Assembly (NCBI RefSeq): GCF_042453785.1
Contig: NC_091670.1
Span: forward strand, 41,365,501-41,429,500
DNA length: 64,000 bases
Direction: 5' to 3'
From: Malus domestica
Taxonomy: Eukaryota > Streptophyta > Magnoliopsida > Rosales > Rosaceae
This document shows positions 1 through 64,000 of the stretch, one piece after another. The notes beneath the pieces were generated by a model. The model had not been told where the DNA came from. It was given only the letters and a program-made list of their open reading frames with translations, and made no database searches. Numbering within the stretch: the first letter of the stretch is position 1; each line of letters begins with the position of its first letter. The position numbers were made by a program, and so were the translations under genes.

Positions 1-209
1 TCCTTTTTGATAAAACTAAACTATCTAGCCTGTTGTTTTCAAACCGTGACAAAAAATAAGAATAAAGTGGTATTAGCAGCATCAGAATTCCAGAGTTATA
101 CACACAGTCACGGATATCCCAATCAAACTACAAAAGGCCACTCAACTGAGCCAACCGTGCCAAGCAGGGAAGCAACAGAAGCAACAGAAAGCAGAGAAGG
201 AAGGGGAAG

Positions 210-1818
210 ATGGCAGGTCAACTACGAGAAGAGCAGCAGGTAACTAGGCCCAAAGTCATGAAGGTTGACTCTGTGGAGACTTGGGACTCGCATGTTTCCC
301 AAGCCACCAACCAAGGCCGTCCTGTAAGTCTCCTCAACCCTCTCGATTTCTGTTTAATTTGAGCGCTGTTCTAATCTAATCTAAACTGTTTGAAAAATGG
401 GGATTCGAATTTGCGCGAGAGCAGCACACCGCTCTAGCCGACTTGGCTGTTGCACGTGAACATGATTAATTTGATCACAGTTGTGGAATTATGAGTTCGT
501 TGTTGAATTGGTTTTTGGTTGGATGTGTTTGCAGATTATTGCACATTTCACTGCTTCGTGGTGCATGCCTTCGGTGGCTATGAACTCATTCTTCGAGGAA
601 ATTGCCTCAGATTATCCGGATGTTCTGTTTCTCACCGTTGATGTCGACGAGGTTAAGGTAATTAACCTAAATTCTTCAAACAAGCATATGTCTAATCTGT
701 GTATATGTACAGATACATTTTTATCGAACTGGTAAAGTTATATGTTAGAACCCTGTTTGCATTTGGTGATGGTTTATGTTGTGAAGGAGTTTGTTCAAGC
801 CTATCTTGAATCTGTTACTCAACAACACTTCATTGATCTTCTGAACTCGACTTGATTCCGACCTTTTGGTCCGGTGTTTTCGAGTGATTTCTAGTTTGAG
901 GTTATGTCAAACTTTACGAGTTTTACAAACCATTTTGGTGCAAAAGAAGATTCAAAGAAATGGTAATGGAAGAGGACTAAAAACTCGCATTCATGGGAAT
1001 TTTCGTTTAGGGGTTCGATTGGTGCTTGAGTTTCTGTCTATGATTTTTCGGATATTGCTTGTTGAATTGAGTTTTTGGCTTGACATCAACCTCTTTTGGA
1101 GCGTTCACTCGTGTGAACCTTTTCGCTGCGAAGAAAAGGAAGTTTGAAGACTTTCCTATCATGTAATTGTAGTAATCTAGCAAAAGAGAGGGACTAAGGT
1201 GCAGTTTGGGATTGAGGTGATTAAAAAAAAAGCTGGGAGGTTTTTTATGTTTGGTAAACATTCGCTTCAGTTTTTTTTCACAGTTTTGGATGAAATTGTG
1301 TTTGTTAAACATTTAGCTTCAGTTTTTTTGGATGAAAAAAGCCAAAAACAAGAAGTTGCAAAACCCAGCTTTGAAAAACCGGTTTTTTTCACATCTGTTT
1401 TACATAAAAGTTCACCAAACACTATAATACTGCTTTTTTTTTTCAAAAGCATTTTTACAAAAAAGTTTACCAAACACTCTACAGCTTTATTTCACAGCCG
1501 CTTATTCTCACAGCAGGGCAGAAGCAGTTTTTTTTCAAAGCACAACAATACCAAACCAGCCCTAAAACCTCTTATTACAGGAATTTTTCTCTAAAGATTT
1601 CGATGTTGTTTATGATGGCGATACCGATATGGATGTAACTATCTCTCTCCCTTTTGTTTTCATAGGAGGTAGCGACCCGATTGGAGATAAAGGCGATGCC
1701 AACCTTTTCGCTGATAAGGGACGGTGCAACGGTTGACAAGCTCGTGGGTGCCAATCCGGAAGAGATAAGGAAAAGGATTGAGGGTTTCTTTCAGTCCAGA
1801 CGTGCGGATGTTGCATAG
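210..1818 (+). CDS. CXXS1: Thioredoxin-like protein CXXS1 (monothiol, CxxS active site)
   Basis: Three exons: 210-323, 535-657 and 1666-1818, all in phase 0, joining to a 129-residue protein with stop TAG at 1816. Exon 2 carries the active-site segment SWCMPS (Cys48, Ser51), so the resolving cysteine of ordinary thioredoxins is replaced by serine. Exon 3 has the cis-proline loop (MPTF, Pro91) and the end LVGANPEEIRKRIEGF typical of the fold. The family is a cytosolic plant thioredoxin group with disulfide-isomerase or glutathionylation-linked activity rather than classical dithiol reduction; that is family knowledge, not shown here. No signal peptide is seen. The N-terminus is about ten residues longer than I recall for the Arabidopsis protein; a downstream Met at residue 17 could be an alternative start. 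Intron 2 (1008 bp) contains a Harbinger-type MITE. The gene looks intact. Confidence 0.93.
1195..1565. mobile_element. Tourist/Harbinger-like MITE in CXXS1 intron 2
   Basis: The element runs 1198-1562 (365 bp) and is flanked by TAA on both sides (1195-1197 and 1563-1565), the usual PIF/Harbinger target duplication. Its ends are imperfect inverted repeats: left GGTGCAGTTTGGGATTG, right (reverse complement) GGGCTGGTTTGGTATTG. The interior is rich in poly-T and poly-A tracts. A second copy lies at about 21750-22121. No coding capacity. Confidence 0.8.
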
Positions 1819-2112
1819 CACTAGCAGCAGTGTGATATGATACAGTTTGAAGTAGTGAAATAAGTGGTTGTGAATGGTTTTAACACAGATATGGATGATA
1901 AGCTTTTTCTTTGGCTGCTGTACGGATGACGTACACCGAAAACCTACCGATGCTCCGGTTGATAAGCTTGTCACTATAATGTTTTGTGATTTGTAATTTT
2001 GTTTCTTCTGTTCTTTCTGTCTCTAGTGATTGTGCTCTGAAGATGTTGTAATCTTTGACCTCCAGAAGTTGTAAATTGTGGTTGTAAGTGCGGTGGGAAA
2101 TTCCTATAATGT

Positions 2113-2306
2113 GTGAAGAAGTTGTAAAGTGTGCTTGTAAACGTTTTTAGTACAATCTTTAGTAAAAATGCAAGTAAATTCTGGTAAAACCACATAACTG
2201 GTGCTTCTTGCAGAAAGCACTTTAAGTGCTTTTAGAACCCAAAAATATTTTTTTTACAAGCGTTTTCAGTCATTTTAAAAGCACATCCAAACGAGTACTT
2301 AATAAA
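2113..2306. mobile_element. Short MITE-like repeat, family shared with 28046-28262
   Basis: This stretch shares the sub-terminal motif AGAAAGCACTTTAAGTG and the right end AAAAGCACATCCAAACGAG with a second copy at 28046-28262. The ends are rough inverted repeats beginning CTTGTTTG. I could not fix a target-site duplication, so the limits are approximate. Non-coding. Confidence 0.5.
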
Positions 2307-2815
2307 ATAACTGCACCAAACAATCAGGTCTGTATTATTTATCATATCCCAATCCTTATCCGAGCGGCCAAACAAGGCCTATTAACATAAAAGCTCCTTG
2401 ATTTCATGGATTGGATCCAAAATAAAAGGCCCATTTGTTTGGAATTCAAGGCCCAACTCAAAGAACAAAGGACTAAAGATAAAATAAATCAAAATAAAGA
2501 AGTGCAAAACGGAAAAAAGAAGAATTTTGTAGCAGCACGTTCCGTGGTGGATGTGCAATATGGCGACGCACCACCTCCATTTTGTTTGCTTTTCCATAAA
2601 TTCGCAATAAAATAATATCTCTTCCCCTTTCTCTTCCTCCCACTATATTTCCCACCACCGAAATCCCATCGACCAAAATTCACTCAGAAAATTATTTAAT
2701 AAAAAATATTAATTTCGGAAGATTCCATCCCATTGCGTTCCCCGGCCCACCACGGCGGCGCTGTCTCTGCGAGGGTTCACCGCCGGAAATTGGGAAATCC
2801 GGCAAGCATTAATAC
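2307..2815 (+). promoter_or_regulatory. Upstream region of the bHLH gene
   Basis: No gene is visible. A pyrimidine-rich stretch at 2620-2645 and a GC-rich stretch at 2740-2815 directly before the ATG look like promoter and 5' leader of the bHLH gene. I could not identify a specific TATA box or operator with confidence. Confidence 0.35.
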
Positions 2816-4660
2816 ATGGGTTCGCCGCCGCAAAATCCCAACTGGGTCCTCGATTATGGTGTGATTGACGACATTCTTGTACCTGGTGGTGAACTTCCCT
2901 CTCTGGACCCGCCCGGTTTCTCTTGGCCGGATCATTCATTTGCCGGTCCCACCGCCCCCAGGTACCGTATTCACATTTTTTGATAAAGTTCATCTTTTTG
3001 CTGCAATTGGATTTTCCTTGCTGTTGAATGTGATAGTAAATGTTTCTGTGGAGATTATTCAATTTATTTTAATACTGGTTTATTCGAAGTGTCAATTATC
3101 AATTTTGTTTATTAATTCCGGATTTTTTTTTAATTTTTAATTGTGGTTTGATGAGTGAGCGGTAATATAATAATATTTGAGGACTTAATTTGATGATTTA
3201 TGATAAGATAATAATGAACTGATAGAAAGTTCATGAGTTCGAGTCGTGGAAACAGCAAAGCAAGGGTAAAACTGATAGAAAGATCATGAGTTCGAGTCGT
3301 GGAAGCAGCAAAGCAAGGGTAACGCTGTATAACGTTCACGCGACCCTCGCACAACGCGAGCTTTGTTGGCTTGAGGGAGTTTTGCGAGTATAATATTTGT
3401 CATTAACTGCTTAATTTTGTTCTATTTTTATTCCAAATTTTGAGAAATGCTGGCCGTTTTGGGTTATGAAATTGATTGATGTTATAGTAAATGTGCTTTG
3501 ACCATTTAGTTGAATTTACTCCGAAGAGTCCGAAGAGGATGGCGGAATTTGATGAGTAACGTGCTTAGACATTGTGTTGAAAGTGTTCCCTTTGATCATT
3601 ATCTGGCTGTACCATGTTGACAAGATCAACTTACCTTTGTTTCGAGGACGAATTCATTTTCGTGTTGCTATTTTCTCAGCGTGGAATTTGATGACTCGTT
3701 TGGAAATCCAGATGGCATGAAGGAAACTGGGTTGCGGAAACGGTATGTTTACTCTGCCTTATTCCTCATCTTAACTTGTTTGGAGTTCATAGGTTTTTGG
3801 ACTTGTTATTGAACTTGTTCAGAATAATTTTGCTGTGTATTTATCCTTCAGTTTCATCATGATTGAATTACACTTGTTGTTTACATTGCAGGGCGAGGAC
3901 TGGATCATGCAATGTGTCTGGTTCTAAAGCATGTAGAGAGAAAATGCGGCGGGATAGACTGAATGACAGGCATGCTCTAGTTCTATAGTTCTCTAATGCT
4001 CAATGATCTCTCTGTTTCTCTGTCTGTCTGTTTGTCTGTCTCTCTCTCTCTCTCTCTCTCGCTCTCTCACTGTGTTTTTCATTTTGACATTTTTCGCGTA
4101 ACTTTAAGGTTCGTGGAATTGAGTTCTATCCTTGAACCTGGAAGGCCACCCAAAACTGACAAGGTTGCAATACTGGGTGATGCTGCTCAAATGGTAACTC
4201 AGTTACGCGGGGAAGCCCAACAACTAAAAGAGTCAAGTGCGAATCTGCAGGAGACGATAAATGAATTGAAGGTATGTGTGGGTTTGTTATCCAGTTTCTC
4301 TTTCATATATTTTAAGGTATATGAATATGCAGTTCGTGTGAGAAGCTTTGTTCACTTAACTGCTTGAATAGCTGAGTGGATGCTTTTGTGTAGGCCGAGA
4401 AAAATGAACTTCGTGATGAGAAGCAGAGGCTCAAAGCAGAGAAAGAAAACATTGAGCGGCAAATTAAAGCGTTGGGCACTCAACCAAGCTTCTTGCCTCA
4501 CCCTGCTGCAATTCCAACTCCGTTTTCTGCCCCGGGCCAAGTTGTTGGCGGGAAAATGATGCCCTTCGTCGGATACCCTGGAATGTCCATGTGGCAGTTC
4601 ATGCCACCGGCTGCCGTTGATACCTCACAGGACCATGTTCTCCGCCCTCCTGTTGCTTGA
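2816..4660 (+). CDS. bHLH115-like: bHLH transcription factor, subgroup IVc (bHLH115/ILR3-like)
   Basis: Five exons: 2816-2961, 3680-3742, 3892-3969, 4109-4271 and 4394-4660, giving 238 residues. The basic region (KACREKMRRDRLNDR, about residues 82-96) and helix 1 (FVELSSILEPG) are followed by loop PPKTDK, helix 2 (AILGDAAQMVTQLR) and a long leucine-rich coiled coil to about residue 175. The C-terminus, MWQFMPPAAVDTSQDHV then LRPPVA, matches Arabidopsis bHLH115 closely as I remember it. Family knowledge: IVc factors dimerise and activate subgroup Ib bHLH genes under iron deficiency, and the C-terminal PVA end is linked to recognition by BRUTUS-type E3 ligases. The protein should be nuclear. 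Intron 3 has a GC donor (CAG then GCATGC at 3970) and an AG acceptor, an uncommon splice type. Intron 1 contains a degraded SINE. The reading frame is intact. Confidence 0.93.
3210..3390 (+). repeat. Au-SINE-like remnant with internal duplication, in bHLH intron 1
   Basis: The motif GAGTTCGAGTCGTGGAA, resembling a tRNA B box, is followed by CAGCAAAGCAAGGGTAA; this unit occurs twice in tandem (about 3220-3268 and 3271-3321). The second copy continues into a part like the Au SINE body, ending in CGCGAGCTTTGTTGGCTTG. This suggests a tRNA-derived retroposon, but it is too degraded to define ends or a target duplication. Confidence 0.5.
4035..4072 (+). repeat. TC microsatellite in bHLH intron 3
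   Basis: A run of TC dinucleotides, with a TGTCTG-rich lead-in, forms the polypyrimidine-rich part of intron 3. It lies about 40 bp before the acceptor. Confidence 0.8.
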
Positions 4661-5569
4661 GTTGGCAGCTTTGAATTATGTCTTCCCGGTGCTTGTAGAA
4701 TCCTTGAAAGTTGTTTCTCGTTAATGATTATCGTGTTCTAGTTTTCGACTTTCATTGACTGCTTCGGATGAAAATTGTAGTTTTCATCAAACATTTACCT
4801 TGGTCATTTGTATAATTTTCCAAATTTTGACCTGTATACTGATCGGGATCGACGATTTCTGTGCTTTAAGATGCAAACTTTGAGGCATTTATTACACTTG
4901 TGTTTTAGTTTAGCAACTTATGTTTCCTTCTATAGCAAGTATTCGAAATTGTTCTCTTGAAGATCGAGATGCTAGTGAATTTGCACGATTGGTCGTTACG
5001 AAATTGTTCTCTTCAAAATCGGGTTTTAATAATTGAATTCAATAATTAATTTCAAATTTAATCAATCTTTTTATTTTTCAAAAGACTCATAATTTCAAAT
5101 GAAGTTTGAGAATGTCTGGAAAAGTTTGAGCCACACACCTTTTATGTTGAACAGTCGCCTCCCAAAATCATATATGTTGTGAACAGGTATATGACTACTT
5201 TAAATATATGCATCTACATTTCATTCAAATCACCGAAAATCATTCTTCCTTCCAATACTCAACATACTAAGAGAACCATAAAAAAAATCGCCAGAAACTA
5301 AGTTTTTGGGTGTTGGAATCCTAGTTTAGATCGTTGAATCGTAAAGCAAATGCTGACAGAACTACATACAGTAGTGACGAATTTTTGTTTCAATGACATT
5401 GTGGTATGTAAGCCTAGATCTTATCTTCATTTTATCTGTTTAATATTAATTTCGTTTATCCATACTTTGTCAATATACTTAATTGCAATTCATTGTTTAT
5501 TAGAATATTCGAATTTATTTCTATATATATTTATTATTGATTGCTAATAAATATCAAACAAAGTCTTTT
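4661..5569. other. 3' flank of bHLH gene; later part duplicated at 24945-25256
   Basis: No gene seen. The part from about 5240 to 5568 is clearly paralogous to 24945-25256: shared landmarks include AACTACATACAGTAG versus AACTACAAGCACATAGTAG, and a block ending in GATTGCTAATAAATATCAAAC. The first 300 bp would contain the 3' UTR and poly(A) site of the bHLH gene. Confidence 0.6.
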
Positions 5570-5905
5570 GTTAGATCTTGTTAGATCCAAGTACTCTATA
5601 TCTTTCCTTAGTGTCTCTTTCAAAATTTTCATAAGTCTTCCTTTGCCCTTTTTGGTCTCATAGTCGCATCTTCTAATTAAAGAATATGTCGGTCTTCAGT
5701 TTACGTGTCCAAACCATTTTAACTGATTTTCTTTCATCTTATACTCAATTGCAGTCACTCATACTTTACCTTGGATATTCTCGTTTTTAATCTTATCATT
5801 TCTCATGTGTCCACACATCCAACGAAGCATTCTAATCCCCGCTACACTCATTTTTTGCACGTGTTGCTTTTTGAGCTCATTGTTTCGTTGTGGACAGGTA
5901 TGGTT
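5570..5905 (-). pseudogene. Degenerate LINE reverse-transcriptase C-terminus (RTE-like)
   Basis: Read on the minus strand, the DNA encodes the motifs RMLRWMCGHMRNDKIKNE, then IEYKMKENQLKWFGHV, RRCDYET and KETLRKDIEYLD. These match, in order, the C-terminal tail of plant RTE-type LINE reverse transcriptases. In-frame stops interrupt it after GKV and after FGHVN, so it is a dead remnant. No poly(A) tail or target-site duplication was found. LTR element A inserted just beyond its upstream end. Confidence 0.8.
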
Positions 5906-5941
5906 CAAGAAAATAGTAATATCAGTTTTTAAATTAAACCC

Positions 5942-6271
5942 TGTTGATGCACAAAATCGGGTCGATCTTGGACCAACGTAAATCCGACCATGAATCACAC
6001 AAACGCACAAGAGCACGAAGATATATCGTGGTTCACCTTAAGTTGAGGCTACATCCACACTGGTGTTGATTCCATTTCACTATCTCAATGAATGTTGAAT
6101 ATACATGGAGGCTATAGAGGCAATGTTTGCTCTCTTTGCTATTATGTTTGCTCCCCCCTTTAAGTAGGTGTGAGGGAGCCATTTTATAGAATAAGGGTTT
6201 CCTCCCCTCTTACATGAATCATGGGTTAAGTAATGAAGCCCAAATACAGAGGCCCAATATATGGTATAACA
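5942..6271 (-). repeat. Left LTR (3' LTR) of element A
   Basis: 330 bp, bounded by TG and CA. It is similar to the right LTR at 12194-12679 except for a MITE present only in the right copy. Its 3' third resembles the LTRs of element B read in the opposite direction. Confidence 0.88.
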
Positions 6272-7925
6272 GGAGTCCCCTAAGCCTTCAGTCAATAGGG
6301 TATTTTGGCTGGAAACTTCAAATCCAATCCATGTGCGGGCTGAAGTGACTAGATGTCATCCAGAACTAGTACTCGACATAAGATGGTGCTTAACGTGAAG
6401 CAATACTCAGCTAGAGGTAGCATACATTGCGGGGCTGCTCGGCTAGAGGCAATACTCGCGGCGAGGCGGTTGCTCGATTGAAGGCGGTGCTCGTTGCGAG
6501 GCGGCTCGGCTTGTGGCATTCTTCATTGTGAGTATGCACTCGACGTCAGCGTGCACTCAGTATGAGTTAATTCTTGACATGACTCGGATCCGCTTCTATG
6601 TGTCGGGTCCGCAGATTGGGTCCACAAGTTGGGTCTTTGAGTCAGGGCTATCCGTAGGGTTCGTGAGTTGGGTCTATAAGTCGGGTCTTTGAGTTGAGGC
6701 CATCTGTAGGGTCTGTGAGTTGAGTCCACAAATTGGGTTCGTGAGTCGGGGTTCGAGCTCAAGGGTGTCCGATCTTTTAAGTGCCCAAACGAATCCAAGC
6801 TCGCGGGTGTCCAAGCACATATGTGTCCAAATGAGCGAGTGTCCAATCAGACAAGAGATTACCGTTCGGACTAAATCTTTGTCACCATAAGCATATGGCT
6901 TAGTGATCCATAAGCTGATTAATAGTGTCGGTAGGCTTCTTTAATCAGCAACAATGTTGATCAATAGAGCTAGTTGCTCAATAATTCCTGACAATAAATA
7001 ATCGTATAAGTATGAATGCATAATGAATAAATCAAATTGACAAAGTTTGTCAAGGCAAAATATTGTACCATGTGCCTACTACAAATAAATAATTTATTAA
7101 GTTGTGTGGTAAACCACATATTGCATAAGTGACATAGTTAAAGGCAATCACATGACACTAGGCAGCATGTTAAGATTGTACAAATAAATGCCTATTTAGA
7201 CATATGTGATGCAACTAGGATTAGTGAAATTCGAATTATGGATATGGGAAGCATTCTTAGCATAATAATCTAAACATGAACGCATACAAATATATACATA
7301 TATATACACACAAAAATTTGTATTGTGTACCGTACCCACCGTGCCTTAACATTCAAAGAAAGAAAATGTGTCATGTGTCAGACTTCCCACATAGTGGAAT
7401 AGTCATGTGGAATAATCATGATAGAGTCTTATTATAATGATAAGCATGAACGCACAAGGTATGTGGTATTAGCAGCTTGTGTTGGCATAGTAGTAATGAT
7501 GCGACAAAAGATTATCATCATAATAAAATCTTTAAATAAAGACATATCTGTATACTTGCATTGTGTAGTGTGCCCTGAGTCACTAAAGTTCATCCCAACA
7601 TTTAAATAATGAATATAATATTAAAAAATGATTAAAGCTATGTTATTTTAAAAGAAGGTGGCTAACACCTTGTAACAAATATTATAAAATAATAATAATA
7701 AAATATTAAATAGATGATGATATTGAGAAAACAAACATAATGATGTTTGCTGAAAAGGAAAAGTAAAGGTGTTTTTTTTTTCTTTTAGCAGATGGAATTG
7801 GGTGGATACGGTTTCCCTTTGAAAACTTGCAGTGTGCTTGTAATTTTGGCAGAGAAGAGAGAGATCTAGAAAGCCTAAAACAAGGAGGAGCTGCTGCTCC
7901 ATTTGTTAGTTATCATTCCACTAAA

Positions 7926-7957
<32 letters not shown>

Positions 7958-8190
7958 GCATAACTTTGTGTGATGTGCTTTGTCACGTTTTTTACAGTGA
8001 TCATGTGATAAAATCATTAAATAATGTAAATGGTGTAGTGGATGTACAAACTTTACCACGTTTTATGATAATGATCACTGTGATATCACATGTATAGCAA
8101 TAATAATATTATTAGACAATGAGTTGTCATGTTAATGGGGCATAAATGATAATAATAAAGTAAGAAAATAACAAAAGAAAAAGATCTCAT
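6272..8190. other. Element A interior, 3' side: degenerate repeats, no gene
   Basis: Next to the LTR, 6272-6390 matches the corresponding end of element B (the block with CTTCAGTCAATAGGG and CCATGTGCGGGC). From about 6400 to 6530 there are GCTCGGC/GCGAGGCGG units. From about 6590 to 6760 there are diverged units around GGGTCCACAAGTTGGGTC. The rest is AT-rich without recognisable coding. A TA microsatellite lies at about 7924-7957. Confidence 0.6.
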
Positions 8191-8226
8191 CTCCTCTTTG
8201 TCGTGGGGTTTCTCCGGAGCGCATTT

Positions 8227-8560
8227 TCTAGATTATTCACCACAGCCTGATAGCAAGTCACAGTCTGAAAGCATCTCAGCTCTTGGCTAAAATCTGGCAA
8301 CCCAATAGTGTGGTGAAGAATCTTGTTGTCCCGTAATCGTTCGACCCTCTAACCGGCGTTGAGTTCATTGCAGCAGCCGGTGTTGGTGAGCCCGAGCTCG
8401 GTGACAAGGTGGTCAAGCAGAGTCAAGTTAAAGTCACTAGGGACAGTGAACACGTCGCTGACGTCGATTTGGACGAGTCGGCTCGTGAGGTGGCGACCAA
8501 GAGCGGCGTCGCAGGAGTTGATCACGGTAGAGGGTAGATGAGTTGGAGAAATAGGCATCA
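8227..8560 (-). pseudogene. PDC-like: Captured pyruvate decarboxylase fragment inside element A
   Basis: On the minus strand, 8548-8352 encodes a segment with DAALGRHLTSRLVQI, DVFTVPSDFNLTLLDHL and GCCNELNAG, the start of the thiamine-diphosphate-binding N-terminal domain of plant pyruvate decarboxylase (the family motif is VPGDFNLTLLDHL). A stop follows immediately at 8349-8351. The similarity resumes at SNDYGT and, after a one-base frame change, runs through LHHTIGLPDFSQELRCF and VTCYQAVVNNLE, ending near 8227. About 80 codons of the normal protein between NELNAG and SNDYG are missing. There is no intron in the segment. The fragment has no start context of its own, and no activity is expected. 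Its location inside the LTR element implies capture by the retrotransposon. Confidence 0.88.
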
Positions 8561-8606
8561 TTTTGGAGGGGTCTCTTCTTCGTCTTGGAAGGAAGAGAAG
8601 ACGGCA

Positions 8607-11600
8607 GAGGTTGTCACGCCCCGATTCTGACATACGTCCAAGATCGACAAGTGACGTCACCAAGTACTCGTATCTCTTACATACCCCATCTCCGGAATGT
8701 GGCAAATCACAACTCAAGAATCAAATTGCAAAGTAATTTTTCGTTTACTTTATGGCTGTATCTAACCTCATCGTTAGACTGCCTACGTATCCTCAATAGG
8801 ATCAAGCCATTCGTAGTTCCATAATCGTCAACTCTAATCTTTCCGTAAAATACTTCTAACAGAAAATCATAAGGCACCATATTACATATCAACCTTACGT
8901 CAACAACAATTATCATCTTTCATACACGCATGTAACCCATTCTCACACAGATACTTTCCAATTCATCCATCATATAAATCACCCCGTTTCACATAATCCT
9001 GCAAATCATAATATGTAACATATCAAAGAACCAACGAAGCACAATGTTATTCTCAAGTCACATTAATCAATTACTCTAATCATAATAATCTCAATCATAC
9101 CCAATGTCATTCCACAATCACATCAATTAATTAATCATGAATCAAAGATACATGATCTTAGCATTTAATTGTTTAATCAATGAATGCAGTAACATATCAT
9201 TTCACAAATTTAACCAAAGAACTCTAACAACTCTGAAGGAGTCATCCAGACATCCAACGGTTCGTCTGGATCAAATCACAACAGCTCATAATCATAATCT
9301 CATACAACACCATGAAAAGTATGGCTAGAGCGACACAGTTCGGCCGAAGCCTACATCTCTGAAGCTATCTCGATCCAAACTCAATAAAACCTAAGGTGAA
9401 CACGATCCCGGACCATCTCTCAACAGAATCACGAAGTATGAGGGATTCCGGACCAGCTCTTAACGGAATTCAAATGCATACGATTCCTGACCATCACTTA
9501 ACGGAATCGTGGAGCACAATGCATAATCACCACTAAATGAAACCCAAGTTAGATACGATTCTGGAACATCACTCAATGGAATCGCGGAGTAGAAGGGATT
9601 CTGGACCATCTCTTAACGGAATCCGAGTAGATACGATTCCGGACCATCACTCAACGGAATCGCGGAGTAGAAAGGATTCTGGACCATCTCTTAACGGAAT
9701 CTGAGTAGATATGATTCCGGACCATTACTCAACGGAATCGCGGAGTAGAATGTGTAACACCAATCAATGAAACAATACATGGATCAAGTTCTTCAAGGTA
9801 TAAAGACTCAATGAAACAAGAATGAAATAATGACACGAGGGTTGAAACATGTTTCGAAGTAACAAACCCCATAACAATAGGTTAATGGTCCACTACTAGC
9901 CCTCGCATTTCATCACATCAATACAATCATACAATACAAACCATATTTCCAATGCACAAGTCAAATCATACTTAATGAAAATAGATCAATGACCAAAAAT
10001 AAAATAACACTTCAATAGAATTCACATTTAAGTAAGATGGGTCTATGGCATATATATATAATTCACATTTCAATGTGCAATTCGAATCACTTTTCCACAA
10101 ATAATACCCATCCATGAATCAAATCACATTTAATAAAAATAGATCGATGACCAATTATAAAAGAATCACATTTAATAGAAAACACATTTATAAAACCATG
10201 TCATATCCACAAATGATATTAATACCATCACTCAATTAGTAGTAAAGAAGATTAGAAAGGAATCTGGAAAGAAACTAGGTGTGGCAAAAACAGTACTCTG
10301 CTTCTCCACAAAATCTGCAGAAAACAGCACCATTGGACCAAGTTTAGGCTCTCTTTGGAACATTCAAAACTAAACTAAATCAGGTAATATTATATGGGTT
10401 TTGAAGCTTGTGTTCTGTACTTTAAAAGCATACAAAGTTTGCGGAAAACGAAGCTCTAAATTGGAAGTTATGCCAAAAGAAAAACGGAGTCTTGAAACTG
10501 GACACCCAATTTTCTGTTGCTGTTTGGCAGTTCGCGACCCAAGTTTAAATAAGGTTTTGATCAACCAAAACTCAACGGATCTGAGTGAAAAAAATTGGGT
10601 TACAACCATGAACATATGTACTTTCAACACACTAAAATTTTTCTCCAAAGGAGCACATAGAGGCCTAGAAATTAAGAGCCAAAGAAGGCTACTCGAAACT
10701 TGAGTTTTCTTTGCAATGAAATTAATTTTCTGCAGCTTACGTAACAGCCCACTTCCAATTCATATAATAAATCCCAAAATACTTCCAAGTAGTCCAGAAG
10801 TCATGTATACAACATCCAAACTAACATGACTCAAAATTAACAAGAAATTGACCTTTTGAACCAAACCCTTGATCAAGAAATTTGATCTACACACCCAATC
10901 CAAAATACCCAACTCTAATTCATGTTTAGACTAGTTCATTGAATGGTAGAAAACCCTAAACAAAACCAAGAACTCCAAATATATCATGGCAGTTTCAATT
11001 CAAATATATATGTAGCAAGCGTCGACAATACCGACTAAAACCAGAAAAGAAATTGAAGTAAAAGAACCTCATGCTCATTCATTGAATCTGATCAACATAC
11101 ACCACACACAAATGTAGAACAACAGATATTGTAGGACATGTGGAATTAACCCATGGATATCAAGCACATTTTAAAGCCTTCTGTCTGTTATGCTACTCAC
11201 CATTTATATGTATAATCTCTTGGTAGTCTTGCTAAACTGAAGGGCATCAGAGTGATTGGACCAACATGGAGTCCATCGAATCTGCATTGGCATCAATTGA
11301 AAGGTGAGGGTGTGTGAACCGAGAGAGAGACTCCTCCCCCTTCCCCTGGATGAACGGAGATCAGAGAGTCTTTCCCTTTTTTTTTGTTTTTTTGTTTTTT
11401 TTTCTTCTGTCCACTCCCCCTCATTCCTTCTCGATAGTTCTCATTTTCTCTCCTTTTTCTGATGGTCCCTTGCCTTTCACTCTCTTCTTCTCATTGGGCA
11501 TCCTTCCCACAAAGTGGGATTTTAATTAATTAAAAACTATAGTTTAGTAAATGATTTCAAATGTCCATAACTATACCGTTATAATCTGGACTCACAAATG

Positions 11601-11832
11601 GCTTTCGACCATGCGTTCGTGGTTTCAAGATCTATTCGAAAACGTTACTTGTGACCTCGAAAGGTCAACGAATTTTAAATAATTATTTTCTAAACTTCAC
11701 TCTTGGTAACTAATTTAATTGAAATCTAAATTCAATAAATTAATATAAATTTTTGAAAAATAATATAAAATCTCAATAATGCAAATACATAGATTATAAC
11801 AGTGAAATTTGGAAACGGGATTTCACAGAGGT
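8607..11832 (-). mobile_element. 3.2 kb solo LTR nested in element A
   Basis: The element runs 8612-11827, beginning TGTCACGCCCCG and ending GGGATTTCACA, with the 5-bp duplication GAGGT on both sides (8607-8611 and 11828-11832). No second LTR, gag or pol was found between these ends, so I read it as a single very long LTR left by recombination. Orientation on the minus strand is inferred from the TGTGAAATCCC start. A partial relative in the opposite orientation lies at 35276-36221. Confidence 0.75.
9395..9760. repeat. Tandem array in solo LTR (GATTCCGGACCATC...AACGGAATC units)
   Basis: At least seven diverged units share GATTCCGGACCATCTC followed by TTAACGGAATC. Short spacers such as GAGTAGAA alternate with CGGAGTAG. 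The same units recur on the opposite strand at about 35345-35580, which ties the two LTR copies together. Confidence 0.8.
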
Positions 11833-12175
11833 TGTGGAGGGAGGATTTCAGTGGAACTCGGAAGGGTTGTGAGGATTTCGGTGGCTGTGGGCTTGGCCGG
11901 CTTTGTTTCTTCCATTGGTTCCTTGGTGGTGTTTGTCTGGGGAGTTGAGCAGACTGTTGCTTCGTGATTGCAGGAAGTGAGGTGTTTGTGGTGTGTTTCC
12001 TTCGCTGCTGCCGTGACCGGGAGATGGAGCGGAAGACATGGGTTTTGCTGTGACTGTGCATGTGTTTGGTTATTAGGTTTCTGTCAATTCACGGTGGAGG
12101 TTGTGAGGTTATGAGGGTTTCTCGGTGGTGTGATGAAAAAATAAAAGAGAACCGACATAGCTTTTCGTGTCGATT

Positions 12176-12193
12176 CCCACAGACGATGCCAAA
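12176..12193 (-). other. Primer-binding site of element A
   Basis: Immediately inside the right LTR the minus strand reads TTTGGCATCGTCTGTGGGAA. The same position in element B reads TTTGGCGCCGTCTGTGGGAA. TGGCGCC-type sites pair with a tRNA 3' end; which tRNA primes is not determined here. Confidence 0.8.
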
Positions 12194-12679
12194 TGTTGAT
12201 GCAAAAAATTGGGTCGATCTTAGACCAACATAAATTCGACCGTGAATCACACAAACGCATAAGAACACGAAGAGATATCGTGGTTCACCTCAAGTTGAGG
12301 CTACGTCCACACTGGTGTTGATTCCGTTTTACTATCTCAATGAATGTTGAATATACATGAAGCCTATAGAGGCAGTGTTTGCTCTCTTTGCTATTCTGTT
12401 TGCTCCCCCCTTTAAGTGAATGTGAGGGAGCCCTTTTATATAAGGGGTGTGCTATCCACACACCCCTTTTTACTTCTCACACACCCTTTGTTAATTTCTG
12501 TCCATTGATCTTCTTCAATTCATCCAATCCGACGGTCGAAAACCCAAAAGATGTAGGAGAAGTAAAAAAGGGTGTGTGGATATCACACCCCTTATATAAT
12601 AAGGGTTTCCTCTTCTCTTACATGAATCATGGGCTAAGTAATGAAGCCCAAATACAGAGGCCCAATATATGGTATAACA
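12194..12679 (-). repeat. Right LTR (5' LTR) of element A, with a MITE inserted
   Basis: 486 bp. It matches the left LTR apart from about 156 extra bases (12442-12593), which form a small inverted-repeat element. Confidence 0.88.
12442..12593. mobile_element. MITE inside right LTR of element A
   Basis: The ends AAGGGGTGTGCTATCCACAC and, in reverse complement, AAGGGGTGTGATATCCACAC are nearly perfect inverted repeats. The left LTR lacks it and shows the empty site. AT-rich flanks (TATA) suggest a short AT target duplication. Non-coding. Confidence 0.8.
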
Positions 12680-12684
12680 AACCC

Positions 12685-13236
12685 TTTTGTTCAATTTGAA
12701 TATCTGCATATTTGATTTTGGTATTGTATAAATAGGATTTTTAATTTTAATCTTGAATTGGACTTTGATTGATTGTTTCGACCTCTATCTCACAAACCCT
12801 TTTGTTGCTCTCAAACCTCACTTTTCCTCGCTCTCCGATCTCAACTTCTCTCTGTCTCTCACTTTCTTCCTGAAAATGATCAAGCCAGTAATAATTTGTT
12901 TAGATCTTTTTGTCAGAGATTACAAACCAGAGTGCTCTCTCACTGAAAAATAGTAAAATTCGTCTCGATTTGAAAAAAATTTGGGGCCCATAAAAGATCG
13001 CATTTCCTACAGCCGATTTGGTGTAGGTAATTCTCTGCTTTGAATGTTTAGGAGTGTAAATTTGGATTTATAAATGGGTTTATTGTTCAAATTTTGTTAT
13101 TGTGATTTTGGGGATTTTGTTTGTAGCTTCCGAATTCCAAGTCATGGTGTTTAATTTGGTTTTGTTTTCAACTTTAGGAGGTCGTGGTTTTCATATTTTG
13201 GATTTTTCTTTGCGGCCTACGAAGCCCTCTGTATTT
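12685..13236. other. Region without a recognised gene
   Basis: 12780-12870 is CT-rich and could be a 5' leader, but no reading frame with family similarity follows. I see no defined element. Confidence 0.5.
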
Positions 13237-15801
13237 AAGGGGGTGTAGTCAATTTGGATTTCAGAGGATTTTAATGGATTTTTTTAAGTGACCAATTTGA
13301 AAGGATTTTAATTAGATTTACAATTCTACGTGGATTTTGGTAGATTTATATGGATTTCTATTATAGATTTTTATGGATTTCTTAGGATTTTAGTTGACTC
13401 CTACAACATAAAATGAATTTCTTTTTAAGCACACAATCTGAAAATAACATAAATTGAAAGGAACATAAACATATATCCATTGATATAGAAATACAAACCA
13501 ATCAAATATGTAAAAAGAATGGGTCATTGAGAATATTGATCCAAGAGTTTGAATAATTGTAAAGGATAGCTTCTGCTTTAGAACATCATATCCATTCAAG
13601 AATGATGATTTCAAGTTCAAGAACAGGATATCCAATCATGAATAATAATATATGTGAAAGAATACCAAATGACAATTGAAATTGAGTAGGGCATATTTGG
13701 GTAGCAAAATACTGGGATAAAAACATTTTAACCACAACAAAAAAAAAAAAAAAAAAAAAAAAAAACAAAAAAACAAAAGAAACATTTGAACCCAAAAACA
13801 TGGACCCTAATTTGCAGAAAAAAAGGCTTTAAATCAGAAGTGCAAATGGGAAAAGCCCAACTTAGAAAAATCAAAAGTACAAATGAGAGAATCTCAATTC
13901 GGAAAAAGCAAGAGTATAAAGCAAAACAACATACAACTATAATCCAAATTAAAAAAAAAAGAAAACTAATGAAAAGGGTTTCAAATCTTTACATTTTAAT
14001 AAAAAACCACTCACTAACTTTATTTTAATAATAGGGACAAAAGATCAAAAAAAAAAAAAAAACATAACAAACCCACTAGCGTTGGGCGCGTACCCCCCCA
14101 CCCCCCAATCCACTTTTTTGCTCCTACCTTTTGTCCCATCATTCAGCTACATTAATAGTTTTTTTTTGGCATAGAATTAAAAAAAAAAAAACTTCGAATT
14201 GAATTACATTCTCATGTTTTATTTTTGTGGTGTTGTTTTCTAATAGTAGTCATGATGATGAGAAACTTTTCAATGTGCCCAGAACACGGAATGGTACACT
14301 CCATACAAGTTGTGAAAATCTTGTGTTAAAAAATTAATAACATAAAAAATAAAATTTTCCACCACACTTATATAATAACATGTGGTATATCATTGGTGTT
14401 ACGGGCACAAGGAAAAATTTCTCGAAGATGACACCTAAGCTCAAGAAATTGGATGGAAAGCTACATTTATTATTGTAGGTATATGAAAAAAGTGAGGAAA
14501 TTTTAATTTGGTAATTGAAAACAGCTTTTTAAATATAATTACTGAGAATTAAACATTATTTATAAAACTTGACCAATAAAGGTCTAAGTTTCAAACCTTA
14601 TGAAACTGAACCAAGAATTAAACACTATTTATAAAATTTTACCAATAAGTAGACACTATTAATGAAATTAGACCACTAAGTAGACATCATTTATGAAACT
14701 AGATCAATAAGTAGATACTATTTATGAAACGAAAACAAGAATTAAGCATAGTTTGAACACTGGACTATACACTATTTATGAAACTGGAGTAAGAACTAGA
14801 CAATATTTATGAATTATGACCAAGAAATAGGCATTATTTATGAAAGTTGACAAATAACTAGACACTATTTATGAAACCGGATCAAGAAAGAGACACTATT
14901 AATGAAATTGTATCAATTACTATACATTATTTATGAAACTATACTCAATAACTAGGCATTATTTATGAAAAATGATCAAGAACTAGACATCATTTTATAA
15001 AAGTAGACAAAAAACTAGACATTATTTATGAAATTGAACCAATAAATAGTATAGTACCGTTCAGTTTCATAAATAGTGCAGTTTCATAAATAGTGTTCAG
15101 TTTTATAAACAGTGTTCAGTTTCATAAACAGTGTACATGTACTGCGCGCGCGTCAGGTTTTTTGTTTTTTTTAAATTGTGTCCTTTTCGTTAAAAATTAA
15201 GTTTTTTTGTCATTTTTATTAAAATTTAAGGGTTTTTCATTAAAATTTAATTCTTTTTTATTAAATAAAGTTTATAGCATGGTTTTTTGTTAAAATAAAC
15301 TTAGTCCAAGCTCTTTTCATTAAAATTCCCAAAAGAAAAATCATGTTCCGATTGTTGCTCATCTTCCCAAAGGAACAAACCAAGAGCATGAATTCAGAAA
15401 AATACATAAACAATGCGAAAATGGGGAGTCTATTGGGAAATGCTCTATGGTAGGACTGTTCACCTTCTATGGTTTGTTGTGAAAATAAATCTGAGGGGGG
15501 GGGGGTGTTGAATTGTTGATAGCATTTGTTATTTATATTACCCACTCTCTAATTCATTAAAACCCTTCATTCACAAAAATCCTAGAAAATCTTTGACATT
15601 TCCACTACAGCTAGATTTGTATGGACTTTTTAAAATTTTAATTTACTACCATGAATTTGGATGTATTCTTTAAATCCTCGTACATCCTAATTTAACTACA
15701 CCATGATTTTAAAATCTTTTAAAATCCACATTCAAACTCCTAATTGACTACACTCTAATTTTAAAGTCTATTAAAATAATATCAAATCGTAGTTTGACTA
15801 A
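13237..15801. mobile_element. Putative non-autonomous DNA transposon with sub-terminal repeats
   Basis: The left side starts near AAGGGGGTGTAGTCAATTTG, followed by many GGATTTTAATGGATTT units (13237-13400). The right side (15560-15801) has the same units on the opposite strand, including reverse-complement GTGTAGTCAATTAGG. This arrangement of inverted terminal and sub-terminal repeats suggests a DNA transposon. The exact ends and target duplication are unclear (TAA possible). No transposase is visible inside; the interior holds poly-A tracts and a minisatellite (14540-15135). Confidence 0.5.
14540..15135. repeat. AT-rich minisatellite, about 34-bp unit, orientation switch near the end
   Basis: About 14 diverged units of the form ACTAGACACTATTTATGAAA plus a short spacer (GACCAATAA or GATCAAGAA) run from 14540 to about 15045. 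From about 15058 the units appear as the reverse complement (CAGTTTCATAAATAGTG, four copies). The switch means the right end can fold back on the array. Confidence 0.85.
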
Positions 15802-17209
15802 GGTGAGCAGTTTTAAAATTCCAGAGTTTTGATATAAAGTTGTGTTTGGTTTTTTTATTATATTCGACTTGAATTTGGTTTTTTGTTGTTTGATTTTAGT
15901 GAAATCACAGTTTGGGTTTAGACTTTTGGTTGGGTTTGGTTATAATTTTCTGTGTTGATTAAATTTGATAACTCCAAAACTGATTATTGGTTTGGTTTCA
16001 TAGGTGAGGGAGATAGAGGGAGAGGGGGAAATTGTGGGTTCAACACTCTCGCTTCCGTTCTTGGAAGGTAATTCTTTACCATTTAAGTCTCATTCAATTT
16101 CTGTGAATTTACAGTTTTTGGTTGTTTTAATGGAAAATGGTTTCTGGGTTTTGTTTGTTTTTTGGTGTGGGGGGTGGGGGGTGGTTTATATATGTGTGGA
16201 GAAATTTTTGGTGAAATATGGTCAGTATAAGGCTTTTTGGGTTGTTTTGGTTCAACTGGGAGTAGTTGCTGAATTTTTCGTGGTGAGAAAGAGTTTTTAT
16301 TTTTCCTAAATAGAGTTATTTATTTTGAAATCCCAAATTGAATGAAGACTTTATATATTGCTGTAGCAGTTGCAAAGAAATGAAATGTAATTAGGTGATT
16401 ACTTTGTTTGTGTTTATGTTAAAATAGAAAATAATTGTTAGATAAGTACTATGTTTAAATCAATTTATCATTGATAATTTAATTGTGTTACCATGGTTCC
16501 ATTCTTCCGAAATTTCTGAGTTCGAAGCAGATCAATATTTACATTTTTATGTTTAATTTTGGGAAGAAATGAAAATGAGTTTTGCCTTTTTGAGTATTTC
16601 ATCAGTACTAGCTTGCTGCATATGCTGTTCTCTGGGTGTAAAGATAATTCTCTTCTAAGCAAGCTCGCTTATCTTTGAACTATTTAACTGATTTGTGGTT
16701 GCAACAAGATTTTTCCGAACTTTTCCCAGTCTTTTTAACAGTATTAGGTCTCTGTCCTGCATGTCACTAGGCTTATTCATTTTTCAATTCACATTGATCA
16801 CGGATTTATAGTTGATTGCATTTCATTTTGACTGCTTTAAACGGGTTTTCATCAGCATGTCTGACATGATAAAATCGTGTCTTTTGGATTAATTCAAACA
16901 ATGTAAACATTTCATTCGTATTCTTGATCGTTGTTAATATTACAGTGCATTTTGAAACCTAAGTTATGGATCTATTAGTTTCAATTTAAACATATTTGGA
17001 AACTTAGAGATACGTTTATTAGTTCACATGTATTACTGCTGGAAAGTTAGAGACTGCTGATGATACTAGATTTATCCATACAATTTCTAACCTGCAGCAA
17101 CGCTTGGGCATCACTTTCTAGTAAATGCTAAATTACACATCATAACAAAAAAACAAAAAAACAAAAAAACAAAAAAACAAAAAAAAAACAAAAAAGAGTT
17201 TCCAAAGAA
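15802..17209. other. Intergenic region before the CRK gene, no gene recognised
   Basis: No reading frame with family similarity is seen. A purine-rich segment at 16003-16030 followed by a possible donor (GGTAATTC at 16068) could be an untranslated exon, but nothing supports it further. The end, 17143-17197, is a C-interrupted poly-A repeat (A7C units), probably a decayed retroposon tail. Confidence 0.4.
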
Positions 17210-18656
17210 CTATCTAGGATATACTTCGGTGATCAATGAAACCTCATTTTTTGGTGCTTTGACAGAGCTGTTCTTGGATCGATCCGACCCGGTTGTCATC
17301 ACCTCTGAACTATTCCTCCATCCCAAAGACACGTCAGATCCAATGTTGCTATCCCTGAAAAATGCTGGTTGTGGGGGTACCGGAAGTGTGACTGAGTAAC
17401 TATTAAGCATTAGAACAATAGCATTCATGGTTGGCCTATCAGCTATATTTTCTTGCACACACAGTAACCCAATGTGGATGCATCTCACTATTTCATTTCT
17501 TGAACCATTCGTCAATGTGGGATCAATTAGATTTGAAGTTGTCCCTTCCCTCCAACATATCCATGCCTGCAACGATTGTAAAATTTGTAGAAACATAATT
17601 AGGGGTTTAATTATTTTTCTTGGTTGCAAGATGCATATTGTTTCAAGTACTTACATAGCTTAGAAGATCCTCCACATTTTGTCCATGACGAAAGCAATTA
17701 TTTTTTTGACCGCTTACTATCTCCAAAACTAAGACACCAAAACTATAAACATCTGACTTAACAGAAAAGTGCCCATGCAGTACATATTCTGGAGCCATAT
17801 ATCCACTGCATATCAATAACAAGAATAATGTTGTTTTTAACACTGACATATTGAATTATTGATATAGATTTACACAATTCTAATACAAGCCATGTAGACT
17901 CATCAAGTACTTACTAGGTCCCCACAATTCGACTGGTGTTGCCTTGTGTTTGATCAAGCTCGAACAACTTTGCCATGCCAAAATCTGATATTTTGGGGTT
18001 CATTTCTTCATCTATCAATATATTACTAGCTTTGAGATCACGATGAATAATTCTAAGCCGAGATTCCTCATGAAGGTAAATAAGTCCTCGAGAAATGCCT
18101 ACAATGATTCTATGGCGCCTATTCCAATCCAATTGTGCGCGCTTGATTGAGTCTGCATGTTCAATTAAATTGAAGAATATAATGTTTGTTGTATGTTACA
18201 TAATGATAAAATTTTGAAGTTAAAGCCAAAAAGGACAAGAAGATCACTGATGCACAAATACCAAATATGATGTGGTCGAGACTTGCATTAGGGACAAACT
18301 CATAAATAAGAAGCCTTTCAATTCCTTCCAAGCAGAAACCCAAGAGCCTAACTAAGTTCCGGTGTTGAAGCTTTGCCACTAACAAGACCTCATTTTTAAA
18401 CTCCAAATCTCCTTGTCCAGAATTTACGGAAAGCCTTTTCACTGCTATTTCTTCTCCATTCAATAACCTACCCTGGAAGAGTATCAAAACAAAAAGGTTT
18501 GCATTGGTGTTGCCCGTGTGATGTTGTTAAGATTTCAAAGGGATGTTAGGTTTTATCACAATAAGCCGGCCTCGGTGTTACTAATGGTGGAATAATTGTT
18601 ATGTTGTATTTTATCGTCAGGTATGAAGTGAGATTTTATATTCTTCAATAGATGTG

Positions 18657-18708
<52 letters not shown>

Positions 18709-20176
18709 CCTTATAAACAGAACCAAATCCTCCTTGTCCTAGTTTATTGGCTTCAGAAAAGTCATCTGTGGCAACTCTAATGGTGTCAAAATTGAATTGC
18801 AAGGATTCTGCCCTTCCCATTTCGTCCGCGTCTTCTCCTAGGGTACAGATTTAACAAAATTTACGTAAGTTCATATCTAAAATAAATAGATCTAGATGCT
18901 GTAACAGTAGTAGGCTTCTCCACTTGAAGGAAATTGAGTTAAATGTTGCTGTGTTTATTTTGTCACAGTATATACGTACCTGGAACTAAACTACTTTGAA
19001 GCTTTTTACTTGCCTTCCGTACTCTTAGACAAAAGCACATTAACATAACTAGTAACAAAGAAGCAATAATTGGCACGAAAATAATGATGACAGTCTGAGA
19101 TTTGTTGCTCTTCGATCCTGCAAAGTAAAATCAGAAATATATATATATATATATATATTTTTTTTTTTTTAGAAAACCTCGACGGTATGAGGGGAAGAAA
19201 TATATCTTTTTTCATTGATCAATTAAATGGAGACCAGTGTAAAGCAAATTACTAGAGTCATAGGTGTATGTAATGGAGTGTACATACATCTACGTTGTGC
19301 ATACGTACCTTGTGAAGTATTTGTGGTATTGTTTGATGGTGGAAGAGAAGATACTGATGGTGGCATTGATAGTGGCACTGGTGGAGGGCCTGGCGGCGAT
19401 GTCAATGGTGTAAAAGTTGTAGGGTCAATGAAGCTGAAAACCTCGAATCTAAGGTTACAGCTGGGACTAAAAACTCTCCCACCTTCTGTCCCTTCACAAC
19501 ATTGGTGGATATCCACAAAAGCTCCACTTAAGCAATCACTGCACGCTTGCTTGGATATGTCCGGCGTGCACTGCGCTAGTGCATACACTGTTTTGGAAGT
19601 TGGGACACTTGCGTTTCCGAATGCAAACTTCCGAAGAGAACCACCAGCTGCAGCCTCACTTCTTATCCTGTCCACTACCTTCCTCAGCTCTTGGTTGAAT
19701 CCATCCAGGCCCGACGACGATATTTTATTAGGATTCTGCACATAGAAAGAAGGACTAGTTTCCATAACGCCATAGAAGAAGCGGTTTGAGTAGCGTAGCA
19801 TGCATTCGTCGTGCCAACCAATTGCTTCCTTCTGATTAGGGCAACGCTGAGGCAGAGCATATCGGGAGTTATTTAGGCAGGTGCGGCAATCTTCCGCCAT
19901 GACATCTGCCCTACAAAGTCCGATTGCATAAATTTGTTCGTTCGACGAGTTTTGACTATAGGATGCATTGTAAAAACCGTACCCGTTGCTGTTTTCTTCG
20001 GAGGGCAGGGAGGAGAGAAGGCGGTTGAGGTTTGTCTGATAGGTAATATTGGTGGTGTAGTTTCCATTCTCATTTACACAGAAGTGGTGTAGAAAATCTG
20101 GAACTTGACCAAGGGCTTGATTAATCATGAGAAGCAGAATCGGATAGAGGCAGGATAGAAATCTCGAGGAAACCAT
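17210..20176 (-). CDS. CRK: Cysteine-rich receptor-like protein kinase (DUF26 RLK), intact
   Basis: Seven exons on the minus strand: 20176-19309, 19117-18980, 18837-18710, 18472-18262, 18152-17915, 17805-17655 and 17566-17210. All junctions are GT-AG and the phases agree, giving 696 residues. Order: signal peptide (about 1-23), two DUF26 ectodomain repeats each with C-x8-C-x2-C ([13 protein letters not shown] and [13 protein letters not shown]), a proline-rich spacer, one membrane segment (exon 2), and a Ser/Thr kinase. Kinase motifs are all present: GQGGFGSV loop, IAVK (Lys about 390), HRDLKASN (Asp about 487), DFG (about 505) and APEY, so the kinase is predicted active. CRKs are plasma-membrane receptors linked to apoplastic redox, stress and immune signalling; the ligand is unknown. 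Intron 3 has a long AT microsatellite. It belongs to a same-strand cluster with the gene at 40471-43295. Confidence 0.95.
18658..18707. repeat. AT microsatellite in CRK intron 3
   Basis: About 24 AT dinucleotides lie directly beside the exon 3 donor site (GT at 18708-18709). A length-variable tract this close to a splice site could be polymorphic. A similar tract at 19138-19157 lies in intron 1. Confidence 0.9.
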
Positions 20177-20560
20177 TTGTTTGATATTTTTGCTGAAATT
20201 GGTTTGTAAAAGGGGATTATAAATTTAGAATTATGACAGAAAACTTGCTAGATTTCTATATATGAAGAATGAAGTCAAAGAACATCTCACTTTATGCTAT
20301 GCATGTGATGAGGATATAAGGTTGATAGAGATGGGAGTGGTGGGCGACATGCTAAATGAATCAAAGTCGTCGTTTGGCTGGTTAAATTTCTACCGTGATT
20401 GGCACGCTGGGAGTACTGGTCCCAAAACAACTCTTAGTCTTTCTCTTACACAAAATCACTAGACTTATTGCAATTACCTAAACAAGAATGAATTAATATT
20501 GCACCATTGAAAAGCAAAAATGAAACAAATAAATGCTAAATTACACATTATAATTTCAAA
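20177..20560. other. CRK upstream region, duplicated at 22470-22760
   Basis: About 20320-20560 resembles 22500-22740: shared blocks include GTGGTGGGCGACATG, AAAGTCGTCGTTTG and GGTTAAATTTCTACCGTGATT, ending with AAATGCTAAATTACACATT. It would hold the promoter of the intact CRK; I cannot name specific elements. Confidence 0.6.
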
Positions 20561-21740
20561 AGGGTAAATTACATTTTAACGCTCAGGTTTACAGTCAGTT
20601 GCAATTTTATACAACATGTTTAAAATATTTCAGTTTCATACATTTACTTTTATTTTATTTCAATTTCGTACAACCGTTGATTAAACTGTTAAATAAACTA
20701 TTAAGTGATGATGTGTCATGAGTGGAGTCCATATTTTGCTGATTTGGAATTCAAATTTTGCCACGTGGGTAACAAAAAAAAAAGAATATCTGAAATGCTA
20801 AGGGTGAGAGGTGAAAATTTTAATTGTGACGATAACACAAGTGGTCTACCACGTGTTTTAATAGAAGTGGTGAAAAATTTTATATTTTAAGTTATTAACA
20901 TTTTAACACACATACCCAAACACGTGATGCACAAAGCGCTGAAGAAGGAGAACGGAGTGCAGACCCAATCGCCGTCGCGACATCGCAATCGACCCAATCG
21001 CCCAAGAGGAGAAGGAGATGCTGAAAAAGGAGATCGGAGAGCATGGAGACCCGATTGCCAACCATCACCACGATCGCTTCTCTCAATAGAGAAATGGCTG
21101 CCGTGATGAGGTTATCGATACTGACGTGGTTCAAATTTCAAAAAATAAATAAAAGAAATTAGGAAATCGAAGATGGAAAATGGAGAGAATTCTGATATGG
21201 GTTTTTAAGATTGAACAACTTCTGAAGAACCCAGAATTTAATTTCCATTTTTGACGTAGGAATTTCAAGAAATGGAAAGCTTTTTGTTGGTATTAGGTTT
21301 TGCCAAAAAAATTATAAATTAATAAAAAGGGGAAGCAAGGGTCTTGGATCCTTATAACAAGGAAGATGATCAATCATTAAGAGAAATCAAACTCCATGGG
21401 AGGTGGGAGGGCTCTGGAGATTTTGGAGACAATGAAGAAGGTGGGAAGGCTCTGGAAATTTTGAACACCCAGAAAAGAGAAGACTCAGATTTGAGAAGAC
21501 ACGCTTCGTTTCTCGAGCGGGAAGTAAACAAGTTCAGCCACATCCAATTTGGTGAAAGTGTTTCCTGGGATTGGCCGAGAAAAGTGCTGCGCTTGGCGGC
21601 CTTCTTGTCATTATGGATGTTGAAGTCGTAGATCTGGGGCCATGGATTCGTTGTCGTGGATGAGAAATTCTAGCTTCTCCGTTCTCCTTTTTCAAATCAG
21701 CAAAATATGGACTCCACACGAATTTTAACAAATTATATTT
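20561..21740. repeat. Inverted-repeat region, possible Mutator-like non-autonomous element
   Basis: The left side begins AAAGGGTAAATTACATTTTA, a start often seen on plant Mutator-like elements. A segment at 20718-20750 (GTGGAGTCCATATTTTGCTG) recurs inverted at 21692-21722. Short open stretches inside (20924-21106 and 21344-21631) match nothing I recognise. Ends and target duplication were not determined. Confidence 0.4.
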
Positions 21741-21749
21741 ATTTTGGGC

Positions 21750-22121
21750 TTTTGGGGTTGTTTGGGAGTGAGCTGTTTAAAAAAAAACAACTATGAAAAA
21801 AAAACTGTGAGGGTTTTAGGTGTTTGGTAAACTGAAAAAAAAAAGTTTATTTTGGAAGCTGCTGTGAGAATAAGCTGAAATCAAATGAAAAGCTGAAGTA
21901 GCTATTTGCAGCTTTGGAAAACTGGTTTTTTTTTTCAAAGCACAACGAGCTACAGTGCTGATTTAATGAAAATACCCACTATCAGACTGCTTTTTTTTTT
22001 TTTTTTTTTTTTTCCAAAAGCACTTTTACAAAAAAATTTACTAAACATTTTGCTGATTTATTTCACAGCCGCTTATTCTCACAACAATTTTTTTTCAAAG
22101 CACAGCAATACCAAACCAGCC
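21750..22121. mobile_element. Second copy of the Harbinger-like MITE seen in CXXS1
   Basis: The right half (CAGCCGCTTATTCTCACA, then TTTCAAAGCACAGCAATACC and AAACCAGCC) is nearly the same as in the 1198-1562 copy. The left end is GGTTGTTTGGGAGTG. TTT flanks both sides, so a TTA/TAA duplication may have mutated. Confidence 0.75.
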
Positions 22122-22776
22122 ATTTGGATGATGAGAAAGATTGAAGCTTTGAATGTTTTAATGAATACAACGAGTCATGGTGCACGAAGTTTAATTCCTT
22201 ATTTTAAAGGAGATTTGTTTTTGGTCGGTGAGGTAAGCAGATATATATCATGCACGCGGAGGATGAATATTAAATTTCTGCTGTTTGCTTCCCTTGCCCA
22301 CTTGAACCTTTCCGGTTAGTCCTTTCTAATCTTGATTAGGGAAAATAAGCATTTGCCTCATTACTATATAAGTAATGAAATGTGGTGTTCTGCTGTCAAG
22401 CTTGTTTCCACGTCACCTTTTCTTATTTGGTAGATCGGGTATATATATATTAATTTATTTATATCAACACAATGCATGTGACAAAGATTAGTGATAGAAA
22501 AAAGGTTGATAGAGATGGAAGTGGTGGGCGACATGCCAAATTAATCAAAGTCGTCGTTTGATTGGTTAAATTTCTACCGTGATTAGTGCTGGTCCCCAAA
22601 CGATGGTCCTTTGACTCAAGAAAAACAACTCTTGGTCACTTACACAAGGTCCATAGACTTGTTGCAATTACCTAAACGAGAATAAATTGTTGCACCATTG
22701 AAAAGAACAATGAACCAAATAAATGCTAAATTACACATTGCAATTGTTAAAAAAATGCAGTTTCCATCTTAAGGAG
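22122..22776. other. Duplicated intergenic DNA of the CRK cluster
   Basis: 22190-22390 is paralogous to 59935-60115 (shared GATTTGTTTTTGGTCGGTGA and AGGGAAAATAAGCATTTGCC), and 22470-22760 is paralogous to 20320-20560. No gene. These are flanks carried along with CRK duplication. Confidence 0.7.
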
Positions 22777-24943
22777 CTATTTAGGATATACTTCGGTGAT
22801 CAGTGAAACCTCATTTTCTGGTGCTTTGACAGAGCTATTCTTGGATCGACTCGACCCGGTTGTCATCACCTCTGAACTATTATTCAATCCCAAAGACATG
22901 TTAGATCCACCGGTACCATGCCTGAAAAATGCTGGTTGTGAGCGTACCGGAAGTGTGACTGAGTAACTGTTAAGCATTAGAACAATGTGGATGCATCTCA
23001 TTATTTCATTTCTTGAACCATTCATCAGTGTGGGATCTATAAGATTTGAGGCTGTCCCTTCCCTCCAACATTTCCATGCCTGCAACGATAGTGAAATTTG
23101 TAGAAATATAATTAGGGAGAAATTATTTTTCTTGGTTGCATTATGCATATAGTTTAAGTACTTATATAGGTTAGAAAATCCTCCTCATTCTCTCCATGAC
23201 GAAAGGAATTACTTTTCTGTTCGCTTACTATCTCCAAAACTAAGACACCAAAACTATAGATATCCAACTTAACATAAAAGTGGCCATGCATCGCATATTC
23301 TGGAGCCACATATCCACTGGATAGCGATAACAAGAATAATGTTGTTTTATCACTAACATATTGGATTATGGATATAGATTAACACAAGTATAATTGATAA
23401 ATGAATTTTATATTATATATTTTACCCTATTCTTCGTATATTTTGGTTAATATTTTGGAAGAATTTTGATACTTTGAATTGTATTTTTAATATAGGACTT
23501 TTGACTTCCTTTGGAGCAAAACGTGGTCAAATGGACGAATGTTGGAGTAATTCCAGTCAGAAGACGTTCGTGAGTCACTTAGCTTGATCGTATCAAAATT
23601 TAGGATTTTTCCACCAAGCGGTTATTTTCTGGTGATAAAATAAAGGAGCGATGTGAGGTGCTGGAAAATGACGTTTATGGGCTTAAATTGTGTTTTTGGA
23701 GCCCAAGATGACCTCAAATATTTTCATGGAATTCTAGAGATGTGTTCGGAACATCCTGATCTTTAAAACAAGCTAACTTGGGCCGGATTTGGAGGAGATC
23801 TGAGGCTAAAACGTGGTTGGACAAGTACTTGGCAGATTCTCCTAGTTTAATTAGGGTTTTATTTTCTAAGATATTTTATTATTTTTCTTAGTTTCCTAGT
23901 TGGAATAAGAAACCAATGTCTTAGGGTTTGTGGAGGGCTGAGAAAATGTATTGCTTGGCCGTCTACAGTTTTTCACTACGCTTATTATTATTCAACTTCA
24001 GAGACAAAGAACTTTGCTAGGGTTCTGGGAGATTTTATACTTTAAGGTGTTTTCATTCATTTTCTTCTTAATAATATTTTCTATGTTTTCAATTATGAAT
24101 ATGCGTAACTAATTCCTCATGCTAGGGCGAAGCCTTGAAACTTAGCATGAATATGTAATTTTTATTTAATTGCTTATGATTGATTGCATGCACACTTTGA
24201 ATTATTGATCACTATTTTTAAACTATCTAATTGTCTTGATGACTGGCCACCATTAGGATATTTAGACAAGTGATTGGATGCAATTCGGTCGGAATATCAC
24301 CGGAGGATTGAGTATTGCTTCTTGTGATTGATAATTGTAATTTCATCTAAGGCGAATATCACGTTCTTAGGGGTTGCATGGTTCTTCAAAAGGTTTTCAT
24401 AAAACTTAGTGAGCCTTGCATGTTCATATTTGATCTGAATATCACAGACGGATTGCATAATAGATATACGTTCTTGCTTGAATATCACAAGGAGAAATAT
24501 ATTAGGAAAACCTAACCTTCGAAGTGGCATGTGTAAATCATAAGTAATTGGTAGAAATTCATAGGATTGCTAGGTGATGGTGGAACCCTAGTGTCTTTAT
24601 AAATTGGTATTTAAAACTCTTTTCTTCAATTATATTAGTTTTTGTTTAAAATTCGTTTTTAATATTACCCAATCTCAAACTCTCTTTTCTCAAGTTTTAA
24701 TTCTAAGTATTTAATTAGGAATTGTTTCTACATAAATTGTCCAAATAGTCCTTGAGGAGAACGACCTTGCATGAGCATCTATACTACAACATCCTTGTAT
24801 TCTTGCAAGTATTTCATGTGATTTTGACCCTATTTGCATAGACGTTAAAAATCCTATCAATAATATAAGCCATTTAGCCTCGTCAAGTACTTACTAGGTC
24901 CCCACAATTCGACTAGTATTGCCTTGTGTTTGATCAACCACAA
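22777..24943 (-). pseudogene. CRK pseudogene (kinase C-terminal exons only), split by a solo LTR
   Basis: Recognisable pieces on the minus strand: the end of exon 5 (24943-24894, [13 protein letters not shown]), exon 6 (23318-23169, [13 protein letters not shown] to EEDFLTY) and exon 7 (about 23080-22777, [17 protein letters not shown] to SLITEVYPK). The exon 6 donor is mutated from GT to AT. Exon 7 lacks about 19 codons, jumping from RCIHI to VLMLNSY where the intact copy has [18 protein letters not shown] between them. Everything upstream of the activation loop is missing. A solo LTR (23395-24859) sits in intron 5. Closest in sequence to the intact gene at 17210-20176. Confidence 0.92.
23390..24864. 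mobile_element. Solo LTR in CRK pseudogene intron 5
   Basis: The LTR runs 23395-24859 (1465 bp), beginning TGATAAATG and ending CCTATCA, with the 5-bp duplication ATAAT on both sides (23390-23394 and 24860-24864). The flanks rejoin to a sequence like intron 5 of the intact CRK. The part near 24750 (TTGAGGAGAACGACCTTGC) recalls Ty3-type LTR ends. No coding. Confidence 0.88.
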
Positions 24944-25931
24944 ACAAACATTTCTTCTACAATTCCAAACCTTCTTACTAAGAAAACCACAAAGAAATTT
25001 GCCAGAAGTCTAGTTTTCCGGTGCTGGAATCTCGACTTAGATTGTTGAATCCTGGTGAAGTAAACGTTCGTAGAACTACAAGCACATAGTAGGGATGAAA
25101 TTATATGTCAAGGAGATTGCGGTACGCAAGCCTCGATCTTCAGTTTGTCTGTTTAATATTATTTCGCTTTGTTCATACTGTTAAATTATTTGTTCACATT
25201 TATTATTTTTTAACATATATAAATTTATGATTGATTATTGATATTTATCAAACGCAAGGTTGCAATACTGGGTGATGCTGTTTGAATTTCGTTTTGTTCA
25301 TACTTTGTTAAATTATTTGTTCGCATTTATTATTTTTTAGCATATATAAATTTATGATTGATTATTGATATTTATCCAACACAAGGTTGCAATATTGGGT
25401 GATGTTGTTCAAATGGACAAGGCCGTCCCTAAGATTTCGGTACAAAAGTGAATTAGAGGCCTTAAAAATTGCGAATTTTTTTATTTTTTCATTTTCAGAT
25501 GTGATTTCCATAAATTGTAATAGCACAAACAGGCAAGCCTCGAATCCATTCATAGGCGGATATAGAGAAGCCTAAATATCACTTGTGCTAATAATTGATT
25601 TTATAATTTTCTACACATATTACTATAATAGATATATGTATGTAAAATTGAAAAAATCAGGGCCCTTCTGATTTGGAGCCTTGTATAGTGGCATCACTTA
25701 CATACCTATAAAGCCGGCCCTGCGACTGGTAACTTAGTTACGCGGGGAAGCCCAACAACTAAAAGAGTCAAGTGCGAATCTGTAGGAGACGATAAATGAA
25801 TTGAAGGTATGTGTGGGTTTTTCTTCAGCTTCTCTTTTATTTTAAGGTATATGAATATGCAGTTCGTGTGAGAAGCTTTGTTCACTTAACTGCTTGAATA
25901 ATTGAGTGGAATGTGGATGCTTTTGTGTAGG
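24944..25931 (+). pseudogene. Duplicated, rearranged bHLH exon 4 fragment with its 3' flank
   Basis: 24945-25256 matches the bHLH 3' flank (5240-5568). It is joined to GGTTGCAATACTGGGTGATG, bases from inside bHLH exon 4 (4161 onward). That chimeric unit of about 128 bp is tandemly duplicated (about 25155-25282 and 25283-25411). Exon 4 resumes at 25723 (GTAACTTAGTTACGCGGGG) and runs through the donor into intron 4, up to 25931, matching 4192-4393. CAG has become TAG within the exon (CTGTAGGAG versus CTGCAGGAG), a stop. A hAT-like MITE interrupts the exon. The order is permuted compared with the parent gene, where exon 4 precedes the flank. Confidence 0.88.
25410..25730. mobile_element. hAT-like MITE inside the duplicated bHLH exon
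   Basis: The element is about 25418-25722. Its ends, CAAGGCCGTCC and (reverse complement) CAGGGCCGGC, are imperfect inverted repeats of hAT type. The parent exon shows the empty site. The 8-bp flanks CAAATGGA and CGACTGGT agree at only five positions, so the duplication has decayed or my limits are slightly off. Confidence 0.65.
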
Positions 25932-25957
25932 TAAAAATGGCGTCAAACGAGTGTAAG

Positions 25958-26395
25958 TTTTGAAGAAAGTTGAGGTTGCATTATAAAACTAATTGACAAT
26001 ATGAGGAGTAGCCCAATTTTTTATAAGACCTTGCATAGTTTGGTTCTTCACCGATGTGAGACTTTGTCCTCACATTCTCACAAGTCTCCTTAAATGCGGC
26101 GAATTTTTAAGCCCAACATGTGGACAACACAAATGGGATGACATGGAGCACTTGTGGCTATTGGATTTTTAAGCCTAACATGTGGGCAACACAAATGAGA
26201 TGACGTGGAGCACTTGTGGCCATTGGGCTTCACATGTGGACAACCTGCTCTGATACCATAAAGAAAGTTGAGGTTCCACCATAAACTAATTGGCAATATA
26301 CGGAATAGCTCAACCTCTTATAAGTCCTTGCATAGTTTGGTCCCTCACTGATGTGGGACATTATCCTCACATCCTCACAAGTTTACCTTACACTG
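25958..26395 (-). mobile_element. TRIM element with two short LTRs, minus strand
   Basis: Two similar LTRs of about 120 bp (about 25958-26092 and 26268-26395) share AAAGTTGAGGTT, CTAATTGRCAATAT and CTTGCATAGTTTGGT. Beside the right one is CTGCTCTGATACCA, the reverse complement of the initiator-Met primer-binding site TGGTATCAGAGC. The roughly 175 bp between them holds two copies of GACAACACAAATGRGATGAC and no coding. Related copies: 26940-27095, 43600-43945 and 61280-61550. Confidence 0.85.
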
Positions 26396-26939
26396 CCGGT
26401 CCTAAGCTCAAATAAAGGAGGCCAAGGAGGCGGTTAATTAAATAGTCGATAGCCGGCACTCCATTTTTCACATTGAATCTCTATTACAAAGTCTAATATA
26501 CTTATAACACGTAAATTAGTAATATCAAATAATGATGCGAGTCCCACTAAAAAAATTTTAGGCAGTGCTTCTCTGCCTGTACAGTTTAATGTTCAACATT
26601 GCTAATCAATGGTGCTACATATTCTTTGTTGGAAATTCGAGTCCGCGACCAGAAAGTCACTCGAAAGTGGGTTTTGTGTTAGCTTTCCTTCGTCTCGGCC
26701 TAATTGGGTGCTGCTCAAATTAAACGTGTAGGAAATATAGAGAAGACCTTGACTCCATCTTTGGTCCCCATTCTAGATGGTTGCTTGACAATTTTGTTAT
26801 TGGTTTTGTTTGTGGCTAGAGAAGTATAGACAAAAGGGGAGTAGCAAAAGTCAGGGAACTTTTGTTTTGCTTGTTTCTCCCCCTTCATTCTTTGGCACTA
26901 ATATTTCAAGGAGAAGAACTTACAAGGCTTTAGTGATCT
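26396..26939. other. Region without a recognised gene
   Basis: No coding similarity or defined repeat seen. Confidence 0.5.
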
Positions 26940-27095
26940 TCTTGTTGAGAGTATGAACCTTATATTAGAAAAATAAGAGACTTCACATATGCTTATAAGC
27001 AATTGGGTTATTCGTCATATGCCAATTGGTTTTATAGTATAACCTCAAATTTCTTTATGATATTAGAGTAGGATGCCCCGCGTACAGCCACATGT
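26940..27095 (+). repeat. Decayed TRIM LTR and primer-binding site
   Basis: GCCAATTGGTTTTATAGTATAACCTCAAATTTCTTTA is the LTR end of the same TRIM family, here on the plus strand. It is followed by TGATATTAGAGTAGGATGCC, a mutated TGGTATCAGAGCAGGTTGTCC. Confidence 0.65.
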
Positions 27096-27119
27096 GGTCC
27101 ATGTCATCCTGTTAGTGCT

Positions 27120-27720
27120 ATCCATGTATATATATATATATATGCATTTATATACCTAAGTTCCCGAACTCAAGAATTTGCCTTTTACGGACGGTCCAAA
27201 CAAAATTTCTTTTTTAGCATCGTCACGTATACAGTTCTAATATACCTAGCTAGTCAATTAGTATTTTTTTTAGTACATCGATATTTTTTACATTAATGGG
27301 AGAGGGAGTTCGGCTAAGGCACACAATTGGCAGTCTAATTTGGTACCGAATTCCTCACCCATGAGATTTAAACCTAAGATCTCTTACTTCCAAGTAAAAA
27401 AGAACACCACCAAATCGTAGTACTGAGTGACTCATCAATTAGTATTTTACCAACAGGAAAAAAGAAAACTAAGCTCTCGTCTAGTGCTGCTTCGAAAATT
27501 CTTTCACTCCAACATTATCCATTTTGTATGCATACAATCTAATTAAACTTATCACCTCGGTTAAATAGTATAAATCAGAAAGCTGGATGCTCTTTTTTCT
27601 AAACAAAAGCAATAAAGTCCGAGCCACTTGTGTGACAGATCTCATATTTACTGATTGTAAGTTATAGTATACAGAAAGTTGAGAATAAGTAACTGGACTA
27701 CTCTTTATATTACTAATTAA
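27120..27720. repeat. Segmental duplication paralogous to 61620-61945
   Basis: Long shared blocks include GCATTTATATACC, ACGGACGGTCCAAACA, GTATACAGTTCTA and AGAAAGCTGGATGCTC. The only large difference is a SINE present here and absent from the 61.7 kb copy. The preceding TRIM LTR is also shared, so the TRIM predates the duplication. Confidence 0.88.
27254..27448 (-). mobile_element. tRNA-derived SINE with 14-bp target-site duplication
   Basis: The insert is 27268-27434, flanked by perfect copies of TCAATTAGTATTTT (27254-27267 and 27435-27448). On the minus strand it reads AAGAGATCTTAGGTTTAAATCTC, a decayed polymerase III B box, then GCCTTAGCCGAACTCCCTCTCC, and ends in a short A tail. The paralogous site near 61735 has a single copy of the target and no insert. 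Confidence 0.88.
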
Positions 27721-28045
27721 TTTTATAGTAGAATTTCAACTTTTTTCATACTATTTCTTCACAGATTTTTCATTGACCGGTGTAGAAAAAAAATTGCAGG
27801 CACTGATTGAGATATATATGTTATGCATGAACATGAGAACAATTGATTCCATTAGCAAAGATATATATATATTTTTTCCAATGATGATAAAGTAAATGAA
27901 AGTCTCCGATTGATATAGATGTAGTGACAGTACATTAATCACAAGTAGCGAACGAGGAGATGGGCGTGGAAGTCGTTTTGATAATTGAATATCTTCTCTT
28001 AATTATAATTTATAACTAAATGGAGCTCACACATGAAGATGACGA
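27721..28045. other. AT-rich region, no gene
   Basis: No coding similarity or defined repeat seen apart from short TA runs. Confidence 0.5.
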
Positions 28046-28262
28046 CTTGTTTGAATGTACTTTTAGAATGACTAAAAATGTTTTTAAAGAAAATGTTTTT
28101 AGGTTCCAAAAGCACTTAAAGTGCTTTCTACAGTTATGTGCTTCTTCCCGGAAGCACTTTAAGTGATTATCTAGGATTTACTAGCATTTTTACTAAGGAT
28201 TGTTTTCAAAAATATTTTTACCAAAAGTGCTTTCAGTTATTTTAAAAACACATCCAAACAAG
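28046..28262. mobile_element. MITE, same family as 2113-2306
   Basis: The ends CTTGTTTGAATGTAC and (reverse complement) CTTGTTTGGATGTG are inverted repeats extending about 30 bp with mismatches. The centre carries CAAAAGCACTTAAAGTGC and its complement. No clear target duplication. Confidence 0.7.
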
Positions 28263-28356
28263 CTTGATTTATTACAGTAACAAAAAACAATCATGTTCCT
28301 CCTAAAAATTTTGACAGAGTATTGCTTATTAATGAATACAAATTGAGTAGACTAAA

Positions 28357-29060
28357 GTAAGCCCCAATCTTTTTTTTTTTTTGGTAGAATGGGAATTATA
28401 TTACCTAGGCTAAGAAGCCAAACATACATAAAAAGCCTACCACGAGGCAAGCAAACAAAACAACAAAAGCGAAACCAGATAGCAGAGGGAGTTACAAGGA
28501 AGACATCATAGCCACGCTAATCCGTCACCCACTCCACTGCTTATATTCCTTCACGGAGGACAGGGTAAACCATCATTTTGAAGCATAAAAACTAACGAAG
28601 ATGGGGGTCGATTGACCCAAGAAACCTCGCACACCTCTGCGCACCTCTGTGACGCCAAGAAGTCCACCAACATGTTGGCTGATCTTGGAATCCAAGACCA
28701 GAGACAATCTTGAAAAGACTCCCCTAACCGTTTAGCATGCAGTAAAGCAAGGTAAGCCTCCCAGCTGCCATTCTCAATCGAATTCGACAGAGAAGTAATA
28801 GAGTTGTGAGAATCATATTCAACAACAACCTGTGTAAGTCTCAAAACAAGTCCACATTCACATCGTTTGAGGATTGCAACGGCTTCAGCAACACCCACCG
28901 ATGGAGCGCGAATAGCATGCCTTCTTGCAGCGACAAAAGAACCCTCAACATCCTTAATGAGAATCCCCACAAAACTGTAACATGTCCGAACTGACCAACT
29001 AGCATCAACATTTACTTTTAAATAGGGCACGGTAGAGAACCATGTAAGCCCCAATCTTTT
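28357..29060 (-). mobile_element. 5'-truncated LINE insertion with RNase H-like domain
   Basis: The insert 28374-29043 is flanked by a perfect 17-bp duplication, GTAAGCCCCAATCTTTT (28357-28373 and 29044-29060), and has an A tail on the minus strand at 28374-28382. The minus-strand frame from the insert edge to 28551 (about 165 codons) encodes a plant LINE-type RNase H (RVT_3): VNVDASW with the first Asp, AEAVA with the Glu, VEYDSH with the second Asp, and RSANMLVDFLAS near the end, where the last catalytic residue of the usual motif seems preserved as Asp. The frame is still open, suggesting a recent L1-type insertion. It is not a host gene. Confidence 0.92.
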
Positions 29061-29316
29061 GTCCTACAAGAAACCTAATTCTTGACTTACAAGAAAAACC
29101 ATAAGATAATAATAAGCAAGAAAACTCATTTTCAACGAGGTAACCAAATTATTCGAAATTGTTATATTAATTTAAGGGAGGGAAAGTTTCGAACTCAATA
29201 CACACAGGTAGACAACCAACACATTATCCACTATCTTCACATCACATCGCTTAGGTAGTTTGATCATCCCCACTTACGCTTTCAGCGTCTACTTCGCTGA
29301 AGATATGTGATCGCCT
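29061..29316. other. Spacer between LINE and copia remnant
   Basis: No coding similarity seen. Confidence 0.5.
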
Positions 29317-29962
29317 TGTTGTGCCTTGACCCATTCGTTAGTGCGGAAACGAGATTCAAATTACAACCTCACCAAATCACACTCAGTTGAACAGAATAAA
29401 ATACAAGAAATAAAGACACTGAGAAATTTACGATGTTCGGCTAAAACATGCCTACGTCCCTGGAGAGATATTGCTCTTCACTATGAGAATAACAGTACAA
29501 GTACACGTAAGTTAAATCAACATAATTCAATCCTAATCCCTTGCACACCCACTCTAGAATTTTCTCAAGAGCCTCACTCTACCCCAAGAGTTATTTCACT
29601 AGAATACTTTTCACTCTAGCTCTTTTGATTTTCTCTCAACCCATGTTCAACCTTTCCTATGGAAGAGCCGAATGCTCTCTCCACCTTGGATGCTTTTCTG
29701 GTGCTTACCTTCCCGCTTTCTAAGCATACTAAATGCACAAATATTGCATCTAGTTATAGGCATACACTAGCAACTATGCCAACAACCAAGACAAAAAAGT
29801 CTTAATTTCACATGACATAATCATCACCTAGCCTACCTAGCATGCACCAAAGTCTATACCTAGTCTATAAAGTACAACTTTGCTTGTGGCAGTCACCATG
29901 TCTTCAATTGTTGTCAACACATGACTCATAATTACTCACAAATGTATGAGCCAAACACAACA
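29317..29962 (-). repeat. Left (3') LTR of copia remnant
   Basis: It aligns with 34864-35272 over its first 410 bp with few changes (for example GTTAGTGCGGAAACGAGATT in both). The last 240 bp have no partner because the right LTR is truncated. Confidence 0.88.
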
Positions 29963-30219
29963 ATCTCCACATTGGCGAATACACCATGCAAAAATCCTTG
30001 CACCCATCACCAAAGCCCATTGGCCTTAGGTACCAGCATAAACACCCTGAATCCACCTCGTTGGTCCTGTTCCAATTCAGTCACTGCTAATGCATGTGCA
30101 GCTGCTGCAAGCTAAAAATCACCATTTAGCTTCAGACAGGATCTCGACACATCCTCGTCTCCTCCAGCAGGTTTTCCTCCTCTTCATTGTCTGCAACCTG
30201 GAAACTTGTCAATGCACCC

Positions 30220-30592
30220 TGTTTGTACCATACTTAGGGCCTCCGTATTTAAATCTCGTATAAATACTCGGGGGACTCAAATGTAATTATGTAATAAAGG
30301 AATGGGCAAATATGTAATAAGTGAGGAGCCTTTATTTTATAAAAGGACTCCTCACTCTTCTCATTAGGGGAGGCCAATTTCTTAGGCCATAGGAGAGAGC
30401 TCTCTCACCCTCAGAAGCTCTCTTCCTCACATACAAAGCCACAAGGCTCACAAACAGAGAAATACAATATCAGTGTGGACGTAGCCCAAACATTGGAGTG
30501 AACCAAGATACATCTTGCGTTTTTTTACTTTCTTGCAAATTCACGGTCAGATTTACGTTGTTCCAAGACCCCTCCGGTTTTGTGCATCAACA
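30220..30592 (+). repeat. 5' LTR of element B
   Basis: 373 bp, TG...CA, nearly the same as 33468-33838. It contains TTTTATAAAAGGACTCC, which may be the TATA region. Confidence 0.92.
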
Positions 30593-31137
30593 TTTGGCGC
30601 CGTCTGTGGGAATCGACACAAAAAATCATGTCGATTCTCTTTCATTTTTTTTCATCTCACCACCGTGGATTTGCAAAAACCCAAACCCAAAGCACAAACA
30701 TCTTAACACTCTTAACAAGACACATCATCCCAGCCAATCAAATGACTCCCCTCTTTCCTCTGTGTCATGAGAAGCCTCACTAAACGCGTGACAGAAGAGA
30801 GAGAGAGAGGTCGGGCGAAAAAGATGGGTCGCAGCTCCACATTTCAGTCTATAGGTCGTACCGACGTTGCTTCTTCTTGGTCATCTGGTTGCCGAAGTCT
30901 CAGCAGGTGATGCTCTGTTTCTCGGTCATCTGGTTGCCAAATTCTAGGAAGTCGTCTGCACCGAAGCACGGCATCGACGCCACCCGCTGATACCAAGGCG
31001 ACAACAGCTGAGGACTCGTCAGATCAGGGCCCTACGACCAGACTTTTTGATGGATCTCGAGCCAAGAACTATGGATAGCGTCAGATCAGGGCTCTACGAC
31101 GCTCCCTTCATAACTCGCCCCGCCGCTGTGAAATCAA

Positions 31138-31590
31138 ATATGCTGGGTCTACTGCCCCTGCTGCAAAGGCACAGGTTGCAGAATGGCCACCAATTCGTTC
31201 CTTCCAAAAAAAATTCAATGGTTTCCGTTCCTTCGAAAAATGATGATGATACTGAAGGCAAGATGGGAGCATGGTGTCTATATGTTAAGGTCAGCATGGA
31301 TGGTGCACCGTACTTGAGGAAAGTTGATCTGAAAACCTACGGTAGCTATCTGGAGTTATCTCTAGCTATGGAAAAGATGTTCAGCTGCTTTACAATCGGC
31401 CATTGTGGCTCACATGGAGATTCGAGAGACGGATTGAGCGAGAGTCGATTGGATCTTCCACATGGTGCTGAATATGTCCTCACCTATGAAGACAAAGATG
31501 GCGATTGGATGCTAGTTGGTGATGTTCCCAGGGAAATGTTTACCGACTCATGTAAGAGGATGAGGATCAACTTGGCACGATGACAGCGCA
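31138..31590 (+). pseudogene. Aux/IAA-like: Captured Aux/IAA auxin-repressor fragment inside element B
   Basis: 31160-31230 encodes [15 protein letters not shown], the domain II degron region; family members read AAKAQVVGWPPVRSF. A frame change near 31225 moves to the frame that encodes the PB1 domain (domains III and IV) to the stop at 31581: [41 protein letters not shown], then [19 protein letters not shown] and DSCKRMRI. The PB1 acidic D-K-D-G-D motif and the basic-face lysine remain. Canonical DVPWEMF has become DVPREMF. Domain I (the LxLxL repressor motif) is not seen, and the usual introns between domains are absent, consistent with capture from a spliced transcript. Broken frame, so treated as pseudogene. 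Confidence 0.92.
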
Positions 31591-31745
31591 GAAGATGCCC
31601 ACCAACTTTCATCATGCATGTTCCCCTGAAAAAACTACAGGAAAATGAGCAATTAATGCACAGCAGCCCAAGCTCTTTATTGATTAAGGGAATCAACTTG
31701 GCATGATGACATCGCAAAAGATGCCTACAAACTTTCATCATGCGG
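31557..31745 (+). repeat. Direct repeat of the Aux/IAA 3' end
   Basis: 31564-31616 (ATCAACTTGGCACGATGACA to CAACTTTCATCATGC) recurs, slightly changed, at 31691-31743. The duplication arose after capture. Confidence 0.8.
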
Positions 31746-31940
31746 TGGTGATGAAAGCAAAAGCAGAAAGCAAAAGAAGATAAAAAGAAGTAGACATAAT
31801 TGCGGTGGTGATGGCATGCATAAAAAGGAATTATGGGCGTGACCCATTGAGCAGATGATCGATTTTATTTTCGAATGATGTAATTTATTTTTCTTATCTT
31901 TTGGAGACATCTGTATAAACCCCATCAGAGGGTTAAAAAA

Positions 31941-32363
31941 AAAAGTACGTCCAGTACTCCAAAATTATTCGGCAACCTGCCGCTATTACCACCCACTAGG
32001 TGATCAAAAGTACGTCCAGTACTCCTAAAATTATTCGGCAGCCTGCCGCTCTTATCACCAACCAGGTGATCAAAAGTACGTCCAGTACTACAAAAAATTA
32101 TTCGGCAGCCTGCCTCTATTATCACCAACCAGGTGACTAAAAGTACGTCCAGTACTACAAAAAATTATTCGGCAGCCTGCCGCTATTACCACCAACCAGG
32201 TGATCAAAAGTACGCCCAGTACTCCAAAATTATTCGGCAGCCTGCCGCTATTACCACCAACCAGGTGATCAAAAGTACGCCCAGTACTCCAAAATTATTC
32301 GGCAGCCTGCCGCTATTATCACTAACCAGGTGATCAAAAGTACGTCCAGTACTCCAAAATTAT
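31941..32363 (+). repeat. Tandem array, 65-67 bp unit, about 6.4 copies
   Basis: Each unit begins AAAAGTACGTCCAGTACT, continues AAATTATTCGGCAGCCTGCC and ends CACCAACCAGGTGATC. Unit starts are at about 31943, 32008, 32074, 32141, 32208, 32273 and 32338. The repeats are contiguous, without spacers, and lie within element B. Confidence 0.93.
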
Positions 32364-32522
32364 ACATGAGCATTACTCATGTCAATCATACATAAACATT
32401 CATGAGCATCACTCATGTCAACCATACATAAACATTCATGAACATCATTCATGAGCATATCACTCATGTCAACATTCATGAGCATCACTCATATAAACAT
32501 TCATGAACATCACTCATGTCAA
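32364..32522 (+). repeat. Short repeats of CATGAGCATCACTCATGTCAA type
   Basis: About six diverged units of 20-40 bp with the core CATGARCATCAYTCATG, which is itself partly palindromic. Confidence 0.8.
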
Positions 32523-32740
32523 TCAACTTCAAAAACTTCATTTACAGAGCTCCAGCTTCAAAGCTTCATTTACAGAGCTTCAAAAACTTCATTTACAGAG
32601 CTCTAGCTTCAAAAGCTTCATTTACAGAGCTCCAGCTTCAAAGCTTCATTTACAGAGCTCCAGCTTCAAAGCTTCATTTACAGAGCTCCAGCTTCAAAGC
32701 TTCACTTTCAAAGCTTCACCTACAAAGCTTCAGTGCATGG
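32523..32740 (+). repeat. Tandem array, about 28-33 bp unit (TTCATTTACAGAGCTCCAGC)
   Basis: About seven units with the core AGCTTCATTTACAGAGCTCC. AGCTT and GAGCTC sites recur in every unit. Non-coding, although it is open in two frames by chance of its composition. Confidence 0.9.
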
Positions 32741-32776
32741 TATACAAAGACCGTCTCCGAACAACCGCCACTTCAG

Positions 32777-33467
32777 CCCATACATGGATTAAATTTGAAG
32801 TCTCCAGCCAATAGCCTCTATTGACTGAAGACTTGGGGGACTACACTATGTACCATATATTGGGCCTCATGAAAAATACTCGGGGGACTTAACCCATTAT
32901 TCATGTATTGAGGAGCGAGCCTTTATTTTATAAAAGGGACTCTCTCACTTTCATTAGAGAGCACCCATCACTTATGTATTGAGGAGCGAACTCTTATTCT
33001 ATAAAAGGGACTCCCTCACCATCATTAGAGAGCATCGCTGCCTGTTGAGCAACCGCCTCGCTGCGAGCACCAACTCTAGCCCATCTTTTTTGTATTGAGG
33101 AACGAGCCCTTATTCTATAAACGGGACTCCCTCACCATCATTAGAGAGCATCGCCGCTTGCTGAGCAACCACTTCGCCGCGAGCACCAACTCTAGCCCAT
33201 CTTTTTTGTATTGAGAGCGAGCCCTTATTCTATAAAAGGGACTCTCTCACCTTTAACGCCACAAGCCGAGCCAACCAAGGCAACATAAGCCACAAGTAGA
33301 GCAGCCTCGCAACATGTGCTACTTCTGGTTGAGCATCATTTCGGATTGGGCACCGCCTCATATCGAGTATAAGTTCTAGACGACATCTAGTTACTTCGGC
33401 CCACACATGGATTGAATTTTAAGTCTCCAGCCAAAAGACTCTCTTGACTGAAGACTTGGGAGACTAC
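32777..33467 (+). repeat. Iterated LTR-like segment before the 3' LTR of element B
   Basis: 32777-32848 (to GACTGAAGACTTGGGGGACTAC) duplicates the end of the internal region at 33400-33467. It is followed by a decayed LTR start (ATGTACCATATATTGGGCC) and then four copies of TATTGAGGAGCGAGCC with TTATTCTATAAAAGGGACTC. Probably tandem duplications at the 3' end, perhaps from strand switching. Confidence 0.75.
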
Positions 33468-33838
33468 TGTTTGTACCATACTTAGGGCCTCCGTATTTAG
33501 ATCTCGTATAAATACTCGGGGGCCTCAAATGTAATTATGTAATAAAGGAATAAGCAAATATGTATAAGTTAGAAGCCCTTATTCTATAAAAGGACTCCTC
33601 ACTCTCCTCATTAGGAGAGGCCAATTTCTTAGGCCATGGGAGATAGCTCTCTCACCCTCAGAAGCTCTCTTCCTCACATACAAAGCCACAAGGTTCACAA
33701 ACAGATAAATACAATATCAGTGTAGACGTAACCCAAACATTGGGGTGAACCACGATATATCTTGTGTTCTTTACTTTCTTGCAGATTCACAGTCGGATTT
33801 ACATTGTTCCAAGACCCTTCCGGTTTTGTGCATCAACA
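33468..33838 (+). repeat. 3' LTR of element B
   Basis: 371 bp; pairs with 30220-30592 and is followed by the CACCC target duplication. Confidence 0.92.
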
Positions 33839-34161
33839 CACCCATTTCCAGCAACATCCGTCGAGCCAGACAAACATTCCTCACACTTCTCTTCCTTCAG
33901 GACCATCTCATCACCTGTGAATCCCATAGCTCCACCTGTTGCAAAAGCCCTGCAACACTTGAGACTAAACATCACCAGGAGAAGTGTTGCTTTGAGTACC
34001 TAGAGGGTATACTCGAAGGCTTCCGCCACAAAATTGCTACAACCCGGACCAAGATCATCATTTCTTTTTATCAAAGGATAATTTTTCTTTTTATGCCCGA
34101 ATTCTTTGCAGTCGTAGCATTGTAGACCCTTGCCTTTGGAACTCGATTTGAACCTACTGTC

Positions 34162-34827
34162 TCATTCAAATCCTCTTCCCAATTTTCTTCCACGATTCCA
34201 ACCTTGAACAGCTAAAGCAGTCTCGTGCCCATCATCAACAATGGTCTTCTTCTTTTGTGTATCATAAGACACCAAAGAAGCCTGCACCTGCTCCAAACTT
34301 ACTGTATCTTTTCCATGCAGTAAGGTTGTCACAAGATTCTCATACGAATCTGGAAGTGAGGTAAGAAGTAAGAGGGCTTTGTCTTCTTCCTCAACCTTAA
34401 CATCAACTTTCCGCAATTGATCCAAGTATCCGTTGAACACATTCATGTGGTCCATGAGATTCCCGCCTTCATCCATCTTTAGCTTGTATAACTTCCGCTT
34501 CAGATGTAACTTGTTGGTCAAACTCTTAGCAATATAGAGTTTTTCCAACTTCTCCCAGAGTGCAGGCGCATAATCTTCATCCATAACATTATTGATAATG
34601 TTGTCAGCTATACAGTGTCGAATTGTGCTAACACAACGCGACTCCAGCTCCTCCCACTGATCATCTGTCATTTCTTTAGGCTTCCCATCTTTTCCCTTCG
34701 AAGCTTTAGCCAAGCCTTGTTGAGTCAAGACATCCTTTACTCTCATCTGCCAGAGAGTAAAACTGTCTTTCCCATTAAACTTCTCAACTGAAAATGACAT
34801 GTTTGTAGTCATCATGGTGACAGTCAA
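34162..34827 (-). pseudogene. gag: copia gag remnant
   Basis: About 221 codons on the minus strand. The N-terminal MSFSVEKFNGKDSFTLWQM and the following helical region (LWEKLEKLYIAKSLTNKLHL, MNVFNGYLDQL, LLTSLPDSYENLV) are those of plant copia nucleocapsid precursors. The frame ends with a stop at 34162. Beyond it, at about 34130-34085, the zinc knuckle CYDCKEFGHKKKN survives but its last Cys is Tyr. No protease or pol follows. Confidence 0.9.
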
Positions 34828-34863
34828 TGAACCAAAGCTTCCAACAAAGCTCTGATACCAATT

Positions 34864-35272
34864 GTTGTGCCTTTGCCCGTTCGTTAGTGCGGAAACGAGA
34901 TTGAGATTACAACCTCACCAAATCACACTCAGTTGAACAAAATAAAATACAAGAAATAAAGACACTGAGAAATTTACGAGGTTCGGCAAAAACATGCCTA
35001 CGTCCCTAGAGAGATATTGCTCTTCACTATGAGAATAACAGTACAAGTACACATGAGTTAAATCAACATAACTCAATCCTAATCCCTTGCACACCCACTC
35101 ATAGAATTTTCTCAAGAGCCTCACTCTACCCCAAGAGTTCTTTCACCAGAGACCTTTTCACTCTAGCTCTCTTGATTTTCTCTCAACCCATATTCAACCT
35201 TTCCCATGGGAGAGCCAAATGCTCTCTCCACCTTGGATGCTTTTCTGGTGCTTACTTAACCACTTTCTAAGC
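34864..35272 (-). repeat. Right (5') LTR of copia remnant, truncated
   Basis: 409 bp matching the first part of 29317-29962. It ends abruptly after CTTTCTAAGCAT. Confidence 0.85.
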
Positions 35273-35275
35273 ATG

Positions 35276-36221
35276 TATTTGGTAATTGACTAACTTGAAT
35301 CATGTCTTGTTCTTTCGAGCCGTAGTTATGCTTCTTGGACTTCCGTTCGGTTCCGTTGAGTGGTCCGGAATTGAGTTCTGCTTGGATTTCGTTGAGTGAT
35401 GGTCCGAAATTGTATCTTGATTTGGATTCCGTTGAGTGATGGTCCGGAATCCCTTCTACTCCGCGATTCCGTTGAGTGATGGTTCGGAATCGTATCCTGA
35501 TTTGGATTCCGCTGAGTGATGGTCCGAAGTCCCCTTTGGTGCTTTGATTCTGTTGGATGGTCCAAAATCCCCTTTTCAGAAATGTAGTCTTTGGTCAAAC
35601 TGTGTCGCTCTAGCCCTGCATTTCGGTCTATGATATGTGATATTGATTGATGTGATTGTGAATGATGTTGGTTGTGATTATTGCCATTATGATTAGACTT
35701 GTTGACCAATGTGGCTAGATAATAACATTGTGCTTCGTTGACCGTTCTTTGAGATGTTGCATACTATGATTTGTGGTGATATGTGAAACATGATGATTTA
35801 TGTGATGAATGAAGTGGAAATGTTAATCGTCATGTAGGATTGTTACGTTGGATATCATTGTATTTGTTATGATTAGACTTGTTGATAAATATGGCTAGAA
35901 AATATGTTGTGTTTCATCGTTGTTCTTTGATATATCGCATAATATGCATTGTGGTATATTGTTGGGACAAAACGTTTTATGTGATGGATATTCGATTGTA
36001 GTGAAACAATGAACTACGAATGGCGTGATCCCTATTGAGGGTACGTAGGCAGTCTAACGAGGAGGTTAGATGCAACCATAAAATATACAAAAATTTCTAT
36101 GAGATTTGGATCTTGAATTATGCTATATACATATCTCGGAGGCGAGGTAGGTTGAGATACAGGTATTTTGTGACGTCATGTGTCGATCCTGGACTTATGT
36201 CGGGATCGGGGCGTGACAAGT
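35276..36221 (+). repeat. Partial LTR, inverted relative of the 8612-11827 solo LTR
   Basis: It ends GTCGGGATCGGGGCGTGACA, the reverse complement of the 8612 start. It contains the same GATTCCGTTGAGTGATGGTCCGG units (35345-35580) and the TACGTAGGCAGTCTAACGA block. Only about the first 950-1150 bp of the longer copy are represented. It abuts the broken copia LTR. Confidence 0.8.
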
Positions 36222-37442
36222 CACTTTTCAGGCTATTTTCCGGCCATCTCTGGCAACCATTGGGCTTCCAAATAGGTATAATCTTATTCTACACTTTCCT
36301 ATCTTCATTTTGATATATTATGGGTCGAATTTGGTTAAGAAATGATTGAGTTACCAAGCTTTGAAAATTGCCCAAAGAGTTTTTAACGGAATGACCAAAA
36401 TCATGGATGGTGGACAATCTCAGGGACCATTTCTATTGATTTTCAATCTCATGAGCCATTTCTATTAATCATGCAAATCTCATGGACTATTTTGTATAAT
36501 AACCCTTCACCGAAATGACATATGTCAGCATTTCATTTGCTAAAATAAATGAGGTTTGATTAATCAAAATACTACTTGTTGCGTTAAAAGGGTATCTCTT
36601 TATAGCCAATTTGGCTAATCCAAGAGCCTGCGGTCAAAAGAGGTATGCGATTGAGTATTACCATGTGAAATATATTCTCAGGGACTATTTAGTTTGGACA
36701 CTTTGGTCCACACAGTACGACCATAGCCAGAAAGTTGTATGCGAGTCCGATTAATTCTTGGTTTATTTTTCTCCCCTTGGACCAAACTCAATCCTGGGCT
36801 ATTTGCCAAATTTCTCTATTTATTCCTCCCCGCACCCAAACCCAACCCAACCCAACCCAACTTAACCCAAATCAAATCTTTGGGCTAAAAACCAAATGCT
36901 AAACCAAAGTCAAATACCCCCCCCAGAATTAGCCCAGAAGCGTGTGGACTCGCCCAAACCCAACCCATTCTCGGCCCGATCACGCGCCCAACTCGCCCCA
37001 CGAAGGTTGAGGCCTTCAACGCCAAACAGGGCGGGACCCATTGTCAGGGCCGCTATCAGCGACCATCATGAGCCCAACGACTCTTTTTATCATCCGACAA
37101 TTGAGATTTTTGGACCGTTGGTTGATCCAACGGTCCAGATTCAAATTTTGTTTTTTAAAAAAATGTAATTTTAAAATACATTGAATCCAACGACTGAGTT
37201 CAAATATAATTAAATCTAACGGTAAAAAAAAGATCTAACGACCCAAATTTAAATCCAAAGGCTAAAATAATAAAAAAAATTATTTTACTCAAAATTCACC
37301 CAAAAACTCTATAATTACATATGTATTTGTTCAAACATCCACACAAAACTCACTTTTCTCCTACAATTCTTCCAATTTTTCTTTCTACCATTTCTTTCCA
37401 TTTTCAAATTGCTCAACATGGCAAGAGAGAGTAAAGAAAATG
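36222..37442. other. Region without a recognised gene
   Basis: No coding similarity. A CCCAA microsatellite lies at about 36839-36863. 37085-37270 has repeated phrases about ATCCAACGG, which may be a decayed inverted-repeat element. Confidence 0.5.
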
Positions 37443-38088
37443 TGTGAGAGCAATGGCGGAACCAAAAATTCATGCCAGGAGGGGCCTTTAAACTATGAAA
37501 GAAATTAGAAAAAAATTTAGTAATATCATGGAATTTGAATCAAACAAGAGTGATAGAGCTTTAAAATTTGTATGAAAAAATTAGTATTGAGAGATGTCAT
37601 AGTAAATAGAACCTGTGTTGACATCTAACACAACATTGATAATAACGTTATAACTAGCTCAAACTATTATTACGATATTTTTCTTTTAATATTATTGAAT
37701 CTTCCTCTCGAATATATATACCTTGTTTTATATGAACTAACAAAAAAATAAGCTATTATTACGATACTTTTTTTTAATATCATTCAATCTTCCTCCCGAA
37801 TATATATACATTGTTTTATATGAACTAACAAAAAAATAATTGGTTTAAAAGAAATCAAAATGTTAGTACAAGGGTAGTTATATATGGTAATTGGTAAAAA
37901 AATACCAAAAAGTAACTTTCCGTTAGCAAGCGTCGACCCCAGGACCTAATGAAACCTTTCAAAGGTAATATTCCAACACACCACATGCACATTATTGCAA
38001 AAAATTACTACATAGTAGATATATATTTATTTCCAGGATGGGCCTTGGACTACCCTAATCTCCATGTGGCTCCGTCACTGTGTGAGAG
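37443..38088. mobile_element. Non-autonomous hAT transposon
   Basis: The element is 37451-38080 (630 bp) with a perfect 8-bp target duplication, TGTGAGAG, on both sides. Terminal inverted repeats are CAATGGCGGAACCA and CAGTGACGGAGCCA. The interior has an 83-bp direct duplication (about 37667-37749 and 37750-37837) and no transposase. Confidence 0.92.
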
Positions 38089-39229
38089 TAAAAATGAATG
38101 TATAGATGTACAAGAGTGAATGAGTTAGTCAATAAAGAAAGAGAAAGAAACAGCCTGTTCCATCAAGAGAGTTTTAATTTCTTTTCTTCTTTTTTCCTGG
38201 TGTAGCACCGAAGTTTCAAAGAGAAGACTGAATGAGCGATTGAAAATAAGCCCGTGTGTTATCATCAGTACCTCTAAAATTTGTTAATACGATACCCTAA
38301 AATATAGTATTAATTTGTCTGTATATTCGAAACCACCGGCCCTATTCTCTCATATTTTCTGTAGATATCTATATGTTGCATTTTCACTTAAGCGGCTTAA
38401 AAATACTTCACTTAAATCATGAAAATTATAGAATAGTGTGGGAACAAACTCTAGGCCCGTATTCTATGGGGCTCATCTTGAATTTGATTCATACTGCGGC
38501 TGAACCACACGATGGTAGTAAGAAGGAAGCTGAAATGCTTATGTGAGTCTTTATGACCTCTAGAATGGTAAATTACCGTAAAGAAACCACCAGCTGGTCT
38601 TTTAAAAAATAAAAAAACTATGTGCTACGGTGAAGATTCCATTATATTGTAGTCAGACTTCATAAAAAAAAAAATTATATTATAGTCAGATAATCACGTC
38701 TAATATAAAATTTTAGCATGATTATGGAGTTTAACCTAAATTTCAAAACAAAATTAAATGTACGAAAAATATATCTTCTTTTTACAGAGTACATTGGCCG
38801 GCCCAAGGCCCTAAACACACATTTAAATACAACTGTATGTATCTGGCTCTATCCATACTCCATTTAGGGTAAATACTCTTCAAAAATTGCTGCGTGGGTG
38901 CCACAGAGAATCATCCCAGATGTGCATGGCCCAACGCTCGCCCAGACCACAGCAACTCTAGGTGAAATGGGAAGCGCTTTCTTGACATGCATGCATGGCT
39001 TTTCTCTTTGGCATTCCTGTCATGCACCCAGATTAACCAATAACCCAGAGTACCGCCACAACAACTTGAACGGTGACTCTAACAGCAACGAAAGATTTTC
39101 TCTTCCCTGTTCCTGTATGCACATATGGAATTGTACGTACGTACTCGATATTAATAATATCAAGCCAAAAGCTAATCAACATAATACTAATTAGTTAATT
39201 AAATTGATCATCATTTTAATCATAATACT
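38089..39229. other. Region without a recognised gene
   Basis: No coding similarity or defined repeat seen. It lies downstream of the broken CRK-type gene. Confidence 0.5.
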
Positions 39230-39307
39230 TACCACCACTTTTGGTTGGTTTTCCTTCCCCGTAAAAGAGGTCAGGCCCGTACCTCAACTGACAGCTTGGC
39301 GAAAAAA

Positions 39308-40013
39308 TCATACCCCATGTTCTTCCCTCACCTCACAAGTCTCCTGATACCAACCGATACCTGCCCTCAAACACCTTTGACAGCCAGTCCCATTTATGTC
39401 CGGAGTACATTGCAACAAACAATATATCGACGTCCCTCCGTTGCCTTTCTTGTCATCCCCGGTTGCAAAATAAATTGGTGTGGTATTGCCAACAGCTTTG
39501 TCCACAAGACCATTCATCAAACTCAACAAGCTCTGATTAAACTGGTCTTCGTTTGACTCTTTGTTCACACTGCACCAATATCGCCACGGAAGCTCCTCCT
39601 CCGTGGCAGAGATGGAGCGGTTCGAATATCCCAACATGCATTTCCTCATACCAAACGATAGATTCCCTGTTGTTGGTGCAATTTTGTTTGAGGTTCTTGG
39701 CAGCGGAGTCGATGCAGTCGTGGCAGACTCCGGACTTGACAGAACCTCGACAAAGGTACAGGCCGTACACTTTTTTGTCGTTGTCTCCGGAGGTGGAGTT
39801 GTAGAAGCTGGTGCCCGAGGATTTCGAGGAGAGTTCGGTGAGGAGTTTGTTAACGTTGTCTTGGAACGAGCCGTTTTGGGCTTTGTTAACTTCTAAGGAG
39901 CAATAGTGGTGGATGTAGTGAATCGAATTGGAACAGATAACAAGTTTGGATAGGCCGATGAATGAAAGGGATACAATTATTAGGGTGGGACCATGAAAAT
40001 TAACTAATGACAT
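39308..40013 (-). pseudogene. Broken DUF26 secreted/receptor protein (CRK or CRRSP type)
   Basis: A minus-strand frame starting at 40013 encodes a signal peptide (ending near VICSNS) and a first DUF26 repeat with CRGSVKSGVCHDC. At about 39641-39643 one extra base shifts the frame within what should read WYEECMLGYSNRS. The next frame continues with a second repeat including CTPDINGTGCQRC and ends at 39308 (REEHGV), short of the usual last cysteines. No membrane segment or kinase exons follow within 1 kb. A cysteine-rich secretory protein or a truncated CRK is equally possible. The frameshift makes it a likely pseudogene. Confidence 0.85.
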
Positions 40014-40089
40014 CTTAATTTGTTTGATCGAATCCCTAACAGTTCCTGAACTGGTGGTGCAAAAGGAACATAATTAGAAATAATTAAGG

Positions 40090-40400
40090 TGGTTTTTTAG
40101 TGATGGAGATCAAGTGACATCTTTGCTTGCTCGATGGTTGAAGATTGTTGAATTAGTGGTGCAAAAGGCATGCATGAATATTGACGTTAAATAATAGGAG
40201 GCATCCCTGAAAGGCTCTCATAATTTGCGTTGACATATTCAACGTGATTTTCTCTTTTCTATGACTAATTCAGAAAACATAATAATTGATTGGGAGAGGG
40301 AACAGACATCCGTTACTTTTACTGTAAAAGTTTTCTATAAATATAAGCTACAAGAATAAACTCACCAACTTTGAAGCAAGAATACAAGAAAATGACTTGT
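40090..40400. repeat. CRK intergenic segment paralogous to 63520-63830
   Basis: Shared blocks include GCTCGATGGTTGAAG, TTGCGTTGACATATTCAACG, TTCTATGACTAATTCAG and CATAATAATTGATTG. It lies between the broken DUF26 gene and the 3' end of the intact CRK. Confidence 0.88.
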
Positions 40401-40470
40401 GCTACAAAAAAAAAAACAAAAAAAAAAAAAACCTTTATATATGTGTTCCCATACGGTTCATCAGTCATCA

Positions 40471-43295
<2,825 letters not shown>

Positions 43296-43599
43296 TTCTC
43301 CTGCTCAAGTCCGAAGTAACACGGTTGGGGTTTTGTGGCTCAATATAATTATGTTAGGATGTGGGTGGATGGACGGAAAAAATCCCACGTTTGGTAGAAG
43401 CGTACCATATAATCTACTCGTTCAAATGGTGGCTAGCGTTGATTGCACCTTCTATATAATCAACCCACCTACACGGGAAGAAACCAAAAGTACAGATAAA
43501 TATAAATAGGTAACGACATTGATAGCCGCCGCTTGAATACACGATATTTAGAAAAATCAGTTGAAAAATTATGCCAATTGACTAATTAGGCTACTAAGT

Positions 43600-43945
43600 G
43601 ATGAAATTGAGGTTTCACCGTAAAACCAATTGATTATATAGGGAGTAGCTTAAAACCATATAAGCATATAGCAAATCTTGTCCCTCATTGATGTGGGAAA
43701 ACTCTCAACCCACCTCCATACTTGTGGCGGATTTTCAAGCCTACACGTGGACAACAACTTAGTGAAGTGAAGTGCGTGTGGCCGTTTGGCTTCACACGAG
43801 GACAACCCGCTTTGATACCATGATGAAATTGAGGTTCCACCATAAAACCAATTGGCTATATGGGGAGTAGCCCAATACCATATAAGCACATAATAAACTT
43901 TGTTCATCACCGATGTGGGATAACTCTCAACACTAAGTAGCAGTA
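43600..43945 (-). mobile_element. TRIM element with two LTRs, minus strand
   Basis: Two LTR copies (about 43605-43720 and 43823-43945) share GAAATTGAGGTTYCACC, CAATTGRYTATAT and GATGTGGGA. Between them is CGCTTTGATACCATGATG, the reverse complement of TGGTATCAAAGCG, a one-base variant of the initiator-Met primer site. Same family as 25958-26395. Confidence 0.82.
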
Positions 43946-43964
43946 TGCTGTTGCGGGCCATGGA

Positions 43965-44120
43965 GTTTTAACGAAAAGCCCGTGGTACTGTTCACTTTAA
44001 CAAAAAATCATATTTTTACACTAAAAAGTCAAATATTGTACTATTCACTTTACCCTTTATTTTGTCCTTATCGTTAAAATTCAAAGTTTTCAAACCTTTT
44101 TCATTAGTTTTCTTTTGTAC
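43965..44120 (+). mobile_element. MITE family with CTGTTCACTTTAACG motif, copy 1
   Basis: Shared order of motifs with 47055-47203 (inverted) and 60465-60610: AACGAAAAGC, TACTGTTCACTTTAAC, ACACTAAAAAGTCAA, TACTATTCACTTTACCC, TTTTCATTAG. Non-coding. Confidence 0.75.
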
Positions 44121-44487
44121 ATATGTCAATCCTTACGAAAGTAATAGCAGGCAAGAGTGATTTTCGGGTGCCAAAAAAATCTTTGAAATGTCGTACATTG
44201 AATGTAAGAAACTTGGGCTAACTCCAAACCTATCGCCTAAAACCTACTTTAACCCCCGCCCCCACCCCCCACCCCGCTCCTATGGCCTAAAACCTACTTG
44301 ACCTCTTCCCACCCCACCCGAAAAATCAATTCCAACCTAAGTTCTAATTTTAATTTGGATCCAAAGCCAAATACCGGTCCAGGTGAAATGACGAAAAAGG
44401 GCATGGGGCACATGTTGCTTTTATATGATTGTGCGCTGGTGTTGCCATCTTACGTGTGCTTTCCTCATCTTTCAACTCTTTTCAACA

Positions 44488-45513
44488 CTTTCAAATAGGG
44501 GTGGATTCGGTTCCGTTCGGTTCGGTTTTTGGTTGAAACCGGAAACCAAACCGAAATTACTGTTCGGTTTGGTTTGGTTCGATTTTTCTTCGGTTTTTGT
44601 TTGTTTCAGTTTTTTTCAGTTTGGTTTCGGTCCGGTTCGGTTTTTCACAGTAAAATTCAACCATTTCATTCCCTTTTTACTCATCCAATTTTACAGTAAA
44701 TTTTTCACAACAATTCAACCATTTCATTCCCCGTGTTCTGTTCCTGAGGGCTCAGCCTGCAAGCCATCGTAAAACATGAGAGCAAGGATAAGCAAAGCTC
44801 GTTACACGACTTATTATCTTAGTAGCAGCTAGTGCAGCCACCATTAACAGATCTAAAGAAGATGCTATTATTATAGCATAACCCGCATGTCTGACCGACT
44901 TCTTAACTGATAAAGTTTTTCATGATTCATTTAGAGCAGTGACCATTAGTGTGTTTTGAAACTAAAAATATGAAGCCCACTCCTGAACTGTGTTAGACTC
45001 TAAAACCAAAAGGCGCAGGTCTGTCCCTCTAATTGCATACTTCACTAAGTACAACAAGAATAAGGCAAGTTACCTGGCCATCTGCAATTATGAATAAGAC
45101 ATGGTATTGGCCACCACTCTCCTCAACAATGGTCATGGCCTGTCCAATTACAGGTGCAAATGAAGTCGGTCCTGCCAAACATAATGATAATAATGTAAGA
45201 TGATTGATTAGATGATATAAATGACCACGTCAAGAAATAAGTACTTGGGAAGCAAGGAAACCAGGTTCCCCCTGAAAACATAAAAGAGGCATGACAGCCA
45301 TCAGCATTTGATTCATTGATTTATCTTCCAAGAGCACAGTAAAAACCATATCCAAAACAGATACTTAAATGAATAAAATATAAAAAAATATTAATTTAAT
45401 TAATTCGGTTCGGTTCGGTTTTTTCAATTCGGTTCGGTTTTTTCGGTTTCGATTTGGTGTTCGGTTCGGTTTTTTTCGGTTTTTGGTTTTTTGAACCCAC
45501 CCCTACTTTCAAA
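44488..45513. mobile_element. hAT-type transposon carrying an RGLG (copine-type E3 ligase) exon
   Basis: The element is 44496-45505 (1010 bp). It is flanked by a perfect 8-bp duplication, CTTTCAAA (44488-44495 and 45506-45513), and has terminal inverted repeats TAGGGGTGGATTC and (reverse complement) TAGGGGTGGGTTC. Both ends then carry GGTTCGGTTTTT-rich repeats. The centre contains a host-like exon with splice signals (45074-45171). No transposase is present, so it would need one supplied from elsewhere. Confidence 0.92.
45074..45171 (-). pseudogene. RGLG-like: Captured exon of RGLG/copine E3 ubiquitin ligase
   Basis: On the minus strand, a 98-bp exon bounded by an AG acceptor (TTGGCAG) and a GT donor (CCAG then GTAAC) encodes GPTSFAPVIGQAMTIVEE and SGGQYHVLFIIADGQ. 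This matches the von Willebrand A / copine domain of plant RGLG ubiquitin ligases (family GPTSFAPIIDMAMTIVEQ). Retained introns on both sides show it was copied from genomic DNA rather than mRNA. Only this exon is recognisable. Confidence 0.88.
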
Positions 45514-45679
45514 CACTCTGAACGACAAAACCACCGCTTGCTTCTCCACCAGTTCACCCAGACCACCGCAATCACTGCCACCACTTCACCCAAATCCAAC
45601 GAAGGGTGCCACAACAAATGTGTGTATCTTCCTGCACCACCGGTCTCCGCAACATTTTCCAAAACCCGCTTGACTAAGG

Positions 45680-46451
45680 TAAGCGAATTTGGTGTTCTGG
45701 ATTATATTGGAATTGAAATAGGTTTGGTTTCATTAACTTTTTGGGTTATTAAATTTGTATGCTCTGATTGTTTGGAATTTAATTTTGATTTACAAATTTC
45801 TGATAAAACCTCAACAAGAAATTTAGGAACATGTTTTTTTTTTTTTTGGGTCTTCTTTCTTCTGATTTTTTGGGTTTTCATCTAGGTTATTTTCTGAACA
45901 TGCTCCATTTATTTTACACTTGGTTTCGTATACCCTGCAGCAGTCAAATAGATAACCTTACAGAACCAAAAGCCATTGAAATGGCGAGTGGCATATATGT
46001 TTATTTCTATGTTTTCAAATCTGAGTTTTAGATATTTTTCTTTGTTTTGGTTAATTATGGAATTTTGGCTCCCAATTTCTTAAAACTTTTGAATTTTTTT
46101 CGCTATTTAGTGTGAGAATATGGGTCCAAGATTGGATTCTTCCAATTTCTGGGCAGGGAAAACAGGGTGGTGACGGTAGACAATTCCAACTTCTTTGTGG
46201 TGGAAATCATAGTTTCATTTTAGATTTTCTTGTGGGCTTATGAAATGAGTTGGAATGATGTCTCATGATTATGTGAATGTTTTTTAATTTAGTTGTGAAC
46301 CAGAACCTGGGTATCAACCAAGGACTGATTGCGGGAGGGTTCAAGTTTTCCGACGTGATTGTTAATTTCTGTAATTTAATCATTTTGAGTTCTTATTTTT
46401 TATAATTCTGTTTTTGCAGGAATTATTGTTAATTGTTATGTTGAATTTCAG
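45680..46451. other. Intron-like region before the SANTA-like exon
   Basis: AT-rich, starting after a possible donor (AAG then GTAAGC at 45679) and ending in a TTTCAG acceptor at 46451. The open stretch 45514-45678 before it does not join the SANTA-like exon in phase, so I cannot claim they are one gene. Confidence 0.35.
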
Positions 46452-46596
46452 GCACGAAGCTAGGAGAGAGTTTTCGTCTGCACCAATAAGTAAAAGATTC
46501 GATATTTTCACCCTGGAGACTCTGGATGGCATCTGTGTAGCCATTATAGGGTTCATAAAGGAGCAGAACACTATGGAAAACGGGATTCCTTCTGAG
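46452..46596 (+). pseudogene. Isolated exon resembling a SANTA domain (KNL2-like)
   Basis: The 145-bp exon, between TTTCAG and GAG then GTAGTA, encodes HEARREFSSAPISKRFDIFT, then LETLDGICVAIIGFIKEQ and MENGIPSE. The pattern (SAPI.KR.D..TLET.DGI...I.GFI...NG...EV) fits the start of the SANTA domain known from the kinetochore protein KNL2 and relatives. The following exon, which should encode the HF..GFP..W part, was not found downstream, so this is probably a gene fragment. The family call rests on memory of the motif. Confidence 0.5.
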
Positions 46597-47054
46597 GTAG
46601 TACTCCATGTTTGCTAATATTGCTCTTCCTTACTGATTTCGGTTGACATTGTCAATGTAATTTACTTTTGAATGTTTTTAGGTACAAATTTAGTTTCGCC
46701 TGGATATGAATACATGCATTTGGGGGTTTTGGGGAATCACAAATCTTGGAGGTATTGAGTTTTGGGAACCGTCTTTTAATTCAGATTCATATTGGTGTGA
46801 TGGAAGATTTGAAATTTAATTTATGCGGTCATTTGTTTCTTCTCAGCTATCAATTTGTTGCTTGGAGTTTACGTTTTGTTTTGCACACGATGCCAAAAAG
46901 AACTAGGAGTAACAAAAACAATTAGATCGTATAAGATTATTCTTGTGGCATTCCCGGCAGCGCAACGCGGACGTTTTTGCTAGTATCACCTAAATATGCA
47001 GTTTATGATAATTTTGTTGACGTTCGCACTTGAAAGAAGAAAAATCTCATAAAA
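46597..47054. other. Region without a recognised gene
   Basis: No coding similarity or defined repeat seen. Confidence 0.5.
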
Positions 47055-47203
47055 AAAGAGAAAATTAATGAAAAATGTTGGAAAATTTTGAATTTTAATG
47101 ATAATGACAAAATAAAGAGCAAAATGAAAAGTACCATGATTGATTTTTTAGTGTAAAAATATAATTTTTCGTTAAAGTGAATAGTACTAGAAGTTTTTCG
47201 TTA
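47055..47203 (-). mobile_element. MITE family with CTGTTCACTTTAACG motif, copy 2 (inverted)
   Basis: Reverse complement of the order seen at 43965-44120: TTAATGAAAAATG, AGTACCATGATTGATTTTTTAG and CGTTAAAGTGAATAGTAC. A different MITE begins immediately to its right. Confidence 0.75.
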
Positions 47204-47442
47204 GGTACCGTTTGGTACGCAGACGGGACGGAACAGATGATGTAAATATTGAAATACATAAGGAGAAATTTTGTCATAAAATGTTATAAATTTATGTTCT
47301 ACGGATGTGGAACGGGTCGTTCCAAGGGAAGAGGTGGAATGAAAAATCAGCCAAATTTTGTCCCATGGGACAACCCGTTCCACAGTTTTTAGGCGCACCA
47401 AACGTGAGACAGAACGGCTCGTCCCACGTACCAAACGGTAAG
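47204..47442. mobile_element. MITE with ACCGTTTGGTACG terminal repeats
   Basis: Left end GGTACCGTTTGGTACGCAGA; right end (reverse complement) TTACCGTTTGGTACGTGGGA. TTA lies on the outside of both ends in the respective orientations, consistent with a Harbinger-like three-base target. The interior contains two GGAACGGGTCGTTCC / GACAACCCGTTCC segments. Confidence 0.75.
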
Positions 47443-47529
47443 TTACTTAAAAAAAAAAAAAAAAAAAGATGTGACAACTTTTCGTTGAGGTTCTTTAAAA
47501 AAAAAAGATGCCTTGAGGTTCCGGGGGAT

Positions 47530-48010
47530 TGAAAATTGACTGTTTAATCTTTGTCGTCTTCTTCTTCATGTAAGTCATGGTTGAGACGTCATCATGAATG
47601 GACAGGAGCGTAGAGTCGTGTGGAAATGAAGCCCCTTTTCTTTTCTGGGTGCATATTTCAGCCAAACTTTGTTCGTGCTTGTTTTTTTCCATCAGACTTT
47701 CAATAATTACATCTTCATATTAATATTTAGTCTTCACGCCTCTTGGAAAAGGTTTGTCTTTGGTGGATCTGGTTTGAACCTTCTTCTCCCAGTTTGTGGT
47801 CACAAATTCAAGGATGAAAAGAATTGGTTTCCATGGAAATATATACAAATTCAACGTCTGAATATTTTAATATTAATATTGATATCACTGATCATTTCAT
47901 ACGACTATTTGGTTCATAACCAACAAATGATGGTCTAGCCATAATTTTTCCCCGTACTGCCGAGGTTTTTTTTTTATAAAATGGTCTAGCCAGAACTTAT
48001 TACATACTTA
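47530..48010. repeat. Segmental duplication paralogous to 61945-62440
   Basis: Shared blocks: CAGCCAAACTTTGTTC, TTCTTCTCCCAGTTTGTGG, TCACAAATTCAAGGATGAAA and AACAAATGATG. No coding. Confidence 0.85.
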
Positions 48011-48125
48011 AGATAAAGATTATGATCACTTACTTTCTTAATTATTTGTTATCAAAGCTTAAAATATTGCTCTCCCCTTTGTTACAAAATCAGGTGTTCA
48101 GAAATACACATCGTGTACCTTCTTA

Positions 48126-50397
48126 TGACACGTCCCGACCCCGATATTCCCTGATTATCAGAATAGGCACGTGTTGCCCGACACTCGAGGGTGACGAAAG
48201 CCATTTATTGAGTGCAAATGCTGAAAACAAGGGATAGATAAAACTTATAAATGTAAAATAATAAGGAATATGCATTTAAGGAACGTGTTCAGAGCACACA
48301 TCTAATCTAGAACACTAAAAGAATTAATATAAAAATTGAATGAACACAGAAGTGGGTCTTACACCGAGAGGACTCGAAGATACCGATGCAGAAGTGCCTG
48401 GATGTCAGGATTGTATGCCTCGATTCTAAGTCATGAAGGGAGCGCAAAACAAACATGAGTGGACCAATTTGATATATAAATAGTAAAACAGTTATCAACG
48501 TACTAACCCCCAGGTTTTATGAAAACACATATATAATGATAAACATAGGTTTTCCGAAACCTAGCATGCCGTGCAAAATCTCAAATCATAACTTGTATAT
48601 ATAATAATCACTAGTGAATTGTCCGATAACCCCTAGGCCCCATGTCGGCTCCCCGTCTCTGAGCAGACAGTCAGAGGAAAATACACTTCAGGCCCCATGC
48701 CGGCTCCCCGTTCCTATGCTAAATAGCCAAAAGAAACACACTCCAGGCCCTATGCCAACATCAAACCATCGCCCGGGACGGACCGGAATCTATCCCTATG
48801 TCCCGTAGCGGAAAGGACCACTAGGTAAATACAAAACCATTGAACATATATATATTGAAAAGCAACTTCATAGTATAAAGTCATCCATCATCTATACTAT
48901 AAAGAGGTGTTCGAAACATGTTCTAAATATTATATCGTCATCTACCGGATATTCTATAAGAACATGGGTTATAGGAAAAATAGTAATAATTCAAACTAGC
49001 CTTAGTAAGCATGTTATCTTAAAGTGTTTCATAAAACGTAATCATTAAATCATGTTTTTCATGTATACATTTCTACTATTAAAACATGCATTTTTAGAAG
49101 GGGTCCACTCACCGTACACCGATGGTGCAAAGCTGTACCAAAAAGGTATAGTGGAATCACTGTTAATAATTGCACCTATTCACATAAAGGAGTACCTTTA
49201 GTCAAACTATATTCAAACGATTGAATTTGAGAAAACGGACTTCCAAAACGGATCCAGGACGTCGAAATTAGCCTATGAAAGGTCCTGAACGAAACCCCGA
49301 AAAGTTAACTCAGACAGTTGATCGAGTCAACGTTGACCATTGACCGAGTCAACAGTCAAGGTCAACTGGTCAAAGGTCAAAGTCAAATTTGGGCTTGGAT
49401 TGGGTTGGGCTGAAAGGGCCTTAAGGGTTTTAGGTTTTAAACTAAGGGTTAATGGGTTTGGGAACTCAGATTGGCCCAAGGCCTAATCTGCTTAGTTCTA
49501 CACACACACACACACACGGGCCTAATGCCCTAATCCTAATGGCCCGAAGACCTTTTAGGTCCTAAATTAATTAATTAAAAACAAAAGAAAAACAAATGGG
49601 TTAGGGGGAATCGGGCTAGGCTCACCACACGGGCCTAAGGCCCACTTGACTCAGAAACGGCCTGGAGGGCCTGGTTTCGTCGGAGAACACCGAAGCTTCA
49701 ACAGCTCCGGCCGACAACCACACGCAACCCTAGACCTCGATCTAGGTATCAAAACGAAGAGCAAGATGAGGGGAGTAACTATATACCTTCCTTTCATCGT
49801 GGAACGGTCGGAGATGGCCGGAATCTCCCCCGACACCCTCAAGATCGCCAAAGATGGGTGTGTCTACACCCGAGGTGATTTCGTTCTAAAAACCTCCAAA
49901 AACACACATAAAACTCAATTAAAACCCAACCCACAAGATTCTAGGATGAAATAGGGAATATTTGAGGCTTACCTAACCGGGAAATAGGAAATCTCGCCAG
50001 AATTCCTTTTCCGGTTTTCTGGGTTTGCAGCACGGGAAAGAGGAAAAAAGAAGGATGAGATTGATGGTGATGATGGTATTCCTCGCACAGGGGAGATGGT
50101 GTGCGTGTGTGTGCTTGCGGTGGAAAGAAGAGAGATATGAGAGAGAGCCGAGAGGGAGAGAGACAGGACAGACAGAAACGAAGAAGAAGAATGAAGGGGG
50201 GTTCACGGGGGGGGGGGGGGGGACAGAGAGAGAATTGAGGTGAGTGAAGGGGGTGATGCCACATGGCAGCTTGAGGGAGAAAGAATCCAATGTTTTCAGA
50301 TTCTGATTTGTAGACAAAAAGGACCAAATTGCTAGATTTAAAGCATTTAGGGGTAATTACAAACATATATTTTTATAACTAATGGGCAGGTGTTACA
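48126..50397 (-). repeat. Left (3') LTR of the LARD-like element
   Basis: It begins TGACACGTCCCGACCCC and ends GGCAGGTGTTACA on the + strand. It includes a cluster of TTGAC/GTCAA motifs (49308-49386), a CA microsatellite (49501-49518) and a poly-G run (50207-50222). A proline-rich frame across 49941-50366 is a composition effect. Confidence 0.92.
49308..49386 (-). promoter_or_regulatory. Cluster of W-box-like TTGAC motifs in LTR
   Basis: About ten GTCAA/TTGAC cores in under 80 bp, several as TTGACC or GGTCAA. TTGAC is the core bound by WRKY factors. The right LTR has an even longer cluster (54946-55077). The position, about 1 kb into the LTR in the direction of transcription, is compatible with the promoter part (U3), but activity is inference. 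Confidence 0.5.
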
Positions 50398-53300
50398 ATC
50401 TACCCCCCTTATAAAAATTTCGTCCCCGAAATTTAAAATCACTTGCTACACTGAAATACTCGAAAATAGTAAGAAGAATATATGTAATAAGAGAAATCAA
50501 GTCAGAGTGAATGCATCAAAGAGAATATGCCACACCGTCGCGAGCGGGTTGCAAAATCCTCTATCATTCCTCCAAGCTCTTACTTTCTTTCCCATCAGTG
50601 CAAAAGTAGAAAACATATTTTAATAAGATATAAAGTTGAAAACATATATTGACGTAAGGTCAAAAATAAATACGCAAAATACTATAGCGTCAAAAATAGA
50701 TATATATACTAACATATAGGTTGAAAACTCGTGCTGAACTTAAAACTGAAAATGAAAAACACTTTCCTCAGAACATTTGAAATGACAAAAACAATAACTA
50801 AAGTAAAGGAAGTTAAAATACTTATACTGAAAACTAAGATTGAAAAATGAGAAAAGGTCTCGCCCAAGAATTCGTAACCTCACGTATTCCAAGAATAGAT
50901 GTGTCTTTAGATCGAGTCCTAAGAATAACAAATCCATAACTGTATCAGCTGTCGTAGATAGATCTTTCTGCTCACTTGCTCAATGAACCCAACGAATAAG
51001 TTTTCAATACCACAGTCGGCCACCCGCAATATCGATCACACATTTGTTGTCTCGGTAAACAAGCAGTAATTTCTTGAGGGTGCACAATTTCACATGTCGT
51101 AAATTCAATCATCCGAATACCAGTTCACAATACTCCTCTGCTAACCAGTGTTACATGTAGAAACTCTAGTACCATGTCGCAATAGTGCCATACCCAAATT
51201 AAACAAAACCAAAAACTGTTGTCGTAAAACTTTATCCAGCACCAAGCATCATATCCTCCTCAGTTCTTCCAAATGTGGCCAACTACTCCAATGTTTCACC
51301 AGTAAACAACCCTTTCGAAAACCGTACCTTGGGATTCAAGAGAAGTGGCTACCATGTTAGTAGTAGACCCAAAAGCTCGAGCCAAGTAAGCATAAAACAA
51401 GAAGTCATCTTTCCCAACAAGTGGTATCTCTAGGGAGCTGTTGTAGTGCTCAGTCCACCTTTCCATTTTTGCTTAGTTGCAGATTTCTAGTCAAACAAGG
51501 CCAAAGTTGGTGGAAAGAAGAACTCGCAATTGATCATCCTAACAACCAAAGAGAGCACACACCTTTCGAGAAAAGTGTAAAGATTATCAAATTCTCGCCT
51601 CGACCGTGCTGTAGTGCCATATCAGAATGCACCAAACAGATCTACTAGAAGTGTTTCGACAACCACGTACTCACAAAATAAGGTTCGGAAGTAAAGCAGT
51701 GGAAAGATGCGTTGAGACGAACACATATCGTTAGAAAATAACCGATGTGATGCCTATGAATTCTAGTAAGATGGTGATACAATATGCTGACCTTCAATAC
51801 TAAAACCTTCAACCAACTCTTACTAAAAGATCGCTCGAACCTCACGCCTACGTGCTCTCAAACTAATAGATCCTGGTGAGAGGTAGTGGAAAGCTGCGTT
51901 GAGGCGAACACATCACATCATCGAAAAGGTCTACCAAAGTAAGATATGATGGCAATGAATTGTAGCAAGATAATGAATGGTGACCATTCAATTCAGCGTG
52001 AAGATAGTGATGCAATCTGTTGATCATATGCACTACAATTTTCACTAGTCCCTTACCAAAAGACGGCTCAAACTTCACACCCACGTGGAACTCTTTTTGG
52101 TAAGTTTGGTAAGTTTGTGAAAAGATTATGCTCCTAACATTCCTGTCCAACTCGATAAGAATTAGTCGCACACTTCCACCGAATCGATCGATTGTGAATT
52201 TCTCACTGATTGAGTGAGAAACCATGTCGAGAAGGCCGAAAGAACCCTCAAGAATTTAAGGATCAAAACAAGTCCATTAAGTCTAGAGTACAAGATATTG
52301 CGATTTGAACGAGAAACCACGCTGAGAACAAACGTTTTTTTTTTTTTTTTTACACCCTTCGTGTAATGTCCCGGCATGATCCAGTTCATATTGAGAAACA
52401 AACAAGCAAAGGAAATGAAGATGCAGAAATAGAAGTCATTGTTTATGATTATTTGGCTAATCATCATAATAAGGTTGATGTGTTTCTTAGCCAAAAAGGG
52501 AAACAGGTCTAAGATCAAGAATAGTTAAGAACTGTTAATAAGATTTGACAAGGCCAAAAACATTTCGCAATTCACGATACTTTGTGAGAGCTGCTTCAAA
52601 GTTCAAAAATTAAACATATAACCTCTTAATCAATAGAATGACGAAGAAGAAAGATACAAAACAGCCTGAGTACGCATGCAGTGACACGATTGGCTACCTT
52701 AAAATGATGCCTCTGAGCAAACCAAGGCTCAATGAGTCCAGAGAAGTTCAGAGTAAAGTTCGATCTTCGTACAATGAGGAATATGGTAAAGTCTTAAGCC
52801 ATTACACTGAAAATTACAAGGTTGAATAGTTAATGGACAAGAACATTAGTCAATTGAGCTACAAACTTGAGGCTAAGTTCACCTCTACCGAAAAGTTCAT
52901 GGACAAGGCGCTAGGGTTTTACCACCGAGTACCAGACCCAGGTGAAGTTCAAGGAGTCTAATTATCCAAACAAGACTGGATCTTCATCATCCAAGTCCAA
53001 CTACAACAACAAGAATCACAACTCCATTTTGGGGAATTAATAAGAATATCGTCTGCTACCGTGGAGTTTCCCAAGAAAAGCAATTAATGTAAACGAAGTC
53101 AACACTCGAAGAATTTGGTGTAAAGCTGACGGTCAAAGGTTAAGGAACTTGACTTCGTCATTGGAGTAATCAAGAAGGTTATCGATAGAACAATCGCCAA
53201 GAATTGTTATAAAGATTCACACGAATTTCTTCAATGGTAATGAGTCTGAGAACATTGATTTGCTCCCACTAACTACCACTTACTAGTCGTCATTACAACT

Positions 53301-53770
53301 AGCACTTACTCGCTTTCTCTAACACGCACTTCGAATGTTTCGAACAATTTCCAAGAGATATGACTCTGCTCGCCATTTCCTAGGAAACGCATGTTGTAGA
53401 GTGGCATCGCCATTTCGGATCTACAGCTGATCTTGACCAGACTTCCTTAAATTGAGATTTCTAAAACACGTCGCTTCCAAGTAACACCGACTATACCCGT
53501 CATTCCCAGGGAATGCACGTCGTAGAGTATCGATCCAATGATGAAAGTCGTCCAACAATTCAAACACGTCACTGATGAGGCATAATCCCGATAGGAATTC
53601 TTGTAATTCAACCAGAATGTGACAATTCAAACAGAGAAGATTTGCACAACTACGCCAAATGGCACTAAATCTGGAAGTCATGACATCCAAATGATGTCAA
53701 AACCAACACATTACTAGAGTAAGAGAAGATCCTAAGTATGCTCTGAACAAACCACGCTCTGATAACAATC
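50398..53770 (-). other. Interior of the LARD-like element
   Basis: No retroviral-type domains recognised. Two diverged direct copies of about 200 bp are present (51672-51860 and 51880-52095, sharing GTGGAAAG.TGCGTTGAG and CGAACACAT). A smaller pair around 53380 and 53505 shares GGAA.GCA.GT.GTAGAGT. Conserved but non-coding interiors are typical of LARDs. Confidence 0.75.
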
Positions 53771-56158
53771 TGACACACCCCGACCCCGATATTCCCCGAA
53801 TACTAGAATAGGCACGTGCTGGCCGACACCCCAGGGTGACGAAAGCCATTTATTGAGTGCAAATGTTGAAAACAAGGGATAGATAAAACTTATAAATGTA
53901 AAATAATAAGGAATATGCATTTAAGGAACGTGTTCAGAGCACACATCTAATCTAGAACACTAAAAGAATTAATATAAAAATTGAATGAACACAGAAGTGG
54001 GTCCTACACCGAGAGGACTTGAAGATACCAATGCGGAAGTGCCTGGATGCCAGGACTGTATGCCTCGATTCTAAGTCTTGAAGGGGGCGCAAAACAAACA
54101 TGAGTGGACCAATTTGATATATAAATAGTAAAACAGTTATCAACGTACTAACCCTCAGGTTTTATGAAAACACACATATAATAATAAACATAAGTTTTCC
54201 GAAACCTAGCATGCCGTGCAATGTCTCAAATCATAACTTGTATATATAATAATCACTAGTGAATTGTCCGATAACCCCCAGGCCCCATACCGGCTCCCCG
54301 TCTCTGAGCAGACAGTCAGAGGAAAATACACTTCATGCCCCATGCCGGCTCCCCGTCCCTATGCTAAATAGCAAGAGGAAACACACTCCAGGCACTATGC
54401 CAACACCTAACCGTTGCCCGAGAATGACCGAAATCTATCCCTACGTCCATTAGCGGAAAGGACCACTAGGTAAATACAAAATCATTGAACATATATATAT
54501 TGAAAAGCAACTTCATAGTATAAAGTCTTCCATCATCTATACTATATAGAGGTGTTCGAAACATGTTCTAAATATTATATCGTCATCCATCGGATATTCT
54601 ATAAGAACATGGGTTATAGGAAAAATAGTAATAATTCAAACTAGCCTTAGTAAGCATGTTATCTCAAAGCGTTTCATAAAACGTAATCATTAAATCATGT
54701 CTTTCATGTATGCATTTCTATTATTAAAACATGCATTTTTAGAAGGGGTCCACTCACCGTACACCGATGGTGCAAAGCTGTACCAAAAAGGTATAGCGGA
54801 ATCACCGCTAATAATTGCACATATTCACATAAAGGAGTACCTTTAGTCAAACTATATTTAAACGATTGAATTTGAGAAAACGGACTTCAAAAACGGGTCC
54901 AGGACGTCGAAATTAGCTTATGAAAGGTCCTGGACAAAACCCTGAAAAGTCAATTAAAAAATCAACGTTGATTGTTGACCGGTCAACTTCAAAGTCAACT
55001 CTGACAGTTGACCGAGTCAACGTTGACCGTTGACCAAGTCAACAGTCAAGGTCAACTGGTCAAATGTCAAAGTCAAATTTGGGCTTAGATTGGGTTGGGC
55101 TAAAAAGGCCTTAGGGGTTTTGGGTTTTAAACTAAGGGTTAATGGGTTTGGAAACTCATATTGGCCCAAGGCCTAATCTGCTTGGTTCTATACACACACA
55201 CACACGGGCCTAATGCCCTAAATAGAAAATGGCCCAAGGCCTTATTTCTATAACAGAAACTAAAAAGGTTTTTAGGTTGGGCTAGAGGGCTACGGGCCCT
55301 AATCCTAATGGCCCGAAGGCCTTTTAGGTCCTAAACTAATTAATTAAAAACAAAAGAAAAACAAATGGGTTAGGGGGATTGGGCTAGGCTCACCAAACGG
55401 GCCTAAGGCCTGCTTGACTCAGAAACGGCTTGGAGGGCCTGGTTTCGCCAGAGAACACCGGAGCTTCAACAGCTCCGGCCGACCACCACACGCAACCCTA
55501 GACCTCCATCTAGGTATCAAAACGAAGAGCAAGACGAGGGGAGTAACTATATACCTTCCTTTCGTCGTGGAACGACCGAAGATGGCCGGAATCTCCCCCG
55601 ACACCCTCGGGATCGCCGGAGATGGGTGTGCCTACACCCGAGGTGATTTTGTTCTAAAAACCTCCAAAAACACACTTAAAACTCAATTAAAACCCAACCC
55701 ACAAGATTCTAGGACGAAATAGGGAAGATTTGAGGCTTACCTAACCGGGAAATAGGAAATCTTGCCGGAATTCCTTTTCCGGTTTTCTGGGTTTGCAGCA
55801 CAGGAAAGAGGAAAAGAGAAGGATGAGATTGATGGTGCTGATGGTCTTCCTCGCACAGGGGAGATGGTGTGCGTGTGTGTGCCTGCGGTGGAGAGAAGAG
55901 AGATATGAGAGAGAGCCGAGAGGGAGAGAGACGGGACAGACAGAAACGAAGAAGAAGGAAGGGGGGTTCACGCGGGGGGGGGGGGGGAAACAGAGAGAGA
56001 AGTGAGGTGAGTGATGCTGCCAAGTGGCAGCTTGAGGGAGAAAGAATCCAATGTTTTCGGATTCTGATTTGTAGACAAAAAGGACCAAATTGCTAGATTT
56101 AAAGCATTTAGAGGTAATTACAAACATAAATTTTTATAACTAGGGGGCGGGTGTTACA
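53771..56158 (-). repeat. Right (5') LTR of the LARD-like element
   Basis: It pairs with 48126-50397. It is about 116 bp longer, with an extra block of TTGACC repeats near 54955-55010 and an extra piece near 55225-55300. Confidence 0.92.
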
Positions 56159-56521
56159 TCTTAGGAATTAAGTCTTGTAATATATATAGCTTCATGGGGT
56201 AACATTCTTGACAATTTTGTAGTGATCTTTCTTTCGTGTCTATGAAATAAGATAAAGAGTGTTGCAACCAGTTTCTATTCTTTTCGTGCGTTGATATGTT
56301 AACTTTTTATAGTGCAAGTTGGCCTAAAATGAATCATAATTCCAGTTCTATTCATCGAGTAACTTGGTTTCAGTTCAAAAGCAGAGATCAATAGTCGATA
56401 GACAGATAACACCCCCATGGAAATAAACAGGCATAACTGTATAACCTGAGAAGCAGTTTTACTAAAAACAAGCACCAACATGAAGCAAGATACAAAATGA
56501 TAATTGTATAAAAAGTATGCT

Positions 56522-57036
56522 ACCATTGTTGGTTTTGTGGCTCAATTAATTTGGGCCTATGTCATTTGTAAGCCCAGCAGCCAATTTAAGGGGCCTTGCT
56601 TTTTTGGTCCATGTGAAAAGCCACGGGTGTGGATAGGGTTTTTTACAAGGCAGCAGCAGCTGCCATTAGCAGATTAGGAGGAGAGAGCAGCCGAAAAAAA
56701 TAAAAGGAGGGCTGCTGTTTTTCTGTTATTCATTTGTGCAATCATTCATTCAAAGAGATTGTGCTACATTTTGTGGCTTTTGGGAGAGAAGGATTTAGTA
56801 TATATTTTCTTCTTCTTCATTTGTTATTGGGTGTATGTGAGTTTTGGAGTTTGAGAGTTGAATTCTATTTGTAATTTTCATTTTGATATTAGTGGAACTT
56901 CCTTGCCGTTTCTGAATTAGACGTAGGCTTACACCGAACCAGTATAAATCTTTGTGTCATTTGGATTATTTGTTTTGTCATATTTTGCTGTATTAGCTTA
57001 TTGGTTTCATATTTGACGCTTCCGCACAACAACCAT
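56522..57036 (+). mobile_element. Solo LTR (copia-like)
   Basis: The LTR is 56527-57031 (505 bp), TGTTGGTTTTGTGG...CCGCACAACA, with the target duplication ACCAT on both sides (56522-56526 and 57032-57036). The right flank goes straight into the 3' end of a CRK-like fragment. Orientation is inferred from the GTAGGCTTACACC block, typical of the downstream part of copia LTRs. Confidence 0.85.
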
Positions 57037-57049
57037 ATGGTTCAAAACT

Positions 57050-57206
57050 AGCGAGGATATGGTTCAGTAATATTTGAAGGCTCATTTTTGGACACAAGGA
57101 TGGGGAGGTTTTTGGATTCATCGGAGTCTGTCATCGTGGATATGTCCGGTTCACCATTGTTTTGCATATGAAATGCAGGTTTGGAGGATACTGAAAGTGT
57201 GACAGG
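57050..57206 (-). pseudogene. CRK exon 7 fragment, like the 40471-43295 gene
   Basis: The minus strand encodes the last part of a kinase C-tail, ending NEPSNITEPYPR, closely like the 40471-43295 gene (NEPSNITEPYPR). It starts in VTLSV and has no upstream exon of this type; instead, a CRK of the other type begins 68 bp away. Confidence 0.82.
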
Positions 57207-57273
57207 TGGTAAAATGTAATTTACCTTTCAAAAAAAAAAAAAAAAAAAAAACAGTTCCATCTTAAACAACTAT

Positions 57274-60200
57274 CTAGGAATCAGGATATACTTCGGTGAT
57301 CAAATGAAACCTAATTTTCTGGTGCTTTGACAGAGCTGCTCTTAACCGATCCGACTCAGTTGTCATCACCTCTGAACTAATGTTCCATCCCAAAGACATG
57401 TCAGATCCAACGCTACCATGCCTGAAAAATGCTAGTTGTGAGGGTACCGGAAGTGTGACTGAGTAACTATTAAGCATAAGAACAATAGCATTCATGGTTG
57501 GCCTATTAGCTATATTTTCTTGCACATATGGTAACCCAATGTGGATGCATCTCAATATTTCATTTCTTGAACCATTAGACAATGTGGGATCTATAAGATT
57601 TGAAGATGTCCCTTCACACCACCATTTCCATGCCTGCAACGATTGTAAAATTTGTAGAAATATTATTAGGGGATTTACTTATATTTCTTGGTTGCAATAT
57701 GCACATTATTTTAAGTACTTACATAGCTTAGAAGATCTTCAATGTTCTCTTCATGATGAAAGCAATTATTTTTCTGTCTGCTTACTGTCTCCAAAACGAA
57801 GACACTAAAATTACAGACATCTGACTTAACAAAAAAGTGTCCATTCATTGCATATTATAGAGCAACATATCCACTGCATATCAAAAACAAGAATAATGTT
57901 GTTTTTGTCACTAACATATTGGTGGATTATTGACATAGATTAACATAAATATAATATAAGCCATGTAACCTCGTCAAGTACTTACAAGGTTCCCACAATT
58001 CGATAGGTGTTGCCTTGTGTTCAATCAAGCATGAACAACTTTGCCATGCCAAAATTTGATATTTTGGGGTTTATTTCTTCATCTATCAATATATTACTAG
58101 CTTTGAACTCAATATATATATAACTAGCTTTGAGATCATCATGAATAATTCTTAGCCGAGAATCTTCATGAAGGTAAATGAGTCCTCGAAAATGCCTACT
58201 ATGATTTTGTAGCACCTATTCCAATCCAATTGTGCACATGTTCAATTAAAAACAAGGTTATAATGTTGGGTAATGCTAAAGAGACCAACTATTTCGACCA
58301 ATTTTTGTAAATCATATGATATGGTTGTTGATTATTGGATTATTACTGAAGTAACATGCTTATTTTTTTTTTGGTGACATCACATGATTTACAATTAGCT
58401 TGTAGCAATACATGTGAGCACTGAGCAGTATATATATATATATGAACCGTAGAGAGTTTGCTTTCTCCACAAGAATCCTAAGCCTAGCTAAAGACTGTAT
58501 TATTTACTTGTTGCCTTTCAGTTGCACGCAGATGAACTCATCTCATGTGTTTATGCTGTCATGAGCTATATGTACATGTGTGTGTGATTGGTCAGCATCC
58601 AGATCAAATTCAAATATAGGACATGCATGAGGAATTAATTGTGTTCTACTATATGAGAAAACATAGGGTAGGTTTCTCATAACTTCTAATAAAACACATA
58701 ATTTCAACCATTTAATCATCAGATTTTCATATTTGTAGGTACAGACATGATGTCATGACATGTGGACTACTAGTTAGAATGTTTGACACGTGTTGAGATT
58801 CTCTCCGGATCTTTATGTCTGGAGCCAAAAGACTCGAAGATCCGAATCATTGACAAGAGAGAATTAGAGAGATCCGGACTTATGGTTTTGTGTGAGGTGG
58901 GTCAATAAAATTGGCTAATGAAAATAGCAAAATGTAAAATAAGTGATCCAAATCTCCATAATGATGTTAGTGTTACAGTCTAGACCCTGCAATTACTGGC
59001 ATGTAGGTTAGTCCATATGTTTTTTGTACTTTCTTTTCTGATGAAGGTTTCTCTATTCTATGTTCTTCTTTTTTTCTTTTTTTTTTCCTTTTTTTTTGTT
59101 AATTAATTTGTTTATTCTATGTTCGTGTCTTGATGTTCGTCGCTTTATTTAGTGTGTGACAGACAATGCTTTAGTTTTGAACCCCTTTAAGTTTCTTTCC
59201 ATGTGTTTTTGATAGAATGATATGCTAGTGAATTTCACAGCATATGCTTTTCTCAAATCCACGAAGATAATAAGAAAGGGTAATTACATTTTACATCTTT
59301 CATATTTAAGTTAGTTTTAAAATGGGCTATTAGGTTTTATATTTTTCAAATTGTATTGTAAAATTTTGAAATTTTATCAATTTTTATCTCATATATGTCT
59401 GTTTGAATGTCCATTCCTCTGTTAAATTGATGACATGTCATATGTGAGAACTATTTCTAGGCTGGCATAAGTAGAAGCCACACTTGCACTTTTTGGACCA
59501 AATTGTATGATCAATATTCGTTTTAGGATCGATTTAGGAGAAGTCGAAGCTCAATAATGAGATATTTTTGTCTTTGTGAAGCAAATATGGCTTACACGTT
59601 AGTCCATGATGGATCTCAAACTTGCAATGCCATCAATTTAAGGAACATATATGTCCAAATAATTTGAAAGTATAAATTAATTGATTCGGTTTCAAATATT
59701 ATGAGAAAATTGAAATGTAAAATGTTGTTGGCTGGGATCGAATTAGGTCGCCGTCAATAGGCAAAAAGCGGAAGTCCTAATTGGTTGATAGATTAACTTG
59801 ATAAACCCCAATTCTGTATGTCATGCATGCATGCGTGCATGTTGGTACTTTTTCATCGGCAGGACTTTACGAATTAGCACCAAAGCTACACCATTTAGAT
59901 CTTGAATGCTTTACATGAATACCAAGACCTGAGGAGATTTGTTTTTGGTCGGTGAGGTAAGCAGATATATATGATGCAGGCGGAGGATGAATAATAATGA
60001 ATTTCTGCTGTTTGCGTCCCTTGCCCACTTGAACCCTTCCAGTTAGTCCTTTCTAATATTGATTAGGGAAAATAAGCATTTGCCTCATTACTATATAAGT
60101 AATGTGGTGTTCCACCTTGTGTTTTAGACACACTAAAAAATTTCTCCTCTTATGGCACCTTGTGCGCGTTTAATTAGATCTACATACAAGGTTATAATAT

Positions 60201-60358
60201 TTGTTGTATGTTAATTATGATAAAATTTTGAGATAAAGCTAAAATGTACAAGAAGATGTTGAAGCATAATACCAAATATGATGTAGTCGAGACTTGCATT
60301 AGGAACAAACTCATAAATAAGAAGCCTTTCAACTCCTTCCAAGCAGAAACCCTTGGAG
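57274..60358 (-). pseudogene. CRK pseudogene, exons 4 (part) to 7
   Basis: Pieces on the minus strand: exon 4 end (60358-60268, [15 protein letters not shown] to SLDYIIF), exon 5 (about 58230-57985), exon 6 (57872-57727) and exon 7 (57639-57274). Damage: HRDLK is HDDLK, with a 30-bp internal duplication beside it ([15 protein letters not shown]); exon 5 has a stop in the DQTQG segment (D then TGA); exon 6 has ALEYA changed to AL-stop-YA; DFG is NFG; exon 7 is frameshifted near its end. Intron 4 has a 1.9 kb insertion (58265-60185). Ectodomain and membrane exons are absent. Closest to the 17210-20176 type. Confidence 0.92.
58252..60198. other. 1.9 kb insertion in CRK pseudogene intron 4, flanked by a 13-bp repeat
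   Basis: ACAAGGTTATAAT occurs at 58252-58264 and 60186-60198, bracketing DNA absent from intron 4 of the intact CRK. Inside, 59935-60115 is a copy of 22190-22390, and about 59278-59722 begins GGGTAATTACATTTTACA and ends AAATGTAAAATG, a possible inverted-repeat element. Whether the insertion is a transposon or a recombination product is unclear. Confidence 0.55.
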
Positions 60359-60464
60359 CTGTGGAAATAAGAGGAGCACGCTGTTGGTATATATAAGGAT
60401 CTAATCCTGCTTGGATTAGGAAAGTATTGGCTTCCTTTTTCATTAGGAAACTTTTCCTTTTTTT

Positions 60465-60612
60465 TTAAAGGAACTTTAACGAAAAGCTTACTGTTCACTT
60501 TAACGAAAAACCACATTTTAATACTAAAAAGTCAATCATGGTACTATTCATTTTATCCTTTATTTTATCTTTATAGTTAAATTCAAAATTATCAAATCAT
60601 TTTCATTAGTTT
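60465..60612 (+). mobile_element. MITE family with CTGTTCACTTTAACG motif, copy 3
   Basis: Same motif order as 43965-44120: AACGAAAAGC, ACTGTTCACTTTAACGAAA, ACTAAAAAGTCAATC, TACTATTCATTTTATCC, TTTTCATTAG. Confidence 0.75.
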
Positions 60613-60836
60613 TTTTTTTTTTTTAAATCTTCCCCTTCTGATTCTTCCTGGTTAGGATAGGTAATTTTCCTTTTAAATTTCCAATTCCGTATGTGCCTGG
60701 GTTGGTCTCTTTACGGCGTGGCCCGTATACGTATTCAGTTGGGCTCCTTTTCGAGCTGTAGAATTTCTTTTGGGCCTCCGTATGAATCCGTTTTATGTGT
60801 TCTTTTTGGCTGGATGTTCTAGGTGTTAAGATTCCT

Positions 60837-60840
<4 letters not shown>

Positions 60841-60882
<42 letters not shown>
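60841..60882. repeat. AT microsatellite followed by poly-T
   Basis: About 20 AT dinucleotides and then a 13-base T run. Confidence 0.9.
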
Positions 60883-60890
<8 letters not shown>

Positions 60891-60924
60891 TTTTTAACTC
60901 ATGTGTTGAGATTCTATTGTTTGT

Positions 60925-61120
60925 AAAGGGATTCTCTCCGAATCTCTTCCATCAAATTCTCTCCATCAACTAATCTGAGCCTTTGAAATTTGATTTAACG
61001 GCTAAAGTTGTTATAACTTTTAAAGTGGACCCGTGTTTTTAGTCGTTGGATCAAATTTTAAGGGTCTGAATTAGTTGATGAGGAGACTTTGATGGAAGGG
61101 AACCGGAGATGATCCCTTTC
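60925..61120. mobile_element. Hairpin-type MITE
   Basis: Left end AAAGGGATTCTCTCCG; right end (reverse complement) AAAGGGATCATCTCCGG. Further inside, TCCATCAACTAATCTGA faces CTGAATTAGTTGATG, so the two halves can pair. Non-coding. Confidence 0.7.
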
Positions 61121-61279
61121 CACTATTTTATTGTTACCATCGAACATCACCACTAGACATTTCATCCTCACGACACACATCTTGTTGCCAATTAATAACA
61201 CATCTAGTGGTATTCTTCTTGTAAATATATTGTTGTATTAAAAACAAATATTAGATATATTTATTCAAGTGTTAGACTT

Positions 61280-61550
61280 GAAAATTCGCCGCATGTGAGA
61301 AGATGTGTTGAAAGAGAATCTCGCATCGGAGAAGCAATAGACATTGTATGTGCTTATAAATAATATGACTATTTTTCATATTGTCAATTAATTTTAGAGA
61401 ATTGTTATTGACACTCTAAAAATCTTATTCTACACTCCAAACTTTCTATATTTGAAACGAAAAATACACTTGTGAGGAGTGTAAAATGAGATTTTTTAAG
61501 TGCCAATAACATTTCCCTAATTTTATAGTAAAACCTCAACTTTCTTCACT
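61280..61550 (+). repeat. TRIM solo LTR, split by a small hAT MITE
   Basis: CATGTGAGAAGATGTG, TCGCATCGGAGAAG and the end AACCTCAACTTTCTTCA are of the same TRIM family as 25958-26395, on the plus strand. The LTR is interrupted at 61397-61517. Confidence 0.7.
61389..61525. mobile_element. 121-bp hAT MITE inside the TRIM LTR
   Basis: The element is 61397-61517 with a perfect 8-bp duplication TAATTTTA on both sides (61389-61396 and 61518-61525). It has long inverted repeats of about 40 bp (TGTTATTGACACT...TACACTCC against GGAGTGTAAAATGAG...GTGCCAATAACA), making it almost a complete hairpin. Confidence 0.88.
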
Positions 61551-61619
61551 CTCCCCCAACCCCCACCCCTCCTATATGAGGACGTGACATGGCTATCCGA
61601 TTAAATTACATGGTGACAT

Positions 61620-62440
61620 GATGTATATGCATTTATATACCCAAGTTCCGGAACTCAAGAATTTACCTTATACGGACGGTCCAAACACATTTCCATTTTA
61701 GCATCGTCTCGTATACAGTTCTACCTAGCTAGTGAATTAGTATTTTACCAACAGGAAAAAAGAAAACTGATCACCTTGGGTAAATAGTATAAAACAGAAA
61801 GCTGGATGCTCTTTTTTCTAAACAAAAGCAATTCAAAGTCCGAGCCACTTGCGCGATAGATCTCATATGTACTGATTGGAAATTAAAGTATATAAAAAGT
61901 TGAGAATAAGTAACTGAGCTACTCTTAATATTACTAATTGTTTCAAGTCATGTGGAAATGAAGGTTTCTGGGTGGAGTTTTCAGCCAAACTTTGTTCTTG
62001 CTTGTCCTTTTCTTTAAATTTTCAATCAATTACATCTTCATATAAATATCCACGCGTCTTGGAAAAATGTGTATCTTTTGTGGGTCTGGATTGAATTTCT
62101 TCTCCCAGTTTGTGGTCACAATTTTGTGCGTCTGGATTGAATCTTCTTCTCCCAGTGTGTGGTCACAAATTCTTGGAAAAATGTTTTCTTTTGTTGAATC
62201 TTCTTCTCCCAATTTGTGGTCACAAATTCAAGGATGAAAGTATTGGTTTCTTTGGAAATATCGACATTGAAATGTATTGATATTTCAAGGATGAAAGTAT
62301 TGGTCACAAAATCAACGTCCGAATATTTTCGATATTGATATTGATATTACTACCTACCATCGAGGAAATGAAAATTATTTGGTTCAAAAGTAACAAATGA
62401 TGCTCTAGCCACAACTTATTACATACGTAGGATAAATATT
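61620..62440. repeat. Segmental duplication block of the CRK cluster
   Basis: 61620-61945 pairs with 27120-27720 (without the SINE), and 61945-62440 pairs with 47530-48010. Here a 45-55 bp unit, TTCTTCTCCCAGTTTGTGG with TCACAAATTC, is repeated three times (62097, 62146 and 62203), against once at 47780. Confidence 0.85.
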
Positions 62441-63519
62441 ATGATTAATTACTTTGAATTATAATCTAATCAAAATCGTTTAACTTTTTAGTTTTTATTT
62501 CAAGATCATTTCTACAAAAAATAATTCGAAACATAATTTATTTAGTCATTCAAATGTATCAAATAAATTAACGGTTCATCATTAATCGTTTAGTCATGAT
62601 TTATTTAATGTATTTGAATGACTTAACTATCTTCATTTATAAAAATAATTTTTAAATGCAACTTAAAAATTAAACGGTACTAAATATGAAATTCTTACCG
62701 TTAATGTATCAACTAAATCATTTGAATGTATGTATGTGTGTGTGTGTGTGTGTGTATTTCGCAATTTATGTGAGTCATCACTTGAGATTTCCTTGAACCA
62801 AGTACAAACTAATATCACAGGCGGTCATTATCTAGTAATAAATCTAAAAATATACCAATCCCATACGCACAAAGAAAAAGATGTCTTTTAAATTTCCTTG
62901 TGACATAAGCTTGGATGTCTGTGACATAAGCTTGGATGTCGCTGGACATTTTCTAAGGGGTACCTCTCAACTTTTTATCATTGTAGCAACTTTTGATCTA
63001 TCATATGTGCAACGATACTTTGCGCTATCATGAATATTTCGTTGCTTAAAGCGTATTTACCTGACAAAACCATAAATTTGTCGTGCAAATGTCGGAAACT
63101 TTAAATGACGAATGTTGGAAACAAATTCGCGCATATCCGCGGATGGAGACAAGAACCCAGTCAAACTATCCCATGATCTTCGATGAGAGGAGAATGGGGT
63201 TGATTGGGAGGGGGTGTGTGTGTTTAAATCGGGGAAGAATTGCCTACATATCTCCAAGAAGGAGAATTCACCCATGGGTGTAGTTCTATGAAAGAATGGT
63301 GTGAACCATCCTTGACAAATAGCCCATGACGAGATGTGAGGAGATGAGTTCTCCATAGACGTGCCTACGCGTACTTGAGGAAGAGAAAGATAGGTAAAGG
63401 AGATGTGTTTGTTCATATATGGTAGTCTTGTAGAGAATAAAGTGATTGTCCCCCGATAAATATACAAGCTAGTGTATTTATAAAGATCTTGAAGGTCCTT
63501 ATAGTGAGAGTAATCTTCA
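62441..63519. other. Region without a recognised gene
   Basis: AT-rich with a TG microsatellite at 62729-62754 and a 19-bp tandem repeat (GACATAAGCTTGGATGTC) at 62901-62940. A 136-codon open stretch on the minus strand at 63057-63467 matches nothing I know. Confidence 0.5.
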
Positions 63520-63830
63520 TCAAATCGGGAGATCTAGTGACATCTTTCTTTGCTCGATGGTTGAAGGTTGTTGAATTAGTGGTACAAAAGGCTTGCGGAT
63601 TGCATGGATGAATATTGGCGTTAAATAATTGGAGGCAATCTCTGAAAGACTCATAATTTGCGTTGACATATTCAACGAAATTTTCTCTTTTTCTATGACT
63701 AATTCAGCAAACATAATAATTGATTGAGAGAGGAAATAGAGATCCACTAGTTTTATTGTAAATTTTTCTATAAATATTAGTTACAATTACAAACACACCA
63801 ACTTTGAAACAAGAATACAAAAAGATTTTA
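63520..63830. repeat. CRK intergenic segment paralogous to 40090-40400
   Basis: Matches nearly end to end with the DNA that lies just 3' of the intact CRK at 40471. By position, a further CRK 3' end would be expected beyond the right edge. Confidence 0.88.
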
Positions 63831-63949
63831 ATGTCTTTCATGATATATAACAATGCTGGAGTGGATTTGACGTTGTTTAATTAAAACAAAAAACAAAAAT
63901 ATAACTTATGCTAAACAGAAAAACATAAAAAAAAAAACCTTATTATATG

Positions 63950-64000
63950 AGTAATGCTACACTTATAACATTTTTCGTACTACATTTGTTGTATCAACTT
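63950..64000. mobile_element. Start of a MITE cut by the window edge
   Basis: TGAGTAATGCTACACTTA followed by a TTCGTACTACATTTG block matches the start of the intron 4 MITE at 41486. The rest lies outside the window. Confidence 0.5.

Follow-up and report, generated by a model that had tools for sequence, protein, structure and literature searches.

LTR retrotransposons that capture spliced host exons are already known, as in maize Bs1, soybean TRIMs and pepper retroduplication. According to the accessible part of a survey of soybean and Medicago, 30 gene-carrying TRIMs of 1.2-1.4 kb fall into 7 of 289 subfamilies; they are non-autonomous LTR elements with 5-bp target site duplications (TSDs) and exon-only cargo, some contain pieces of three host genes, and transposition continues after capture (PMC4717578). 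In maize Bs1, as summarized in a review, fragments of three host genes are fused inside an LTR element (PMC13317346). Genome-wide retroduplication surveys also place host genes inside LTR elements; in pepper, the available portion of the report assigns ∼72% of retroduplicated NLRs to elements without gag/pol coding potential and derives them from spliced mRNA. Most of these earlier demonstrations were made element by element or as multi-family surveys. Pack-MULEs, for their part, combine fixed ends with exchangeable host fragments and chimeras.

The family described here is represented by elements A and B in a stretch of 64,000 nucleotides from Malus domestica (the window). It shares the above traits with each of these systems but differs from all of them. 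Unlike the TRIMs, it is a single family of longer elements, in which nearly every sampled slot is different and most hold recognizable cargo. Bs1, in the review cited above, is an element with one cargo set and no copy-specific slot family. The retroduplication surveys, in their accessible sections, cover many families, with pepper centered on NLRs, and leave a single shell with an exchangeable slot undescribed, whereas Pack-MULEs are DNA transposons with introns as well as exons in their cargo (PMC4717578, in part). LINE-type processed pseudogenes offer a further comparison; in the A/B family, the slots occupy one constant position in the shell and frequently contain fusions.

A preliminary description of the window had proposed that A and B are LTR elements with a conserved shell around exchangeable host genes. 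Element A contains the following features.

5942-12679, minus strand: element A
5937-5941 and 12680-12684: TSD AACCC of element A, read directly
5942-6271, minus strand: 3' LTR
6272-8221, minus strand: 3' shell, common to ∼6-33 of the 75 stretches fetched, depending on the position (coverage map)
8222-8611, minus strand: slot, part 1 (coverage map plus protein and DNA matches)
8246-8534, minus strand: pyruvate decarboxylase piece in the slot
8607-8611 and 11828-11832: TSD GAGGT of the nested solo LTR, read directly
8612-11827, plus strand: nested solo LTR of an unrelated family (TGTCACGCCC...GGATTTCACA), 3,216 bp
11833-12090, minus strand: slot, part 2 (5' side), common mainly to sister copies on C15
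12091-12193, minus strand: conserved 5' leader, in 38 of 75 stretches (coverage map)
∼12167-12191, minus strand: primer-binding site within the leader
12194-12679, minus strand: 5' LTR, with a ∼150-bp foldback insert at ∼12443-12592

The minus-strand orientation of element A had not been stated in the preliminary description. The leader-side edge of slot part 2 is gradual in the coverage map. The LTR pair is 91.2% and 95.5% identical in two BLAST pieces and 92.4% identical over aligned columns. Element B comprises the following features.

30220-33838, plus strand: element B, 3,619 bp
30215-30219 and 33839-33843: TSD CACCC, read directly
30220-30592, plus strand: 5' LTR
30593-30690, plus strand: conserved leader with the primer-binding site from 30595, in 37 of 75 stretches
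30691-31742, plus strand: cargo slot, any part of which is matched by 0-3 of 75 fetched stretches
31141-31569, plus strand: captured Aux/IAA cDNA that joins parts of four parental exons and lacks three introns
31743-33467, plus strand: 3' shell with a terminal purine tract, in 13-37 of 75 stretches
31941-32363 and 32524-32746, plus strand: tandem repeats in the 3' shell
33468-33838, plus strand: 3' LTR

The LTR pair of element B is 92.5% identical, and both its primer site, TTTGGCGCCGTCTGTGGGAATCGACAC, and its purine tract, ACTTGGGAGACTAC, were read. The primer may be an Asp tRNA. As the preliminary description had claimed, both elements measure about 3.5-3.6 kb without the nested solo LTR, since element A shrinks to 3,517 bp once this LTR and one TSD copy are removed. 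Also in agreement with it, the U5 end of the LTR, the primer site and ∼70 bp downstream are common to A and B (12123-12320 in A versus 30665-30465 in B; 78%, E 4e-38), as are the ∼170 bp preceding the 3' LTR (78.5%, E 2e-41). The similarity at both ends is far above chance, and A and B are two shell types, alike only at their ends.

With paired direct LTRs that have TG..CA ends and a 5-bp target duplication each, A and B are true LTR insertions. LTR pairs were measured in 9 further elements (317-395 bp; 90.8-95.5% identity), and a few further elements show single-base changes at the LTR end. Element length is 3.5-4.1 kb (n = 6). Among 11 further elements, the 5-bp TSDs were perfect in 8, carried one mismatch in 1 and could not be judged in 2, and the purine-tract sequence GGGACTAC precedes the 3' LTR in 10 of the 11. 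The interior of A and B spans 2.7-2.9 kb, of which the slot part is non-conserved. A scan of 10 ORFs from the window revealed neither gag nor pol domains, in line with the earlier claim for A and B, and the slot ORFs of the sampled loci (62 sense, 62 antisense) likewise yielded no gag-pol domain. With the shell ORFs included, no family ORF scanned matched gag, RT, RH or IN, which argues against an autonomous gypsy or copia element.

Other known classes fit no better. The direct LTRs and the absence of introns in four cargos set the family apart from Pack-MULEs, which have terminal inverted repeats and introns, and its size of 3.5-4.1 kb lies outside the 1.2-1.4 kb given for TRIMs in the accessible text (PMC4717578). 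LARDs are characterized, in the part of the source at hand, by a large conserved non-coding interior, usually >4 kb (PMC4668562), whereas the interior here is shorter and its slot is not conserved. The TGTT/AACA subfamilies of Rosaceae have similar LTR-end letters and some lack gag-pol, but their LTRs end in TG..TT or AA..CA rather than TG..CA, and the available sections report no cargo (PMC5659011). HODOR of apple, compared by length alone, is a longer, 9.7-kb repeat (KX869746; PMC13334179, in part).

The preliminary description had suggested searching the source genome with the conserved ends, and we ran this search in a sampled form, using a B probe against the 651-Mb genome of the window. 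A first look gave 1,940 candidates with the B query and 1,471 with the A LTR query, 40 of which were scored for each. Among the matches listed, a B-shell segment identified 36 shell-only places, and 31 of them were read, 11 as search loci and 20 fetched separately. In all 31 loci, either the leader or the primer site preceded the segment matched by the probe, and the slot is therefore inside the element. The leader itself was present in 29, while L029 and L037 instead showed the 5' LTR with the primer site. At nine loci the leader was absent from the first stretch but was found in the upstream stretch in every case, so we rejected the possibility that flanking genes had been mistaken for cargo. 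The 3' internal end was present in 10 of the 11 loci of sufficient length and was not seen in the L030 stretch; in L038, no 5' LTR was seen upstream of the leader. Across the 31 loci, the slot measures ∼1-2 kb and differs in nearly every copy, with common edges and middles that mostly are not. Some slot pieces are common to several sampled pairs. The 3' side of a partly common cargo is not always common to the pair, which leaves a clean replacement polarity unsupported.

Host-protein Pfam matches at E ≤ 0.01 were found in the slots of 23 of the 31 loci and were absent from the other 8. The cargos include SOD, 14-3-3, DnaJ, chlorophyll a/b-binding protein and alanyl-tRNA synthetase, among others. 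From each slot, the two longest ORFs in sense orientation (n = 62 in total) matched 21 families, several of which are overlapping LRR or transporter models; by comparison, 41 shell ORFs gave one weak family with a bacterial name. An integrase piece (L006) and a peroxidase (L007) were left uncounted as apparently outside the family element. An HSP90-like cargo was seen by eye in the A-type loci L008, L016 and L019, and Pfam did not confirm it in L008, the one tested. Cargos are mostly in sense orientation. We had expected sense only and dropped this view after an antisense ORF scan, run as a control, found four antisense cargos: THOC7 (L040), a ubiquitin-like protein (L047, below the Pfam cutoff), TIP49 (L051) and NAF (L058).

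The two cargos named in the preliminary description were both recovered. Element B carries Aux/IAA (PF02309, E 3.9e-51; best PDB match IAA17), which differs from its parent by 6 synonymous and 10 non-synonymous changes and one 1-bp frame change, counts that speak neither for nor against selection. Element A carries the N terminus of pyruvate decarboxylase (PF02776, E 9.6e-5, below the Pfam cutoff; best PDB E 2e-7), with a 91-95% DNA match to the host gene; it lacks ∼140 bp of coding sequence present in the C12 parent. Both cargos begin within coding sequence, so we abandoned the idea that cargos always reach the mRNA 5' end; the 14-3-3 cargo of L032 does include sequence upstream of the ATG.

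We searched for the parents of six cargos. Nine introns are precisely missing from four of them (Aux/IAA, 3; 14-3-3, 1; DnaJ, 3; alanyl-tRNA synthetase, 2), and the GT and AG edges of all nine were read directly in the sequence. Such clean losses require an RNA intermediate. The THOC7 cargo has one contiguous genomic match (84-85%), which permits no splicing test. Pyruvate decarboxylase was excluded from the intron tests, as only one parental exon was matched; this match ends at a GT donor, past which element A continues with residues resembling the next exon, itself not clearly matched. Cargo-parent identity is mostly 90-98% (range, 85.9-100%). Refining the preliminary description, we found that several slots are multi-gene fusions, with up to four loci joined in a single slot: L037 combines pieces from C13, C7, C2 and C3 loci, and L045 combines pieces from two C15 loci, C16:398 kb and a C16/C13 sequence. 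At the candidate switch points, ∼5 bp (AGACA) are common to both sides of the 5' junction of L032, and neighboring matches in L045 overlap by a few bases. Same-cargo sister copies exist for 3 of the 6 cargos (element A, twice on C15; L032, on C14; L037, on C13), indicating capture followed by amplification. On rough estimates, cargo-parent versus LTR-pair divergence is ∼4% versus 7% in B, ∼8% versus 5.5% for 14-3-3 in L032 and ∼5% versus 4.5% for DnaJ in L037.

The absent introns together with the multi-locus fusions indicate spliced mRNA as the source of the slot contents, best explained by template switching of reverse transcriptase. Very probably, A and B are members of a non-autonomous, high-copy family of LTR retrotransposons with fixed ends, whose middle is refilled during reverse transcription with proteins acting in trans. 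The fixed ends comprise the LTRs, a leader of ∼100 bp together with the primer site, and the 3' half with its purine tract, all presumably needed in cis, and the replication proteins would be supplied in trans. The enzyme would begin with the 3' half of the element's own RNA, jump within the particle to host mRNAs packaged alongside it, commonly to several one after another, and finally return to the leader, leaving spliced host cDNA between the fixed ends; loaded copies could move again together with their cargo. Direct support comes from the shell, the slot, the TSDs, the missing introns, the multi-locus fusions and the sister copies. A simple minus-strand model does not account for the antisense cargos, so the model needs plus-strand switches or some other joining step in addition. 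Part of the slot of element B (30691-31140) is unexplained, and we count it against this explanation, together with the 8 slots lacking a Pfam match; an autonomous partner did not come to light in the sample.

Could the cargo have been taken up as DNA, by Pack-MULE-like filling or recombination with host genes, and mobilized by the LTRs later? Some cargos, THOC7 of L040 among them, match an unbroken genomic stretch and offer no testable intron, but the precise removal of nine introns at GT-AG edges largely refutes this route for the cargos tested, and we give it very little credence. The tested pieces are intron-less and lie inside TSD-flanked insertions, contrary to the alternative, raised in the preliminary description, of older genomic DNA hit by unrelated LTRs. 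Classical read-through transduction, in which element RNA extends into a neighboring gene and carries it along, is known in plants from Rider/SUN (PMC13317346, in part). It appears equally improbable here, given that single slots mix loci of different chromosomes, as in L037 and L045, with which it is incompatible, and that the pieces sit between the leader and the 3' half rather than beyond an LTR. Somewhat less remote, yet still improbable, is that one or a few loaded masters spread long ago and that slot differences reflect decay and nested insertions. The sister copies and the slot pieces common to several pairs would suit this scenario, but different named genes occupy the slots, and their pieces, for the most part 90-98% identical to the parents, are too fresh and too varied to stem from the decay of one interior. 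The other outcome that the preliminary description had set against itself, further members that all carry gag-pol and no cargo, did not occur in this sample; several members with different host genes were found instead.

In the titles, abstract openings and passages that the literature search covered, mostly outside subscription papers, we found no description of this family. The new element is a single high-copy family in which a fixed shell surrounds cDNA cargo that is nearly specific to each copy and often derives from several genes. As the slots of the copies examined nearly always hold different host mRNA pieces, the family fuses and scatters host gene fragments; it parallels Pack-MULEs at the RNA level and gives rise to multi-gene chimeras. 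Many independent-looking captures lie behind common ends in one genome, which makes the capture rate, mRNA choice, orientation, switch-point rules and fate of fused exons countable. Annotation is also at risk: loaded copies may be mistaken for genes, and a repeat mask derived from them could hide real genes. More tentatively, uptake may be a regular part of replication, a view we hold as possible yet doubtful: without a homologous partner RNA, host mRNAs would be crossed repeatedly, and selection for the flanking cis ends would keep the slot open. Sister copies show that cargo is inherited, so uptake cannot take place in every round. If this view is true, the family would be a running record of the host transcripts present at the time of movement.

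The preliminary description had taken A and B to be LTR elements of one non-autonomous family, with common ends and different host genes. Indeed, each has an LTR pair and a target-site duplication (TSD), and the LTR end, the primer site with its leader and the 3' internal end common to both match with a significance far above chance. The LTRs of A align in two pieces (91.2% and 95.5% identity). A contains a nested solo LTR of 3,216 bp, which has a TSD of its own (GAGGT), and measures 3,517 bp after subtraction of this LTR and one TSD copy. Protein matches confirmed the cargos, a piece of pyruvate decarboxylase (PDC) in A and an Aux/IAA domain (Pfam, E 3.9e-51) in B. The two elements and further features of the window are as follows.

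5942-12679, minus strand: element A, TSD AACCC
30220-33838: element B, 3,619 bp, TSD CACCC, LTR identity 92.5%
29316-29727 and 34862-35274: direct repeats (93.5%) of an older LTR element (29316-35274) in which B is nested
34162-34914, minus strand: Copia-like gag reading frame of that older element, named by eye
35385-36219: partial, inverted copy of the solo-LTR family nested in A
14545-15055: tandem-repeat array, unit ~31 bp
17200-18500, 22750-23400, 40500-41900 and 57200-58200: related cysteine-rich receptor-kinase-like gene pieces, named by eye
48126-50397 and 53771-56158: direct duplication of ~2.3 kb, identity 91-93%

We searched the 651-Mb assembly (19 contigs, the window lying on C10 at 41365501-41429500; C15/C2 and C13/C16 form homologous locus pairs) with the B interior (30720-31940) and scored 40 places among 1,940 first-look candidates. 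One was B itself, three matched through the Aux/IAA part and 36 through the shell segment only, within 31632-31940 and mostly 31753-31940 of the window. From these 36 shell-only places we read 31 (11 as search loci, 20 fetched separately). Upstream of the shell segment, the leader was present in the first stretch at 20 loci and after further extension at nine more, and L029 and L037 had a 5' LTR and primer site. Since one or the other lies upstream in all, the slot, the variable middle of ~1-2 kb, is internal to the element in 31 of 31. No 5' LTR was seen at one of the 31 loci, L038; the 3' internal end was visible in 10 of the 11 loci whose stretch extends far enough. When B was mapped against 75 fetched stretches, the leader (30593-30690) was common to 37 and the 3' shell was matched by 13-37, whereas the slot (~30693-31742) was matched by 0-3. 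The internal slots and this difference in coverage bear out a conserved shell with exchangeable cargo. Pairwise comparison of slots, which predates the final upstream extensions, showed edges in common and some partial sharings: L028-L039 (978 bp), L032-L040 (203 bp), L050-L053 (200 bp), L049-L058 (151 bp), L031-L051 (140 bp), L047-L051 (135 and 64 bp) and L047-L056 (131 bp).

ORFs chosen by eye matched Pfam (E<=0.01) in 23 of the 31 loci, 20 in sense and 4 in antisense, L040 being counted in both; those at L038, L043, L047 and L057 fall under Pfam's own cut-off. Eight loci had no match at this threshold (L033, L035, L036, L046, L048, L054, L055 and L056). Among the families are Cu/Zn SOD, 14-3-3, Tic22, DUF1639, Cir_N, DnaJ, SWIB, aspartic protease (TAXi_N), LRR, GFO_IDH_MocA, Sugar_tr, PspA_IM30, bHLH-MYC_N, RRM, EPF, tRNA-synt_2c, HGLS, TCP1, chlorophyll a/b-binding and purple acid phosphatase. 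The genome search proposed in the preliminary description, sampled here, thus found several members with different host genes. As a check free of choice by eye, we took the two longest ORFs per slot in each orientation. The 62 sense ORFs matched 21 Pfam families, some overlapping (five LRR and two transporter models), and the 62 antisense ORFs five; 41 control ORFs, taken from the 3' shells at 11 of the 31 loci, gave a single weak match, with a bacterial name. None of these slot or shell ORFs matched gag, reverse transcriptase or integrase.

Parental genes were sought for six cargos (Aux/IAA, 14-3-3, DnaJ, alanyl-tRNA synthetase, PDC and THOC7). B joins four exon pieces of an Aux/IAA parent on C15 (951-978, 1501-1731, 2089-2228 and 2381-2415 of the fetched stretch L026), and three parental introns are absent. 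Likewise, the 14-3-3 cargo of L032 lacks one intron of its C8 parent, the DnaJ cargo of L037 three of its C13 parent and the alanyl-tRNA synthetase cargo of L045 two of its C16 parent. All nine missing introns have GT and AG edges, read from sequence. Because intron loss is precise, an RNA intermediate is demanded, and these four cargos were copied from RNA. PDC in A matches one parental exon, and THOC7 in L040 has a single contiguous genomic match (84-85%).

Several slots join pieces of different genes. That of L037 holds, in order, DnaJ (C13), a 70-bp piece (C7), SWIB (C2) and aspartic protease (C3); in that of L045, alanyl-tRNA synthetase (C16) is combined with two pieces from C15 and one akin to C16/C13 sequences. 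L039 matches Sugar_tr and MocA and has 978 bp in common with L028, whose slot is LRR-MocA. In L040, antisense THOC7 is fused to 14-3-3, and a single 14-3-3 gene on C8 has matches in L032 as well as in L040. Several THOC7-like copies lie close together at C5:4177181-4262796. L025 (C1:11371344-11374629) carries a cDNA piece of the C15 parent of B; its ends differ from those of B and one derived site is common to both along the aligned exon, by eye reading, so that it may represent a second, possibly independent capture.

In 11 further elements, TSDs were perfect 5-bp repeats in eight, had a single mismatch in one and were unjudgeable in two; LTR pairs of nine elements were 90.8-95.5% identical. 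Sister copies with the same cargo exist for three of six cargos (A, L032 and L037), which indicates that cargo-bearing elements move again after capture. L057 (C2:20430050-20434680) has an LTR 3' of the slot and then a further primer site, an arrangement resembling a tandem or shared LTR.

Reverse transcriptase probably switches template among several mRNAs between the leader and the 3' half, consistent with several mRNA pieces joined at this one place and with a short shared stretch (AGACA) at the 5' junction of L032, the one junction read closely. Switching during minus-strand synthesis would yield sense cargo, in line with the excess of sense over antisense cargos; antisense cargo would reflect switching in plus-strand synthesis or a different joining step. 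We infer from the absence of gag-pol in the family ORFs that Gag-Pol would be supplied in trans.

Exon-only, multi-gene capture, as in the A/B family, has been described for the non-autonomous soybean TRIMs (PMC4717578) and for Bs1 (review PMC13317346), and surveys of captured genes cover rice and sorghum (PMC3726574), Solanum aethiopicum (PMC6771550) and pepper (PMC5664825). In pear, an LTR survey recorded 2,580 elements in nine TRIM families, and a search of its main text for 'captur' had no hits (PMC4668562); annotated sets of this kind might include the A/B family. In the literature searched, we found no description of a single family that is present in many copies and combines a fixed shell with spliced cargo specific to each copy. 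Given the prior exon capture in TRIMs and Bs1, the family is a variant of a known process: mRNA capture by LTR elements is established, but a fixed shell with copy-specific spliced cargo in one high-copy family appears to be new.
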